In this document: positions 1 through 64,000 of the stretch, one piece after another
How positions within the stretch are numbered: the stretch's first letter is position 1
Layout: each line of letters starts with the position of its first letter
NCBI GenBank assembly: GCA_001599355.1
Contig: BCGQ01000002.1
Location: 695,554 to 759,553, forward strand
Direction: 5' to 3'
Length of the DNA: 64,000 nucleotides
From: Nakazawaea peltata
Lineage: Eukaryota; Ascomycota; Pichiomycetes; Alaninales; Pachysolenaceae
Translations under genes and position numbers: made by a program
Notes under the pieces: model-generated
Database searches by the model: none
What the model was told of the DNA's origin: nothing
Seen by the model: only the letters and a program-made list of their open reading frames with translations

Positions 1-1
1 G

Positions 2-1393
2 TTCGATCCGAATTTAATGGAACTCGACTCCAAATTGAAACAATTACAAACTAAGATCAGACAAGAACATCTTAATGTGGCTGATGATTTATCCATGGAG
101 CTGGAGAAGAAATTGAAATTGGAGAATCATCAGACCCATGGATGGTGTTTCAGATTGACCAGAACCGACAGTGCTGTCTTGAGAGGTAACAAACTGTATA
201 AAGAATTACAAACCGTAAAAGCTGGAGTCTTCTTTACCACTTCCAGATTACAAGACTTGTGTTCGAGAGTTTTAGAGATTCAACTGGAATACGACAAGTT
301 ATCCAGTAGTTTAATTAAAGAAATCGTTGAGATTTCGTCTACATACTCTCCTGTCTTCATCAAGTTGTCCATTTGTATCTCTACATTGGACGTTCTTGTG
401 GCCTTTGCTCATGTCAGTCTGTTTGCTCCTACTCAATATAGTAGACCGGCCAAGATCTATGACATTGACGACTCTTCACGTAAATTAGACCTCCGCAATT
501 CCAGACATCCTATTTTGGAGTATCAAGAAGACATGTCGTTCATTCCAAACGATGTAGAATTCATTAGAGGTGAAAAAGAGTTCCATTTGATTACTGGTCC
601 TAATATGGGAGGTAAATCTACGTATATTAGACAAATTGGAGTTATATCTTTAATGTGTCAAATCGGATGTTTTGTTCCATGTGATGAGGGATCGGAATTA
701 TGTATTTTCGACTCTATTTTACTGAGAGTTGGGGCCTCCGACTCTCAATTGAAAGGTGCCTCTACTTTCATGACTGAAATGTTGGAGATGTCTTCTATTT
801 TACAGCTGCTGACCAGTAATTCTTTAATTATTGTAGATGAATTAGGAAGAGGTACCTCTACTTACGATGGGTTCGGATTAGCTTGGTCTATCAGCGAACA
901 TATTTCGTCGAAAATCCACGCCTTCACCTTATTCCTGACCCATTTCCACGAACTTACAAAGTTAAGTGAGAAAGTATCTACGGTGAGCAATTTACATGTG
1001 GTTGCCCATATCCAGGACTCGAAACAAGACTCAGATCAAGATGAGATCACTCTCTTATATAAAGTAGAACCGGGGATTTCCGACCAGTCATTTGGAGTGC
1101 ATGTTCTGGAAGTTGTGCAATTCCCTCAGAAAATTATCGCCATGCTGAAGAGAAAGGCCACCGAATTGGACGAATTCAGCAGCGAAGGAGACAAAAAGAG
1201 AAGCAAATGCAGCCCGGAGCAGATCCTTCTGGGAAATGAATTGTTGAAACGAATTTTGTCGGAATGGAAACAGTCGGTAGTTGATTTGACCGATCTGCAA
1301 GAGATTATTGCCCAATTCAGACAATTGATCTCGACTAAGTACAAGCAAGAAGTTGCCAACGACCAGTTCCTCCAAGAACTGTTGTCCCTTTAG
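2..1393 (+). CDS. MSH2: MSH2 mismatch-repair ATPase, C-terminal 463 residues (5' end outside window)
   Basis: MutS homologue 2 pairs with Msh3 or Msh6 to recognise mismatches and loops in the nucleus. The frame is open from base 2 (F-D-P-N-L), so the N-terminal mismatch and connector domains lie outside the window. What is visible is the end of the lever/clamp region, then the ABC-type ATPase domain: Walker A TGPNMGGKS near base 595, the signature around GASTFMTEM, Walker B LIIVDELGRG near base 830, and the His-containing THFHEL near base 940. A helical C-terminal dimerisation tail follows. CTG codons at 722, 935, 1106 and 1145 sit where Msh2 proteins have Ala (ILARVGA, FATHFHEL, HVAEVVQFP, MAKRKA), so they should be read as Ala. 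The first in-frame ATG (base 17) is internal, not a start. Confidence 0.96.
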   Translation, partial: FDPNLMELDSKLKQLQTKIRQEHLNVADDLSMELEKKLKLENHQTHGWCFRLTRTDSAVLRGNKLYKELQTVKAGVFFTTSRLQDLCSRVLEIQLEYDKLSSSLIKEIVEISSTYSPVFIKLSICISTLDVLVAFAHVSLFAPTQYSRPAKIYDIDDSSRKLDLRNSRHPILEYQEDMSFIPNDVEFIRGEKEFHLITGPNMGGKSTYIRQIGVISLMCQIGCFVPCDEGSELCIFDSILLRVGASDSQLKGASTFMTEMLEMSSILQLLTSNSLIIVDELGRGTSTYDGFGLAWSISEHISSKIHAFTLFLTHFHELTKLSEKVSTVSNLHVVAHIQDSKQDSDQDEITLLYKVEPGISDQSFGVHVLEVVQFPQKIIAMLKRKATELDEFSSEGDKKRSKCSPEQILLGNELLKRILSEWKQSVVDLTDLQEIIAQFRQLISTKYKQEVANDQFLQELLSL

Positions 1394-2075
1394 CAAGTAT
1401 ATTTTAAGCCAATAAAGAAGTAGATTTGACCCCGCTTATACCTGTAGTGCGTTATTTTTCGTGCCCTGAGTGGTTTGCCCTGAATTTTCTGCCCCTTCAA
1501 GTTAATTTACTTCGTTGGGATTCTATGCGGGTCGGAGTTCGGTCCAATTGAGCTTAACCGAAGAGTTTACTAGTTAATTAAAGTGACTACTTGTAGTGTA
1601 GAGAGCTGTAGAGAGCACATAGGCTCTTAGCAACTGAATTCAATTTCTCATTTATTGCTATAATATTTATGATTTGCTTGCTTTCCAGATCGACTCCTTT
1701 CTTTTAGCACCAATTCCTTCCATAGCCCAAAGTTCCCTCATGCACGCCGCACTGCGTCCCGAAATCCCTCATCTTCCCCCACAAGTAGACTCCCTCCCTG
1801 CAAAAGAATCCACTCTGCCCCGATTTTTGCCCACTCACTGAAAAAACTGGGGTACGTCTACCCGCGCTATCTCTTAAAATCCGGGGAAAAAGACGTGGGG
1901 TCTGACTCCCCCTTTCTTATTGTGGGGAAAACAGCAAATCGCGCCTATCATTTCTTGAAGAGTCCAATAAAATACAAGGGGGAGGATTTGCAGCTAAATC
2001 GATATAAAAGGGACCTTGATCCCCACCATTTTTCACCCACTTCTTCCCTCCATCAATCACTTATATTTCTATAAA
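1394..2075. promoter_or_regulatory. Intergenic region with aldo-keto reductase promoter
   Basis: There is no credible coding frame in these 680 bases. A TATA box (TATAAAAG, 2003-2010) lies about 65 bp before the reductase start. CCCCT/AGGGG-type runs occur between 1850 and 1990 and could be stress-response elements. The leader before the ATG is short and pyrimidine-rich. Confidence 0.6.
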
Positions 2076-3026
2076 ATGTCTGACAAGAAGCAACTTTTGA
2101 CTGACGTTGTCTACACCTTTAACGATGGTAACAAAGTCCCTCTGTATGGTTTGGGTACTTACAATGAGGACTTGAAGGATAACCCAAAGGTTACCCTGGC
2201 TGTTATTGCTGCCATTGAGTCCGGTATGAGACATATCGACACTGCTTGGTTCTACGACACCGAGCCAAATATCGGAGAGCTGCTTAAGTACGTCTTCAAG
2301 AAGGGAATTGTCAAGCGTGAGGATTTGTTCATCACCACCAAGGTTTGGCCAAGTATGTGGGACAAGCTGGAAGAGTCCCTTGATATCTCTTTGAAGGAGA
2401 TGGGAATCGACTATGTCGATTTGTTGTTGCAGCACTGGCCTGTCCTGTTCGAGAGAGGACCTGAAGGTTTGCCAAAGGTCCCATTGGATGAGGAGGGAGA
2501 AGTCAAGCTTCTGAAGGGTGCTGACTACTTGAGCACCTACAAGCAATTGGAGCAAATCAAGAAGAATACCAACAAGGTTAAGTCTATTGGTGTTTCCAAC
2601 TTCCCAATCAGAAGATTGAAGGAATTGTTCAAGGCCTGTGAAACCGTCCCAGTTGTCAACCAAATCGAATGTCACCCAGAGTTCCCACAAACCGAGTTGA
2701 ACGAGTTCTGTAAGGAACACGGTATCATTATGGAGCTGTACTCCCCATTGGGAGGTGGAGGAATTGGTGCCCCATTGTTGAAGAACAAGAGAGCCAACAA
2801 ATTGTTGAAAGAGAAGTACCCAGAATACTCCATCAATGAGCTTTTGTACAGTTACCACATCAAGAGTGGTAGAATTGTCATTCCAAAGTCTTTGAACCCA
2901 GACAGAATTAAGTCTATTAAGTATTTGATTCCATTGACCCCAGAAGATATTGAGTACCTTGAAAGTGGTCCACACACCAGATACAACACTCCACCATGGT
3001 GGGGACATTTAGGTTTCGGTTACTAA
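2076..3026 (+). CDS. NADP(H)-dependent aldo-keto reductase (Gcy1/Ypr1/Ara1-like)
   Basis: A cytosolic (alpha/beta)8-barrel oxidoreductase of 316 residues that reduces sugar or other aldehydes and ketones with NADPH. The AKR catalytic tetrad is visible: Asp and Tyr in HIDTAWFYDTE, Lys in TTKVWP, and His in LLLQHWP. The cofactor-binding IPKS motif lies near the C-terminus. The start is the ATG at 2076 (MSDKKQ); an upstream in-frame TTG at 2016 is not a eukaryotic start. CTG codons at 2142, 2445 and 2736 give VP-A-YGLGT, HWPV-A-F and E-A-YSPLG when read as Ala, which matches the family, whereas Leu does not. Length fits the family (about 310-345). The exact substrate (xylose, arabinose, glycerol or ketones) cannot be told from sequence. 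Confidence 0.9.
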   Translation: MSDKKQLLTDVVYTFNDGNKVPLYGLGTYNEDLKDNPKVTLAVIAAIESGMRHIDTAWFYDTEPNIGELLKYVFKKGIVKREDLFITTKVWPSMWDKLEESLDISLKEMGIDYVDLLLQHWPVLFERGPEGLPKVPLDEEGEVKLLKGADYLSTYKQLEQIKKNTNKVKSIGVSNFPIRRLKELFKACETVPVVNQIECHPEFPQTELNEFCKEHGIIMELYSPLGGGGIGAPLLKNKRANKLLKEKYPEYSINELLYSYHIKSGRIVIPKSLNPDRIKSIKYLIPLTPEDIEYLESGPHTRYNTPPWWGHLGFGY

Positions 3027-4200
3027 GCCGGAGGAATAAAGATATTTCATTATTAAGATGTAGGAACAGAAGTAGAAGTAGTTGATAGACAGGGTTTAGT
3101 AGAGCTCATGAATTGGGTACTAATTGGTAGCAATATGCTGCCTCTCATCCACGTTGATCTAGGTCAATTCATTTTTGAATAGAAAGTTCCCACGCTGCTG
3201 GTGCTGCTGGCCCACTCTACTAACCCACGTTATAATGACCCACGTTATACCCGGAGCCCCCACTTAAAGTCTCGTCACTCAAAGTCTGGAAACATTGCAG
3301 CATGGGGCGGCATTTCAAAGTGGTGAATGTGATTTAGGTTTGGAGATGTAACGTGGAGTGGTTTGGGATTAACTAGTGGTGGAAAGGATAGGAATTAACT
3401 AGTGGCTGATGAGGTTGATTGTACGGTATTTCTTTAAACCGAGAGATCGATGAGATGGAGGAAGAGATCAAGAATAGCAGTGTCATCTAATGGTCTGTCA
3501 AATTCTTTCAGGGGGTACATAATTCTATTACTGCATCAAGATATATTTAGTATTGGTCACCATTCTACAGTGTATTATTCTTTATAGTCATTGCGCCAGA
3601 TTAGGGGTCTCCTATAGTATTCCAGTTAGTGGTAGTAAATTGTAGAGTATGCGTAGCTAATGAATAATAAGTGGGTTTCAACATCATAACACCAACAATT
3701 CCATGAACCCACTCAATTGACCCCCACTCACACTCAATTGACGGTGCCCCACATTCAGGTCCACCTCGACATCACTTTGCACCACTTTGCACCACCTTGC
3801 ACCACCTTGGCACCCTGACTCCACCCCCTGTCCCTCCCTAACCCCTCAATTCACCCCTCCACGCAGCCCCTGTTTTACCAACTAGCCCCTATTTACAGCC
3901 AGCCCCTGTCTGCACGCAGCCCCTATTTGTATGCAGCCCCTGTTTCCATGTTCCAAGCAGGGTAATACCGAGCAAATTACAACACCACAGCCCCTGTACC
4001 TATCGGCCTGGTGTCCCGATGCACCCCTAAGGACAAAATCTCTCCCGCGCAAAAAGAACAACGCCTAAAAGCAGCTCTTTTTTCCGGAGCCTCTTGATTT
4101 AACGGTTAGTTGCCGATAGAGACTACGAAAGGTGAGGATAAGAAGAGCTGATCCATCGCAGATAGTAGTCAATTGTGTAGTTAAGCATTGAAAGATTGAA
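3027..4200. promoter_or_regulatory. 1.17-kb intergenic region with a cluster of six AGCCCCT elements upstream of SEC7
   Basis: No reading frame is credible here. Six copies of AGCCCCT followed by RT start at 3865, 3884, 3901, 3918, 3935 and 3989. Each contains CCCCT, the core of the Msn2/4 stress-response element. Short direct repeats of CACCACYTTGCAC lie at about 3772-3805. A 15-mer, TGGTGTCCCGATGCA (4009-4023), recurs exactly upstream of the AAA-ATPase gene. The region serves as the 3' end of the reductase and the SEC7 promoter. Confidence 0.55.
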
Positions 4201-7200
4201 ATGAGTGACGAGTTGAGTGTGGTTGAGAAAGAGAAAGAAGTGGCGTCACAAGATCAAGTTCCTGAGGGGATGGAGAATGGTGAAGGGACGAGAGTGAATG
4301 GAGATAAAGAGGAAGGGGAAGCAGTTGATCTGAGTAATAATGTGCCGGATGGTGAGGGTGGTGAGGATAGTGCGGCTGTTGAGCCGGAGACAGAGGCCAG
4401 CGGTGAGCCAGAGGCTAGCGCTGAGACAGAGGTTAGTGCTGAGCCGAGCACAGAAGTAAGCGCCGAGCCAAGCACAGAGATTAGCGCTGAGTTGAGTGTG
4501 CCTGCTGAGCCGAGCACAGAAGTCAACACTGAACCGAGCACCGAACCAAGATCAAGCAGAAGCCATTCCTTAGCTTCTCATTCCTCCACCATCAACACCC
4601 ACGCCTCCATTGGTTTCCTCAAAATCGCATTCGAAAATATCACAAAACATACTAAAGAAATGAAACGAAACCCTTCACTTCACAAAAGCTGCTCAGCAGC
4701 TCTCGAGAAATTCGAGTCAGGCATTCTCCCCGAGCCAAAAGATATCTTCGAACCTTTAAGATTGGCCTCTCAATGCTCTAATATCGAGATCAAATTGGAA
4801 GCATTGGAATGTTTGGGCAAATCTTTCAGTTTTAACGTGTTTGACGAGCCAAGTGAAGTCAGTATGGTGAATTTAACTGACTCCGAGTCGACCTCAGTTC
4901 CAAAAGCCAACTTAATCGACGCTGCCATCGAAACTATTGCCGAATGTTTCGACGGAGAAGGCACTAATGAACGCGTCGAATTGCAAGTAGTTAGAGGCTT
5001 AATGGCCGGAGCTTTGAACGGCAATTTACCTGCTCATGGAGGTACTTTATTAAGAGCCGTAAGACAAATCTACAACATCTTCATCTTGTCGTTGTCACCA
5101 GCCAATCAGAACATTGCTCAGGCTTCGTTGACTCAGATCGTCAACGAGGTGTTTGAGAGGATCAATAAAATTGTGCCTCCACCTGCCCTTTCTAAGAGAG
5201 GGTCGATTGGGAGTCGTAGTAAATTTGGGAACGGGGGTGTGTCACCAGAGGTTTCTCATGTCAGTGTGACTGGCACTGGCAATGGCAATGGCAGTCGCAG
5301 TCGCAGTGACAGTGGTGTCACTGCCCCTGCCAACACTGCCACTGTCACCGGAAATGGTGTCACCCCAGTAATCCCCCTCACTTTAAACACCTTCGAAAAC
5401 ACCGACGACGACCAAAGAGTAGAAGAACTGAACCTGGCCCTCGCCGACGACGAAAACATCGCCGTCAAAGACGCCTTCTTACTTTTCAGAGCAATGTCCA
5501 AATTGTCAGTCAAATCTTTAGACCACGAGTCCCTCGATATGCGTTCTCATCCGATCAGATCCAAGTTGCTCTCGTTGCATATCATCTACAACATCCTCAA
5601 ACAACATTTGAACGCTTTCACTCGCACCGACGTGATCATCACCTCGTCCACTTCGTCAGAAGAGACCCGTTTGATCGATGCCGTCAGGCAGTACATTTGT
5701 TTGACTCTCTCCAGGAACTCGGCCTCCTCATTGACGCCGGTTTTCGAGATCTCACTTGAGATCTTCTGGATCATTCTCTCTGAATTGAGGTCCGAATTCA
5801 AAAGAGAGATCCCCGTGTTCTTCACCGAGATCTATTTCCCTGTAGCTGAGATGAAAACTTCCACTGCCCATCAGAAACGGTACTGGCTCTCGATTGTTCA
5901 GAGGATCTGTGCCGATCCAAGGGCCGTCATCGAGATCTATTTGAATTACGACTGTGATTCCTTGATGCCAAACATCACCGAGTCCTTGATCGACTATCTC
6001 ACCAAGTTATCTTTGACTCGTGCCGAGATCACAGCGACCCAAAAGGTCCATTACCGTGACAGTCTCACCAAACCTTTGGCCACGTACGATTTGAACACGT
6101 TACCGCTTCTATCGATCACGAGACTCGGGTCTCATCCACCTGTTTCAGACGCCAATCTGCTCTTCCCGATCGAATACGCCTTGAAAATGAGCTCCATCGA
6201 CTGTATCGTGGCCTTCTTGAGATCGTTGTCGTCGTGGATCGAGAAATCCAGCTCCATTTCCACGCTGCCAATGACTCCGGCTCGTTCTCGTAACGTCTCG
6301 TCCAACAACATCGCTCTGCAAACACCCGAGCTCGACTCGTCGTTCCAATACGAGGACTCATCGACCTCCGAAATCGACGATCCTACGCAATTCGAGACCT
6401 CCAAAATGAAGAAGAAAGCCCTCTTGGAAGGTGTACGTCTGTTCAACTACAAACCTAAGAAAGGAATCGAGAAGTTGATCAAAGATGGGTTCATTGCCGA
6501 CGATTCTCCAGAAAGTATCGCCGAATTCTTGTTGAAGGGCGAGTACGGCATCAACAAAGCCGTCTTGGGTGAGTATTTGGGTGAAGGAGACGACAAAAAC
6601 ATCGCCGTAATGCATCTGTTCGTAGACAAAATGAGTTTCATCGACATGACCTTCGTAGATGCCATGAGAATCTTCTTGCAAAGCTTCAGATTACCTGGAG
6701 AATCACAGAAAATCGACCGGTTCATGTTGAAGTTCGCCGAGAAGTACGTCAACAACAACCCCAACACGTTCGCCAACGCCGACACCGCGTATATCTTGGC
6801 GTACTCGGTGATCATGTTGAACACCGACCAACATTCTCCTCAAGTTAAACGTCGTATGACGATCGACGAGTTCATCAAGAACAACAGTGGGATCGACGAT
6901 GGCCAGGACTTGCCTCAAGAGTACCTTGTGAAAGTGTTTGAAGAGATCCAGAACAACGAGATCAAATTGCACAGCGAGCAGCATCTGGCCTTACTTTCGG
7001 GAGATCCAAGTCTTGTTCCGCAGCAGAGCTCAGGTTTCTTCGGTTCCCGTGATCTCACCAGAGAGCAGTACATGCAAGCGTCGAAGGAGATGTCCAACAA
7101 GACCGAGCAGTTGTTCAGGACGTTGGGACGCATCTCCAAGTCAGACGACGGGTCCAAAGTACGTTTCTTTTCGCTGTCGTTGCATCTGGACCATGTCAAG

Positions 7201-9861
7201 TCCATCTTCGACACCGTCTGGATGTCCATTCTTGCCGGGTTGACCCCGCCTTTCAAAGAGTACAATGATGAAGACACCTGCAAGGTGTGTTTGGAGGGGA
7301 TCAAGCTCTCGATCCACATCGCCTGTATGTTCGAGTTGGAGTACCTGAGGACGTCTTTCATCGGGCTGTTAGTCCAGTTTGCCAACTTGAACAACTTCGA
7401 GGAGATGAGCAGCAAGAATATCGGAGCCATCTTTGCTCTTTTGGAAGTAGCCATCGCCGAGGGTAACGTCTTGAGAGGTTCATGGAAAGATATCTTGATT
7501 TCGATCTCTCAAATCGAGAGAATCCAATTGTTAGCTCAAGGAATCGACTCGTTCGCCGTTCCCGACGTTGCCATTGCTCGTTTGGCCAACAGAACCTCGT
7601 TGGACAGCACCAGAACGACCAACTCTTCGTCTCTGCCATCCCAAGCTTCGCAATCTCATTCGTTCTTCAGCTTTGCCCGTAAACAAACTCCGTCTCAGAT
7701 CGCTTTCGAACACCATCAGAACCAGCAATTGAACCCGGCCGTCATCCCAATGTTGACCTCAACAGACCTCGAAGTGTCGATCGACAAGGTGTTCTCGACC
7801 TCCAACAACTTGAGTGGAGATGCCATCATCGATTTCGTCCAGCTGTTGACCGAGGTAAGCAGCGAGGAGATCGACAGCTCCGGCCAGAGCCAGAGTCCTC
7901 GTATGTTCGCCCTTCAGAAGATGGTGGATGTCTGTTACTACAACATGGACCGTATCAGAGTCCAATGGTCGCTGTTGTGGAGTATCATGGGCAGTCTGTT
8001 CAACGATTTCGGATGCCATAACAACAAGGTGATCGTGCTCTTTGCCTTGGACTCTCTCCGTCAATTGTCGATGAGATTCTTCGAGATCGAAGAGTTGTCT
8101 CATTTCAAGTTCCAGAAAGAGTTCTTGAAACCTTTTGCTCACATCATGAGGAACAACGAGTCGGTAGAGATCCGTGAACGGGTCTTGGAGTCGTTGAATT
8201 ACATGATCCAGGTGAATACTCCGAAGATCAAGAGTGGTTGGATCACCATGTTCGATCTGTTCACTGTAGGTGCCAGAGACGACAGTGAGAAGATCGTCTC
8301 CAAGGTTATGAGCACCGTCAACAGCGTCAACAAGACCCATTTCGACCTCGTCTATACTCAAGGTGGGTTCTTGGACTTGGTGACCTGCTTCACCGAGCTT
8401 CTGAAGAACCAAAGATTCCAAAAAACCTCATTGCATCTGCTTTCGGTATTGAAACATTTGATCCAGAAGATCTCCAAGATGAGTTTCGGCACTCCCGAAG
8501 AACGCAAGTTGACCCAAGACACCGGCGACGACAAAGACGTCTTCTCGGCTCTTTGGTTCCCGGTATTGTACGGTTACCACGACGTGATCATGACCGGAGA
8601 AGATTTGGAAGTGCGCTCCGAGCTGTTGAACTTCATGTTCGACTCGTTGGTCAACTACGGAGGCCATTTCGAAAGCCAGTTTTGGTACACCATTTGCAAC
8701 CAATTGCTCTTCCCGATCTTCGGAGTGTTGAGCAAACGTTGGGAGATCAACCAGTTCAATTCCAACGACGATATGTCCGTTTGGTTGTCGACTACGTTGA
8801 TCCAACTGTTACGCAATATGATCGCTTTGTTCACTCATTATTTCGAGACGTTGAACAACCAACTCGATGGGTACTTGGACTTGCTTGTGTCTTGTATTTG
8901 TCAGGAGAACGACACGATTGCCAGGATCGGAAGAAGCTGTCTTCAGCAGTTGATCAAGCAGAATATGGGACAATTCGAGGCAGATCATTGGGGGAAGATT
9001 GCTGTTGCGTTCGAACAGTTGTTCGATTTGACAACGGCAAGGGAGTTGTTTAAAGCTGATCCTCTGAATGGAAGTTCAGTGGCCGGCAATGGAACTGCTC
9101 TTTCAGACAACGCTCTGGGCACTACTGGTACCCTGTACGAACTCAATGGTGACAGCAGCTTCGACGTAAGTAACAACTCGACCCCATCGACCCCATCCAC
9201 TCCTTCCTCTCCTAAACTCACCAAATCCCTCAAAGAAGGTCAACGTTTACAAAAATCTCGTGAGAAAAGTACCATCGTAGTCAAATGTGTCCTCCAATTG
9301 TTGATGATCGAGACTGTCCTGGAGTTATTCGAAGACGAGTCCTTCTATTCCTTGATCCCATTGGAAAATTTGCTCCAACTTCTGAGTTTATTAGAAAAGA
9401 GTTACAGATTCGCCAAAGAGTTCAACGACGACTACAATTTACGTGTAAGACTTTGGAATGCCGGAGTCATTGAGAGATTGCCAAACTTGTTGAAACAAGA
9501 ATCCTCGTCTTCTCTGGTGTACATCAGCATTATGTTCAGATTGTACTGTGATCCAATGAAGGTCAGCGACGAGAAACTGCGTCTGGAGATCTCTTCCAAA
9601 TTAATTCCTATGTGTATTACGATCATTGAAGGGTATGTTGTGTTGGATGAAGTCCAACAGCAGAGGAATATCACCACATGGAGACCGGTCGTGGTGGAGA
9701 TCTTACAAGGATACGATGTGTTGAATGAGGAGGACTTTATTAAGAATTGTCCAGCTATGTATGATTTGGTATTACAAATATTGGATAAGAGTGCTCCTGT
9801 TGAGTTGAGGGCAGCAATTAAGACGTTTTTATCGAGAGTTGGGGTTGTTTATCTTAAGTAG
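4201..9861 (+). CDS. SEC7: SEC7, large Arf guanine-nucleotide exchange factor of the trans-Golgi
   Basis: An essential peripheral Golgi protein that activates Arf GTPases for vesicle formation (1886 residues; the yeast family is about 1800-2000). The N-terminus (about 1-120) is acidic and contains degenerate S-A-E-P-S-T-E-V repeats. Helical DCB/HUS regions follow, then the catalytic Sec7 domain at about 740-925, and long HEAT-like HDS repeats to the C-terminus. The glutamate finger is Glu834 in FRLPGES. Residues Tyr868, Ser869, Asp876 and Met886 match the four-residue combination known to confer brefeldin A sensitivity on Sec7 domains. CTG at 6616 lies in MH-A-FVD, Ala in relatives. The start ATG at 4201 is the first in frame. 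Low-complexity S/T/G/N inserts occur near 350-400 and 1640-1670. Confidence 0.97.
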   Translation: MSDELSVVEKEKEVASQDQVPEGMENGEGTRVNGDKEEGEAVDLSNNVPDGEGGEDSAAVEPETEASGEPEASAETEVSAEPSTEVSAEPSTEISAELSVPAEPSTEVNTEPSTEPRSSRSHSLASHSSTINTHASIGFLKIAFENITKHTKEMKRNPSLHKSCSAALEKFESGILPEPKDIFEPLRLASQCSNIEIKLEALECLGKSFSFNVFDEPSEVSMVNLTDSESTSVPKANLIDAAIETIAECFDGEGTNERVELQVVRGLMAGALNGNLPAHGGTLLRAVRQIYNIFILSLSPANQNIAQASLTQIVNEVFERINKIVPPPALSKRGSIGSRSKFGNGGVSPEVSHVSVTGTGNGNGSRSRSDSGVTAPANTATVTGNGVTPVIPLTLNTFENTDDDQRVEELNLALADDENIAVKDAFLLFRAMSKLSVKSLDHESLDMRSHPIRSKLLSLHIIYNILKQHLNAFTRTDVIITSSTSSEETRLIDAVRQYICLTLSRNSASSLTPVFEISLEIFWIILSELRSEFKREIPVFFTEIYFPVAEMKTSTAHQKRYWLSIVQRICADPRAVIEIYLNYDCDSLMPNITESLIDYLTKLSLTRAEITATQKVHYRDSLTKPLATYDLNTLPLLSITRLGSHPPVSDANLLFPIEYALKMSSIDCIVAFLRSLSSWIEKSSSISTLPMTPARSRNVSSNNIALQTPELDSSFQYEDSSTSEIDDPTQFETSKMKKKALLEGVRLFNYKPKKGIEKLIKDGFIADDSPESIAEFLLKGEYGINKAVLGEYLGEGDDKNIAVMHLFVDKMSFIDMTFVDAMRIFLQSFRLPGESQKIDRFMLKFAEKYVNNNPNTFANADTAYILAYSVIMLNTDQHSPQVKRRMTIDEFIKNNSGIDDGQDLPQEYLVKVFEEIQNNEIKLHSEQHLALLSGDPSLVPQQSSGFFGSRDLTREQYMQASKEMSNKTEQLFRTLGRISKSDDGSKVRFFSLSLHLDHVKSIFDTVWMSILAGLTPPFKEYNDEDTCKVCLEGIKLSIHIACMFELEYLRTSFIGLLVQFANLNNFEEMSSKNIGAIFALLEVAIAEGNVLRGSWKDILISISQIERIQLLAQGIDSFAVPDVAIARLANRTSLDSTRTTNSSSLPSQASQSHSFFSFARKQTPSQIAFEHHQNQQLNPAVIPMLTSTDLEVSIDKVFSTSNNLSGDAIIDFVQLLTEVSSEEIDSSGQSQSPRMFALQKMVDVCYYNMDRIRVQWSLLWSIMGSLFNDFGCHNNKVIVLFALDSLRQLSMRFFEIEELSHFKFQKEFLKPFAHIMRNNESVEIRERVLESLNYMIQVNTPKIKSGWITMFDLFTVGARDDSEKIVSKVMSTVNSVNKTHFDLVYTQGGFLDLVTCFTELLKNQRFQKTSLHLLSVLKHLIQKISKMSFGTPEERKLTQDTGDDKDVFSALWFPVLYGYHDVIMTGEDLEVRSELLNFMFDSLVNYGGHFESQFWYTICNQLLFPIFGVLSKRWEINQFNSNDDMSVWLSTTLIQLLRNMIALFTHYFETLNNQLDGYLDLLVSCICQENDTIARIGRSCLQQLIKQNMGQFEADHWGKIAVAFEQLFDLTTARELFKADPLNGSSVAGNGTALSDNALGTTGTLYELNGDSSFDVSNNSTPSTPSTPSSPKLTKSLKEGQRLQKSREKSTIVVKCVLQLLMIETVLELFEDESFYSLIPLENLLQLLSLLEKSYRFAKEFNDDYNLRVRLWNAGVIERLPNLLKQESSSSLVYISIMFRLYCDPMKVSDEKLRLEISSKLIPMCITIIEGYVVLDEVQQQRNITTWRPVVVEILQGYDVLNEEDFIKNCPAMYDLVLQILDKSAPVELRAAIKTFLSRVGVVYLK

Positions 9862-10599
9862 GGCCCTCTACGACCCTCCATGACCCTCCATGATCGTTCA
9901 TGATCGTCTATCGACAATCCATCTCCTCTATCATCCTTCTTATCGACTGAATATCATCGAAGGGTATTAAATAGGTGTAATATATACTTTTGTTAAGTGG
10001 TTAGTGTAGTGGTGCCCGGTGGTGCCTGTAATGCCGGCTCAGTATTTGGAGCATTTAGAGGTCTGCTCATCTCCGGACTATCAGCAGTTTGCAACCTCTA
10101 CACATTTCCAGAGCTCCTTCCCAGAACTCCTCCAGAGCCCCTCCCATCTACCGTTCTTATCGTGCGTAGCCTGCCCATCACCCCTATTTTTCATTCTCAA
10201 ATTTACCCTGAAGTACTGAGCTTTACACGCAAAAACTCCAATTACAAAATATTCAATTTAACCACCAATTCAAATCCTCACATCCCCATACTTCTTCACC
10301 ATAATTCTACACCCCTGATAATACCTCCAATCTCCCTAACACTTCCCCCACTCCCCCGCCTCCTCGTTTCACAACCCCCTCTACCGACCGACCTCATCCA
10401 TTCTCAAATTTACCCTATCATTCCCAATTTTACAGGTCGTGCATCGCCAATCTTCTCAGCACTTTATCAATTTCCCGAAAATCTCCCTGAAAAAATTGTC
10501 CAATTTTGACTGGAATTTCCCGATTTTTCGCATATTTTTCATAGTCGCTCTCTTTCCAATCTTCTCCTTCTTAAGAGATATCATAAAGGAATAGTAAAT
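9862..10599. other. Intergenic, pyrimidine-rich STM1 promoter and leader
   Basis: A frame of about 170 codons here begins with GTG, has no family resemblance and is low in complexity, so I do not call it a gene. The stretch is rich in CT tracts, as is usual before highly expressed translation genes. The last 100 bases before 10600 probably hold the transcription start. Confidence 0.5.
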
Positions 10600-11947
10600 A
10601 TGAACAACAAGGTAAGTTGAGAGTTTTATGGGCTGTTGTGAAGTTCAGGTTTTGAATTGGGACCTTCAATCATGCTATACATGGTCATTTCTGAATGGAA
10701 TATTAGGTAGTGCAATTGGGGAGAAATATCAGGCTAGTCACAATTGTACTTCAATTGGAAATACCTCAAATGGGTAGGCCACTAGTATGAAATTTCCGGT
10801 TGTTTCTCCAGCAGCCGCCTCATACACATCCTCTCATCCATCCCCTCACATCCCCTCAGGCTACCGCTATTGCATCCTCCCCGTCTGGATGCCTCCCCTC
10901 ACTCCACTCCAGTGACCAACTCCCCTCCAAAGTGTGGAAAATTTTTCGCTCATTGAGTGTGTGGATTTGGCTTGCTGAGGTTTGTCGAGAGCAGAAACAG
11001 GATGACGATCGCCATCCAAAAGTATGCGCAGGTCACCGAGACTCGTCCGTCCAATTGTCCATTCCCGCGCCTGTTCCCCCACTTGTTCCCCACCTGTTCC
11101 CCTCCTGTTCCAACGGTTCCATTGCTTATTGCTCCTCCTCAATTCCGTACTAACCCAACCATAGAACCTTTTCACCCTTTTGGGTAACGACGTTGAGGAA
11201 GAGACCGCTGTCTTGGCTCCAAAGGAAATCGTCAAGAAGTCCACTTCTTCCAAGAAGGCCGATGTCCCACCACCAAGTGCCGACCCAAAGAAGGCCAAGA
11301 ACAACAAGCCAAAGGTCACCGGTAACGAGGCTGCCATCAAGAACAAGACCAACAACCGTTCTGTCACTCCTCCACCAGTCACCAAGGCTGCTGGTAACTC
11401 TGGTAAGAACGACCGTAGATCCAGAACCGGTAAGACCGACTCTTCCAAGAAGATCAAGAAGAGCTGGGGTGATGACGACAAGGAGCTGGAGACCGCTGCT
11501 GCCGCCGAAGCCGATGCCGAGAAGGAATTGGTCGAGGGTGAGGAAGCTTCCGAGCCAGTTCAACCACCTAAGAACTTGAAGTCTGCCGAGGAATACTTGC
11601 TGGAATTGAAGCTGAAACAAGACGCTTTGGCCAAGAAGCCAGTTAGAAAGGTCGAGGAAGACGACGCCGAGGTCTTCGTCAAGGAGTCCGAGGACTTTGG
11701 TCTTAACGCTTTGGTCGTTGGTGGTAAGAAGAAGTCCACCAAGGCCAAGAAGGAAAAGACTTTCTTGGACTTTGACGCCAAGTTCTCCGATGAGGTCCCA
11801 CTGTCCTCTTCTGCTCCATCTTCCAGAGCTCCAAGAGGAGGTAAGGGCCCAGCCAGAGGTAGAGGTGGTGCTCGTGGTGGTGCCAAGTCCACTAGAGGTG
11901 GTCTGGCCCAAGTCTCTTCTAAGACTGCCTTCCCAGAGTTGGCTTAA
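10600..11947 (+). CDS. STM1: STM1, ribosome-associated preservation/clamping factor (two exons)
   Basis: Stm1 binds the 80S ribosome, occupies the mRNA channel and preserves ribosomes in quiescence. Coding exons are 10600-10611 and 11165-11947 (264 residues). Exon 1 is only four codons (MNNK). Exon 2 then continues NLFTLLGNDVEEE, which aligns with the S. cerevisiae start MSNPFDLLGNDVE. Further conserved blocks are PKEIVK, SSKKADVPPPSADP, SRTGKTD and LDFDAKF, and the C-terminus has an RGG-rich stretch that suits RNA binding. A reading-frame-only prediction starting around 11180 would lack the true N-terminus. In-frame CTG (as in DDDKE-A-E and EEYL-A-EL) should be Ala. Codon choice is strongly biased, as expected for an abundant protein. 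Confidence 0.93.
10612..11164 (+). other. STM1 intron (553 nt)
   Basis: The donor GTAAGT is at 10612, the branch site TACTAAC at 11148-11154, and the acceptor TAG ends at 11164, 11 nt after the branch A. Joining the exons keeps phase 0 and restores the conserved Stm1 N-terminus. Before the branch site lies a pyrimidine tract with four near copies of CTGTTCCCC (about 11070-11112). No box C/D or H/ACA RNA could be recognised in the intron. Confidence 0.9.
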
Positions 11948-12202
11948 ACACTTTAAAAAAACAGAATCCATTGGTATTTATGACTTGAAGCTGTTCTTCA
12001 ACTGTATATTTCCAAACATTTACTTCTAAAATCTACAAGTAGGTTCAAATAATCGTAATCTATTTCTGTCTCCTGATCACCGGGATCACCAAGACCTATA
12101 GTAAAGGAATGAATCAAACAAAGCATATAATTAATAAAAAAAGGCCCATTAGTCGGCTTAAAAAGACCCCTGGGCAGGGATTAAAAGACCCATGGGCCGG
12201 GC

Positions 12203-13609
12203 TTAATCCTTCTTCTTGATCATCAACAAGGTGTAAGCGGCACTCAACTTGTCGGCCCCAATACTCTGCCAATCCTCCTCATCTGTGTCAACTTGTAACA
12301 GGTCTTCATCCGGCGAAGACGACTCTTTCTTGATGCTTGGAACCGAGTTGTTACGTTGCTGAGGAGGAGATGACGAAAGTGGGAGATGCTCATCCGATGA
12401 GATCTTCAAAGAGGGTGTAGGAGTGGATCTCAAGTAAGACTCACTGAAAGAAGAACGAGGTTTCTTCCTGATAATGATCGATTCCGGCACCAGGGCCAGA
12501 TCCAAGACTCCATCAATTGTCTGTCCATCATATTTCAGCTCGTAATAGTCGAAGGAATTCAATCTCGACTTGGAGCTTTGTTGTCTTGGTTTTCTGATCC
12601 CGTGGGACGAAGAGGATCCACGGCGTTGTTGCTGTTGAGGAGCCGATTGCGATTGACCGATCTGCTGCTGTACCAGAGAGAAAGATCTTCTCTGTGGGGT
12701 CCCCAGTTGCTGGTGGTTCAAAGAATTTAGCACTCTTGACGAGAAACGAACACTTGTCAGTGAAGAGTTGTCCATCTTAAACAACTCTCCATCATCTACA
12801 GCAAACTCGTCATCTTCAGCCTCAGAATCCGACGAGTTCAACGAACTAGAGCTCTCGAGTACCAGCTCTTCGAGCGACGACGGATTATAAGGCATTTTCA
12901 AGCTATGAGGATCATTAGCAGGATTGGTGATCGATTGTCTTCTAAGAGGAGGAGAATTCGACACCGAGGCGGTCCTTGTAGGGTTCTGTTGAGACAGAGA
13001 CTGCAGCTGTTGTTGCAGCAGCAGCTGTTGTTTCAACTTATTTTGGTTATACTCTATTATTTCCAGGGAGGAAATCTTCTTAGTGGCCCATTGACCCCAT
13101 CCCACTTTCTCAAATACACAGCCTGTGGCTTCGTCACCCATCTCAAGGGCAGCCATGATCAATCTCCTCTGTTTGGATAACGACAACAAGGCGAAATCGG
13201 GGATCTGGTCCGACAAATGTTTGGTGATGTATCTAATAGGAAGAGGACCCGTCTGCATTAACAATTGGGCCAATCTATTGGGAGTAATCAGAGACGCGGC
13301 GGCAATCCCCTGGGGAGATTGAGTAGATAACAAGGTCTGATGGGTCTTGACCTTGTGTTGCTTCAGTCTTTGTTTCAGCAGTCTCGATTCTTCATCGCTG
13401 TCGTCATCAATGGCGGAAGAATCGAGCGCATTGGACGGTTTGAGTCCCTCGGCGGGTGGGGGCGCGTTCTCATTACGTCCGACCGACGTCACCGCCGATG
13501 GCGGGAATGGAGTGGTCCGCGGAATGTAGTGGTCCAGTTGAGACATCAGAAGCATCTGAGAGTCTTCAGTCCCGTTCTTATAATATGGGTGTTGTTGAGT
13601 GGATGCCAT
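12203..13609 (-). CDS. STB3: STB3, RRPE-binding regulator of ribosome-biogenesis genes
   Basis: Stb3 is a Sin3-interacting nuclear protein that in S. cerevisiae binds the RRPE element and represses ribosome-biogenesis genes when nutrients are poor. The conserved STB3 domain is at about residues 106-180: it begins ITPNRLAQLL, runs through GPLPIRYITKHL and LSKQRRLIMAAL, and ends VFEKVGWGQWA. The rest is low-complexity Q-rich and S-rich sequence, with an acidic C-terminus. The start is the ATG at 13609 (MASTQQ); the in-frame GTG further upstream is not used. Length is 468 residues. Several RRPE-like sites are visible elsewhere in this window. Confidence 0.9.
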   Translation of the reverse strand: MASTQQHPYYKNGTEDSQMLLMSQLDHYIPRTTPFPPSAVTSVGRNENAPPPAEGLKPSNALDSSAIDDDSDEESRLLKQRLKQHKVKTHQTLLSTQSPQGIAAASLITPNRLAQLLMQTGPLPIRYITKHLSDQIPDFALLSLSKQRRLIMAALEMGDEATGCVFEKVGWGQWATKKISSLEIIEYNQNKLKQQLLLQQQLQSLSQQNPTRTASVSNSPPLRRQSITNPANDPHSLKMPYNPSSLEELVLESSSSLNSSDSEAEDDEFAVDDGELFKMDNSSLTSVRFSSRVLNSLNHQQLGTPQRRSFSLVQQQIGQSQSAPQQQQRRGSSSSHGIRKPRQQSSKSRLNSFDYYELKYDGQTIDGVLDLALVPESIIIRKKPRSSFSESYLRSTPTPSLKISSDEHLPLSSSPPQQRNNSVPSIKKESSSPDEDLLQVDTDEEDWQSIGADKLSAAYTLLMIKKKD

Positions 13610-13689
13610 TTGAATTAAATTGAAAAATAAATTCGGGGGCACTTTGGAAAAAAACGGGGGGTGAGTAATTTAAATTAGCTCCGAAGTTT

Positions 13690-13880
13690 TTTGTAGGGTC
13701 GAGGGAGGGTGGTGTAGTGATGTAAGGTGTGGAGTAGTGGAGTATTGGAGTAGTGAGTAGTGAAGAGCACTGAGTAGTGAAGAGCACTGAGCAGTGGTGT
13801 AGTGAGTAGCGGTGTGTGGAGCAATAATCTCGTTGTAGAGCAGTAGTGTAGCAGTGTGCTGTAGCAGTAACGGCCAGCTC
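13690..13880. repeat. Degenerate GTAGTG / GAGTAGTG low-complexity repeat
   Basis: Roughly 180 bp of irregular GTAGTG, GAGTAGTG and GCAGTG units lie upstream of STB3. A short direct duplication of GTAGTGAAGAGCACTGA is visible at about 13755-13790. No reading frame is supported. Confidence 0.65.
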
Positions 13881-14850
13881 TGTATCTGTTCCTTATCTAA
13901 TAATCCCCGTACTTGCTGGGAATTCTAATTTTTTTCAAGCTGTCACTGCGTCTGAGTGGAGTGTTTTTTGTGTGACTAATAATAATTTTGTGTGGAATAA
14001 TAGCAGGTTACCGTGAGTACTCAAGTTAAGCTGTAGTGTTTTCAACTGAGTAGTCAGGTGGTCAAGTCAAGCAGTCAAAAAGAGCATTCAAATGAAGCAA
14101 TCAAGTCAACCAGTTAAGTCAATCACTAAATGGAAACACAGTCACTTCTATCTTGACGTGGTTCAGGGATCTCCCCAATATAAATGCAATCCTGTACACT
14201 GTGCAGTAAAAAACGTATGAAACGCGTGTCTATTTTTATTTTTTCCCTTATCTATGACGAAAAATCCAAATTGGCTAGTTTGGGTATAAAGAAGGGATTT
14301 TTGTTGTGAAAATATAGCTGAACTGAGACAATACAAAGAATTTTAGTTGATTTGGTGATGCTCTAAATATATAAATAATCTTCTCGAACTCTTATTATGA
14401 TCAGGTGAATGACCTAACTTGTAAATAATATGATCATTCAACCTCCAGCTTACCGGCTTGCCCTGCGTTTTGTACTGTGCACTGACTGACTGTGTTTTCC
14501 ATCGTATTTGCCCACTGTGCTGCACTTTATTTTTCTCGGGCTGAAAAGGGAAAAATTCAGTAGCAAACAAGGTTTAGAAGGGTGTCTCGGAGACCTTGGG
14601 AGCACCCAAAAAACCCTCCACCTGAAATATGCATGTGAAAACTTAGGTTGGGTTAACGTTTAGTTGCTCTTGCACGAAATTCATCTTCCAAACCTGCGCC
14701 TCTCTTCCCTCTGCCTCTTGCCACTTCTTCTGCCTCCTCTCCTTCCTCCCACCTCTGGGCATTTCATTCTAAATTTAGCTACTCCCCTAATTCCGTTCCC
14801 TCCCCAGACCTAACTAAGGGCCCAGAAACTTCTTCTCCAATTCGTATTTT
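13881..14850. other. Intergenic, no gene recognised
   Basis: No reading frame or RNA family is recognised. It contains a perfect ACGCGT (14222-14227) and a long CT-rich stretch at 14700-14760. The far 5' side is the distal STB3 promoter. Confidence 0.4.
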
Positions 14851-14952
14851 GCTCATCAGCAACCACCGCGCCCCAACGCCACAAGCTTTAAAATTTAGTC
14901 GTGTATCGTATCCAAATCTGAAAAATTTTAGCTCTTCTCCCTCCTATAAAAA
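14851..14952 (+). promoter_or_regulatory. Orphan ribosome-biogenesis-type promoter: PAC, RRPE and TATA box
   Basis: GCTCATC (14851-14857, reverse complement of GATGAGC, the PAC core), a perfect RRPE TGAAAAATTTT (14919-14929) and TATAAAAA (14945-14952) occur in this order on the plus strand. The same three elements precede NCL1 in this window. No reading frame follows, which suggests a noncoding transcript. PAC/RRPE function is known in S. cerevisiae; use here is inferred. Confidence 0.5.
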
Positions 14953-14984
14953 TTTTCAACCATCTTCCCAACCTTCCGCTGATC

Positions 14985-15230
14985 AGACACGAATCGTGTT
15001 TCGAAGATAATTGATAGTTATCATTTATTTGCGAATCTCAGATTCATCCAATCGAATTGCCTTCCCAATTACCGGTGTCCTGACTCCTCCGAGTCGCGGC
15101 AAAAGTGGTCTTAGGGAACACTATCGTTTTTCAATTGGAAGATCAACTTCAGGATTTCTCCACCCTAGTTAGTTTTTAGTCATTCTTCCTCGGAAGATTT
15201 CTAATCTTGATATCTATCTGGGACTTTTTT
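14985..15230 (+). ncRNA. Candidate structured noncoding RNA, family not recognised
   Basis: Immediately after the orphan promoter lie five compact inverted repeats: ACACGA/TCGTGT, GATAA/TTATC, GAATC/GATTC, GACTC/GAGTC (loop CTCC) and AAGATT/AATCTT (loop TCT). A possible outer stem of GTGT-CC with GG-A-ACAC encloses the fourth. No open frame of note is present. I compared it by eye with U1, U2, U4, U5, U6, U3, SRP, RNase P and MRP RNAs and saw no match. The ends are guesses. It could also be an unusually structured 3' region of SSO (which ends at 15331 on the other strand). Confidence 0.3.
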
Positions 15231-15330
15231 CAAACTCCTACATGCTCGCCTCTAGTAGAGTGATTTTTCATTCACATAAACAATTATACGTAGCTAACAC
15301 TAGTTAGAGTTCCTTCTATACTTTTTGTCT

Positions 15331-16443
15331 TCAGTTTCTGCTTCCGACAATACCTCCGACAATGGCGGCAACAGCGATGATCACAATAATGATACAGATC
15401 AATAAGCACCAACACTTCTTTCTTCTAGCCTTCTTCAAACTGATCAAACCCTTGTTGGTGTGACCTAAACCTTGTTCGATATCACCTTGAGCTTGTTGGA
15501 CTTGTTCATGAACCTCGTCGATCTGCTCATCTTGTTGCAGGACCAATTCCTCCATATCATGGAACAATTGGGTCAACTCCAGCATTGTCTTCTCCAATCT
15601 TTGTAATTCACGGTGTCTCTGTTGAACCTCGTGCAACAGAGTCTTGGCTTCTCCACGTCTGTTAGCATTCAACAACAGAGTCGAGAAGATCTGTTGTCCA
15701 CCGGCATCTTCAATCAGATCCTTCACTTCTTCATCAGTGGCATCTGGTTTCACAATTCTATATTGTCTCTCGGCAACTACTCTATTTTGGTTTCTGTAGT
15801 TGGCTTCTTTGATTCTGTATTCTTGAATCAACTTCAAGAAATTGTCCTTGGCGTTCTCCAGTTGGGCAATCTTGTTGGAGTCACCAATCAGAGCTTGCTG
15901 CAGATTCTTGATCTTGGTCTTCAAGGTCAATTGCAAAGAGTTCAGCTCACTAATCAATTGATCCAATTGCTTTCTGGTGAAAGTCTCCTCTTCCTCACTA
16001 ATCTGAGTCAACAAAGACTGTTGTCTCTTGGAAATAGCCTGGATTAACTCATTATAGTTGTCCAACTCATTGTTGATATCTGAGATGTTGTGCATGAACT
16101 TGACAAAGTCATCAGACTCCTCGACACCACCAGCTCCCGACTGATGGTAGTTGTTATAGTTGTTCATCTCATAGTTTTCTTGGTATGGGTTGGTGTTACC
16201 ATATCCGTACTGTAATATCTTGGATGTGAGATCAACTGAAGGATCGGATTTGCAATGGATAAGCCCATTTCTCCACACGCCGCTTCTTCCGACTCGGGTG
16301 TGAGCCTCGGGGCGCCAGCCTTACCGTCCCTAAAACAGTCGCTCACATTCATGATTTTTGTTAGTAATCGCGTTAAAAAAACCACCCGCCCTTTCTTCTG
16401 GTGCGGTGACTATCCCATCACTCACGTTATTTTGACCACTCAT
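15331..16443 (-). CDS. SSO2: Sso1/Sso2-type plasma-membrane t-SNARE (syntaxin), two exons
   Basis: The exocytic syntaxin that pairs with Sec9 and Snc at the plasma membrane. Exon 2 (16209-15331) carries the regulatory Habc helices, the SNARE core (KTM-A-ELTQLFHDMEELV), a basic juxtamembrane KKARRKK and a C-terminal membrane anchor. No in-frame ATG precedes it, because a stop lies upstream. The best model uses exon 1 at 16443-16426 (ATG AGT GGT CAA AAT AAC), giving MSGQNN then YGYGNTNPYQENYEM, which resembles Sso2 (NPYxENYEM). A second option is exon 1 = ATGAAT at 16352-16347. CTG at 15580 and 15676 aligns with Ala of Sso1 (MAELTQ, ALLNAN). Length is about 297 residues. Confidence 0.85.
16210..16425 (-). 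other. SSO intron (216 nt) with a distant branch site
   Basis: The donor GTGAGT starts at 16425, TACTAAC lies at 16366-16360, and the acceptor TTACAG ends at 16210. Branch A to acceptor is about 150 nt, far more than in the other introns here (9-14 nt where the branch is adjacent). A GC-rich inverted repeat (16278-16314, CGCC/GGCG and CCGA/TCGG) lies between and could shorten the distance. The acceptor is well fixed by homology; the donor is less certain. Confidence 0.65.
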
Positions 16444-16990
16444 GATGAATCAAGCCTGAGTTAATGACCAACTTTTACTTGATATCAAGGCCGTGACAAA
16501 CAAAAAAACAGTTCAAAAATAATTTCGAGGAAAGGAGCACAAAGGGAAAAAGCGCAGAAGTGCGCAGTGAGGGAGGGAAAAGCACGGGCGGAGTGGGCAG
16601 AGGACTGGCCTGGGGGGAGCAGCGCACTGGCGGAGCAGCGCACACAAAGATCAGGCTGAGCATACGCAGAAGCGTGAGCAGATCACAGCCTTTTGCACAG
16701 ACAGCGCAGCAAATGACAGAAAAGGCTGCAACTAACAGAGCCCGAGCGATCTCGAGGGCACGATAGACCCACACCTCCTCCACACTACACGCCTACACGC
16801 CTACACTCCTACACTACACGCCTACACGCCTACACTACACGTTGAACCAAAAATCATCTCCCTATACAATCTAACAATACCAACCTCGCGTCCCCACTAT
16901 CCATCTCGTGTCTCGATGTTTCTTTTTATAGATTTGGCGTTTTGCTCCGCAGATACGACCCGATCAAAAAGCCCCTTTTCGCTCGTTTAG
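16444..16990. other. Intergenic between SSO and ARG82, with a CCTACAC repeat
   Basis: No gene is supported. About ten near copies of CTACAC(G)C lie at 16780-16842 in the form CACGCCTACACGCCTACACTC. The remainder (16540-16760) is GC-rich, with short frames on both strands that have no ATG-supported homology. Confidence 0.55.
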
Positions 16991-17995
16991 TCAATAGTCA
17001 TCGAGTACTTTCTCTAGTTCCAGAATGATATTCTCTATGCCAATGATAATACGCTCATCGCGATGCTTAGCTGGTTTGGAATGAGCAAAATCTATAAAAT
17101 GAAGACTACTTAATTTGGGGGCATCTTCATTCTCATCTTCTCCTTCCTCCTCCTCATCGTCCTCCTCATCCTCCACTCTATAAGGGTAAATAATCTCATG
17201 TTGGATCTCTTCATTATCCCATCGACTCATATCATTCTCAAATACAAATAATAAACTCCCACTAATGATCTCCACCTTCTCATCTAACAAACAATTGTAC
17301 ACCATTTGTAAACGCAGATGGAAAATTTGGATCAACTCCTCTTGGATCTCTTTTGGGAGAGAATTATGTTGGAAAAATGTCCGGAATCCTTCTATTACAT
17401 TGCTCTTGGTGAGACGACGGCCGTAGATTTTGTTGAAAACAGTGTATTCTCCATCTTTGGTGGCCTCATCTTGGTTGTAATTCTTATCTTGAGGGGCCAA
17501 TATTTTCATCCCACAAAATCTGAAATGAAGACTACCACTAGTCGTTGTTTCGCTCACTTTCTTCATTCTTTCCACCTTCAGCAGGTCCAGTGACTCGTCA
17601 TATAACTTATTTCCCAATTTGATATCCAAAATGCTCGGCTTCTTATACCCGTGTAACACATTCTCCAACATTATGTACTTGGACTTGTTGCCGACTGCCA
17701 CTACATGTTGCAGGTCCAGTTTCAGTTTAGTTTCAGGGTCAATTGGAGTCTTTTGGGCCAATTCCTCGGTGATCCCTTGTTCAAGCACTCCTAAAAACAG
17801 TGGCATCCAATGACTAAGTTTAGATCCCACCTCTATCTCTTCTTCTTCATCCTCATCTCCAGCTTGTTGTAAGGTGTAGAAATCGATCTCTTGTTGGGTA
17901 GTTAATTTGGCAAAAATGGACCCATCAGGGGTGCTTAAAGATCCCAGATGACCAGCTACTTGATGTTGAGCTGCTACAAATTCATTCAAATCCAT
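16991..17995 (-). CDS. ARG82: ARG82, inositol polyphosphate multikinase
   Basis: Phosphorylates inositol tris- and tetrakisphosphates in the nucleus; in S. cerevisiae it also stabilises Mcm1/Arg80 regulators. The inositol-phosphate binding signature P-x3-D-x-K-x-G is present as PSILDIKLG (about residue 118). The ATP-site motif SGSLLFVFE and the metal-binding IDFAHSK (about 300) follow. The acidic EDDEEEEGEDENED stretch before the last motif corresponds to the acidic run in S. cerevisiae Arg82. It is 334 residues, against 355 in S. cerevisiae. Start ATG at 17995. Confidence 0.93.
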   Translation of the reverse strand: MDLNEFVAAQHQVAGHLGSLSTPDGSIFAKLTTQQEIDFYTLQQAGDEDEEEEIEVGSKLSHWMPLFLGVLEQGITEELAQKTPIDPETKLKLDLQHVVAVGNKSKYIMLENVLHGYKKPSILDIKLGNKLYDESLDLLKVERMKKVSETTTSGSLHFRFCGMKILAPQDKNYNQDEATKDGEYTVFNKIYGRRLTKSNVIEGFRTFFQHNSLPKEIQEELIQIFHLRLQMVYNCLLDEKVEIISGSLLFVFENDMSRWDNEEIQHEIIYPYRVEDEEDDEEEEGEDENEDAPKLSSLHFIDFAHSKPAKHRDERIIIGIENIILELEKVLDDY

Positions 17996-18298
17996 GAATC
18001 GACCCTCAACCTCTTCAATTCTTCAGCTCCCTCGGCTCTTCTTCAGCTCCCTCGCTCTTTTTCCAGATTTTCCACTTATTTCTTTACCGAGTCTGCGTCT
18101 GAAAAATTATTTTCATATTTTTTCATATCCTGAAAAACAGACTAATTTCAGAAATCTTCAGATAAATCAAGATCACTTCTACTCTGAGCACCTAGTGGAT
18201 CCAAATTCCGGGACTACTTACGGTATACAGACACCTAGCACCCCTGTTACTACACCCATCATCACACTTATCTATCAAATCAATTATTATATAACTAC
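17996..18298. other. Intergenic between ARG82 and SUP35, no gene
   Basis: AT-rich and CT-rich sequence acting as the ARG82 promoter (minus strand) and SUP35 3' region. It holds a short direct repeat of TCTTCAGCTCCCTCGGCTCTTC-like units near 18015-18055. Nothing else was recognised. Confidence 0.5.
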
Positions 18299-20284
18299 TC
18301 ACTCCAAAATCTTAGTGATCTTACCAATAGCAATAGTTGTACCTTGATCTCTCAAAGTAAATCTACCCAATTGTGGATAATCAGAATACTTCTCGACACA
18401 GATTGGTTCCGAAGTCTCCAAAAGAGCAACAACCTTCATACCCTTCTTAGCAAATGGAGGTGGGTCTCTGGAAATCTTGTTGGTACCCTTCTTGAACTTG
18501 TGCAATAACTTGACCACGGTGACCTCCTCTATCAGAGTATGAACATGCATAACACAGGAGAAACCACCTGAAAGAATGGACTGCAACTCAATAATAGCAA
18601 TTTGAGCTTGGAATCTGGTGACGGTCTTGACTGGGTTAGTTGGAGAAGTCAACACATAACCGTTGGAAACATCTTCTTCTTCAACACCCTTCAATCTTAA
18701 TCTGACTTGTTCACCACAGAAAGCAGTGTCAGCTTCTTGCTCAGTCTCATTGTAGATGGTGACGACTTCTACAGAAGTCTTGTTTGGCATCAAGACCAAC
18801 TTGGATCCATTCTTAATATGACCAGACTCAATCTTACCTTCGACAACGGTACCCAAATCCTTCATCTTACCAGAGATTGGCAACATGAATGGAGCATTGA
18901 TAAGACGGTTCTCCAATTTCATGTCATCCAAGTATTCCAATAAAGATGGTCCGGTGTACCATGGACATTCCTTTGGATTGACACGCTCCTTCAAACCAGC
19001 ACCGGTATAACCAGAAACTGGCATCAAAATAATGTCCTCCTTGGCGTATCCAATACCTCTCAAGTAGACACTCAACTTGGAAGTACATTCATCGTATCTC
19101 TCCTTAGACCATTGGACGGTTGGGTCATCCATTTTGTTGACTACGACAATGATTTTATTAACACCTTGAGTCTTGGCCAAGACAGCATGCTCTCTGGTTT
19201 GTCCACCTCTCTCGAAACCGGTCTCGTACTCACCTTTACGGGCAGAAATGACAAGAATACCAATATCAGCTTGAGAAGCACCACCAATCATCTCACTAAC
19301 GTACATTTTATGACCTGGGGCATCCAAAATGGTGTAACGTCTCTTTTCGGTCTCGAAATACAGCTTTCCGACCTCGATAGTCTTACCGTCGGCTCTCTCT
19401 TCCTTGTTGGTGTCCATAACCCAAGATAAATACCAACCTTGTCTACCAGCATCTTTAGCTTCTCTTTCATATTTCTCAATAGTACGCTTATCAACGGATC
19501 CAGTCAAGTATAAGATGTTACCACCCATGGTGGACTTACCGGCATCGACGTGACCCATGAAAATGATGGAAACGTGGTCTTTACCACCGAACATATCGTT
19601 GACAATGGCCTCATCGATGACATCTTCTGGCTCTTTAGCAGCCTCTGGAGTCTTTTTGGCAACTTCAGTAGCTGGGGCAGACTCAGCAGCTGGAGTAGCC
19701 TCCTTCTTTGGCTCTTCAGCCTTAGGAGTAGCCTCCTTCTTTGGTTCCTCAGCCTTAGGAGTAGCCTCCTTCTTAGCCTCCTCAACCTTTGGAGCCTCCT
19801 TCTTAGTACCACCAAGCTTAATACCAGAAGAAGAACTGTCCAATTTCAAAACCTTCTTAACAGCCGGCTTCTTATTCAAAGCCAGCAGTTTCTCCAGCTT
19901 CTGCTTTTGGAAATCCTCTAAAGTCATAGCCTTAGGTTGAGAGTCATCGACCAGCAGCTGTTGCTGTTGGTCATACCCACCATATCCACCATAGTTGTTA
20001 TAGTTGTTATAGTTGTTATAACCACCTCTGTTATTGTAGTTGTTGTAGCCGCCGTTGTTATACTGACCATACTGTCCTTGTTGTTGAGGTTGGTATTGCT
20101 GGTACTGTTGGTATTGTTGGTATTGCTGTTGTTGAGGTTGGAATTGTCCATACTGTCCATACTGTTGAGGTTGGAACGAGGCAGCATTGCTAGGGTTATA
20201 GCGCTGTTGCTGTTGATCACCATTGATTTGGGTGTTTTGCAAGTTGTTTGCCAAATTGTTGATATTTTGATCTTGGCCTGACAT
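18299..20284 (-). CDS. SUP35: SUP35, translation termination factor eRF3 with prion-like N domain
   Basis: The GTPase partner of eRF1 (Sup45) in stop-codon recognition. Three regions can be seen. The N domain, about residues 1-110, is rich in Q, Y, N and G with repeats of QYQQYQ, QYGQY and YNNYNN. The M region, about 125-235, is charged, with three near copies of EEPKKEATPKA. A conserved EF-1A-like GTPase fills the rest, with G1 GHVDAGKST (about residue 240), DAPGH and NKMD. Length is 661 residues (S. cerevisiae 685). In the M region QKQK-x-EK-xx-ALNKK the three x are CTG and should be Ala. Start ATG at 20284. Confidence 0.97.
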   Translation of the reverse strand: MSGQDQNINNLANNLQNTQINGDQQQQRYNPSNAASFQPQQYGQYGQFQPQQQQYQQYQQYQQYQPQQQGQYGQYNNGGYNNYNNRGGYNNYNNYNNYGGYGGYDQQQQLLVDDSQPKAMTLEDFQKQKLEKLLALNKKPAVKKVLKLDSSSSGIKLGGTKKEAPKVEEAKKEATPKAEEPKKEATPKAEEPKKEATPAAESAPATEVAKKTPEAAKEPEDVIDEAIVNDMFGGKDHVSIIFMGHVDAGKSTMGGNILYLTGSVDKRTIEKYEREAKDAGRQGWYLSWVMDTNKEERADGKTIEVGKLYFETEKRRYTILDAPGHKMYVSEMIGGASQADIGILVISARKGEYETGFERGGQTREHAVLAKTQGVNKIIVVVNKMDDPTVQWSKERYDECTSKLSVYLRGIGYAKEDIILMPVSGYTGAGLKERVNPKECPWYTGPSLLEYLDDMKLENRLINAPFMLPISGKMKDLGTVVEGKIESGHIKNGSKLVLMPNKTSVEVVTIYNETEQEADTAFCGEQVRLRLKGVEEEDVSNGYVLTSPTNPVKTVTRFQAQIAIIELQSILSGGFSCVMHVHTLIEEVTVVKLLHKFKKGTNKISRDPPPFAKKGMKVVALLETSEPICVEKYSDYPQLGRFTLRDQGTTIAIGKITKILE

Positions 20285-20611
20285 TTTGATGAGTTGGGGA
20301 TGAGATCAATGAAACGATGGGGTGTCTTGGTGGGTTCAATTGAAAATCTCAAATTTGAGTGGAAAAATTTTTCTTAAGAGTTTGGGTAGCAAATTATCAA
20401 AAAATAATTGTTAGGGATTTTTTTAGGCGGGGAATGATGAGCAAATTATTGAATTTATTTAATTAACCATTTTGGGATTTTGATAAATAATACACTACCA
20501 TTTGGTCTACCCTCTTTAGCTCTTCCTTAGCTCTACTCTACCTCTACTCCCCTACATTACTATCCAAATTCTGTCTATCTCATACTATCTATCTCATACT
20601 ATCTATCTATA
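20285..20611. other. Intergenic between SUP35 and LCB4
   Basis: No gene is present. The left part is the SUP35 promoter. The right part (20575-20605) holds a short CTATCTATCTCATACTAT direct repeat at the LCB4 3' end. Confidence 0.5.
20363..20441 (-). promoter_or_regulatory. SUP35 promoter with RRPE-like and PAC-like elements
   Basis: AAAAATTTTT (20363-20372) and GATGAG (20436-20441) lie 80 and 150 bp upstream of the SUP35 start in the SUP35/LCB4 interval, the remainder of which is AT-rich and empty. This pairing also occurs at TRM10 and NCL1. Activity is inferred. Confidence 0.45.
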
Positions 20612-22146
20612 TTATACATTCCCAAATCCAGTCTCAACAAATGCTCCCCCCTTCATAGCTGTACGAAGTACTCCCGGAATTACCTCCACCTGCATGGGCT
20701 CAAATGGAAAACTTTCCCCATCCACCGAAATAACCCCCTTCTTTATTCTTGGTACTAATCTATAAGCGAGGATTTTGGAATGCAGAATGTTCTCATGTAA
20801 TACATGAGTCCCCTTATCAAGACTCAAAAGAGCCTTGGTGGTACTCAGAAAACTAGATCTGGTGTCGGTTATTACAAGATCCATCGACCCATCGTTAGGT
20901 AAAGCCAGAGGGAAGAATTGAACATCTTTAGAAATGACCGGCATATTTCCTACATAAAAAATCCCCAAATGATCCGCAACATCTTGATCAAATCTCTCCC
21001 AATCTTGAGGTACAGGAGATTCTACTGATGGATATTGTAATTTCAACGAATCTCCGGTCAATTTCTTCACCTCCGAACTATTCAGATGCTCAGTGAAATG
21101 TTCAACTACATGCTCTTTATTTTTAGCCAAATATTTGACATAAATTTCACAAGGATATTTGGCCTTTTGAACTACTTTCGTGACAACTCCAATATCAAAT
21201 CTTACAGCACCTAAAAATCTCATCCATTCAGTATTGAGATCGGCTTCAGCGATAATACCGTATGTCTGACTTAAGAATGACAACTTAGTACCATTCCTTT
21301 GGGTAATCAGCATTAGATCCATATGCACGACCTCACTTTTCAAGAACAGCAACACCAGCTCACTTGGACTTGAAGTTCCATAACATGATAATGACATGGC
21401 ATTTCCTGATCCACACGGTAATTGCAGAACTACAACTTGTTCAAACAGTTTAAGACTGTCCTCACGTTGGTAGAACCCATTGATAACTTCATGAGGAATT
21501 CCATCTCCAGACAGACAAACTATGGCATCATATTCATCCAAATTGATCTCCTTAGCAATCTGAGTGGCATGCTGATGATATTCAGTCTTATATACATCAA
21601 ACTTGACGTGAGCTGCCTCTAAAACTGGCTTACAATATTGAGAGAAATATTTCTCGGCATTCCCTTGACCTCCATGAGGGTTCATTAATACCATGATCTT
21701 ATTTTGGTAAAATCTACCTGAAGGATATGATTTCAGTCTGATATACTTTGCGAGATCCGATTCTTGTACCGTTGACTCCAATGATACCTTGATGTTTCTA
21801 ATCTTAAGTGCGTCCCCATCAGATTTGACATAATCAATGGAGACATCAGCAGGGTCCTCACCAATCTGCTTGGCCCAAAGAATATTTCCATATGGAATCA
21901 ACACATCTATACATGTTAGTACTCGAACAATTGACCTCCTACACCATTTCTCCACTCACCATCATCACCTCTCGACTCCGACCCATCAGAACAGAACAGG
22001 CCGAAACATCCGGGAGATTCCGCGGCTTGACGCCGTTGATTCAATAATATTACAGCATTATCGGAGATCCGTGCCCTAAATCCATTAGTAGACGGTCTCA
22101 TAAGACTTGTATTTGATTCTGCGTTCGTCATATCTTCGCCATCCAT
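20612..22146 (-). CDS. LCB4: LCB4/LCB5, sphingoid long-chain base kinase (two exons)
   Basis: Phosphorylates sphingosine-type bases, feeding sphingolipid breakdown and signalling. Exon 1 is 22146-21960 and exon 2 is 21906-20612 (493 residues). The diacylglycerol-kinase catalytic core shows MNPHGGQGNA (nucleotide binding), SGDGIPHEVINGF and LPCGSGNAMS. The C-terminal part contains FFP-A-ALPNDGSMDLVITD (its CTG at 20906 is Ala in S. cerevisiae) and SVDGE. Exon 1 contributes a Cys pair in PGCFGLFCSDG, resembling the palmitoylated CxxC region of S. cerevisiae Lcb4. The start ATG at 22146 (MDGEDMTN) is the first in frame; an upstream TTG is ignored. ACGCGT lies at 22162-22167. Confidence 0.93.
21907..21959 (-). 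other. LCB4 intron (53 nt)
   Basis: The donor GTGAGT begins at 21959, TACTAAC is at 21921-21915, and the acceptor TAG ends at 21907, nine nt after the branch A. Splicing joins phase 1 (G + AT = Asp) and links the N-terminal exon to DVLIPYGNILWAKQ. Retention would leave an in-frame stop soon after GGQLFEY. Confidence 0.9.
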
Positions 22147-22336
22147 CTCTCTGTGTAGTCTACGCGTCCTCGTATTTAAAGCTGAAAATCCGCTCAGCAG
22201 GTTTGATTTTTCACCTTGACGCACCGGGGGATTTTGGGCCAAAATGTGCGCAGGGAAGGCCGGGCGGCTTAGCAGATGAGAAGTACTGAGGGGACATACA
22301 AATGATCAGATGGTCGTCGTAGATTACTATATAGGA

Positions 22337-23004
22337 TTAGAATAACATGTCTAATGTGCAGCAGAGACACATACCCAGCAAACAGGCGGTAAGACAGTCT
22401 TGGTTGTTGCTGTTTTGAGGTTGTTGTTGTTGGACATAAACTGGTTGTTGGGGCAGGTAGTAGCCTTGTTGAGGCTGTTGGTAGTAACCTTGTTGAGGTT
22501 GTTGATAGTAGCCTTGTTGAGGTTGTTGGTAATAGCCTTGCTGTTGATATCCTTGTTGATATCCTCTAGTACCATTTCCTCCGTTTGCGTAATTTGGTTG
22601 AGCGGAATATCCACCTTGATTTCCACTGTTATAAAATTCGGCTGCAGAGCCCCCGTTAGACCCTTGTGGGTAAGATGGAGGTGGGTTAGAAGGAGACTGA
22701 GGGTGTTAGTAAATCATTATAAAGAGGGTATAGATATGATAGCTGATGTATATGAAGTATATGATGTGACAGATCACAATGAAATATTTTTTTGTCCCTC
22801 CTTCAGTTCTTCATTGGTTCTTCTCTTGGCCCTTCCGTTGGTACTTCTGCTGATTCTTCTGTTGATTTCTTCCGTTTGTACTCACAGAGCATCGGTCCCT
22901 GCCAGATCATCAACCCCAATTGCTGATATTCAGAACCTGGTCCCTCACATCACATCCATACCAATCTATCTCCAATCGATACTTACTTGATATTTTTCAG
23001 ACAT
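22337..23004 (-). CDS. CYSTM-type small tail protein, Q/Y/G-rich (two exons)
   Basis: Exon 1 is 23004-22987 (MSEKYQ) and exon 2 is 22696-22337, giving 125 residues. The protein starts [17 protein letters not shown], continues with five QQPQQGYY-type repeats, and ends [22 protein letters not shown] when its CTG (22376) is read as Ala. The S. cerevisiae paralogues Ybr016w and Ydl012c have the same plan and nearly the same Cys-rich tail (CLAACLAALCICCTMDMLF). The CYSTM module is a membrane-associated cysteine-rich tail linked to stress tolerance; the molecular role is not known. Open frames on either strand here miss it because of the intron. Confidence 0.9.
22697..22986 (-). other. Intron of the CYSTM gene (290 nt)
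   Basis: The donor GTAAGT begins at 22986, TACTAAC is at 22711-22705, and the acceptor CAG ends at 22697. The join is in phase 0. The branch A lies nine nt from the acceptor. Confidence 0.88.
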
Positions 23005-23450
23005 AGATCCCAGTTCACTAATGCTTAATTATCCTCTTAACTTAAGCAAAAAGAAAAGGACCGGACAATCCTCTTATATACCAGAAAGGGAACAGCCCCC
23101 GATAATTGGCGCATTTTTCTTGGTATTTTCTATTTTTTTTTTAGTATCTTGCATGATGCTTGAGCACAATACGAATTGGTCACTCATCGAGCAGGCATCG
23201 CCTTCCCCGGATTCGCTTAGTCGATTCGGGGACACCGTTTGAGTCTTGGCTGTGCTGATGAGATATCTTAAAGTTTTGACTTGCATATTTTGATAGGAAT
23301 AAGCGAGAGATTCCTTTTGCACTCGGAATTTATTAATAAATACTTTGCTATTCTCTACTTTTGATACTGTTTATATAAAATATAAATCTATTATTAGTCA
23401 ATTTAAATTGGTGGGTAAGACCCTATTATACAAGTTATGTTTTATGCTGT
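23005..23450. other. Intergenic between the CYSTM gene and TRM10
   Basis: No gene is supported. A minus-strand TATATAAG lies near 23073-23080 and would serve the CYSTM gene. The rest is AT-rich TRM10 3' sequence. Confidence 0.45.
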
Positions 23451-24392
23451 TTACTCATCATCACTCTCTTCTGCATCTTCTGCATCTTCTGCCTCCTCAG
23501 TTTCCCCTGTTTCCTCCCCATTCTTGAGAATCTTTCTCTCCGGTAACAGCTGCTCAAACAGGGTCTTCCAATCCTTGACAGACATGTATTTCAAAATAAG
23601 ATCAAATACATGAGATGTGGCAAGTACCCTCCGACCACTCAAATGAATGAATTCATCAATTGGTAATCTCTTGACTGGAAGATTGAGCGCCTTGGCCTTC
23701 TCGAGACAAAGATCTTTGTATCTACCTTTATCGACGATCCCCCCTACAATGTAGTTCATTCCAGGCTCTAAAGTTTCGAGCTTCTCATCAGTATCAGCAC
23801 TTAAATATACATACTTGGACTGTAACTCTTCTTCTCCTTTGCCTGCAAGATATTTGGCCAACGGATCCTCGGTGAACAGGACTGTATCATTCCACATGTG
23901 ATACTGAGGTATGTCTTTATTGAATCTCTCCTTCAATCTCTTGTCAAAATTGATAACTTCGATCTTCAACGGTTGCAAAGTTCTTCTATTAGACGCATAA
24001 CATCTTGTAATTTGAGATGAAAGAGATATGACTTCTTTCTCTTTCATCAAATCATCGAATCCACAATCTAAGATCACAGTACCGACAGGAGCACTTTGTT
24101 CAGATGGCTTGTATATTTTGTCCCTTTTAGGCAATTCCTCTCCCCTTTCAATGAGATCACGGATATAGTTCTTTCTCAGTTTTCTGAGTTCTCTCTTCTT
24201 CTCTCTACGTTGTTTCTTGAACTCCTCTTTAGTCTCTTCCCATCTCTTCTTCTTCTGAAGCTTTTTCCACAGAGATTTGGACATACCCTCTGGGATCTCT
24301 ATTTTTTTTCTCTGAGGGTTGACAGACTCATTTGATGGTGCAGATGAGTCTGGAGAAGGGGTATTTGTAATTTGAGCTTCCTCCTGTGACAT
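23451..24392 (-). CDS. TRM10: TRM10, tRNA m1G9 methyltransferase
   Basis: Methylates N1 of guanosine 9 in tRNAs using S-adenosylmethionine (SPOUT fold). The 313-residue protein has a basic, lysine-rich helical N-terminal region (SKSLWKKLQKKKRWEE), the SPOUT core with VILDCGFDDLM, YLSADTDEKLETL, and NYIVGGIVDKGRYKD with the conserved catalytic Asp, then KRLPIDEFI and an acidic EEAEDAEDAEES tail. The start is the ATG at 24392 (MSQEEA). The frame stays open upstream only because of a purine-rich repeat and lacks homology there. The promoter carries RRPE- and PAC-like sites. Confidence 0.94.
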   Translation of the reverse strand: MSQEEAQITNTPSPDSSAPSNESVNPQRKKIEIPEGMSKSLWKKLQKKKRWEETKEEFKKQRREKKRELRKLRKNYIRDLIERGEELPKRDKIYKPSEQSAPVGTVILDCGFDDLMKEKEVISLSSQITRCYASNRRTLQPLKIEVINFDKRLKERFNKDIPQYHMWNDTVLFTEDPLAKYLAGKGEEELQSKYVYLSADTDEKLETLEPGMNYIVGGIVDKGRYKDLCLEKAKALNLPVKRLPIDEFIHLSGRRVLATSHVFDLILKYMSVKDWKTLFEQLLPERKILKNGEETGETEEAEDAEDAEESDDE

Positions 24393-24452
24393 TTTATGGT
24401 TGTTATGGATAGACGATCTTCGGAAGGGGTCTCGGTGAAATATTTTCCTTGG

Positions 24453-24499
24453 AAAATTTTTGTTCCTTGGAGATTGGTAAAAGAAGAGCAGGAGATGAG
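24453..24499 (-). promoter_or_regulatory. TRM10 promoter elements (RRPE-like, PAC)
   Basis: AAAATTTTT (24453-24461) and GATGAG (24494-24499) lie 60 and 100 bp upstream of the TRM10 start, as expected for a ribosome-biogenesis/tRNA-modification regulon gene. Confidence 0.5.
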
Positions 24500-24504
24500 G
24501 TGAA

Positions 24505-24680
24505 AAAACAGTAGGGAAAAACAGTAGGGAAAACGGTGAGGAAAATAGTAAGGAAAATAGTAAGGAAAAACAGTAAGGAAAAGTAGTAAGGAGAAATAGG
24601 GAAATAGTAGGGAAATAGTAAGGAGAAATAGTAAGGAGAAATAGTAAGGAGAAATAGTAAGAAGAAATAGTAACGAAAAT
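24505..24680. repeat. Purine-rich tandem repeat AGTAAGGAGAAAT
   Basis: About 13 irregular copies of a 10-13 bp unit (variants AGTAGGGAAAA, AGTAAGGAAAAT, AGTAAGGAGAAAT), most regular at 24610-24665. One strand is almost pure purine. It creates a spurious Tyr/Phe/Leu-rich extension in the TRM10 frame. Confidence 0.8.
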
Positions 24681-25345
24681 TAGTATGGAGAACCAGTACG
24701 GAAGAAAGATGATCACATCTCAAGTCAACTGACCTCACAAACAAATCCTATACTAAAACACACACAGTGAAGAACCTACATAAGAGACCCACACCTCAAA
24801 AACCCACACTAAAATTCAACTCCCCCCTCTATAATTACCCCTTCTACAATTACTCCCCTTATGACATCATTTGAACCCAATATCTCAAACACCCCTCTTA
24901 CCCTCCTCGCGCACTGAAAAATTCTACCCTCGTTTAAACCCCTGTCAATTTTTCTAGAACAATCTTTTCCCAACTTAAGTAGTTCATTTTTTCCTAATGC
25001 ATCCATTTAAGGAAATCTCATGGAACTTGATAGAACCTTTTTCCCCCATCCGATGAGGAAATCCTTCGTCAACCTGCATCAATTACTCTCTCGCCCCCTT
25101 TTTCCTCTCACTACGTCGGATCTTTTGAAAAATTGAACGAAATCAAAAATTTTCCAAAGGGGTATAAATAAATTGTTGAATTTCCAATTCACATTAATTA
25201 TAAATTGAATACATAATTTTTCAATTCTATAGATTAATATCCCAAATTTCAATTTGATCATTCTTTTATTGTTTCAATTTGAATTTAGACTTTAATTTGT
25301 TGTTTTTATACGGGAAATTAGAAAAGACATATATATAGATACAAT
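24681..25345. promoter_or_regulatory. Intergenic region with HSP70 promoter (heat-shock element, TATA)
   Basis: A perfect heat-shock dimer TTCTAGAA lies at 24952-24959 and TATAAATA at 25163-25170. Further GAA/TTC half-sites occur at about 25120-25145 but not in clean 5-bp phase. No coding frame is supported. Confidence 0.5.
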
Positions 25346-27280
25346 ATGGTTGCCGTCGGTATTGATTTAGGTACTACCTACTCTTGTGTTGCTCACTTTG
25401 CTAACGACAGAGTTGAGATCATTGCTAATGATCAAGGTAACAGAACCACTCCATCTTTCGTTGCCTTCACTGACTCTGAGAGATTAATTGGTGATGCCGC
25501 CAAGAACCAAGCTGCTATGAACCCAGCTAACACCGTTTTCGACGCTAAGCGTTTGATCGGTAGAAAGTTTGAGGATGCCGAGGTCCAAGGTGACATTAAG
25601 CACTTCCCATTCAAGGTTGTCGACAAGGGTGGAAAGCCACAAATCCAAGTTGACTTCAAGGGTGAGACCAAGGTTTTCACTCCAGAAGAAGTTTCCGCCA
25701 TGATCTTGACCAAGATGAAGGAGACTGCCGAATCTTTCTTGGGTTCTAAGGTTGCCGACGCCGTCGTCACCGTCCCAGCTTACTTCAACGACTCTCAAAG
25801 ACAAGCCACCAAGGATGCTGGTTTGATTGCTGGTTTGAACGTTATGAGAATCATCAACGAGCCAACCGCCGCCGCTATCGCTTACGGTTTGGACAAGAAG
25901 GACGAAGGTGAAAAGAACGTTTTGATCTTCGATTTGGGTGGAGGAACTTTCGATGTTTCTTTGTTGTCCATTGAAGACGGTATCTTCGAGGTCAAGGCCA
26001 CCGCTGGTGACACTCACTTGGGTGGTGAGGACTTTGACAACAGATTGGTCAACCACTTCATTAACGAGTTCAAGAGAAAGAACAAGAAGGACTTGTCTTC
26101 TAACCAAAGAGCCTTGAGAAGATTGAGAACCGCTTGTGAGAGAGCTAAGAGAACTTTGTCTTCTTCTGCTCAAACTTCTATTGAGATTGACTCCTTGTTC
26201 GAAGGTATCGACTTCTACACCTCCATTACCAGAGCTAGATTCGAGGAATTGTGTGGTGATTTGTTCAGATCTACTTTGGACCCAGTCGAAAAGGTCTTGA
26301 AGGATGCTAAGTTGGACAAGTCCCAAGTTCACGAGTTGGTCTTGGTTGGTGGTTCTACCAGAATTCCAAAGGTCCAAAAGTTGGTTTCCGACTTCTTCAA
26401 CGGTAAGGAGCCAAACAGATCTATTAACCCAGATGAAGCCGTTGCTTACGGTGCTGCTGTCCAAGCTGCTATCTTGTCTGGTGACACTTCTTCCAAGACT
26501 CAAGATTTGTTGTTGTTGGATGTTGCTCCATTGTCCTTGGGTATTGAGACTGCTGGTGGTGTCATGACCAAGTTGATTCCAAGAAACTCTACTATCCCAA
26601 CCAAGAAGTCTGAGACTTTCTCCACTTATGCTGACAACCAACCAGGTGTCTTGATTCAAGTCTTTGAAGGTGAGAGAGCTAGAACTAAGGACAACAACTT
26701 GTTGGGTAAGTTCGAATTATCTGGTATTCCACCAGCTCCAAGAGGTGTTCCACAAATTGAGGTTACCTTCGATTTGGACGCTAACGGAATCTTGAACGTT
26801 TCTGCTGTTGAGAAGGGTACCGGTAAGACCAACAAGATCACCATCACCAACGACAAGGGTAGATTGTCTCAAGAGGATATTGAAAGAATGGTTTCCGAGG
26901 CTGAGAAGTTCAAGGAAGAAGATGAGAAGGAAGCTGCCAGAATCGGTGCTAAGAACGGTTTGGAATCTTACGCTTACTCTTTGAAGAACTCCACCTCCGA
27001 GAAGGCCTTCGAGGAGAAGGTTGAGGCTGAAGAGAGAGAGACTTTGTCTAAGGCCATTGACGAGACCATCTCTTGGTTGGATGACAACCAAACCGCCTCT
27101 ACCGAGGAGTTTGCTGACAAGCAAAAGGAATTGGAAGGTGTCGCCAACCCAATCATGATGAAGTTCTACCAAGCTGGTGGTGCTCCAGGTGCTGCCCCAG
27201 GTGGTGCTCCAGGTGGATTCCCAGGTGCCGGTGCTGAGGCTCCAGGTGCTGACGGTCCAACTGTCGAAGAAGTTGACTAA
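25346..27280 (+). CDS. SSA1: SSA-type cytosolic HSP70 chaperone
   Basis: An ATP-driven chaperone for nascent, translocating and stress-damaged proteins, working with J proteins such as Caj1, also in this window. The 644-residue protein has the HSP70 ATPase signatures [20 protein letters not shown] and [12 protein letters not shown], the substrate-binding domain, a G/A/P-rich tail and the terminal EEVD that binds TPR cochaperones, which marks the cytosolic class. There is no signal or transit peptide. Codon use is extremely biased, and I saw no in-frame CTG although Ala is common. Start ATG at 25346. Confidence 0.98.
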
Positions 27281-27490
27281 ATTTCATAAAAATTTCATTC
27301 TGCAACAGGTGATTGGGTTTTTTATTTTATTTTAATGTTAATTCTTTTATATAAGTTCATATGAATCATATTTGGTTTTTCACGTTTATTATTAAAGAGC
27401 TGTAGAAGAAAGGGGATACCTGAGACAAATTTGAGGCAAATTTCTTACTTGAAAATGATATAAATTGGGGGTGTGTAGGAGGGCTGGGAT

Positions 27491-27517
27491 ATGAGAGACT
27501 TGGGATACGAGAGATGA
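27491..27517 (+). promoter_or_regulatory. Upstream ORF overlapping the F-box-like gene start by ATGA
   Basis: An eight-codon frame (ATG at 27491, TGA at 27515-27517) ends on the start of the downstream gene (ATG 27514-27516), sharing ATGA. The peptide MRDLGYER resembles the start of the main protein (MRDISDE) because the DNA is a short local duplication. Confidence 0.5.
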
Positions 27518-29454
27518 GAGACATTAGCGATGAGGTGAATGATGATATTAGTGATGAGATTAGTGGTGAGACCATTGATGAGATTACTGACCACACTAGC
27601 TATACTATAACTCATTCTGACTTTCCTTCTTGTATTTCAGAATCTTCATCAAATGATCAAAGATTCAAAACCTTTGTTAAGACTGTTCAAAATAAGTTTC
27701 ATCTGAAAAGGCAAGGATGCGATCGGAGTACTCAGTCTTGGTCAGATTACGACTCATTATTGTCGTTACGAACAAATGACTTTTCTTCTACTCATCGGAG
27801 TTATCCAAAACAATCTTTAGTTGATTTAGACGACTCTCCCCTTGACAGAATATGTTCAATGTTAGATCAACATTCCGTCTTGGATTTGATGTGCAGTAAT
27901 AGTCTGTTTTTCACACCAAGTAGAAAACGACTCTATAGACGAATAACAGTTGTGAATGATCGAGAGGAACTTGAAAAGATGAAATTCCATATAGCTACTC
28001 CAACCACCTTAATAACTAAGAAGAACTTGATCAAGTGCTTCAATATGTTAAGATTGGGATCACAAGAACTTGCAACATATGTACAAGAGATATACTGTTT
28101 TGCTGAATACAATTGGGGTGATAATGAAGATCAGTTCACGATTACTGATTCCTGGTATTTAACATCAGAGCTTTTACCTAATTTGAGGACGTTTGTGTGG
28201 CCTCAAATGCCAATATCTAAATATCAGGCAATCAAAGAGAGACTGAGACCTCAAATTCAAACTTTGGGAATATCTTGTCACAACTTGAAGAAGGAAGATT
28301 ATCATAGTTATGATAGTCTTATGCTTCAATTTCCTAACCTTGAGAATTTGATCATCGGAACAAACAATGCTTCAATTGGGGATACTAAGTTGATAATTGA
28401 TTTATTGATTTTGGGTGGTTCATTTGATAGGTTGAAGAGTTTGGCGATCAAAGGAGATTTCAGCAGAGCTTCCTCGAGGAAGATCAATGGGGGCTGGGAC
28501 GAGACAGAGAACAAAAGTTCATATCTGAGTCAAGGTGAAACTGCAGAGCATGGGGGGCGAAGGAAGAAACCGTTTAAAGATAAATTTAAGCTCAAGCGAT
28601 CAACTTGGAGAGATAAAGACAACAAGGAGATTATCCCTCTTCCAAAGCATGGAGCTGGAATATCAGCTATTTTTGAAGAACTACAGAACTACACTAGACT
28701 CGAAATTGAAAGTTTGACCTTACACAATCTTGAAATACAAGAAGATGATTTGACTTGTCTTCTAGCAGCAGTTGACTTGGGGAGCATAAAGTTCTTGGAA
28801 TTATCAGACATATTAGTCGAATACCATCATGCAATTGAACAGGAGAACAAAATATCCCTTCTAGGTCATCTCTTGACAAATTTGTCAGCATTATCAATAG
28901 ACATAAGGTTTGAATGCCATGAATGTAAACGAAATTGTTTAAATCTTCAAGAAATCGAATTGGAGAAATTCATGGATTCAATTCCACCATTGAAGAAATT
29001 GGATATATCAATCTACGACACAGAATTACCACATACGAATTCTACAAGAGTTCTGGATTTCCTAAATAATCATAAAAACTCACTAACATACTTATCAATA
29101 TCGATTCCACAAAGCACCCACTCTTTTGTTGAGAATATCCAAAGAAGTATTGACATTCTGAAAAATATCAATATTATCATAGAAGCTCAAAAACCTAAAT
29201 TTATTGACAACCTGCTACATAATTATATCCTTAGTTGTTCCTTAGAAACTGTTCTTATCAATGATTGCATTTCTCCACATATTTCCAAATTCAAATCATG
29301 CAATTCGAGTCTTCTTCAAAGCCTAGAACCCCTCAAATACTATCTTCTTAGCATTTTAGGTTCTGATTTAGACTACATTCGTTCCTATTGTCCAAATATT
29401 CAACATATTATCTTATTTGGAATTCCCTTCTCTCTACAAAACTCAATTGAATAA
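27514..29454 (+). CDS. F-box/LRR-like protein of unknown function
   Basis: 646 residues, not recognised as any named yeast protein. The N-terminus is acidic (DISDEVNDDISDEIS). Around residues 100-150 the segment LDDSPLDRICSMLDQHSVLDLMCSNSLF then RKRLYRRITV looks like an F-box, which would dock on Skp1 of an SCF ubiquitin ligase. The rest contains irregular leucine-rich stretches (LPNLRTF, FPNLENLIIG, LKSLAIKG, IESLTLHNL, LEFLELSD-like), consistent with an LRR substrate arm as in fungal F-box proteins. There is a CHECKRNC cysteine pair at about 470. It is AT-richer than neighbours and has weak codon bias, suggesting low expression. Function is inference only. Confidence 0.7.
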   Translation: MRDISDEVNDDISDEISGETIDEITDHTSYTITHSDFPSCISESSSNDQRFKTFVKTVQNKFHLKRQGCDRSTQSWSDYDSLLSLRTNDFSSTHRSYPKQSLVDLDDSPLDRICSMLDQHSVLDLMCSNSLFFTPSRKRLYRRITVVNDREELEKMKFHIATPTTLITKKNLIKCFNMLRLGSQELATYVQEIYCFAEYNWGDNEDQFTITDSWYLTSELLPNLRTFVWPQMPISKYQAIKERLRPQIQTLGISCHNLKKEDYHSYDSLMLQFPNLENLIIGTNNASIGDTKLIIDLLILGGSFDRLKSLAIKGDFSRASSRKINGGWDETENKSSYLSQGETAEHGGRRKKPFKDKFKLKRSTWRDKDNKEIIPLPKHGAGISAIFEELQNYTRLEIESLTLHNLEIQEDDLTCLLAAVDLGSIKFLELSDILVEYHHAIEQENKISLLGHLLTNLSALSIDIRFECHECKRNCLNLQEIELEKFMDSIPPLKKLDISIYDTELPHTNSTRVLDFLNNHKNSLTYLSISIPQSTHSFVENIQRSIDILKNINIIIEAQKPKFIDNLLHNYILSCSLETVLINDCISPHISKFKSCNSSLLQSLEPLKYYLLSILGSDLDYIRSYCPNIQHIILFGIPFSLQNSIE

Positions 29455-29519
29455 TATAAGCTTATAATTTATTCGTTTAATATGTAGTAACTATAACCAG
29501 TCTTATAGATTTAAACAAT

Positions 29520-29720
29520 CTATTGCTTGTTACCACCACCGATCATGTCAGCGATCTTTTGGGTGGTGGACTTGGCTTCATCTGGTTGAGCGTTCTTAGC
29601 ACCAGAGTCGTACAGGTCAGTAACAGCCTCCTTGGCTTGTTCAGCGTAAGACTTCTCGGAGTCTGGCTTGATGGCCTCAGAGGCCTTGTCGGTGAAGCTC
29701 TTTCTCATGTTGTCGGACAT
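29520..29720 (-). CDS. HSP12: Short HSP9/HSP12-family stress protein
   Basis: 66 residues: MSDNMRKSFTDKASEAIKPDSEKSYAEQ matches the start of S. cerevisiae Hsp12 (MSDAGRKGFGEKASEALKPDSQKSYAEQ). Hsp12 is an intrinsically disordered protein that folds on membranes and stabilises them under stress. This one stops where S. cerevisiae Hsp12 (109 residues) continues, like short family members such as Candida Wh11. The CTG in AVTD-x-YDSG should be Ala. The upstream region carries several stress-response elements and a TATA box. Confidence 0.9.
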   Translation of the reverse strand: MSDNMRKSFTDKASEAIKPDSEKSYAEQAKEAVTDLYDSGAKNAQPDEAKSTTQKIADMIGGGNKQ

Positions 29721-30027
29721 TTTTAATAGTTTTGATTATTTAGTTTTGTTGATGATGATTTAGATTCTGACATTCGAGGTGATATACCACCTCTTATATA
29801 TGATTTCTACAGCAAGTTGATCAGCAATTCCTCAACCCCTTCAGCAACCACCTCGATTGCTACCCCCTTCTAGCCCCCTATTTGATCCCTTGCTTGCTAT
29901 ATGCGCAGGGGGGTTAATTGCTAAATTAGGAAATTTATGATGAAATTGCTGCAGAAGGGATTGACTTTGCTACAGTTCGTTGCTAATACAAGGCGGAGGA
30001 AGAATAAACGAGGCACATGCATTAAGA
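29721..30027 (-). promoter_or_regulatory. HSP12-like promoter with four STREs and a TATA box
   Basis: On the minus strand, TATATAAG (29800-29793) lies about 75 bp before the start. CCCCT cores are at 29836-29840, 29864-29868 and 29875-29879, and AGGGG is at 29907-29911. This is the expected Msn2/4-type arrangement for an HSP12 gene. The remainder of the interval is the RFT1 3' region. Confidence 0.65.
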
Positions 30028-31638
30028 TTAGTCTGACTTTCTCTTAACGAATGTCAAAAGAAGTCTTCTCTCTATAAAGATAAACGAAAGGAGCAAAATA
30101 CAACCAAGAACAGCACTTGTGATAAATTGCTTTATAGTGACGACTTCGGAGCCTACGGTCTTGAGATGCAGCAAGTAAACTACAGCAGAGCCAAGCAAAG
30201 CCGAGACGTAGTTTTTGTCGTGGAAAATCATCCCAATGCGTAAGCCTGAATTGTTAGCCAGTAAAAATGAATTTAAAACCGAGGAACAGTATCCGATCCT
30301 AAGACTCATATTTAAAATATTAGAGATGATCAAACCTACTAACGACAACTCTAAATGGGTAATTAACACGTAGAGTAATGCAAAATAAGTAACGGAACAT
30401 AAAACCATAACTTTAGAATACCTAAGAATATCTTTTGGTTCACTTGTAATCGAATAGAAAGTTGCTTCCATTACTCCATTGATCAGCAAAAAAGGGATAT
30501 AATACCAGTATGATCTGAATGTCACAGACAAAAGCTCATTTGACGAAGTCCATTTACTGCCAATTAAGAATTGCAAAAGGAATTTCGAGTTGAGAGGTGC
30601 AAAGATCACAATCAATAGAAGCAAATAGAAGTAAAACTTGTAGATTTTGGAAACCGTTGCAATCAATTGAGATTTCTTGAGTTTTTCATCTGTAGTTGAA
30701 GATGTGAAATTTCTAGTTAATACCAATCTAAGAGATTCTTCAATTGGTGCAAATACTAATCTGGCAATTAATGAGCCATAGTTATTGACCAAAGAAAATA
30801 TACCTTGTTCTTCCGTTGAACAAAGATAATTCAATATAAATCTATCCCCTTCTGTCAACATATACTTGAACAGAAGCTGAGATAATAAACTAAACCAATA
30901 TTTAATCAGTGATAATTCAAAATATATAGATTTTGAACCATCATTGAATTTTACAAAAGGTGATACCTTATTTCTATACTTAATAGCATATGATACCAAT
31001 AAAACCCCCAGGTAGAAAAATTGTCCCACAGAGAACAGTAAAATGTAGTATCCAGAGTTGGTATAACCGTAATGATTGAAATATAAAATCGTGATGAGAT
31101 GGACTGAGCATTTGACAGCGAGACTTATACTTTCAAATTTTGTCCTTGTTTGGAAATTGAGTTCATACTGGTTCAAATTATAGAAAGGCTCCAGAGCCAA
31201 TTCTAACACAATTGCTATAGCCAAGAGGACCAGTGACAATGTTGAGTGAGCATAAATATGAATGTCAGGCATTTGAGTGTATACCAAAAGCAGAGTCACC
31301 GGGATCCCCACAATCACCGGTAGAAGTGACAAATTAACAATATGTTGTGTAACATTAGAAGATTTGTTGGCCGAGTCCTGGACACGCTGGCAAGTCAATC
31401 GTATACCTTCTCTGCTATAGAACAATGCACACGAAGCAATGACTTCCATGAAACTGGTGATACCAAAAATATGAGCAGATACAAACCGAATCAACAGCTG
31501 GTTGATAGCAAAAGTGACCAACTTGGAGAAAAGCTGACCCAGCATCAAGATGGTCAGCAGAGACAGAGCTGATCTCGATGGGGGTGAACTTGAAGGTGAT
31601 CCCGACAATGACAGATCCAATTTGGCTGATTTGGACAT
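30028..31638 (-). CDS. RFT1: RFT1, ER membrane protein required for N-glycan precursor flipping
   Basis: A polytopic ER protein of 536 residues needed for Man5GlcNAc2-PP-dolichol to be used in the lumen; whether it is the flippase itself is debated. There is a Ser-rich cytosolic N-terminus, then some 12-14 hydrophobic segments of the MOP/Rft1 superfamily. Family landmarks include FSREGIRLTCQR near residue 75, LEPFYNLNQ and EGDRFILNYL. The start is the ATG at 31638 (MSKSAK), preferred over an upstream non-ATG extension. Confidence 0.92.
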   Translation of the reverse strand: MSKSAKLDLSLSGSPSSSPPSRSALSLLTILMLGQLFSKLVTFAINQLLIRFVSAHIFGITSFMEVIASCALFYSREGIRLTCQRVQDSANKSSNVTQHIVNLSLLPVIVGIPVTLLLVYTQMPDIHIYAHSTLSLVLLAIAIVLELALEPFYNLNQYELNFQTRTKFESISLAVKCSVHLITILYFNHYGYTNSGYYILLFSVGQFFYLGVLLVSYAIKYRNKVSPFVKFNDGSKSIYFELSLIKYWFSLLSQLLFKYMLTEGDRFILNYLCSTEEQGIFSLVNNYGSLIARLVFAPIEESLRLVLTRNFTSSTTDEKLKKSQLIATVSKIYKFYFYLLLLIVIFAPLNSKFLLQFLIGSKWTSSNELLSVTFRSYWYYIPFLLINGVMEATFYSITSEPKDILRYSKVMVLCSVTYFALLYVLITHLELSLVGLIISNILNMSLRIGYCSSVLNSFLLANNSGLRIGMIFHDKNYVSALLGSAVVYLLHLKTVGSEVVTIKQFITSAVLGCILLLSFIFIERRLLLTFVKRKSD

Positions 31639-32823
31639 TTTTATATCAAAAGTATGGTGAGTATACAGGGAAAGTAATGAACTTCCCAATACCGTTGTCT
31701 AATTATCTAATCACCTGGGTATTTACCTGTTAAATAACCTTGTTCTCAGCTCTTCTACCCTCGTCACGAATAAAATTGATTTTTCGCTCACGGACACGTC
31801 CTCGAGGAAAAGAAGAGCTGAGCACGTCCCACACAGTTAACAACCAGCACTATCAAAGCTCAGCAGAGCTTTGCGCGCAACGAAAAATTTTCCATATAAA
31901 TAAAATTTTCACCTACATTTAAACCTAATTATGTTTTGTTCTTTTCTTCAGAAAGTTGACCTCCGGATGATTTGGCAAGTTCTTAGTTTTAAAAACCGAA
32001 AACCCGGCCTGCTTCACAGCAGGTGAAGTCGATGCGGGAGATGGTGAATCCGCTATTAATTTAGGGATTCATATAATTCTCCTGTATACCAAAATCGGTC
32101 TCGGGACATCAGTTATATGTTTAGAAGTTGTTGAAACAAGTCCGGATAGAAGAAAATTGATTACAAAGAATATGGTGTTGAATATTTATGGCACTGTGTC
32201 CCGTTTAATCCAGACATTTCCTCATGTATGCCTTTGGTAGATTGTAGTTGATTTGATATACCTTGAATGTAGAGAGTATGGTAGATAATAGAAATGTTCG
32301 TAATGTGCTCTGTTAAGTCTCAGCTGCTCAGAGCCCTTGGAGCCTCTGTAATCTTGGCGCACTACTTAGAGCGAAAAATTACCCCTGACTTGGTGTCCCG
32401 ATGCAAGAGGCGGAGTAACAGATAAAGATAGATGACCATTTAAATTCAGCAAATTTGGGACAAAATCCTCCATTTTCCGCATAATTCTCCCCTAATCACC
32501 TCAAATACCTCCAAACTACTTCAAATTATCCACCCCCCTACTTCCTTCTCATATCTATCCACCCTTCCAGTTCCTTCGATCTCCCCCCTCAAAATCTCCC
32601 CTCCCTTACTTTTCCCCTAACTTTCTCCCAAGCAACTCCAGCAGCGCAGCCTAAGCAAAAAAATCTCCAAACAGTGAAATTCAGCTCTCACGACTAGGAT
32701 AAGAGCAGATTGGCCGACAGGCGGGATAGGTCACTAATAATAATTGCGGATTGAAATTGAGATATCCCACTATATCGATCATTTGGAATCCATCTATCCC
32801 ATTTCCAGACCCCATTTGCATAC
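31639..32823. other. 1.2-kb intergenic region with orphan RRPE/TATA and nested hairpins
   Basis: No protein frame is supported. CGAAAAATTTT (31881-31891) and TATAAATA (31895-31902) lie side by side on the plus strand. Downstream are overlapping inverted repeats: CCTGCT/AGCAGG (32008-32023) or, alternatively, CTTCAC/GTGAAG (32012-32028), inside CCCG/CGGG (32003-32038). The 15-mer TGGTGTCCCGATGCA is at 32391-32405. The last 350 bp are C/T-rich and act as the AAA-ATPase promoter. A noncoding transcript is possible but unproven. Confidence 0.4.
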
Positions 32824-34950
32824 ATGTTTTCTCGAAAAAAGGACAAGCAGCCCTTGGCGACTCGCTTGTTAGAGCTTTACAATGACATTGCCAACTCGTC
32901 ACTCATGTATTTATCATTAGAGGAAAGTAGAAGGTATGCAGAGCTGTTACAAGGATGGAAATCTTTACATACTACGATCAGATACAAACTTGACGCTCTC
33001 GATAAAGAGCTTCGTACCGCCTCTTTATCGGCCGAGGAGATCTCTTTAGTGGATGAAATCATGATGTTGAAGGTGAAGTGTGACGATAATTTGGACAGAG
33101 TTCAGTTGAAAGTTGATACTATGTCTTATCAATCTTCATCCACCAATAAATCCCCAACTGGTACTCTTATGAACTCACGGGCAAATGTACCTACATTAAG
33201 ATCTAACAACCCACAACCAATGAATTATAACCAACAAAAGAAGAGACCAATGGTGAAAAGTTTGAGGTCTAATGCTAGTTCCGCTTCCAGTAAACCTGGG
33301 ATTGGTCATTCAGCTCAGAAAGCTGCCTCCCTCTCCTGGCAAGATGACTCTCATAAGACCAACTGGTCCCCTTCCACTAGCATCAACACACAGGCAAAAT
33401 CTTACTCGGCAAGCAATTTAGTACCCGACATGGATAATGGAGAATTCGATGATTTCAGCAGTTTTGATACCAAACAGCTTTCCCGAAATGAGACCCTTCT
33501 GCTGTTAGAGTCTGCAGGACAGAGCTCTCGATCCAACAGAGGTATCGACTCTCATAATTTTGGGGTCGATAATTTGGCTCATGAAATGGGCAAGTTAGGT
33601 CCTGCTCCTAATTTGAAGAAACCTCCTCCACAAACTGCTCAACAGATAGCTCAACATGCTGCATTACAAGTGACCCCAGCTCCACAGCCCCCAGCTCCTC
33701 AATCAACACCTAGTCATTCTTCTAATTCCTCACAAAATAGTGGTCCATACATTTACAAGCAACCTCAAGTTCCAAGATTCAAGATCAATTATCCTTCAAA
33801 GACACAGGTGAGACCTACTGCTCGTGATATGGGGACTAGATCTGGTTCAGCTCCTAGATCCAGATCATCTGCTTCACCTGCAAAGCGTAGCCAGTCAGCT
33901 GCTAAAGCTTCTCGTAGTAGACCGGCCACTCCAGATCCAGTGGCTCTTCTTGACGACACCGAAGGTGTAGTAAACCCCGTAGAGGCTGAGAAGAAGTTGG
34001 ACGAAGAGAAACTCATCAAGTCATTGAAGGGAGTCGATCCACATGCAGCTAAACAAATCTTGAATGAGATTGTTGTTCATGGAGATGAGGTCCATTGGGA
34101 TGATATTGCCGGTTTAGAAGGGGCCAAGTCCTCTTTAAAAGAGACCGTCGTATATCCATTCTTAAGACCTGATTTATTCAGTGGTTTAAGAGAACCTCTG
34201 AGAGGTATGTTATTGTTTGGACCTCCAGGAACTGGTAAGACAATGCTTGCTAGAGCTGTAGCCACCGAGTCCAGATCGACCTTCTTTTCCATCTCTGCGT
34301 CTTCCTTGACTTCCAAATACCTTGGAGAATCTGAAAAATTAGTAAGACTGTTATTCCAGTTGCTGAAGAAATTGGCTCCTTCGATCATCTTCGTCGATGA
34401 GATCGATTCTTTACTTTCTTCGAGAAACAACGAAGGAGAAAATGAGAGTTCTCGTCGTATCAAGAACGAGTTCCTTGTTCAATGGTCTGATTTGACAAAA
34501 GCTGCTGCCGGAAAAGACAGTGGTGAAGATTTACAGAGAGTCTTAGTCTTAGCTGCGACTAATTTACCATGGGCAATTGATGAAGCAGCCAGACGTAGAT
34601 TTGTCAGAAGACAGTACATTCCTTTACCAGAATATGAAACCCGGAAGGCTCAATTCTCTAAATTGTTGAGTTACCAAACTCATACTTTATCAGACGAAGA
34701 TTTTGAACTGTTAATTGAGATGACTGACGGGTATTCAGGAAGTGATATCACCGCATTACTGAAAGATGCAGCCATGGGTCCTTTAAGACTGTTGGGGGAT
34801 AAGTTATTGCACACCGATAAGAGTGAGATCAGACCAATTCTGTTGGAAGATTTCAAACTGTCATTGAAGTTCATCAGACCTTCTGTATCGAAAGAGAACT
34901 TGACCGAATTCGATGAATGGGCTCTTCTGTATGGATCTTCAGGTACTTAG
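32824..34950 (+). CDS. Sap1/Yta6-type AAA ATPase (meiotic clade)
   Basis: 708 residues. The N-terminal 80 residues form an MIT-like helical region ([33 protein letters not shown]), followed by a disordered S/Q/P-rich linker (about 100-390). The AAA module starts near 415 ([20 protein letters not shown]) with Walker A GPPGTGKT at about 466, Walker B IIFVDEID at about 520, the SRH with AARRRFVRR, and a C-terminal [11 protein letters not shown] helix. It belongs with katanin, spastin and Vps4, and is closest in plan to yeast Sap1 and Yta6, whose cellular role (cortical or spindle-related) is poorly defined. Start ATG at 32824. Confidence 0.88.
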
Positions 34951-35235
34951 ATTAGTTTAATAATAAATTGTATTATTTATTAGGGGTTAAATGTAGATAG
35001 TTCAGTACAGTAGATGGGATAACTCCGACAGAGATCTGAATGAACTTTGATAGCTTTGGAGGGTTAGAGGTGAAAAGTCGTGTACCTGTTCAAATATACC
35101 AATTAGGAAAACATATTAAACCTTAAATAGTTTAAAGTTTTTGTAGTGTACAGTCAATATTTCCCAATTAGGAAACATGATCTCTTCAAAGGTAGTGCAC
35201 AAACATCAAATTTACATAATCTTACCAATTAACTA
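34951..35235. other. Convergent intergenic region
   Basis: This 285-bp AT-rich stretch lies between the AAA ATPase and CAJ1 3' ends. The motif CCAATTAGGAAA occurs twice (about 35099 and 35164). No gene. Confidence 0.5.
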
Positions 35236-36528
35236 TTATTTATTAGCAGGAGGGACATCTGTAGTGTACATAGGTTCTCCACTCTCATCAACATATACAT
35301 ACATTGTCTTTTGCAGTTTGTTCTTAGACTTCTTATGCTTTTTCTCCTTGGCTTCGTTCAATAATTCTTCGAATACTTGGGCTTCACTCTCTTCATCTGG
35401 GTCCCTTTGAGCCAATTTGAACTCGTTACCAACAATGAGTAACAGTTTAGCACGTAATAATCTAACAGCTGGATCAACAGTCTTCTCATTCAACAATTTA
35501 TCACAGACTTTGTTCAATGTAGAGGTGATTTCGTATTTTGACGAGGACCAGGCCGTGGCCAACATCTTTCCGGTCATTGTTCTCTCCATTTCCAGCTTCA
35601 GAACATCGTCCATCTCTTCCTCACCGAACTTGGCGTAATCTTCCATAGTGGTCTTAGCATCGATAGCTGTGGAAAGAATGTCTATATAACTCTTAGCAGT
35701 ATTGGTCTTTTGTTTTACACTGGTGAACAACTTGGAAAATTTACCAGTGAGAGATTTCTGGGACTTGATATAAGATGACAGCTTGAAGATATATGTTTTA
35801 CCCATCAAATGTAAAATTTGAAGTCCAAAAGACTGCATTTTCATGTCTTCAATCTCCTTGGCCAATTGTTGCTTGAAATTGGTCAACAATTGTTCATCAA
35901 TGTCTTTAGTCGATGCGGTATCAATAAGGTAGTTCAATCTTGATTCTAAATTCTTGGCCAATTGTTCTACTTTCTTTTGTTTAGCGATCTTCTGTTCTTC
36001 TCTCAACTTCATTAATTTCTCTCTTTGTTCAGAATTGATTCTTTTCTTCTTAGCAGCTTCTGCGGCGGTCGGTGTCTCGGTGGTGGTAGCAGCAGCAGCA
36101 GACCCATCATGATGTCCAATATCAGTCGAGGTACTTTGTTCAGTAGACTCAGCAGCAGGGGTACTTTCTCCATCATCCTCAAGAATCTCACTAGCAGCTG
36201 TCAAATCCTTCATCATGGTCAATTCTCCAATCCAATCTTGGAACAGCTCACCTCCAAATACCATAGCGAAGAATTCCGATGGATCTTCGAATCCTTGCTC
36301 TGGAACAGAGCTCTCCTTACCAAACTCATCGTAATTCTTCCTTAAAGAAGGATCTTTCAACACTTGGTACAGCTGACCGATCTCTTGGAATTTGGCCTGG
36401 GCGTCTTCTCCTGGATTCTTGTCAGGATGGTATTTCAATGCCATCTTTCTGTAAGCCTTTTTGATTTCGGCGTCGGACGCGGTTGGAGCCACGCCCAACA
36501 AGTCATAGTACTCGGTATCTTTTACCAT
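35236..36528 (-). CDS. CAJ1: CAJ1-type cytosolic/nuclear J-domain protein
   Basis: 430 residues. The N-terminal J domain (about 3-70) has the HPD motif in KYHPDKN and EIGQ-A-YQVLKD; the CTG at 36370 is Ala in J domains, Leu would be anomalous. The phrase [19 protein letters not shown] and the DnaJ-X domain that follows ([52 protein letters not shown]) match S. cerevisiae Caj1/Djp1, with SEQREKLM closest to Caj1. It stimulates HSP70 such as the SSA protein in this window. The start is the ATG at 36528 (MVKDTEYY); a TTG two codons upstream is not used. Confidence 0.92.
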
Positions 36529-36709
36529 TTGCAACTCTTGCCACTCTAAATAGGTTTGATCTCTTCAAGTTTCGTTTATTTTCAGGGGACTTAAAACGGA
36601 GAAGAAAGGAAAAACCGAGAAGATTAGCAAAAAATGGACAAGATTTGGGGGGCTGAGAGAAAACGAGGCAGAGAATTTAAGCGAGATGGCGCGCGCAAAG
36701 AAAGGGGAT

Positions 36710-36754
36710 ACCGAGGGTACTTGGCAGACCGAGGGTGACCTCAAAACCGAGGGT
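36710..36754 (-). promoter_or_regulatory. Three ACCGAGGGT elements at exact 18-bp spacing in the CAJ1 promoter
   Basis: ACCGAGGGT starts at 36710, 36728 and 36746, always on the plus strand. The nine bases between copies are unrelated, so this is a phased site array rather than a simple tandem duplication. It lies about 180-230 bp upstream of CAJ1. The factor is unknown. Confidence 0.5.
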
Positions 36755-36852
36755 AGCTGCAGTTAAATGCCATACTATACCAATAACTACACCTAATATA
36801 TTACCGAACATATTACCAACATTACTACACTACATCCTTCATATCTATCCAT

Positions 36853-38700
36853 TTATTCATCACCTTGACAACTCCATTGACAATTAATATCAAATCTAGA
36901 TCCAGTAGCATTGAATGCAACATACTTAATGAACTTCAATACACTGGAATCTCTAAGCATGATACTAAATTTGTTCCAACACAGTTGCGATGTATACAAT
37001 ACACTATCATCATTTTCTGTCATTTTGTAGATGGCCAGATCGTTGTCCTTATCATCATCATCCATAAGCATACATAACTCATAACCTCCTAATTCTCCAC
37101 TTTCCCAGCCTTTGGATGGTGTAAGGTTTAAAGTGGCCTCAAGGATTGAGTCCAAGATATTTGGATCTGTTTCTTTATCCAATTGTGTAGCTAATACAAA
37201 ATCTTGTCCAGGTCTAAATCTTCTGATCAAGAGCTGGTCTTTAATAACGGTAAGACCAGTGACGTAACACAACCATTTTCTGAAGCTTATAGATTTCAAA
37301 AATGATGCAAGGTCGCATAATTCCTTATTTAAAGTAGAACCTGTGTCTTCTTCTGGTCCAGTCTTGGAAACAGAAGCTTGTAACTCTATCAATTTACTCA
37401 ACATGTTGAAATTTGGCAATTCTTGAGAATAAACGTTATTAACATCTCCAATTGCTTTAGAATTCGAGATATCTTCAGGCTCACGACCATCAATATACAA
37501 AAACTTTTGTTTATGAGGAGGAATCAGCTGTTTCCAAGGATATTTGACCTCATCTTGACAAGAAGGCATTCCAGGATACTCATTCAACTCGAAATGCTTA
37601 ACAATCAGCATAAGTTTCTCGGAATAATCATTATTTAAGAACTGATGAACATCTACCACTGATTCCTCTGCAAAAATCGAATTCAATTTATCCATTGAGT
37701 CCGATGTCAATAAACTACTGTTCATATATTTTGACAAATACTCAATATCTCTATCAGACAACTTCAAATTATCCAAATCTTGGTATATTTTCACCTCATC
37801 CAAATTAATACTGTTTCTGACAACTTTTGGGAAATCATATTCCTTCAACTCTTTACTTTCCAACTGTTGTAAAGTACTCTTTGCCTCGGTCTTCTCTTGT
37901 TCACCTGGAATAAAACCATCCTCTCCCTTCTGAGGGATATGGAACCAACCTTGAATAGACAATCTCTGCTTATCAACTCTCACCTCCTCAACATCATGGA
38001 ATGATAACCCCGGCTGGACAGTGAAGAAGGCAATCTGGTTGAATTGTGGGGTAAACTTACAGTATGGATCAGGTTTTGGTACATTTGGCACGATCGAATC
38101 GAATAAACGCAAAGATCCTCCATAGTGTTTCTTCCATACCCGATCAGGTTCCGGCATATATAAAATGAAACTAACCCTTCTAGAACCAATGACATCATCA
38201 TGAGTCAATAAATGACACCCCTTAGTATAAGTATTAACAGACATATCGGTTTTAATACCACTCAACTTGCCGCACCCAGTAACATGAGATACGAAATCCC
38301 GGAACTCTTGAGAGTAAATAGCCGCTCTTAATTTATATAAGGAAGGTAATCTCGATAAATCATCCCAATTCAACCCTGACAAGTTAGCTAAGTCTCCACT
38401 CTGATACACCTTATAAATATCTGTTTCCTTCTTGGTAAAATGAATTTCCGAGAGAATTTCTTTACGCACAGACCTCAATAAATCATCATTAATTAATTCC
38501 GTGATACTACCCCATCTATAAGGTTGGGAGTCGATGATATCTTGTTTCAATCCATCTTGGAACCCCTTGTCGAACACTTTGGAGTTGAAATAGGACTTGA
38601 TGGTTTCCGAGTCGAATTCCACAGCCCCCACACTGTCCAATTTCTTAGAAACACCGTTATCAACCTCCTCTCCAGATCTCTTATTCACACTCTCGGTCAT
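36853..38700 (-). CDS. TPA1: TPA1, 2-oxoglutarate/Fe(II) prolyl hydroxylase-like translation factor
   Basis: 615 residues with two double-stranded beta-helix domains, the first catalytic. Tpa1/Ofd1 proteins hydroxylate a proline of ribosomal protein uS12 (Rps23) and affect stop-codon readthrough through contact with eRF1/eRF3, so it is functionally close to SUP35 in this window. Iron ligands are visible as the H-x-D in LTHDDV (about residue 168) and the His in GLSFHDVEEV (about 235). The oxoglutarate Arg follows in KQRLSIQGWFH. The second domain shows GWESGELGGYELCM near the C-terminus. Start ATG at 38700. Confidence 0.93.
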   Translation of the reverse strand: MTESVNKRSGEEVDNGVSKKLDSVGAVEFDSETIKSYFNSKVFDKGFQDGLKQDIIDSQPYRWGSITELINDDLLRSVRKEILSEIHFTKKETDIYKVYQSGDLANLSGLNWDDLSRLPSLYKLRAAIYSQEFRDFVSHVTGCGKLSGIKTDMSVNTYTKGCHLLTHDDVIGSRRVSFILYMPEPDRVWKKHYGGSLRLFDSIVPNVPKPDPYCKFTPQFNQIAFFTVQPGLSFHDVEEVRVDKQRLSIQGWFHIPQKGEDGFIPGEQEKTEAKSTLQQLESKELKEYDFPKVVRNSINLDEVKIYQDLDNLKLSDRDIEYLSKYMNSSLLTSDSMDKLNSIFAEESVVDVHQFLNNDYSEKLMLIVKHFELNEYPGMPSCQDEVKYPWKQLIPPHKQKFLYIDGREPEDISNSKAIGDVNNVYSQELPNFNMLSKLIELQASVSKTGPEEDTGSTLNKELCDLASFLKSISFRKWLCYVTGLTVIKDQLLIRRFRPGQDFVLATQLDKETDPNILDSILEATLNLTPSKGWESGELGGYELCMLMDDDDKDNDLAIYKMTENDDSVLYTSQLCWNKFSIMLRDSSVLKFIKYVAFNATGSRFDINCQWSCQGDE

Positions 38701-38838
38701 AATCTACACTGTTCTACTAAGATAAACATCTACAACTTCAATAGGAGATGAGTTAAAATTTTTTTTCACCTAAAAAGTGGGTCGATTTAGGCCGGGTAAA
38801 AATATCAATAAAGTGCTACAGATGGAAATGATAAGGAC

Positions 38839-39936
38839 TCATTGCTTTTGTTTCTTGGAGCCTGGGCCCATTTTGTTTGGAGCAGGCTTTCTTTTCTTCT
38901 TTACTACCATGTTGGTTAAGTCGTTGACCAGTGGAGCCAGCGGCAGGGCCAGACTGGAACTCAGTGGCAGATCTTCATCGGTTTTTTCACCGAGAATTCC
39001 CTTGATGATTCTCTGTTTTTCAGCTTCGAGTTCCAGAGCTGGGTCTTTTTGTAAATCGGTGAGTCTCACTTCCAAATCTTTGATCAAATCTTCATCTTTT
39101 GGATCTTGCAGTTTGACGATTTTCAAGGCACTGGCCATTTCAGTTGCTGCCTTTTCACGTGACTGAGGATCTTCCACACAGAACTCCAAAGCTAACGATA
39201 ATTTGTAGTGGGACTCCGAGATCGATTTTGAGAGGGGTTCATATAATTTTTGTCTCAATTCCAATGATTTGGCGAGATCGATACTAGCTTGAGGGAAATT
39301 CTCCAGTTCTAACGATACTTCACCTAACAAATCGTAGGTCTCAGATAATTTTTCAACAAGACTAACATAAGAAGATGGTTTTTCGGAATCCTTGATGTAG
39401 GGAGAGTCAGTAGGGATATCGGATTCATTGAACTTCTCCAATTCGTCTTCAATTAAAGATCTGGTGAGATCTAGTATATCCCACAGTAATTCGAAATCGG
39501 TCTGTTCTTCCTCTTCTTCATTTTCCAGGCCATTAGTTTCAGGATCTTCAGCGCCATCATTTTCAGCTTCACCATCCTCCTCCTCTTCCTCCTCAGCTAA
39601 TTGAGGTCCAGCATCTGCATCCTCTTCTTCAGCTAAGGTCTCATTAAACTGGAAATTACCCCCATACGATTCCTCCTCATCTTCCGCACCTTCATCTCCA
39701 GCCCCAGTCTCTTCAGAAGGAGCTCCAGCACCCCCAAATGCCTCAGATTTAGAAACTCCGCTCTGGAATAAACATTTACCATACAAAAAGAGTAAGTCGA
39801 TATCCTCCTTACCTTCATTCTCCGACGAGTAAACCCCACATGCCTCTCCATATTTCAGCGAAGAAAGGTCGTATTCTTTAGCCGCGTAAAGCTTAGAGGC
39901 TTCATTGACCAAGTCTTGGACTTGTTGAGAATACAT
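38839..39936 (-). CDS. HIF1: HIF1/NASP-type histone chaperone (SHNi-TPR)
   Basis: 365 residues. The start MYSQQVQDLVNEASKLYAAKEYDLSSLKYGEA is a TPR. A long acidic insert follows (about 70-150, nearly all E, D, G). The SHNi-TPR core comes next (SYVSLVEKLSETYDLLGEVSLELENFPQASIDL), and the C-terminus is a basic nuclear signal (KKKRKPAPNKMGPGSKKQK). NASP-family proteins bind H3-H4; yeast Hif1 works with the Hat1-Hat2 acetyltransferase in chromatin assembly. It is divergent from CDC3 across a short region with MCB-type cell-cycle sites. Start ATG at 39936. Confidence 0.88.
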   Translation of the reverse strand: MYSQQVQDLVNEASKLYAAKEYDLSSLKYGEACGVYSSENEGKEDIDLLFLYGKCLFQSGVSKSEAFGGAGAPSEETGAGDEGAEDEEESYGGNFQFNETLAEEEDADAGPQLAEEEEEEDGEAENDGAEDPETNGLENEEEEEQTDFELLWDILDLTRSLIEDELEKFNESDIPTDSPYIKDSEKPSSYVSLVEKLSETYDLLGEVSLELENFPQASIDLAKSLELRQKLYEPLSKSISESHYKLSLALEFCVEDPQSREKAATEMASALKIVKLQDPKDEDLIKDLEVRLTDLQKDPALELEAEKQRIIKGILGEKTDEDLPLSSSLALPLAPLVNDLTNMVVKKKRKPAPNKMGPGSKKQKQ

Positions 39937-40441
39937 GATTGATGAGATTTATGTAATGTGTGGATGAACTAACTGAGTTCCAAGGTTCACTTGACTACTA
40001 AAATCACAACTGTCAACTTCGTCTAACCCCACCAACACACCCATCTCCATTCCATAGTTAATCCATCCCAGACGCGAAGGTGATCCCAAAACGGAATTGA
40101 CCCTACACGACTTTCCACCCAAGCCTGGAAAGTCCAGATCCCGACTTTTTAGCACACCACACACGACCATAACAAACATGCCTGCAATGTTCAAATCTGT
40201 GCGCTGTAACTCCTAAGGGGGAAAAAAACCGACGCGTAACAAGGAAAAAAAGGGAACAAAAAAGTTTTGGGTAGCGACTTTTCATTTTTTTGTAAGGGGA
40301 AAATTGCAAGGAAGAGCTGAGGCAAGACACAAAAGGAAAACAAACGAGAGATTATATAATTTCTAGGGTTTGGAGAGTTGAATTGGATAGATAAATATCT
40401 ATTTGATAGTGGGAAATTCAATCGACTAGGAGAATTAGAAG
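39937..40441. promoter_or_regulatory. Divergent HIF1-CDC3 promoter with MCB-type sites
   Basis: A perfect ACGCGT (40232-40237) and ACGCGA (40072-40077) lie between the two starts. MBF drives G1/S genes from ACGCGT in other yeasts, and a histone chaperone plus a septin are plausible targets. TATATAA is at about 40354-40360, ahead of CDC3. No coding frame. Confidence 0.55.
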
Positions 40442-42060
40442 ATGAGTGATAGTAAGTTTGAACAGATACGAGTTGAAGACCGGCGCTTCAGCTGGCACCG
40501 CCCATAAGCACACCTACTAACGTACACGAAATAGTCGACAAGACACAACTTCCATTGAGGGAGTCTACCATTACCAAGCCAGAGGAGTTTAATGACTCTG
40601 TTGAAGAATCCGTAGAGACCAGCACCACGACACCTGAGGTTCCTGCCACCGCTACCGCCAATGGAACTCTGAGCGCTGCTATCGACACTGCCCCTGTTGG
40701 ATCCAATTCTGGAGCCGCCGCTGTTGTGTCGTCATCGATTTCCAAGGATGCAACCCTGGAGCAAGAATTTGAGCCTCAAGATTTGAAAGTCATTCGTCGT
40801 AAGTTGACTGGTTACGTTGGTTTCGCCAACTTGCCAAAGCAATGGCATAGAAAGTCTATTAAGAGAGGTTTCAATTTGAACATCATGGTTGTTGGTAAGA
40901 AAGGTTTGGGTAAATCCACCTTGATCAACACTTTATTCAACCGTGATTTGTATCCAGAAGTTGGAGCCGACGCTGCTAAGGATTCAGCCAGCCTTGCTCT
41001 GAGCTCTCAAAACATCGACGCCTTGATCACCAATGACGTCACTATTGACACCGTGTCGGCCGATATCGAAGAAAATGGAGTCAAATTGAACTTGACCGTC
41101 ATCGACCTGATAGGTTTCGGTGAGGCTGTTAACAATGTAAACTGTTGGAAACCAATTGTTGAGGAAATTGATAACAGATTCAACACTTATTTGGATGCCG
41201 AAAACAAGGTTAACAGACAGACCATTGCTGACAACAGAGTCCATGCTTTGTTGTATTTCATCGAGCCTACTGGCCACTCTTTGACTGCATTGGATATCAA
41301 ATTGATGAAGGAGGTCCACGAGAAGGCTAACTTGATCCCTGTCATCGCCAAGTCGGACACTTTGACCGAAGAAGAGATCTTTGAATTCAAACAAAGAATC
41401 ATGGATGATATCAATGCTCAAGGTATCAAGATCTTTACTCCTCCACAATACGATATTGATGATGATGAGACTATCTTGACCACTCAAGAGATCATGTCCA
41501 AGGTTCCATTTGCCATTGTTGGGTCATCGACCGAGGTTGCCACACCAGATGGAAGACATGTCAGAGGTCGTAGTTATCCATGGGGTGTTATCGAGGTAGA
41601 GAACGAATTCCACTGTGATTTCATCAAGTTACGTCAATTGTTGATCAGAAACTTCATGGGTGAATTACAAGAAACCACCTCTAAAGTATTATACGAGAAC
41701 TACAGATCTACCAAGTTAAAGAGCTTGGGTATCCAACAGGACAACTCGGTATTCAGAGAATTCGACCCAAGTACTAGACAAGAAGAAGAAAGAGCATTGC
41801 ACGAGGCCAAGTTAGCCAAGATGGAAGCCGACTTGAAATCCATTTTCCAAGCCAAGGTTAGTGCTAAAGAAAAGAAGTTACAGAGCCAAGAGAATGAGCT
41901 TTTCACAAAACACAAGGAGATGAAAGACAAATTGTTACTGAATATTAAACTGTTGGAAGAGAAGAAGAGAACATTGGAGATGCTGCAACGTACTCGTCAA
42001 GAGTCTTCTTCTTCTCAAACTCACCAAAAAACACGTAAAGGTTTCATGAGAGGTATCTGA
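40442..42060 (+). CDS. CDC3: CDC3 septin (two exons)
   Basis: A septin GTPase that polymerises with Cdc10, Cdc11 and Cdc12 into the bud-neck ring. Exons are 40442-40451 and 40535-42060 (511 residues, beginning MSDIDKTQLPLRESTIT). The Cdc3-specific block KVIRRKLTGYVGFANLPKQWHRKSIKRGF precedes the P-loop GKKGLGKS (about 122). Then come the switch VID-A-IGFGE (CTG at 41107 read as Ala), AKSD, and the septin-unique element RGRSYPWGVIEV. A C-terminal coiled coil runs from about 440 to 500, ending KTRKGFMRG as in S. cerevisiae Cdc3. Without the intron the frame would appear to start at a TTG. Confidence 0.95.
40452..40534 (+). other. CDC3 intron (83 nt)
   Basis: The donor GTAAGT is at 40452, the branch TACTAAC at 40515-40521, and the acceptor ATAG ends at 40534. 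Exon 1 is ten bases (ATGAGTGATA), phase 1, and the split codon becomes ATC (Ile). Confidence 0.9.
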
Positions 42061-42498
42061 TTTTACCTTCTTGATATCTATGTTTGCTGGTGCCTACTAT
42101 CTCTTTTATCGTTGAATTTTCTGATTTATTGTCCCCTTACTATTTGTTAAACCTATTTTTGATTATTTTAGCATATATTTTGTACTTCGGTATAACCAGA
42201 TATAAGCGTTTTATTTTAAATTAATCCTTGTAGATGAAATGCGCTCAATTAGAGATCGACAATTCTCACCAAATGTTCTTATGCTCACCCTACGCTCACC
42301 CTCCGCTCACATTCTCCTCCTACGCTCACCCCTGACCACCGCCCCCTATCTGAAACACTCCCCCAAACGCCCGATTTAGATAAAAAACCTGAAATAGCAA
42401 AGCAATATTAAAGAAAAGCAAACTCATCTCCAGTCATCTTGTCTGGGTATATTTAAGAGGATAGGGAGAGATTTGGAAGGAAGAGCAATTGAGACGTA
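42061..42498. other. Intergenic CDC3-POM33 with a CGCTCACCCT repeat
   Basis: Four to five copies of (TA)CGCTCACCCY are clustered at 42282-42340. The rest is AT-rich 3' sequence of CDC3 and the POM33 promoter. No gene. Confidence 0.55.
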
Positions 42499-43365
42499 AT
42501 GAGCGAATCAAAGGGTAAGAGCGACGTTAAGAGTGACCTTAAGAGCGAGGTTGAGACTCCTGTCAAGTCTCTGGTCGAAACTCCATCCAAGGGGAACAAA
42601 CCCGCCTCAGTTTCATTAGAACTGTTGGTGAAGACTATTCAATTTTCATGGTTTATGGGTCATAATTTTACCATTTTATCAGGTGTCGTATATGGATTGA
42701 GTTATCGGTTGTTCACCACTTCATGGACCAACTCACTTCTGTACAGAGTCTTGTATTTAAGTGTCTTGGAATCGTTCGGTATCATTTTGTACCAGAAATA
42801 TTCAAAGTTTGACTTACTGAAATTGATCCATGATGATAATTTCCAATACCTGTTCATTCTGCTGTTATTATTCTTGAGTCCAGTTCAATACTCATTAAGT
42901 ATCTTACCATTCTTGATATTTGCTGTTTTCCACTCATTGAACTATTGCAAGACCCATTTGATCCCTCTGTTGAGTGGAAAATTCCCTGCTCAAGAGGCTC
43001 TCTTGGCTAAAGCAAGCAAGTCTATTGGATGGTTCCTGGATAACTACAACGATAAGTTTATCAAGGTATCTTCGTTGATTGAGATTGTCAATTTGGTATT
43101 GATTTTCCTCAAGTCTTTGTATTTCTGGAGAAATTGGATCAATGTCGTGATCTACATTTTGTTCATCAAGTTGAGATACATGAATTCGGTTTATATTAGA
43201 TCATATTTCAGTAATTTGGAGGTCCAAATCGATGGCTTGATCTCACATCCAAAGGTTCCAAGTCAAGTTAAGTCTCTGTGGCTGCAAATTAAGAGCAAGG
43301 TTAAGTTCTTCGGGAAGTATGATCTTGTTAAGAGAGAGAGTACAACTCTGAAGAAAGAGTCATAG
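42499..43365 (+). CDS. POM33: POM33/PER33 (TMEM33 family), nuclear-pore/ER membrane protein
   Basis: 288 residues (S. cerevisiae Pom33 279). The N-terminus is hydrophilic and K/S-rich with SDVKSDLKSEVETPVKS repeats. The TMEM33 core begins TIQFSWFMGHNFTILSGVVYGL and has three to four hydrophobic segments. A C-terminal amphipathic helical region follows (LRYMNSVYIRSYFSNLEVQIDGL). In S. cerevisiae these proteins localise to pores and ER and help pore distribution. CTG codons inside FI-xx-LLFLSP are to be read as Ala. Start ATG at 42499. Confidence 0.88.
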   Translation: MSESKGKSDVKSDLKSEVETPVKSLVETPSKGNKPASVSLELLVKTIQFSWFMGHNFTILSGVVYGLSYRLFTTSWTNSLLYRVLYLSVLESFGIILYQKYSKFDLLKLIHDDNFQYLFILLLLFLSPVQYSLSILPFLIFAVFHSLNYCKTHLIPLLSGKFPAQEALLAKASKSIGWFLDNYNDKFIKVSSLIEIVNLVLIFLKSLYFWRNWINVVIYILFIKLRYMNSVYIRSYFSNLEVQIDGLISHPKVPSQVKSLWLQIKSKVKFFGKYDLVKRESTTLKKES

Positions 43366-43758
43366 TAATGTATGATTAATTTGAGAGAAATAGGTTGTAG
43401 ATAAATTGTAGATAGATTGTAGATAGAATGTAGATTCGATTGAGGAGTATTTCAAAGAAACTGACTCTGTTAATGGAGTGCCGCAGTAGTAATCGCTCAC
43501 CCCGCTTTCACCTTAATTCACCTCCTTTGTATCTTGTGACATCTTCCCTCCTATACCTGGAGTCTCCGCCTATCCCCCGCGCAACTTTCCTGCCATCTCC
43601 ACGGCTCCTTCCTTCATTCTGTCATTTTTGCAGCACTCTGCGCTCCAAGAGCGGAACAAGAAAATTTTTTTTAACTTTCGGAGGATTTTTCATCGAGTTG
43701 ACTAGTAAAATAAGCAGAGCCGTGACAGCATAGATATAGTCGTGGGTTTGTTAACAAT
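43366..43758. other. Intergenic POM33-YPQ, nothing recognised
   Basis: It contains a TGTAGATA(R)ATTGTAGATAGA duplication at 43394-43435 and CT-rich sequence. A frame of about 97 codons at 43440 begins with a non-ATG codon and has no support. Confidence 0.5.
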
Positions 43759-44766
43759 ATGATGGCACCTCCTCCTCCTTTAGGCATAGACGCACAACTG
43801 ATAAGTGGGATCACTGGGTCCATCTCTCTCGCATGCTGGATTATCGTATTCCTGCCACAGATATATGAGAATTTCATAAGAAAGTCTTCAGAAGGGTTAT
43901 CTTTGTTATTTGTGATATTATGGCTTGCTGGTGATGTATTCAATGTTTTGGGTGCCATATTGCAAGGTGTGTTACCAACCATGATTATCCTTCTGATTTA
44001 CTATACTTTACTGGATATTGTATTGTTATGGCAATGTTTGGCATATGGTAACAGCAACTCAAGCATCGATCCTATTCATTTGAGTCCTGCTAACCCGTTG
44101 AATGAGAACGATAACTTGCTCGAGAATGTCTTGAGTACCGAGGAGAACGGATTGGGACCTGCTGCTGGTGAGTCTGATGATGATGACATTTACAGCAATG
44201 GTGAAGATATGGAAAGTTTCATCGACACCAATGGAGATGCCTTCAACCCAAAGAGCAACTCAAGACTGTTCTTTTATAACACTTTGATGGTCTTCTTGGT
44301 AGTAGTTTCTGGTGTTGCTGGTTATTATATCTCTGACAAGAAGAAAAATCATAATGGAGGTGATGATGGTAGTCAACCTGAGTTGGTTTTCGAGCCCTTG
44401 GCCCAATTCTTTGGATGGCTCTGTGCTGCTCTTTACTTGGGATCCAGAGTCCCTCAAATCTTGTTGAATTTCAAGAGAAAGTCATGTGAGGGTATTTCTT
44501 TCATGTTCTTCCTCTTTGCTTGTTTGGGTAACTTGACCTATGTCGTCAGTATCCTTTCGGTAAACACATCTAGAAACTATCTTTTGATCAACAGTTCATG
44601 GTTGGCTGGAAGTTTGGGTACATTATTCTTAGACTTTGTTATCTTTGTCCAGTTCTTCATTTACACAGATCTGGAAGATTCAGACTCTGAAGATGGTCGT
44701 GAATTTGGTGAGTCTGATTATTTGCCATCGAACACGGCTCAGTCTCAGCAATACGGCTCAGTTTAG
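43759..44766 (+). CDS. PQ-loop vacuolar basic-amino-acid transporter (Ypq1/2/3-like)
   Basis: 335 residues, seven predicted membrane segments in two PQ-loop repeats: IIVFLPQIYENFIRKSSEGLS near residue 30 and LGSRVPQILLNFKRKSCEGIS near 225. A hydrophilic acidic loop (about 115-175) separates them. Ypq proteins of yeast and human PQLC2 exchange lysine, arginine or histidine across the vacuolar/lysosomal membrane. The C-terminus is acidic (DLEDSDSEDGREFGES). ATG at 43759 is followed by a second ATG; the first is taken. Confidence 0.9.
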   Translation: MMAPPPPLGIDAQLISGITGSISLACWIIVFLPQIYENFIRKSSEGLSLLFVILWLAGDVFNVLGAILQGVLPTMIILLIYYTLLDIVLLWQCLAYGNSNSSIDPIHLSPANPLNENDNLLENVLSTEENGLGPAAGESDDDDIYSNGEDMESFIDTNGDAFNPKSNSRLFFYNTLMVFLVVVSGVAGYYISDKKKNHNGGDDGSQPELVFEPLAQFFGWLCAALYLGSRVPQILLNFKRKSCEGISFMFFLFACLGNLTYVVSILSVNTSRNYLLINSSWLAGSLGTLFLDFVIFVQFFIYTDLEDSDSEDGREFGESDYLPSNTAQSQQYGSV

Positions 44767-44911
44767 AAAAAAGAACACAAAATCATTGGCGTTAAAGGGG
44801 GTTGAACGATCCTTTTAGAAAATTAAAATTATCCATATTTATATAGTAGTTAAATACTGTACATAAAGCATATTAATTATTTGGGTAGATGATTGGGTAG
44901 GATAGATAGGG

Positions 44912-44994
44912 AAGGGGATAGGGGGAAGGGGATAGGGGGAAGGGGATAGGGGGAAGGGGATAGGGGGAAGGGGATAGGGGGAAGGGGATAGGGG
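44912..44994 (+). repeat. G-rich minisatellite AAGGGGATAGGGGG (about six units)
   Basis: Near-perfect tandem copies of a 14-bp unit, followed by degenerate AAAGGGGTAGAAGGGGATAGGG to 45016. G4-G5 runs are separated by 2-3 bases, a strong quadruplex-forming pattern on the plus strand. It lies 145 bp past the PQ-loop gene, probably in or just after its 3' UTR. Confidence 0.9.
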
Positions 44995-45016
44995 AAAGGG
45001 GTAGAAGGGGATAGGG

Positions 45017-45281
45017 CGTGCTAATAGGTCATAGAGTGATAAGCAGGAACATAATGAGAGCAGATGGTAGAAAATGAAGACACAAACAACTATTCACTGG
45101 TGTTTGCTCTTCCTCTTCTCCCATCGACCACTGCACCCTCCACCCTATCCCTTTACACTCACCCCTTTACACTTACCCCTTCACAAAATTACCCCTTTAA
45201 AAGCTCACCTCCACCAATCCCAAAATCAATATTATGCTCACCATCATTAAGTCGTGCAAGCCCAAATTCCCCTTTAGGAAT
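45017..45281. other. Intergenic, no gene recognised
   Basis: Short CACYCCTTTACACTYACCCC direct repeats lie at about 45145-45185. No credible frame. Confidence 0.45.
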
Positions 45282-45313
45282 GCTCATCTTCACTTAAAAA
45301 TTTTCTATAAAAA
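45282..45313 (+). promoter_or_regulatory. NCL1 promoter: PAC, RRPE and TATA box
   Basis: GCTCATC (45282-45288, PAC on the opposite strand), AAAAATTTT (45296-45304) and TATAAAAA (45306-45313) are packed within 32 bp, about 95 bp before the NCL1 ATG. It is the clearest ribosome-biogenesis promoter in the window and the model for the orphan one near 14.9 kb. Confidence 0.65.
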
Positions 45314-45406
45314 CTTTTCACCCTTAGATAAAGAAGATCAGAAGGGGTCAAGATATCGGGATTCATATCGTTACGAGCACTCAGCACGACTCTGTCAAGA
45401 TTCAAG

Positions 45407-47458
45407 ATGGGTAGAAAGTTTGGAAAGAGAAATAAGGGCGGTAAGAGAGCCAATAACAACTCTGGTGATAACCGTGTCGACTGGCAAAGCACTCCTAAGG
45501 AGAATGAAAAATGGGAGTCTTATTACAAGCAACAAGGTTTAATTCCTGAGGCTGAATGGGACGACTTCAAAACTCATATGCAGAGTCCTTTACCTTTGAC
45601 TTTCCGTATTACCGGCTCTAGAAAGCATGCAGACGAAATCAAGACCATTTTTGTCGAGAAACATTTGCCTTTATTGCAACAGATCAAGCTTACCGATGAG
45701 TCCTCAGAGGGAGAGTCTACCACCACATACAAACCTCCTCAAAATTTGCCATGGTACCCAGAGTCTCTTGGCTGGCAAATCGACTTGCCAAAGAACGTCA
45801 TTAGAAAGAATGAGTTGTTTGCCAAGACCCAAAGATTCCTTGTTGTTGAGACTGAGGTAGGAAATATCTCCAGACAAGAAGCTGTCTCGATGATCCCACC
45901 TTTAGTCTTGGATGTCAAGCCAGAACATTACGTTTTGGATATGTGTGCTGCTCCAGGTTCTAAGACTGCCCAATTGGTTGAAGCCTTACATAGCACTGCC
46001 GAGAACGAACAACCTACCGGTTTTGTCATGGCCAATGACTCTGACTATAAGAGATCTCATATGTTGGTCCATCAAATCAAGAGATTGAACTCTCTGAACT
46101 TCATTGTAGTCAACCACGATGCCCAGCAATTCCCTAAATTGAAGATGGGCCCAGAGGAAAACTTCATCAAGTACGACAGAATCTTATGTGATGTTCCTTG
46201 TTCTGGAGATGGTACTTTGAGAAAGAACATAACAGTTTGGGGTAAATGGGGACCTGGAGATGCTTTGGGATTGCACCCATTGCAATTGAATATCTTGAAC
46301 AGAGGTTTACAATTGTTGAAGGAGGGTGGTAGATTGGTCTACTCCACTTGTTCGTTATCTCCAATTGAGAACGAAGCCGTCGTTGCTCTGCTGTTGAGAA
46401 AATGGGGTGATCAAATCAGATTGGTCAACTGTGATGACAGATTGCCAAACTTGAAGAGAATTCCAGGTGTTAGTGACTGGAAAGTATTCAACAAGGCTAT
46501 GGAGATCGTTGAAGATCCTGAAACTTCTGGAATTCCAAGATCTTGTTTCCCACCAACCGAGGAAGAGGCTAAATCGTTCAACTTGGATAACTGTATGAGA
46601 GTTTATCCTCATTTGCAAAACACTGGTGGTTTCTTCATCACTGTGTTTGAGAAGGTCCCAACTAAGAAGAGAGAAGCCGAAGAAGAAGAAGTTGCTGCTC
46701 CAAAGAAACTCAAAGACACCAACGGAGAATCTCTGAAACCAGTTGTCCAAAAGAAGGACAAACTTCCAAGAGATGCCAATGAAGAGCCATTCACCTTCTT
46801 AGACCCACTGCAAGAACAATTACAAAAATGTTGGGACTTCTACAACTTCAAGGACACCTTCCCAAGAGATTCTACTTTAGTCAGAAATGCTACTGGTGAA
46901 CCTATCAGAGCCATCTACTATGTTGCTCCAAGTATCAAGAAATTGATTGTAAATAACGAGACTAAATTGAAGATCGTACACACTGGTACCAAGTTGTTTG
47001 TCACCCAAAGAGTCGACACTTCTAACAACACCTCTGCCTGCTCTTGGAGACTGCAAAACGAGAGTGTCCAATTGATTAAGCCATACTTATCCGACAAGAG
47101 AATCTTCAACTGTAACATCGAAACATTGAAGATTTTATTGGAAGAGCTGTTCCCTAATTTGTATAAATTAGGAGAGAAGAATTTGGACCCAGAATTCATT
47201 GAAAATGTCAAGGCTGCTCAAGAAGGATGTTGTTTCATCAGTGTAAAGAGAGGTGAACATGAAGAGGACTTGTTTTTGCCTTTATGGAAGGGAAGAGCCA
47301 ACATTAACTTGATGGTTAGCAAGCAAGAGACTTATGAATTATTGTATAGAATTTACGGTGTTGAAACTGATAAGAATGCCACTTATAAGCAACAACCTAC
47401 TGCTACTCCGACTCCGGCTCCAACTGAGACTTCATCTGAGACTCCAAAGGAAGAGTAA
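45407..47458 (+). CDS. NCL1: NCL1/TRM4, tRNA cytosine-5 methyltransferase
   Basis: Makes m5C at several tRNA positions (NSUN2 family). 683 residues against 684 in S. cerevisiae. A basic N-terminus (GRKFGKRNKGGKRANN) precedes the Rossmann methyltransferase core. DMCAAPGSKTAQ binds S-adenosylmethionine, and the two catalytic cysteines lie in VPCSGDGTLRKN (about 265) and YSTCSLSPIENEAVV (about 313). The family C-terminal region contains NCMRVYPH and NTGGFFITVFEK. CTG codons at 46094 (RLNS-A-NF) and 46388-46393 (VVA-AA-LRKW) match Ala in S. cerevisiae Ncl1. Start ATG at 45407. Confidence 0.96.
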   Translation: MGRKFGKRNKGGKRANNNSGDNRVDWQSTPKENEKWESYYKQQGLIPEAEWDDFKTHMQSPLPLTFRITGSRKHADEIKTIFVEKHLPLLQQIKLTDESSEGESTTTYKPPQNLPWYPESLGWQIDLPKNVIRKNELFAKTQRFLVVETEVGNISRQEAVSMIPPLVLDVKPEHYVLDMCAAPGSKTAQLVEALHSTAENEQPTGFVMANDSDYKRSHMLVHQIKRLNSLNFIVVNHDAQQFPKLKMGPEENFIKYDRILCDVPCSGDGTLRKNITVWGKWGPGDALGLHPLQLNILNRGLQLLKEGGRLVYSTCSLSPIENEAVVALLLRKWGDQIRLVNCDDRLPNLKRIPGVSDWKVFNKAMEIVEDPETSGIPRSCFPPTEEEAKSFNLDNCMRVYPHLQNTGGFFITVFEKVPTKKREAEEEEVAAPKKLKDTNGESLKPVVQKKDKLPRDANEEPFTFLDPLQEQLQKCWDFYNFKDTFPRDSTLVRNATGEPIRAIYYVAPSIKKLIVNNETKLKIVHTGTKLFVTQRVDTSNNTSACSWRLQNESVQLIKPYLSDKRIFNCNIETLKILLEELFPNLYKLGEKNLDPEFIENVKAAQEGCCFISVKRGEHEEDLFLPLWKGRANINLMVSKQETYELLYRIYGVETDKNATYKQQPTATPTPAPTETSSETPKEE

Positions 47459-47786
47459 ATAACGTTAGAATGCATATAGATATTTGTTGAGAAAGAGTAA
47501 TTGTAGAGACTAATTTTAAATACTACAAGTTTGTGACGCCCGGGGGCCACCAGTCCCCCCTCCCCAATCAAATTAATGTACATATTATTTATCATGGCGT
47601 CATCTATCACCTCACCTCTCGCACCTCACCCCCTTCTCCTTCCCCTCACCCCCTTTCCTCTACCCCTTCTTCTTCTTCTTCTTAATAACCCCCTCTAACA
47701 TATTTCAACATATTTTCTAACCCCTCACCCCCTTTTTAACATATTTTCTAACCCCTCACCCCCTTTTTCACATATTTCTAAAACCC
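47459..47786. repeat. Convergent intergenic region with a 31-bp tandem repeat
   Basis: Two identical 31-bp units (47707-47737 and 47738-47768), beginning AACATATTTTCTAACCCC and ending in CCCCCTTTTT, are followed by a degenerate third. The flanking region is rich in CCCCTCACCCC and CTTCTT runs. It lies between the NCL1 and first YOR1-like 3' ends. Confidence 0.8.
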
Positions 47787-50700
47787 CTAATTTTTCTCCG
47801 CTTCATCAAAATCTTCCTCTACAATCTTTGACTTATCACACATCGAACGGAAAATACCATTCTTCTGTGCAAACAAGTTACGTGGAGTATCAAACTCCTC
47901 GAGTGTCCCTTGGTCCAAGACCAAGATTCTATCATAGTTGAGGATTGTCTTTAATCTATGAGCAATACAAAGAATAGTACAATGACTAAACTCTTTAACA
48001 ATAGTAGCTTGAATTTTTGAATCAGTCTCGTAATCTACCGAGGATGTAGCCTCATCTAAAATCAAGATCTTTGATTCTCTAACAACAGCTCTTGTCAAAG
48101 CAATTAGTTGTCGTTCTCCAAGGGAGAAATTAGATCCCTCGTCTTGTACCTCTTGATCTAGATGGAATTTATGAAGACCATTACCAGAAGTTTTAGATTC
48201 TTTTTTAGCCAGCAGGATATCTGTGACTAAACCGGACTTCTCTAAAGATTTCCATAAATGATCATCAGAATATTGATTAAAAGGATCCAAGTTCTTACGG
48301 ATAGTGCCCTTAAACAAGACTGGATCTTGTGGAATGATCGAAAGTTTAGAGCGCAAATCACGCAAACCAATTTTACTGATATCTACTCCATCAATGAGCA
48401 TTTGTCCGCCATCTAACTCACTGAGACGGTACAAAGCAGTCATAATTGAAGATTTACCAGCACCAGTACGACCACAAATTCCAATCTTCTCTCCTGAGTT
48501 GACTGAAATATTCAAATCCTTTAATACCAATGGTAAACCAGGTCTGTATGCAAGAGAGACATTTTGGAATTCAATAGCTCCATGCAGCGGCCATTCTGGA
48601 GCAGGAGTAGTTTCTGATATTTCAAATGGCAGCTCTTGATCCAATTCAAACAGGTAATGACATAATCTCTCGACCGAGTTCATCTCATTTTCAATTTGGG
48701 TAAAGGCTCTGATCATAAGAGCCATTTGGTCAGCAATCAGTATAATATAAGAGAGTAATAAACCTGTAGAAGATCCCGAAATATGGAATTCACGGAATAC
48801 ACTCAACATACCAACCACCAAACACATAATAGTAGTGACAATATCAAGATGAACCAGTAACCATCTTTGGTTCAGAATTGTCACGAAATACAGTTCGTTC
48901 ATCTTGTCTGTCAGTATGTTATTCTTTTCCAAGAAACGGTCCTCCAGACGGAACAGTTTGATAGTAGGTATTCCACTTAACGTTTCGTTGAAATTATTGA
49001 ACACAACAGAACGCTGGATAGCCTCCAATCTTTTAATTTCACGACCTGACAGTTGGTATAAATTACAAATACAAACATAAAGAATTACCAAGAATGGGAT
49101 AGCTATAGCAAACCAAGGCAAATAAATGATACACAAGATTAGCACTCCAGAGATGTTCAGAAGTGGGTAAATGAACAATCTCGATTGCGAGGCCAACTCG
49201 TTATCAAGAGCATCTGTATCCTTGGTGAAACGGTTTAAGATACGTCCCATTGGGGTTGTGTCCATGAACAGCATTGGCAGTCTGATAAGACGATTTACCA
49301 GCAGGATATTCAACTTCCTCAGGGCTGTATTAGTGAAATAAACACCCAAGAAGAATTGGGAAAATGAGAAAACTATACTCATGACAGTCATCAACCCAAA
49401 TATCCCCATGTAGAACGACTGGGTACGAATCCCAAACTTGTATTCAGACCAGAAAGATAACCAAACATTTGTGAAAAGTTGAGCAAAAGCCGTGATGATA
49501 ACAAGCCATACAAAAACAGGAACCAGAGCGAATCCGAAGACTCCCGACCCCATCTGTATGTACTTTTTGTATACTCTGAAAGGAATACTGTTCACAGCTC
49601 GCTCCTCAGCGGTCATTAAATGACCATCATCCTCATCGTCTTCAGCTTCAACAATCGCTTCTGGTTTTCGAATTAGATCGTAGTCTTCATTCTCAGTTTC
49701 AGCCTCCAGTAATTTTTTCAGCTCCTTCTTAACCGTTTCTGCATTGTATGACATCAATCTACGGAATGAAGCATTGTTAGAAGTCAATGTTTGGGTGGTC
49801 CCGACATCAACTGTCCCATCTTGATTGAGAAATACAACCTTATTGGCATCTTTGATTAAAGACAATTGATGAGTGGCTAAGATACGTGTTCTGTCTTTGA
49901 GGATCCCCAATAAACATTCATCCATGATGTGCTTTCCGACTCTGGCATCGACAGCTGAAAGAACATCGTCAAGCAAAATGATATCTGGATCAGCATAGAC
50001 AGCTCTAGCCAAACTAATTCTCAGTTTTTGTCCTCCTGACAAAGTGATACCTCTCTCACCGATTTCAGTTCTATCACCGGCAGGGAGAATCTTGAGATCA
50101 TCGACAAGAGCGCAGGCTTCAATTACAGAGTCGTACCTCTCTTTATCATAAGACTTTCCAAAGAGGATGTTCTCCTTAACTGTAGCGTTTTGAATCCATG
50201 GTTGGCCACAAAGCAAGAGGTCACCAGCAATCTTAAGAGATCCAGATGTTTTATGCATCACACCGGCCATGGCATTCAAAAGAGAAGACTTACCAGAACC
50301 AATAAGACCCGTAATAACTACAAATTCACCCCTCTGGACATCCAAGTCAATATTTTTAAGTCCAGTGAATTGTCTGGTGGAGGGATCAACCAGAGCTGAG
50401 CCATCAACCAGACCTTGAATTTCAGAATCGAATGGGTCAACAGTTGATAATTCTTCAGCTGCCTCGGCAAGAACTGTCTCATTTTCTGATCTCTCTTTCT
50501 CATCATCATCCGCCCCAAATACCTTCCACTCAAAAGACAGATTCTTCAATCTAATAGCGACCCCTTCATCAACTAAAGATTCTACATCTTCATAAGCTTG
50601 CCTCTGTTCTTCAACATTAATCTCTCCTGATTGCAATAATTCAGTAACACGAATAATACCAATCCAGGCATCAGAGCTCGAAGACAAAGACCATGGTACC

Positions 50701-52067
50701 ATCAGCATTTGAGTCTGTAAAATGTTGAAGAATGAAATCGAAGAGAAAATATCTGCGGCAGATGCTACTCCTTTCGTTGCAAACATGACAAGGAAAGCAA
50801 CCATGGAAGCTATCGGGGTCAATACAATACTAAGGGCAGTGAGACCCCCACTTATATATTGGATACGACGCACAACCAGCATTTCCTTGATTCTTGTATC
50901 AGAAATTGTCTTCTTGTAGGACTCTTCCCAAGAATAAAATTTAATGATCTTCATGTTATTCAAAAGTTCCTTCATATAAGAAACCCGAGCATCTGTAAAG
51001 ACTATCAGTTTCGTTCTTAAAGCAAACAACCGTTTAGTAGAAATTCCAATAAGCAAAAGCAGAACCAAAAAAACCGCAATACCAGCTAGAGAAGATACTC
51101 CGATATTGACGATAAGCAAGGCAATCGAAACTCCTATAGGTACAGGAGCACAAATCCCATAAGGCAACAGGCCAATCAGTAAATCGATACGAGCCAAATC
51201 AGTACTCATTATAGAGGTGATTTTACCATGGGAGAATTTATGACGACCTTTGGCATTGAGTTTGAGAGATTTTTCCAAAATCAGACGAGTCAAAACCAGT
51301 TTTGCTTTAGCACCTACCATCATAGCACGTAACATAAAGTGGTTGAGCAAAATTCCTTCAACCTGTAACATGAAAGAAATTCCTAACAGATATCCAATAC
51401 CTTTGGCTATATGTGGATGAGATCCACCAGCCTGATCTGAGACAAAATTAATCAACAGTTTGGTAAGTAATGGATTAAGTACAATTGCAATATCTGCTAC
51501 GGTATTATAGATCAACGAAAGAGAAAATTCCCACAGGAAAGTATACCAAAGAGCCCAGATGAGAGTGTATTCAGGATACTTGAACTCATCGTCATCTTCG
51601 GAATCATAAGTTCCTTGGCGTTTTTTCTCTTCAATTACCTTAGTATGATCCAGGCGAACAGGCGCCAATAGGCGCTCCAAATTCTCCAGGAATTTCAGGT
51701 AGTAATAGTCGATTTTCATTGGACCATCAAGGTACCATAAATCGTTCAGCTGTAACGTCCTCTTATAGCCTACTCTCATGATCGGGTGCATCCACCAGAA
51801 AAACATAGAAGAGATGAAATTGGCGTTAAGTTGACCGTACGGCTTCCTTTCGTTTTCAGAGGGTATCGGCGGTACCGATTTTCCCATAAAAGAAATAAGT
51901 AAACGTTTTTGGACCATTATGTCAGGATCCCATTGTCTTTCCTCGTCCTTGTTGAGGACGTTGGAAGACTCAGCAGAATCAGCAGCATCATTTTTACCTT
52001 TGGTTGTGTTTTTAACACTACCTGGTGGTTCAACTTTCAGATATTCCCCTGGAGAAACAGAAGACAT
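47787..52067 (-). CDS. YOR1: YOR1-like ABCC multidrug transporter, copy 1
   Basis: A full-length MRP/CFTR-subfamily ATP-driven exporter (1426 residues; S. cerevisiae Yor1 1477), probably in the plasma membrane exporting drugs and organic anions. The Yor1-type opening KSVPPIPSENERKPYG and YKRTLQLNDLWYLD lead into TMD1. NBD1 has Walker A GLIGSGKSS (about 585), LSGGQKLR, and Walker B ILLDDVLSAVD with Asp in place of catalytic Glu, as usual in ABCC. TMD2 follows, then NBD2 with GRTGAGKSS (about 1200), FSLGERQ and ILILDEATSSVD. The start is the ATG at 52067; a GTG one codon earlier is ignored. It shares a 149-bp identical segment with copy 2. Confidence 0.94.
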   Translation of the reverse strand: MSSVSPGEYLKVEPPGSVKNTTKGKNDAADSAESSNVLNKDEERQWDPDIMVQKRLLISFMGKSVPPIPSENERKPYGQLNANFISSMFFWWMHPIMRVGYKRTLQLNDLWYLDGPMKIDYYYLKFLENLERLLAPVRLDHTKVIEEKKRQGTYDSEDDDEFKYPEYTLIWALWYTFLWEFSLSLIYNTVADIAIVLNPLLTKLLINFVSDQAGGSHPHIAKGIGYLLGISFMLQVEGILLNHFMLRAMMVGAKAKLVLTRLILEKSLKLNAKGRHKFSHGKITSIMSTDLARIDLLIGLLPYGICAPVPIGVSIALLIVNIGVSSLAGIAVFLVLLLLIGISTKRLFALRTKLIVFTDARVSYMKELLNNMKIIKFYSWEESYKKTISDTRIKEMLVVRRIQYISGGLTALSIVLTPIASMVAFLVMFATKGVASAADIFSSISFFNILQTQMLMVPWSLSSSSDAWIGIIRVTELLQSGEINVEEQRQAYEDVESLVDEGVAIRLKNLSFEWKVFGADDDEKERSENETVLAEAAEELSTVDPFDSEIQGLVDGSALVDPSTRQFTGLKNIDLDVQRGEFVVITGLIGSGKSSLLNAMAGVMHKTSGSLKIAGDLLLCGQPWIQNATVKENILFGKSYDKERYDSVIEACALVDDLKILPAGDRTEIGERGITLSGGQKLRISLARAVYADPDIILLDDVLSAVDARVGKHIMDECLLGILKDRTRILATHQLSLIKDANKVVFLNQDGTVDVGTTQTLTSNNASFRRLMSYNAETVKKELKKLLEAETENEDYDLIRKPEAIVEAEDDEDDGHLMTAEERAVNSIPFRVYKKYIQMGSGVFGFALVPVFVWLVIITAFAQLFTNVWLSFWSEYKFGIRTQSFYMGIFGLMTVMSIVFSFSQFFLGVYFTNTALRKLNILLVNRLIRLPMLFMDTTPMGRILNRFTKDTDALDNELASQSRLFIYPLLNISGVLILCIIYLPWFAIAIPFLVILYVCICNLYQLSGREIKRLEAIQRSVVFNNFNETLSGIPTIKLFRLEDRFLEKNNILTDKMNELYFVTILNQRWLLVHLDIVTTIMCLVVGMLSVFREFHISGSSTGLLLSYIILIADQMALMIRAFTQIENEMNSVERLCHYLFELDQELPFEISETTPAPEWPLHGAIEFQNVSLAYRPGLPLVLKDLNISVNSGEKIGICGRTGAGKSSIMTALYRLSELDGGQMLIDGVDISKIGLRDLRSKLSIIPQDPVLFKGTIRKNLDPFNQYSDDHLWKSLEKSGLVTDILLAKKESKTSGNGLHKFHLDQEVQDEGSNFSLGERQLIALTRAVVRESKILILDEATSSVDYETDSKIQATIVKEFSHCTILCIAHRLKTILNYDRILVLDQGTLEEFDTPRNLFAQKNGIFRSMCDKSKIVEEDFDEAEKN

Positions 52068-52758
52068 CACTAGTGATTTGTTCAGCCTTACGTTCCACTA
52101 CTTTCCATCCCTTTTTATATGCGCAGGAAAATTTAATTTAAGGTTTAAAGTAAGCGCCGACGGAAAGTATTATTACTCCGAGGGAAAGAACGGGATTTTT
52201 TTTTTAACGGAATGAGATATGCATGAGAGATACGAGTGGGGGAGAACTCTAGAAGCGTTGGAGAGGATCATTCTATGTTGAGATTATAGAGGGATGACTT
52301 GAGGCACAACTAGAAACACTACTAGAGGCACAACTAGAAACACAACTTGAAACACCACCAGATACACTACTAGATACACTGCTAGAGTCAAAACTCATGT
52401 TCCAACTAGACCCGCATGTGAGTGGCACTTATCATTCTCCAAATTTTCTTCATGCACCTTTTATCTTTTGCCACCCCCGTGAGTCTCCTCCCTCAAATCT
52501 GCAGCTACAATCCTCCATTTTTTTTTTGATTTTTTTGAAATTTTCTCCTTTAGTCCTTGATAGTCTTCAATTTTTCAGTTTGATCTCCACGAATTTTTTA
52601 GTTTTTTTTTTTAATTTTTTTGAGCCAAAAAAGGGATAACTAAAAAGAATTGGGGGTTAATTTCTCTAGTAGTAGTTCTATTCGAATCAAAGGAAATATT
52701 AACACAAGTTCAAAAATTATCTCTATATATCTATAAAATATGATATGATGGGATTTAA
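52068..52758. repeat. Inter-copy spacer with degenerate CACTACTAGAAACA repeat
   Basis: Eight or so 12-bp units of the form CACWACTAGANA fill 52301-52388. A T-rich tract (52520-52625) follows. It contains the promoter of YOR1-like copy 1 and the 3' end of copy 2. No gene and no obvious CGG-type drug-response element was seen. Confidence 0.65.
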
Positions 52759-55700
52759 CTAATTTCTGTCTGCCTGAGCTGCATCAAAATCTTTCTCCAC
52801 AATCTTAGATCTATCGCACATCGAACGGAAAATACTGTCTTTAGCAGCAAACAAGTTACGAGGAGTATCAAACTCTTTGACTGCTCCCTGGTCCAAAACT
52901 AATATTCTATCATAGTCAAGGATGGTCTTTAATCTATGGGCGATACAGAGAATAGTGCAGTGACTGAATTCCTTGGCGATAGTATTTTGGATCTTAGCAT
53001 CAGTCTCGTAATCTACCGAGGATGTAGCCTCATCTAAAATCAAAATCTTAGATTCTCTTACAACAGCTCTTGTCAATGCAATTAACTGTCTCTCACCAAG
53101 GGAGAAATTAGATCCCTCGTCTTGTACCTCTTGATCTAGATGGAATTTATGAAGACCATTACCAGAAGTTTTAGATTCTTTTTTAGCCAGCAGGATATCT
53201 GTGACTAAACCGGACTTCTCTAAAGATTTCCATAAATGATCATCGGAATATTGATTGAATGGATCCAAGTTCTTACGGATAGTGCCCTTAAACAAGACTG
53301 GATCTTGTGGAATAATTGAAAGCTTAGACCTCAATTGATGCAAACCAATTGTTCCAATATCCACATTGTCAACAGCTATCTGTCCGTCGTGGAGCTCACT
53401 TATACGATATAATGCGGTCATAATAGAAGATTTACCAGCACCTGTACGACCGCAAATTCCGATTTTCTCACCTGGCCTGACCGAAATATTCAAGTTCTTC
53501 AATACTAATGGTAAACCAGATCTATAAGCAAGAGAAACATTACGGAATTCAATAGCTCCATGCAGTGGCCATTGCGGAGCAGGAGTAGTTTCTGAAATTT
53601 TAAACGGCAGCTCTTGTTCTAACTCAAACAGGTAATGACACAATCTCTCGACCGAGTTCATTTCGTTCTCTACTTGAGTCATGGCACGGATCAACACTGA
53701 CAACTGCCCCGCAATCTGAGTCACATACGAGATTAATAAACCTGTAGAAGCACCTGAGATATTGAACACACCATAGACGCTTAACAAACCTACTACTAGA
53801 CACAAAGTCGTAGCTATCCAATCGAGATGCACCAGCAACCATCTTTGATTCAGAATAGTTATAAAATACAGTTCGTTCATCTTATCAGTCAAGATGTTGT
53901 TCTTTTCCAAGAAACGATGCTCCAGACGATACAGTTTAATAGTAGCCACTCCGGTCAACGTCTCGTTGAAATTATTGTAGAGGAAAGAACGCTGAACTGC
54001 TTCCAATCTTTTGATCTCACGACCGGACAGTTGATACATACTGGATATTGCAACGAACAGAAAGACCAAGAAAGGGACAGCAATAGCGAACCAAGGCAAA
54101 TAGATCATACACATAATAACCACACCACAGATGTTCAGGAAAGGATAAATGAACAACCTTAACTGCTCACTGATCTCGTTATCTAAGGAATCTGTATCTT
54201 TTGTGAAACGATTCAAAATACGTCCCATGGGGGTTGTATCCATAAACAGCATTGGCAGTCTTAAAAGGCGGCCTACCAGCAGGATATTTAAATTCTTCAG
54301 AGCTGTGTTAGTAAAATAAACGGTCAAGGTAAACTCAAGGAAGGCAAGAATCACCGTTAAAAGAGCAAACAATACATATATACCCATGTAGAATGATTGA
54401 CTACGAGATCCAAATTTCAATTCAGACCAAAATGATAACCAAACACTTGTGAAAAGCTGACAAAACGTAGTGAGAATTACAACAGTGATGAAAGTAGGAA
54501 CCAAGGTCATTCCGAAAATACCAGATCCCATTGAGAAGTACTTTTTGTACACATCGAACATTACACTGTTTTCGGCACGTTCTTCCACTGTCATAAGTTG
54601 ACCAGCTTTATTTTCTTCATCCTCCATGTTAGCGGCGGTAGATAACTTGGTATTAAGTTCAAGCTTTTTAAATTCTTCTTCTACAATCTCTTCTTCTTCT
54701 TCTCTTTCATTGGCCTCCAGGTTATAGGACATCAAATTACGGAAAGCAATATTGCTGGAGCTTAATTCTTGAGTAGATCCTACACTAATGCTTCCATCTC
54801 CATTGAGAAATACCACTTTATCGGCTTCCCCAATTAATGATAACTGATGAGTAGCCAAAATACGAGTTTTAGTTTTAAGTATCCCCAATAAACATTCATC
54901 CATGATATGTTTTCCGACTCTTGCATCTACAGCAGAAAGAACATCGTCAAGTAAAATGATGTCTGGGTCAGCATAGACGGCTCTAGCCAAACAAATTCTC
55001 AGTTTCTGTCCTCCAGATAAAGTAATACCTCTCTCTCCGATTTCTGTCCTGTCACCAGCAGGAAGAATTTCGAGATCTGCATGAAGAGAACAGGCATGAA
55101 TCACCTGATCGTATTTCGTTCTATCATACGGCCTTCCAAAGAGAATATTCTCTTTTACTGTGGTATTTTGGATCCATGGTTGACCACAAAGCAAGAGATC
55201 TCCAGCAACAGTGAGTGATCCAGATACTTTATTCATGAAACCGGCCATGGCATTCAAAAGAGAGGATTTTCCAGAACCTATGACACCAGTAATTACTACA
55301 AATTCGCCTTTTTTGATATCCAAATCGATACGTTTAAGGCCAGGGAAGACTCTTGTTGAGGCATCGACAGAAAATTTGGAAGTTATAGCTTCTACATCAA
55401 CAACGGGCACTTGTTTTTCTAAGTATTCGGGATGCATCGTAGATTCCAAGATCTTCTTTTCTTCTTCTGAATCAACATCTTTCTCATCGCTAACTACACC
55501 CTGTTCTTCTTCCTCTTCTGATTCGAAAACTTTCCATTCAAAAGACAGACCCTTCAATCTGACTGCCACCCCTTCTTCAATTAAAGATTCTACACCTTCA
55601 GAAATCTTCAGCTGCTCTTCAGCATTGACTTCTCCAGATTGTAATAACAGAGTTACACGTCCAACACCGATCCAAGCATCTGAGCCGGATGCCAAAGTCG

Positions 55701-57048
55701 GAGGGACCAACATCATATGTGACAGCAAGATCGTAAACAATGAACTCGAAGAAAAGATATTAGCTGCAGAATTCATACCCTCCGCGGAGAACATAACAAT
55801 GAATGCAACCATGGAAGACATCTGAGACAACGAGACAGCAATTGAAGTCAAAGCCGCACGTAAGAATTGCATACGGCGGATCACAGACATTTCTTTTGAC
55901 CTAATGCCGGAAATGGTCTCGTGGTAAGACTCTTCCCAGGAATAGAACTTAATAATTTTTAAGTTATTCAAAAGTTCCTTCATGTAAGTGACACGAGCAT
56001 CAGTAAAGATAATCAGTTCCTTTCTGAGTGTGAATAAAATTTTAGCAGATGAAGTGATAATCATTAACAGGAGTAAAAATACCCCAACTCCAGCCAAAGA
56101 AGAAACACCAATATTAACAATAAGTAAGGCTATGGAAAGACTTACGGGTAAAGGAAAACAAATAGCATATGGCAAAAACCCAAGCAGTAAATCTATACGA
56201 GCCAAATCTGTGCTCATTATAGAGGTGACTTTACCCAGAGGGAACTTATGCCGACCTTTAGCATTAAGCTTAAGAGACTTTTCCAAGATCAGGCGAGTCA
56301 AGACCAGTTTCACCTTGGCACCTACCATCATGGCGCGGTAGATAAAGTGGTTCATCAACATTCCATCAACCTGAACATTGATAGCAGCACCCACCAGATA
56401 TCCTATTCCTTTGCCGACCAGCGGATGGGCTCCATTGGCCCTCTTGGTTACAAAATTGATTAACAGTTTAGTAAGCAATGGATTTAAAGTATAGGATATA
56501 TCAGCAAAGCTGTTGCATATCACAGCAAAAGAGAATTCCCACTGGAATGTATGCCAAAGAGCCCAGATAACCGAATATTTTGGAAACTCAAATTCATCAT
56601 CTTCCTCGGAATTGTAGGTGCCTTTACTCTTCTTTCGTTCTATAATTTTTGCATGCTCCAGTCGAACAGGGCCGATCTGTTGTTCTAGTTTCTCTTGGAA
56701 TTTCAGATAGTAGTAGTCGATCTTCAATGTGCCATCGAGATACCAAAGATCATTTTGTTGTAATGTTCTCTTATAACCGACTTTCATGACCGGGTGTAAC
56801 CACCAAAAGAAGAAAGCGGATATAAAGCTCGCATCTAACAAACCATAAGGCTTCCTTTCCTCTTCAGAAGGAACTGGAGGCACCGATTTCCCCATGAATG
56901 GAGTAAAGACATGTCTTTGAATCATAAATTGATCATCACTAAGTCTTTCATTATCCTTTGATAAGCCGTTGGAAGACAACAAAATTTGGCTTGCTCCAGC
57001 CTTGGAAGATTCAAGCGCCTTTTTCTCTCCATTCGATTCTGGTGACAT
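52759..57048 (-). CDS. YOR1: YOR1-like ABCC multidrug transporter, copy 2
   Basis: 1429 residues with the same domain order as copy 1: TMD1, NBD1 (GVIGSGKSS at about 588, LSGGQKLR, ILLDDVLSAVD), TMD2, and NBD2 (GRTGAGKSS at about 1197, FSLGERQ, ILILDEATSSVD). The linker before NBD1 is acidic and differs from the other copies (SEEEEEQGVVSDEKDVDSEEE). The N-terminal VPPVPSEEERKPYG is the same family signature. All motifs are intact, so it looks functional. The part of NBD2 between KGTIRKNLDPFNQ and SSVDYETD is identical in protein to copy 1. Start ATG at 57048. Confidence 0.94.
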   Translation of the reverse strand: MSPESNGEKKALESSKAGASQILLSSNGLSKDNERLSDDQFMIQRHVFTPFMGKSVPPVPSEEERKPYGLLDASFISAFFFWWLHPVMKVGYKRTLQQNDLWYLDGTLKIDYYYLKFQEKLEQQIGPVRLEHAKIIERKKSKGTYNSEEDDEFEFPKYSVIWALWHTFQWEFSFAVICNSFADISYTLNPLLTKLLINFVTKRANGAHPLVGKGIGYLVGAAINVQVDGMLMNHFIYRAMMVGAKVKLVLTRLILEKSLKLNAKGRHKFPLGKVTSIMSTDLARIDLLLGFLPYAICFPLPVSLSIALLIVNIGVSSLAGVGVFLLLLMIITSSAKILFTLRKELIIFTDARVTYMKELLNNLKIIKFYSWEESYHETISGIRSKEMSVIRRMQFLRAALTSIAVSLSQMSSMVAFIVMFSAEGMNSAANIFSSSSLFTILLSHMMLVPPTLASGSDAWIGVGRVTLLLQSGEVNAEEQLKISEGVESLIEEGVAVRLKGLSFEWKVFESEEEEEQGVVSDEKDVDSEEEKKILESTMHPEYLEKQVPVVDVEAITSKFSVDASTRVFPGLKRIDLDIKKGEFVVITGVIGSGKSSLLNAMAGFMNKVSGSLTVAGDLLLCGQPWIQNTTVKENILFGRPYDRTKYDQVIHACSLHADLEILPAGDRTEIGERGITLSGGQKLRICLARAVYADPDIILLDDVLSAVDARVGKHIMDECLLGILKTKTRILATHQLSLIGEADKVVFLNGDGSISVGSTQELSSSNIAFRNLMSYNLEANEREEEEEIVEEEFKKLELNTKLSTAANMEDEENKAGQLMTVEERAENSVMFDVYKKYFSMGSGIFGMTLVPTFITVVILTTFCQLFTSVWLSFWSELKFGSRSQSFYMGIYVLFALLTVILAFLEFTLTVYFTNTALKNLNILLVGRLLRLPMLFMDTTPMGRILNRFTKDTDSLDNEISEQLRLFIYPFLNICGVVIMCMIYLPWFAIAVPFLVFLFVAISSMYQLSGREIKRLEAVQRSFLYNNFNETLTGVATIKLYRLEHRFLEKNNILTDKMNELYFITILNQRWLLVHLDWIATTLCLVVGLLSVYGVFNISGASTGLLISYVTQIAGQLSVLIRAMTQVENEMNSVERLCHYLFELEQELPFKISETTPAPQWPLHGAIEFRNVSLAYRSGLPLVLKNLNISVRPGEKIGICGRTGAGKSSIMTALYRISELHDGQIAVDNVDIGTIGLHQLRSKLSIIPQDPVLFKGTIRKNLDPFNQYSDDHLWKSLEKSGLVTDILLAKKESKTSGNGLHKFHLDQEVQDEGSNFSLGERQLIALTRAVVRESKILILDEATSSVDYETDAKIQNTIAKEFSHCTILCIAHRLKTILDYDRILVLDQGAVKEFDTPRNLFAAKDSIFRSMCDRSKIVEKDFDAAQADRN

Positions 57049-57836
57049 GCTTCGTGTTTGCCTTGTTCATGGCCTGTGCACCTTTCTCTGTACCTCTATT
57101 TATATTAAACATCGCATATCTTAACCGAAATTAATTAATAGTTTTATGAAGATAAGCTCCAAAGGCCGAGATCTGTACAAGGTCCCACAGCAACACTAAT
57201 AGCAAAAGAAAAAGGGGATACCAGCCTGAAAGAGGGTTTGCGCGGTTATCTGAATTGAGCGAAAACGGTGGATTTTGTCGATACGATGCTCCGCAATTTC
57301 GGATCTCTCGAAATACATAAGTACGTGCGCACTATGAGATAAGAAGGCCAAAATTGACGAGAACGAGCTGATAGGGGTCTGAAAAGAGAGATGCACGCTC
57401 TAGTAGTAGGTTCGGAGATTACGGTCTACCGATAAAATGTCTTTTCTTCATGACCGCAAAGATTGAATGATTGTCCATTCCCCGAAAGTGGAGCTTTCGG
57501 CAAGCGAAATCCTGATAAGGAAATGGATAAGCTTTTGACTGCGATCTCTCTACGCCAAGTTTTATTGGGAGACGCGAAATCTGCAATTGCACAATTAAAT
57601 TGATCTGCTTACAAAAGGAAAAATTGTATTGGGATTATTTCATAAATATAGTATAATTCGTAAATTGCTACATATATTTTACATATTAGGGGTGCTGTAT
57701 CCCCAATTTGAAAAATTTCAGAATTTCTCAAAAGAGCTCTACTGTTATTATTGGAAAAAGTGCATCCACTTCATTAATAAATAAATTAGAGAATCATCAA
57801 TAATTCGGTGAATTAGCCTAACCTATATACACGTTT
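57049..57836. other. Inter-copy spacer with a perfect hairpin
   Basis: A 7-bp perfect inverted repeat CCGAAAG/CTTTCGG with loop TGGAG is at 57482-57500, preceded by GAATG/CATTC (about 57465-57480). The region holds the promoter of copy 2 on its left side and the 3' end of copy 3 on its right. No frame with support. Confidence 0.5.
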
Positions 57837-60800
57837 CTATCCACGAGCCTTTCTGACCCTCTCAGTTTCTGCGGCATCAAAGTCTGCTTCCACAATCTTC
57901 GATTTATCACACATAGAACGGAAGACACTGTCTCTCAGAGCAAACAAGTTACGAGGAGTATCGAATTCTTTAACAGAGCCTTGGTCTAAGACCAAGATTC
58001 TATCGTAATTGAGAATGGTTTTCAATCTGTGAGCGATACAAAGAATAGTGCAATGACCGAACTCTTTGACAATTGTGCTTTGAATCTTCGAATCTGTTTC
58101 GTAATCTACCGAAGAAGTAGCTTCATCTAAAATCAAAATCTTAGATTCCCTTACAACAGCTCTTGTCAAAGCAATTAATTGTCTCTCCCCAAGCGAGAAA
58201 TTAGATCCTTCATCCTCCACTACTTGATTTAAATGGAATTTATGAAGTCCATTCAGGTCTTCTGAGTTTTCTTTCTTTGTCAGCTCGATATCATCGATCA
58301 AACCAGACTTCTGTAAAGATTTCCACAAATGGTCTTCAGAGTATTGTCCGAAAGGATCCAAATTCTTACGGATGGAACCTTTGAACAAGACTGGATCTTG
58401 AGGAATGATAGAAAGCTTAGAACGTAAGTCAGTCAACCCAATTTGACTGATATCAACACCATCAATGAGCATCTGACCACCATCCAACTCACTGAGACGG
58501 TACAAAGCTGTCATAATAGACGATTTACCGGCACCAGTACGTCCACAAATTCCCACTTTCTCACCAGGTTTGACAGAAATATCTAAATTTTTCAATACCA
58601 ATGGTAACCCTGGTCTGTAAGCGAGAGAAACATTGCGGAATTCTATAGCACCGTGCAGTGGCCATTCAGGTGCAGGCTTGGTTTCGGAAATTTCGAACAG
58701 CAGCTCTTGGTCCAACTCAAACAGATAATGACACAATCTCTCGACCGAGTTCATCTCGTTCTCTACTTGAGTCATGGCACGGATCAACATTGACAATTGT
58801 CCGGCTATCAGAATTATATAGGAAAGTAATAAACCAGTTGAAGATGCTGAGATCTCAAAAACACGATAAACACTCAAAAGACCGACGACAATACACATGG
58901 CGGTTGCAATCAAGTCAAGATGAATCAGCAACCATCTCTGATTCAGAATTGTGATGAAGTACAGTTCATTCATCCTATCAGTTAAATGATTGTTCCTATC
59001 TAAGAAACGATTCTCCAGACGGTACAGTTTGATAGTTGAAATTCCACTCAAGGTCTCATGGAAGTTGCTGTAGACAAACGACCGCTGAACAGCCTCCAAA
59101 CGTTTGACCTCACGACCAGACAGCTGGTAGATATTGGCGACAGCAACGAACAGAAAGACCAAGAAAGGCACAGCAATGGCAAACCATGGCAAGTATATAA
59201 CACATAAGATGACAACTCCAGAAATATTCAGGAAATTGTATAAGAACATTCTCAATTGATCACTGATCTCATTGTCAAGAGAGTCGGTGTCTTTTGTGAA
59301 ACGATTCAAGATACGTCCCATTGGTGTAGTATCCATGAACAGCATTGGCAGATGCAACACACGGCCAACCAGCATGATATTCAATTTTTTCAGTGAGGTG
59401 TTTGTAACATATGCGATCAACAAGAATTCTAAGAGGATGAAAATGACTGACAACAGGGTGAACATACCGTAAATCCCCATATAGAAGGATTGTGAGCGTA
59501 CTCCAAATTTGTATTCTGACCAGAACGACAACCAAACATTGGTGAAAAGTTGGAAAAAGGTAGAAAGAATGATCATGAGCAAGAAAATAGGGACAAGAGA
59601 GAGTCCAAATACTCCCGTGCCCATACTGATATATCTCTTATAGACACTGAAAGAGATTTGATTTACGGCACGTTCCTCAACAGTCATTAACACTCCATCG
59701 TCCTCCTCTTCTACATTAGCTACAGTGGTTTGTCTACGAATAAGTTCATACTCCTCCTCCTTGGTTTCCTTACTGTCTTCTTTCTCATCAACATCTTTCG
59801 ACTCCAGGTTATAGGACATCAAATTACGGAAACCCTCATTGCTTGAGGTTAATTCTTGCATAGAGCCTACACTTACACTTCCATCACCGTTAAGGAAGAC
59901 TACTTTATCGGCCTCACCTATTAAAGATAATTGGTGAGTAGCTAAGATACGAGTTTTATCCTTGAGTAAACCCAATAAGCATTCATCCATGATATGTTTT
60001 CCCACTCTTGCATCTACGGCAGAAAGAACATCATCGAGTAAAATGATATCTGGGTCAGCATAGACAGCTCTAGCCAAACAAATTCTCAGTTTCTGTCCTC
60101 CAGATAAAGTAATACCTCTCTCACCAACTTCTGTCCTGTCTCCAGCAGGAAGAACATCGAGATCGGCATGAAGAGAACAAGCGTCAATTACCAGACCGTA
60201 TTTCTTCTTGTCAAAAGGTTTACTGAAAAGAATATTCTCTTTTACGGTGGCATTTTGAATCCATGGCTGACCACAAAGCAAGAGATCACCTGCAATTTTG
60301 AGGGATCCAGATGTTTTGTGCATAAAACCAGCCATGGCATTCAAAAGAGAAGACTTTCCAGAACCAATAAGACCAGTAATGACTACAAATTCACCTTTCT
60401 GGACATCTAAGTCGATACTTTTAAGTCCTGAGAAAGTTCTGGTAGAAGGATCTATAGTGCTAGAAGACGAATAAGTGTCGGTAGTAGCATCAATTGCGGT
60501 TTTGTCGGCAGTCTCGACTGCCAGGGCAGTGGCAGGGTCAGCGCCAGCACTGAAAGCTTTCTCTTCCTCTTCATCAGCAGCTCTCTTCTTCTCCTTATCT
60601 AACTTGTCTTTCTCGTTGTCGTCCAATTCGAATACTTTCCACTCAAAAGACAGATCTTTTAATCTTACAGCTACGCCATCTTTTACTAAGGATTCGACAT
60701 CTTGGTATGCCAGTTCTTGTTCTTCAACACTAACTTCTCCACATTGTAACAATTGAGTGACACGTACAAGACCAATCCAGGCATCGGAACTGGTAGCCAA

Positions 60801-62144
60801 GGTGATCGGGATCATCATCATTTGTTGCAGTAAAATGTTGAAAAAAGAGATGGAAGAGAAGATATCTGCGGCAGATCTCAGACCTTTCAAAGCAAACATT
60901 ACAAGGAAAGCAACCATGGAGGATATTTGTGATAAGGTGACTGCCAAAGAGACAATGATTGCACGCATATACAGCATATTACGGATGAAATACATTTCTT
61001 TCTGTCTGGTCTCGGCGACCGTCTTATCATATGGCTTTTCCCAAGAGTAGAACTTAATGACTTTTAAATTGTTCAACAATTCTTTCATATAAGCAACACG
61101 AGCATCAGTGAAGACAATCAGTTGGGTTCTGAATTTGAATAAAAATTTGGCAGAAACTCCAATGACAACTAACAGGGCCAAGAAGACACCGATACCTGCC
61201 AAAGAGGAAACTCCAATGTTAACTACAAGCAAAGCTATAGATATGGCTACAGGGACCGGGAAACAAAGACCAAACGCTAAGAAACCGATCAGGAAATCGA
61301 TACGAGCCAAATCTGTACTCATAATCGATGTTATCTTTCCTTGAGGGAACTTGTGATGGCCTTTAGCGTTAAGTTTAAGAGATTTTTCTAAGATCAGACG
61401 GGTCAATACCAGCTTTGTTTTGGCTCCTACCATCATGGATCTGAATAAATAGTGATTAATTAACATTCCATCGGCTTGAACCATGAAGGCAGTACCCAAC
61501 AGATAGCCTATACCTTTGGCGATATTCTGATTGACACCTATCTCCAGATTGGAGACGAAATTGATTAACAGTTTGGTAAGTAAAGGATTTAAGGTAAAAG
61601 AGACATCAGCTAAGGTATTACACATAATTGCCATAGAGTATTCCCACAGAAATGTATGCCAAAGAGCCCATACAACGGAATATTTGGGGTACTCAAGCTC
61701 GTCTTCCTCGGAATCGTAGGTACCTTCCAGCTTCAATTTTTCAACGAGCTTATCATGCAGCAGACGAGCAGGAGCCACTTGCCGCTCCAAATTTGTCTGG
61801 AATTTCAGATAATAATGATCAATGGCCAATTGTCCATCGAGATACCACAAATCTTCCGGCTGTAATGTTCTCTTGTAGCCCACTTTCATTATCGGATGTA
61901 ACCACCAGAAAAAGAAAGAGGACATGAGACCAGCTCTATATTGGGGGTGTGGTTTTCTTTCGTCTTCAGTGGGGAGAGGGGGCACAGATTTCCCCATGAA
62001 CGGTGTAAGCAAACGTTTTTGTACCATTAAATCAGCCTGTGACAGCCTTTCCTCGTCCTTTACTAGGACACCGGAAGGCTGTTGGATATCTGAACCAGTC
62101 AGCAGCGTACCAGATTTTTCTTCAGTTAGTTGCGCAGATGGCAT
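57837..62144 (-). CDS. YOR1: YOR1-like ABCC multidrug transporter, copy 3
   Basis: 1435 residues, the first copy in transcription order. Same architecture: KSVPPLPTEDERKPH opening, TMD1, and a linker with a K/E-rich then A/T-rich segment (DNEKDKLDKEKKRAADEEEE). NBD1 has GLIGSGKSS (about 590), LSGGQKLR and ILLDDVLSAVD; TMD2 follows; NBD2 has GRTGAGKSS (about 1203), FSLGERQ and ILILDEATSSVD. In NBD2 it differs from copies 1 and 2 (FGQYSEDHLWKSLQKSGLIDDIEL), so it did not take part in their recent sequence exchange there. Start ATG at 62144. Confidence 0.94.
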   Translation of the reverse strand: MPSAQLTEEKSGTLLTGSDIQQPSGVLVKDEERLSQADLMVQKRLLTPFMGKSVPPLPTEDERKPHPQYRAGLMSSFFFWWLHPIMKVGYKRTLQPEDLWYLDGQLAIDHYYLKFQTNLERQVAPARLLHDKLVEKLKLEGTYDSEEDELEYPKYSVVWALWHTFLWEYSMAIMCNTLADVSFTLNPLLTKLLINFVSNLEIGVNQNIAKGIGYLLGTAFMVQADGMLINHYLFRSMMVGAKTKLVLTRLILEKSLKLNAKGHHKFPQGKITSIMSTDLARIDFLIGFLAFGLCFPVPVAISIALLVVNIGVSSLAGIGVFLALLVVIGVSAKFLFKFRTQLIVFTDARVAYMKELLNNLKVIKFYSWEKPYDKTVAETRQKEMYFIRNMLYMRAIIVSLAVTLSQISSMVAFLVMFALKGLRSAADIFSSISFFNILLQQMMMIPITLATSSDAWIGLVRVTQLLQCGEVSVEEQELAYQDVESLVKDGVAVRLKDLSFEWKVFELDDNEKDKLDKEKKRAADEEEEKAFSAGADPATALAVETADKTAIDATTDTYSSSSTIDPSTRTFSGLKSIDLDVQKGEFVVITGLIGSGKSSLLNAMAGFMHKTSGSLKIAGDLLLCGQPWIQNATVKENILFSKPFDKKKYGLVIDACSLHADLDVLPAGDRTEVGERGITLSGGQKLRICLARAVYADPDIILLDDVLSAVDARVGKHIMDECLLGLLKDKTRILATHQLSLIGEADKVVFLNGDGSVSVGSMQELTSSNEGFRNLMSYNLESKDVDEKEDSKETKEEEYELIRRQTTVANVEEEDDGVLMTVEERAVNQISFSVYKRYISMGTGVFGLSLVPIFLLMIILSTFFQLFTNVWLSFWSEYKFGVRSQSFYMGIYGMFTLLSVIFILLEFLLIAYVTNTSLKKLNIMLVGRVLHLPMLFMDTTPMGRILNRFTKDTDSLDNEISDQLRMFLYNFLNISGVVILCVIYLPWFAIAVPFLVFLFVAVANIYQLSGREVKRLEAVQRSFVYSNFHETLSGISTIKLYRLENRFLDRNNHLTDRMNELYFITILNQRWLLIHLDLIATAMCIVVGLLSVYRVFEISASSTGLLLSYIILIAGQLSMLIRAMTQVENEMNSVERLCHYLFELDQELLFEISETKPAPEWPLHGAIEFRNVSLAYRPGLPLVLKNLDISVKPGEKVGICGRTGAGKSSIMTALYRLSELDGGQMLIDGVDISQIGLTDLRSKLSIIPQDPVLFKGSIRKNLDPFGQYSEDHLWKSLQKSGLIDDIELTKKENSEDLNGLHKFHLNQVVEDEGSNFSLGERQLIALTRAVVRESKILILDEATSSVDYETDSKIQSTIVKEFGHCTILCIAHRLKTILNYDRILVLDQGSVKEFDTPRNLFALRDSVFRSMCDKSKIVEADFDAAETERVRKARG

Positions 62145-63824
62145 CGGGCGTTGTTATTAGATCTTACGGTGCCAAGAAAGGTTCTCATCGACTCTATTTA
62201 TATCAGTAAGGCTGAAAAATTCTTGATAGAAGGGGAGCCGCACGGACCTGCAGGTTCCTCGAAGTACGAAGGAAAAATAGCCCAGGATTTTGGTTAGCGA
62301 GAAATGCGAAGAAGGTATTTAGTATGGGATCAGCTGCAGAGACGTTGAGGATGCCCAGGATAACCAGTGGGAGAACCGAGAAAGTTGCTGTTTCGCCACC
62401 GCCACCCTCGATAGTATGGCAATTGAGGATGATTGGGGGTGATGATTGGGGGTGAGTCAGAGCCTCGCGAGGCTCCGGCCGATAAGGAAAAAATAATTAT
62501 AATGCGAGGGATGCTACGGGCGAGATGCCGGGCAAGATGGCGGAAAAATATGGCAGATAAGATGAGATGAGGAAACTGATGGTGAGGCCGTTGAACTGAT
62601 GAGGTGTTTAGGTTGGCCTAGATGAAATTGACTAGTTTTAGCATCTATGCGATCATATACGTTGTTATGTAGGATGGCATTAAATGTGGGTTCTTAAGAA
62701 AGGCGGAGATGAGGATTCTCGAGTGGCGTCAGTAAGGAAAAGTAAATGCGAATACGATAAGGTGTGCGACAGAGGGGAAGTTCTATAGCAATCGGAATCA
62801 TAGAGGGGATGAATTTATTTAAATCGATCAAGTGAATGACACAGAGGTGTATTGGGTGGATACTTTTGGTCGATCTTTTTACGTAGTTGAAGATCTGTTT
62901 ACATATCATGCCAACCTAAGAAGGACAAACAACTAGTGTGAGTCTGCACCGATGAGATCTTAACTTCCATATTAGGCAATAATGCGTTACTATATGCACT
63001 ACCATAATTGTAATCCGAAATGCGACATATCATTTGTATTTTGCTCTGATAGATCAAATTCAAAAAACATTTAAAGTCGTGCACATTCACACAATTGCCA
63101 TTTTAATTCTATTTACTAAATTAATACTTTGCTCACATCAACCAAATTCAAATTTTATCTAAAAGTCGTGTAAATACACACAATTACCGTTTATAGTTCT
63201 ATTTATAAATCAATGCTTTGCTCATTACTCTGCTCATGTCTATAAATTGCTACACGATTAGGTCTACTAATCCTGTTTCTAATAAATTGCTATCTCATTA
63301 GGTCCACCGCATCCCACCCTTTACGATCAACAGAACAGTCCTAATTAACCCACGAGTTAAAATCCCAATAAACTTCAATTCAACCCCCCGTTTAGTACCG
63401 CCCAATAATGATTTCCCACCCAACCCCGTCGGTACTCCTCCCGTCGGGTTTCCCATCGTGCTGCATCACCCCCCAGCCGGATTCCACTTCAGTCCTATTT
63501 TGCTGCGCTACTTTTGGCAGCTCTGTCCAAAAATAGTAAAAGACACACATGGCCTTCCGACGGCGCGCGCCGGAAATTCCATTTGCCTTATTCTGCTCAA
63601 ACCTTATCGCCTTGCATTTTGACCGGATTAAGCAGGCCTCGATAAGAGTGTGTAAGTAGGAGATGAGGGGGTGGGATTCGATATAAATTGGTGGGAGAAT
63701 CCCCTCCTGAAATGATCTGTTACTTCTCTCATCAACAGAGTTATTTCAGTTTGTTTCCATTACTATATAGCTTATAGTTTCTTATAGATACCATCTCTGA
63801 TTTCTACCTACATTACAATTGAAG
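62145..63824. promoter_or_regulatory. 1.7-kb intergenic region: copy-3 promoter, an 88-bp tandem duplication and the next gene's promoter
   Basis: No gene is supported. Two diverged units with a period of about 88 bp begin at CAAATTCAAA (63055 and 63143); each contains AAGTCGTG, ACACAATT and TTTGCTCA. A GC palindrome CGGCGCGCGCCG is at 63561-63572 and a CCCGTCGG motif occurs twice near 63425-63450. TATAAATT at 63682-63689 sits 140 bp before the next ATG, followed by a pyrimidine-rich leader. Confidence 0.5.
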
Positions 63825-64000
63825 ATGGCCCCAGCCGCTGTTAAGTCATACCACGCAGAAAACTGCCTTTTGAAGAACCATGACCACCACCATAGTGGGA
63901 TGACCTTCAAAGAGGAGAAACCTTTGGATTTCACAGAACTCAACGGTCTCTTTGGTAACAAGATTCACTTGACTACCGAGACTTCTGACCTTCTGATGAA
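63825..64000 (+). CDS. Unrecognised protein, N-terminal 58 codons (runs off the window)
   Basis: ATG at 63825 opens a frame to the window end: MAPAAVKSYHAENCLLKN, a His-rich HDHHHSG, then FTELNGLFGNKIHLTTETSD. There is no signal peptide or membrane segment in the visible part. I do not recognise the family. A TATA box, a CT-rich leader and a purine-rich AAG sequence before the ATG suggest a well-expressed, regulated gene. The last complete codons include a CTG, to be read as Ala. Confidence 0.65.
   Translation, partial: MAPAAVKSYHAENCLLKNHDHHHSGMTFKEEKPLDFTELNGLFGNKIHLTTETSDLLM

Follow-up and report, generated by a model that had tools for sequence, protein, structure and literature searches.

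Translation of CUG as alanine has been described before, in one yeast order, and the genera Pachysolen, Nakazawaea and Peterozyma, which use this code, are placed in the same order and the same family in the taxonomy dump. The available text of PMC5951914 describes CUG as relatively rare in recoded clades and situated mostly at poorly aligned sites, and the available text of PMC4986446 reports for Pachysolen no CUG at leucine or serine positions of at least 90% conservation. CUA is depleted in the recoded serine clades (PMC6701816), and the reassigned codon is avoided in Serinales and Ascoideales according to the accessible part of PMC11540330.

Here we analysed a 64-kb stretch of DNA (the window), for which an initial annotation had proposed that CUG codes for alanine. 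The 23 reading frames of the window contain 322 CTG among 15,010 sense codons. They are given below with their CTG counts and, for several of them, the Pfam scores in bits obtained when CTG is read as the residue named.

2..1393, + strand: 3' part of the MSH2 gene; 13 CTG; MutS_V 265.0 Ala, 247.8 Leu, 257.5 Ser
2076..3026, + strand: aldo-keto reductase, closest solved homologue D-arabinose dehydrogenase heavy chain; 7 CTG; 130.6 Ala, 123.1 Leu, 124.0 Ser
4201..9861, + strand: SEC7-type Arf exchange factor; 30 CTG
12203..13609, - strand: Stb3-like protein; 20 CTG
15331..16167, - strand: SSO-like syntaxin; 9 CTG; on its own without preference for Ala
16991..17995, - strand: inositol polyphosphate kinase; 10 CTG; IPK 155.8 Ala, 147.8 Leu, 154.6 Ser
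18299..20284, - strand: GTPase, which we take to be eRF3/SUP35-like; 7 CTG
20612..21694, - strand: sphingoid long-chain base kinase, LCB4/SPHK1-like; 10 CTG
23451..24392, - strand: tRNA m1G methyltransferase, presumably Trm10-like; 5 CTG; 100.5 Ala, 96.6 Leu, 98.5 Ser
25346..27280, + strand: HSP70; 65 GCN alanine codons, 0 CTG
27514..29454, + strand: long open frame without Pfam match; 7 CTG
30028..31638, - strand: RFT1; 16 CTG; Rft-1 461.6 Ala, 451.8 Leu, 455.7 Ser, 445.0 Gln
32824..34950, + strand: spastin-like AAA ATPase; 12 CTG
35236..36528, - strand: CAJ1-like J protein; 7 CTG; DnaJ-X 201.1 Ala, 188.9 Leu, 196.1 Ser, 192.1 Gln
36853..38700, - strand: Ofd1-type 2OG oxygenase; 4 CTG
38839..39936, - strand: SHNi-TPR protein, assumed to be histone chaperone-like; 12 CTG
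40885..42060, + strand: septin, from the first in-frame ATG; 5 CTG (8 in the open frame, which begins at 40477)
42499..43365, + strand: TMEM33/Pom33 family protein; 12 CTG, i.e. 12 of its 18 alanine codons
43759..44766, + strand: PQ-loop protein; 6 CTG; PQ-loop 133.2 Ala, 134.1 Leu, 128.0 Ser
45407..47458, + strand: NCL1/NSUN2-like RNA methyltransferase; 7 CTG
47787..52067, - strand: ABC1, first of three tandem ABCC-type transporters; 42 CTG
52759..57048, - strand: ABC2, second ABCC-type transporter; 35 CTG
57837..62144, - strand: ABC3, third ABCC-type transporter; 46 CTG

Residues at CTG codons in homologues and profiles

Our data make it very probable (about 0.96) that the nuclear genome translates CUG as alanine, corresponding to NCBI table 26. 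When the residues facing CTG were tabulated in alignments to homologues, as the initial annotation had suggested, alanine was the best of all 20 residues. This test included 79 CTG sites of seven genes, with solved-structure homologues and one target per gene, and gave Ala +31.0, Ser +5.0, Thr -3.0, Val -13.0, Gln -19.5 and Leu -34.0 bits using BLOSUM62; the lead of 26 bits over the runner-up Ser is beyond chance. With an empirical matrix the same sites yielded Ala +29.9, Ser -2.0 and Leu -79.0 bits. MSH2, LCB4, SAP1 and NCL1 had been aligned with CTG pre-read as alanine, which may tilt the outcome slightly toward this residue; after masking CTG as X in the query alanine was still best, with +18.5 versus +2.0 bits for Val (three genes, 42 sites). 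Single genes were less uniform, since LCB4 favoured Cys or Met, NCL1 had no preference for Ala, and in SEC7 and SAP1 alanine tied with Thr and Glu. The alignments used comprised one of four to human MSH2, one of two to MRP4 (near-identical copies), all three for the aldo-keto reductase and both for SEC7. The long SEC7 and ABC3 alignments were entered in part, with their ends left out, and the other omitted stretches (SEC7 query 135-409, ABC3 465-472, NCL1 421-425 and 644-653) are all devoid of CTG.

As a control, the expected residue was recovered for 52 of 53 other codons with BLOSUM62 and for 50 of 53 with the empirical matrix (at least 10 sites each, CTG excluded; 53/54 and 51/54 if CTG is counted too). 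The sole BLOSUM62 miss was ACG with 16 sites, and the empirical matrix missed ACG, ATG and TGG; for the last two, no synonymous codon exists from which the matrix could learn. The remaining sense codons with at least 10 sites are thus standard in 52 of 53 cases under BLOSUM62.

The Pfam profiles pointed in the same direction. Scores were computed with CTG read as Ala, Leu or Ser, and in three proteins also as Gln, and alanine was ahead of each of them. Summed over 30 domains in 15 proteins, Ala exceeded Leu by 100.3 bits (22 domains up, 2 ties, 6 down) and Ser by 50.1 bits (19 up, 3 ties, 8 down). Among the exceptions, Leu was favoured by Syntaxin (4.1 bits), Pre-PUA (1.7), DCB (1.3) and PQ-loop (0.9), and Ser by Vps4_C (1.8 bits). 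The sum covers 15 of the 23 reading frames, with SEC7 lacking its first 100 codons and ABC3 represented by 1,000 of 1,435 residues; the frames starting at 12203, 25346, 27514, 36853, 38839 and 42499 as well as ABC1 and ABC2 lie outside it. Overlapping or weak families were also kept out; among these, Leu does better in AAA_5, RuvB_N, AAA_15 and Polysacc_synt, Ala in GTP_EFTU_D3 and AAA_22, and Ser in AAA_23.

The initial annotation had cited 16 codons as CTG at positions that are alanine throughout each protein family. All of them, at 722, 935, 1106, 1145, 2142, 2445, 2736, 6616, 15580, 15676, 20906, 22376, 36370, 46094, 46388 and 46391, are indeed CTG, seen as CAG on the + strand where the gene runs on the minus strand. 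Each is in phase with the reading frame taken for its gene or, for 22376, lies in an open frame whose end is Cys-rich. The statement about family-wide alanine positions holds in bulk, but not at several of the single sites. Human MSH2 carries alanine at 722, 935, 1106 and 1145, all three aligned aldo-keto reductases at 2736, and both SEC7 homologues at 6616; position 2142, facing Ala, Ser and Ala, is likewise supported, and the J domain holding 36370 favours Ala with 95.6 bits over 91.6 for Leu and 91.9 for Ser. Taken singly, there is no such backing for 2445 (Cys, Arg and Ala in the homologues), 20906 (Met in human SPHK1) or 46094, 46388 and 46391 (facing Pro, Ser and Leu, respectively). In the syntaxin with 15580 and 15676, the Syntaxin match reaches its top score under Leu (27.9 bits, versus 23.8 for Ala and 21.7 for Ser), a match that spans residues 21-165 and covers one of the two sites.

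Regarding the decoder, we infer that the source organism would use an Ala-tRNA(CAG). In the scheme derived from the available text of PMC5951914, a tRNA-Ala with its anticodon mutated to CAG would read CUG, the alanyl-tRNA synthetase would still charge it because this enzyme requires no specific bases in the anticodon, and the tRNA-Leu(CAG) of the ancestor would have been lost. ARAGORN and Rfam found no tRNA genes within the 64-kb window.

Alanine codons in the tandem ABC transporters

The three tandem ABCC-type transporters permit a comparison of how CTG-alanines and GCN-alanines change among paralogues. The trio has 70 alanine columns, of which 26 are all-CTG, 43 all-GCN and one mixed. We considered and rejected gene conversion to explain the all-CTG columns, because nearby fourfold sites differ about as much as elsewhere (within 15 codons 49.6% at the 26 all-CTG and 47.0% at the 43 all-GCN columns, 52.6% everywhere). 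Where the columns vary, the partners of CTG include Gln, Glu, Leu and Met, and CTG pairs with Gln more often than with alanine codons: Gln swaps were found in 13 of 36 variable CTG columns compared to 2 of 94 variable GCN columns, and among 72 differing CTG pairs the partner is Gln in 18 and Leu in eight. This paralogue table prompted the idea that CUG could encode glutamine, which was discarded, since Gln scored 42.5 bits below Ala on five Pfam domains of three proteins and -19.5 bits against the homologues, and is not enriched at the CTG sites of distant homologues (3/79 versus 4/172 at GCN).

The pattern might instead follow from the arrangement of the codons. The two kinds of alanine codons would hardly interchange, since reaching CTG from any GCN codon takes more than one base change. 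CTG-alanines would be replaced mostly by Gln and Glu via CAG, one base away from CTG, perhaps also by Leu and Met, and GCN-alanines by Ser, Thr, Val and Gly. Hence, the new code may re-route alanine substitutions, as the comparison of ABC1, ABC2 and ABC3, a single gene trio, suggests. We see about an even chance that alanine has been split in this way into two mutationally isolated codon sets, with CUG being a major one that is frozen in place, so that the code measurably channels how proteins evolve in this lineage. Caution is appropriate because the excess of Leu or Met (8/36 CTG versus 8/94 GCN columns) is by itself not significant (p = 0.069), and because codon blocks connected by single steps look frozen too. 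Mixed columns amount to 5 of 47 for Arg (35.2 expected) and 12 of 106 for Leu (68.6 expected), which indicates that part of the CTG/GCN freeze is general; one-step codon pairs make up 24/72 for CTG and 53/188 for GCN. Leucine may be split as well (TTR versus CTH), since CTG no longer bridges the two sets and CTA is hardly used.

Other readings of CUG

An ambiguous CUG, read mainly as Ala and to some extent as Leu, Ser or Gln via competing or mischarged tRNAs, would fit the Gln, Glu, Leu and Met partners among the ABC paralogues, and the accessible part of PMC8629427 describes competing tRNAs for Ascoidea and Saccharomycopsis. Nevertheless, we regard it as very unlikely, because at well-aligned sites (flank identity at least 50%, with CTG in the flanks treated as Ala) CTG behaves like GCN, alanine facing 14 of 25 CTG and 41 of 73 GCN codons, the distant homologues have about as little Gln at CTG as at GCN sites, and the Gln partners are explicable by the one-base distance between CTG and CAG.

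Serine, as encoded by CUG under table 12 in Serinales and Ascoideales, has a slighter chance still. It is second best in the 20-way test and raises the score of eight of the 30 Pfam domains, by at most 1.8 bits; set against this are the overall losses of 50.1 bits over these domains and of 26 bits over the 79 sites, and at the same well-aligned sites Ser faces 2 of 25 CTG versus 51 of 119 TCN and AGY codons. Comparably slim are the prospects that CUG is alanine in a lineage that does not belong to the known alanine clade, which would represent a fourth reassignment. Against such a lineage, a single nuclear CUG-Ala clade is named in the available texts of PMC5951914 and PMC11540330, the Codetta predictions for CUG match the known clades in 453 of 462 yeast species (PMC8629427, as far as accessible), and the GC content of 41.8% in the window, a weak hint, is near the 42.3% of Nakazawaea ambrosiae. 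That CUG is ordinary leucine, with apparent alanine positions by chance, is practically negligible: Syntaxin and five more of the 30 Pfam domains score higher with Leu, against 100.3 bits lost in total, eight Leu partners in the 72 differing CTG pairs of the ABC paralogues, and Leu opposite 2 of 25 CTG versus 91 of 125 other leucine codons (all five, flanks at least 50% identical), a count that also speaks to the earlier remark that no CTG was seen at an invariant leucine.

With CUG read as alanine, the most parsimonious assignment of the source organism would be Alaninales (Pachysolen, Nakazawaea, Peterozyma), whose code it shares, because this is the only nuclear CUG-Ala clade named in the available text of PMC5951914.

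Codon usage and comparison with known codes

CUG accounts for 2.1% of all codons and 28% of the alanine codons in the 23 reading frames, and CTG is 1.79 times as frequent as expected from position-specific base composition, which rules out a rare leftover codon for these genes. In the HSP70 gene CTG is absent where 18.4 would be expected, next to 65 GCN (Fisher p = 2.6e-10). The codon statistics suggest that CUG is a well-used alanine codon in most genes of the window, yet non-optimal and avoided by the HSP70 gene. The warning that sequence databases using table 1 or 12 mistranslate such proteins is justified, with approximately 2% of the residues affected, including positions where human MSH2 also has alanine, but NCBI table 26 already covers this code and should be used by annotators. 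The observation on CTG and GCN substitutions matters more than the confirmation of the code. If CTG-alanines and GCN-alanines do take separate routes, the Alaninales would represent a natural experiment on how code layout steers protein change, a relation that in vitro work with artificial codes now addresses (PMC13363220, available part), and the idea is directly testable on published Alaninales genomes.

Collectively, the window agrees with the code of Pachysolen, Nakazawaea and Peterozyma in CUG being alanine and in the other testable codons being standard (52/53). For the published alanine clade a tRNA-Ala is described as the decoder (PMC5951914); in the window the code is deduced from codon positions. 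In contrast to the recoded clades described in the available text of PMC5951914, CUG occurs here above the composition expectation and at conserved alanine positions, and the first of these features also separates the window from Serinales and Ascoideales with their avoidance of the reassigned codon. The CUG-Ser codes of these two groups (table 12) have the same codon reassigned and CUA depleted likewise, CUA being rare in the window genes, but the residue here is alanine by the margin found on the Pfam profiles; CTG aligns neither with Ser, as table 12 would have it, nor with Leu as in the standard code. Finally, the two alanine codon sets resemble the TCN and AGY codons of serine in the standard code, which are likewise not connected by a single synonymous step; mixed columns in the ABC trio amount to 0 of 60 for Ser and 1 of 70 for Ala. 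The split of alanine differs in being new, having arrived with the code change.

Reading of CUG in the encoded proteins

The 23 reading frames of this 64,000-base window of yeast nuclear DNA (GC 41.8%) contain 322 CTG among 15,010 sense codons. Since neither ARAGORN nor Rfam at gathering scores found any tRNA gene in the window, the code was judged from the proteins. The initial annotation had read CUG as Ala from 16 in-frame codons at positions that are Ala throughout their families; all 16 are indeed CTG, and this reading was borne out by the homologue and Pfam profile tests described here.

Seven proteins were compared with homologues of solved structure, namely MSH2, an aldo-keto reductase (AKR), SEC7, a sphingosine kinase-like protein (LCB4), a spastin-like ATPase (SAP1), an NSUN2-like methyltransferase (NCL1) and the third tandem ABC transporter (ABC3); for each codon the facing residue was tabulated and all 20 residues were scored. 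With one homologue per gene (79 CTG sites), the commonest residues opposite CTG were Ala (24), Val (8), Glu (7), Leu (6) and Thr (5), and BLOSUM62 scored CTG at +31.0 bits as Ala, +5.0 as Ser, -3.0 as Thr, -13.0 as Val, -19.5 as Gln and -34.0 as Leu. Inclusion of all targets gave 95 CTG sites with +42.0 for Ala and +6.0 for Ser, and Ala also ranked first when CTG was masked as X in the query (+18.5 versus +2.0 for Val; three genes, 42 sites). Gene by gene under BLOSUM62, Ala scored best in MSH2, AKR and ABC3 and shared first place in SEC7 (with Thr) and SAP1 (with Glu); LCB4 favoured Cys and NCL1 favoured Glu. As a control, the same procedure assigned 52 of 53 non-CTG codons, each with at least 10 sites, to their expected residue. 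In conserved neighbourhoods (flanks of five residues per side at least 50% identical, at least 8 aligned), Ala stood opposite CTG and opposite the four standard Ala codons (GCN) equally often, 14/25 and 41/73, both 56%; Leu was found opposite CTG in 2/25 cases versus 91/125 for the remaining five Leu codons.

Fifteen proteins, two of them (ABC3 and SEC7) in part, were also scored on Pfam with CTG as Ala, Leu or Ser (NCBI tables 26, 1 and 12). Over 30 domains, Ala gained 100.3 bits on Leu (22 higher, 2 tied, 6 lower) and 50.1 bits on Ser (19 higher, 3 tied, 8 lower). Reading CTG as Gln fell 42.5 bits below Ala in the three proteins so scored.

Pfam scores in bits with CTG read as Ala, Leu and Ser
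MutS_V (among the strongest for Ala): 265.0, 247.8, 257.5
DnaJ-X (among the strongest for Ala): 201.1, 188.9, 196.1
Rft-1 (among the strongest for Ala): 461.6, 451.8, 455.7
Syntaxin (clearest case against Ala): 23.8, 27.9, 21.7

On the homologue, conserved-flank and profile results together, CUG as Ala is well supported at the sequence level. The assignment is not new: the code was discovered in Pachysolen tannophilus in 2016, as recounted in PMC5951914, where mass spectrometry fixed the codes of 18 yeasts and the Ala clade also includes Nakazawaea and Peterozyma, and CUG codes predicted in a screen of 462 yeasts agree with the known clades in 453 (PMC8629427). All three genera are placed in the order Alaninales, which is the most likely origin of the window. 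The genome paper of Nakazawaea ambrosiae (PMC10106607) names AUGUSTUS together with a model from S. cerevisiae, and its main text mentions neither CUG nor the genetic code; Leu may stand at the CUG sites of the N. ambrosiae proteins.

Further reading frames of the window

11165-11947 (+): open frame of 260 codons, which we take to resemble Stm1
40477-42060 (+): septin frame, open far 5' of the ATG at 40885
22200-22600 (-): short open frame, rich in Gln and with a Cys-rich tail at its end, containing CTG at 22376; CYSTM-like according to the initial annotation

The first frame has no Pfam match and apparently lacks its first residues, so it is perhaps a second exon behind a short first one. The true septin start probably lies upstream and is spliced, because the frame is open there and the Septin domain scores 371.3 bits with the upstream part versus 361.6 without it.

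Two sets of alanine codons in the tandem transporters

47787-62144: three tandem ABCC-type transporter genes, presumably Yor1-like, with 123 CTG in all

Leaving CTG columns aside, the three copies share about 72% pairwise identity. Among 70 ungapped Ala-only columns, 26 are all CTG, 43 all GCN and 1 is mixed, whereas free exchange predicts 49.5 mixed; within the GCN block codons exchange freely, GCR and GCY being mixed in 17/43 columns (16.9 expected). Free exchange is a generous yardstick, because blocks only one step apart look frozen as well (Arg AGR versus CGN mixed in 5/47, 35.2 expected; Leu TTR versus CTH in 12/106, 68.6 expected). Ser TCN and AGY are mixed in 0/60 columns (8.6 expected). 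The copies are not recent products of gene conversion, since they differ at 47 to 56% of fourfold sites, and at 49.6% near the all-CTG columns.

Substitutions were compared in post-hoc tests on this one trio. In variable columns Gln accompanies CTG in 13/36 versus 2/94 for GCN (p = 6e-7), Gln or Glu in 18/36 versus 9/94, Ser, Thr or Gly in 6/36 versus 59/94 (p = 3.5e-6), and Leu or Met alone in 8/36 versus 8/94 (p = 0.069). CAG, one base from CTG, makes up 10/18 of the Gln partners versus 42/135 in the trio genes (p = 0.027). Many partners are further than one step away, as one-step codon pairs account for 24/72 with CTG and 53/188 with GCN. Distant homologues showed no Gln enrichment at CTG sites (3/79 versus 4/172 for GCN). 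The simplest reading would be that the new code supplies CUG-coded Ala with new near neighbours, as judged post hoc from one trio whose CTG and GCN sites may be unequally exposed. The two sets of Ala codons seemingly evolve separately; no published report of such a separation was found in a literature search that covered neither the primary 2016 papers nor any supplements.

Codon usage and comparison with other recoded yeasts

In the 23 frames of this one window, which is not a genome average, CTG makes up 0.0215 of codons, which is 1.79 times what position-specific base composition predicts. It accounts for 322/1,140 Ala codons (28%), and GCG for only 3%. The HSP70 gene (25346-27280) has no CTG versus 65 GCN (18.4 CTG expected, p = 2.6e-10), writes Ala with GCT and GCC only and uses TTG for 94% of Leu, a pattern of strong codon selection. 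HSP70 is highly expressed, and its avoidance of CTG in favour of GCT and GCC suggests that CUG is non-optimal and shunned under high expression. CTA is scarce, with 26/1,445 Leu codons or 0.14 of expectation.

The interest of the window lies in its abundant use of CUG together with the seemingly separate evolution of two Ala codon sets. For three GAL genes of recoded species PMC8084343 puts the mean frequency of CUG at 0.003 to 0.006; the CTG frequency is higher here, albeit in 23 frames only. The depletion of CTA is the same as that described for the recoded Ser clades in PMC6701816, where five Ala-clade species were excluded.
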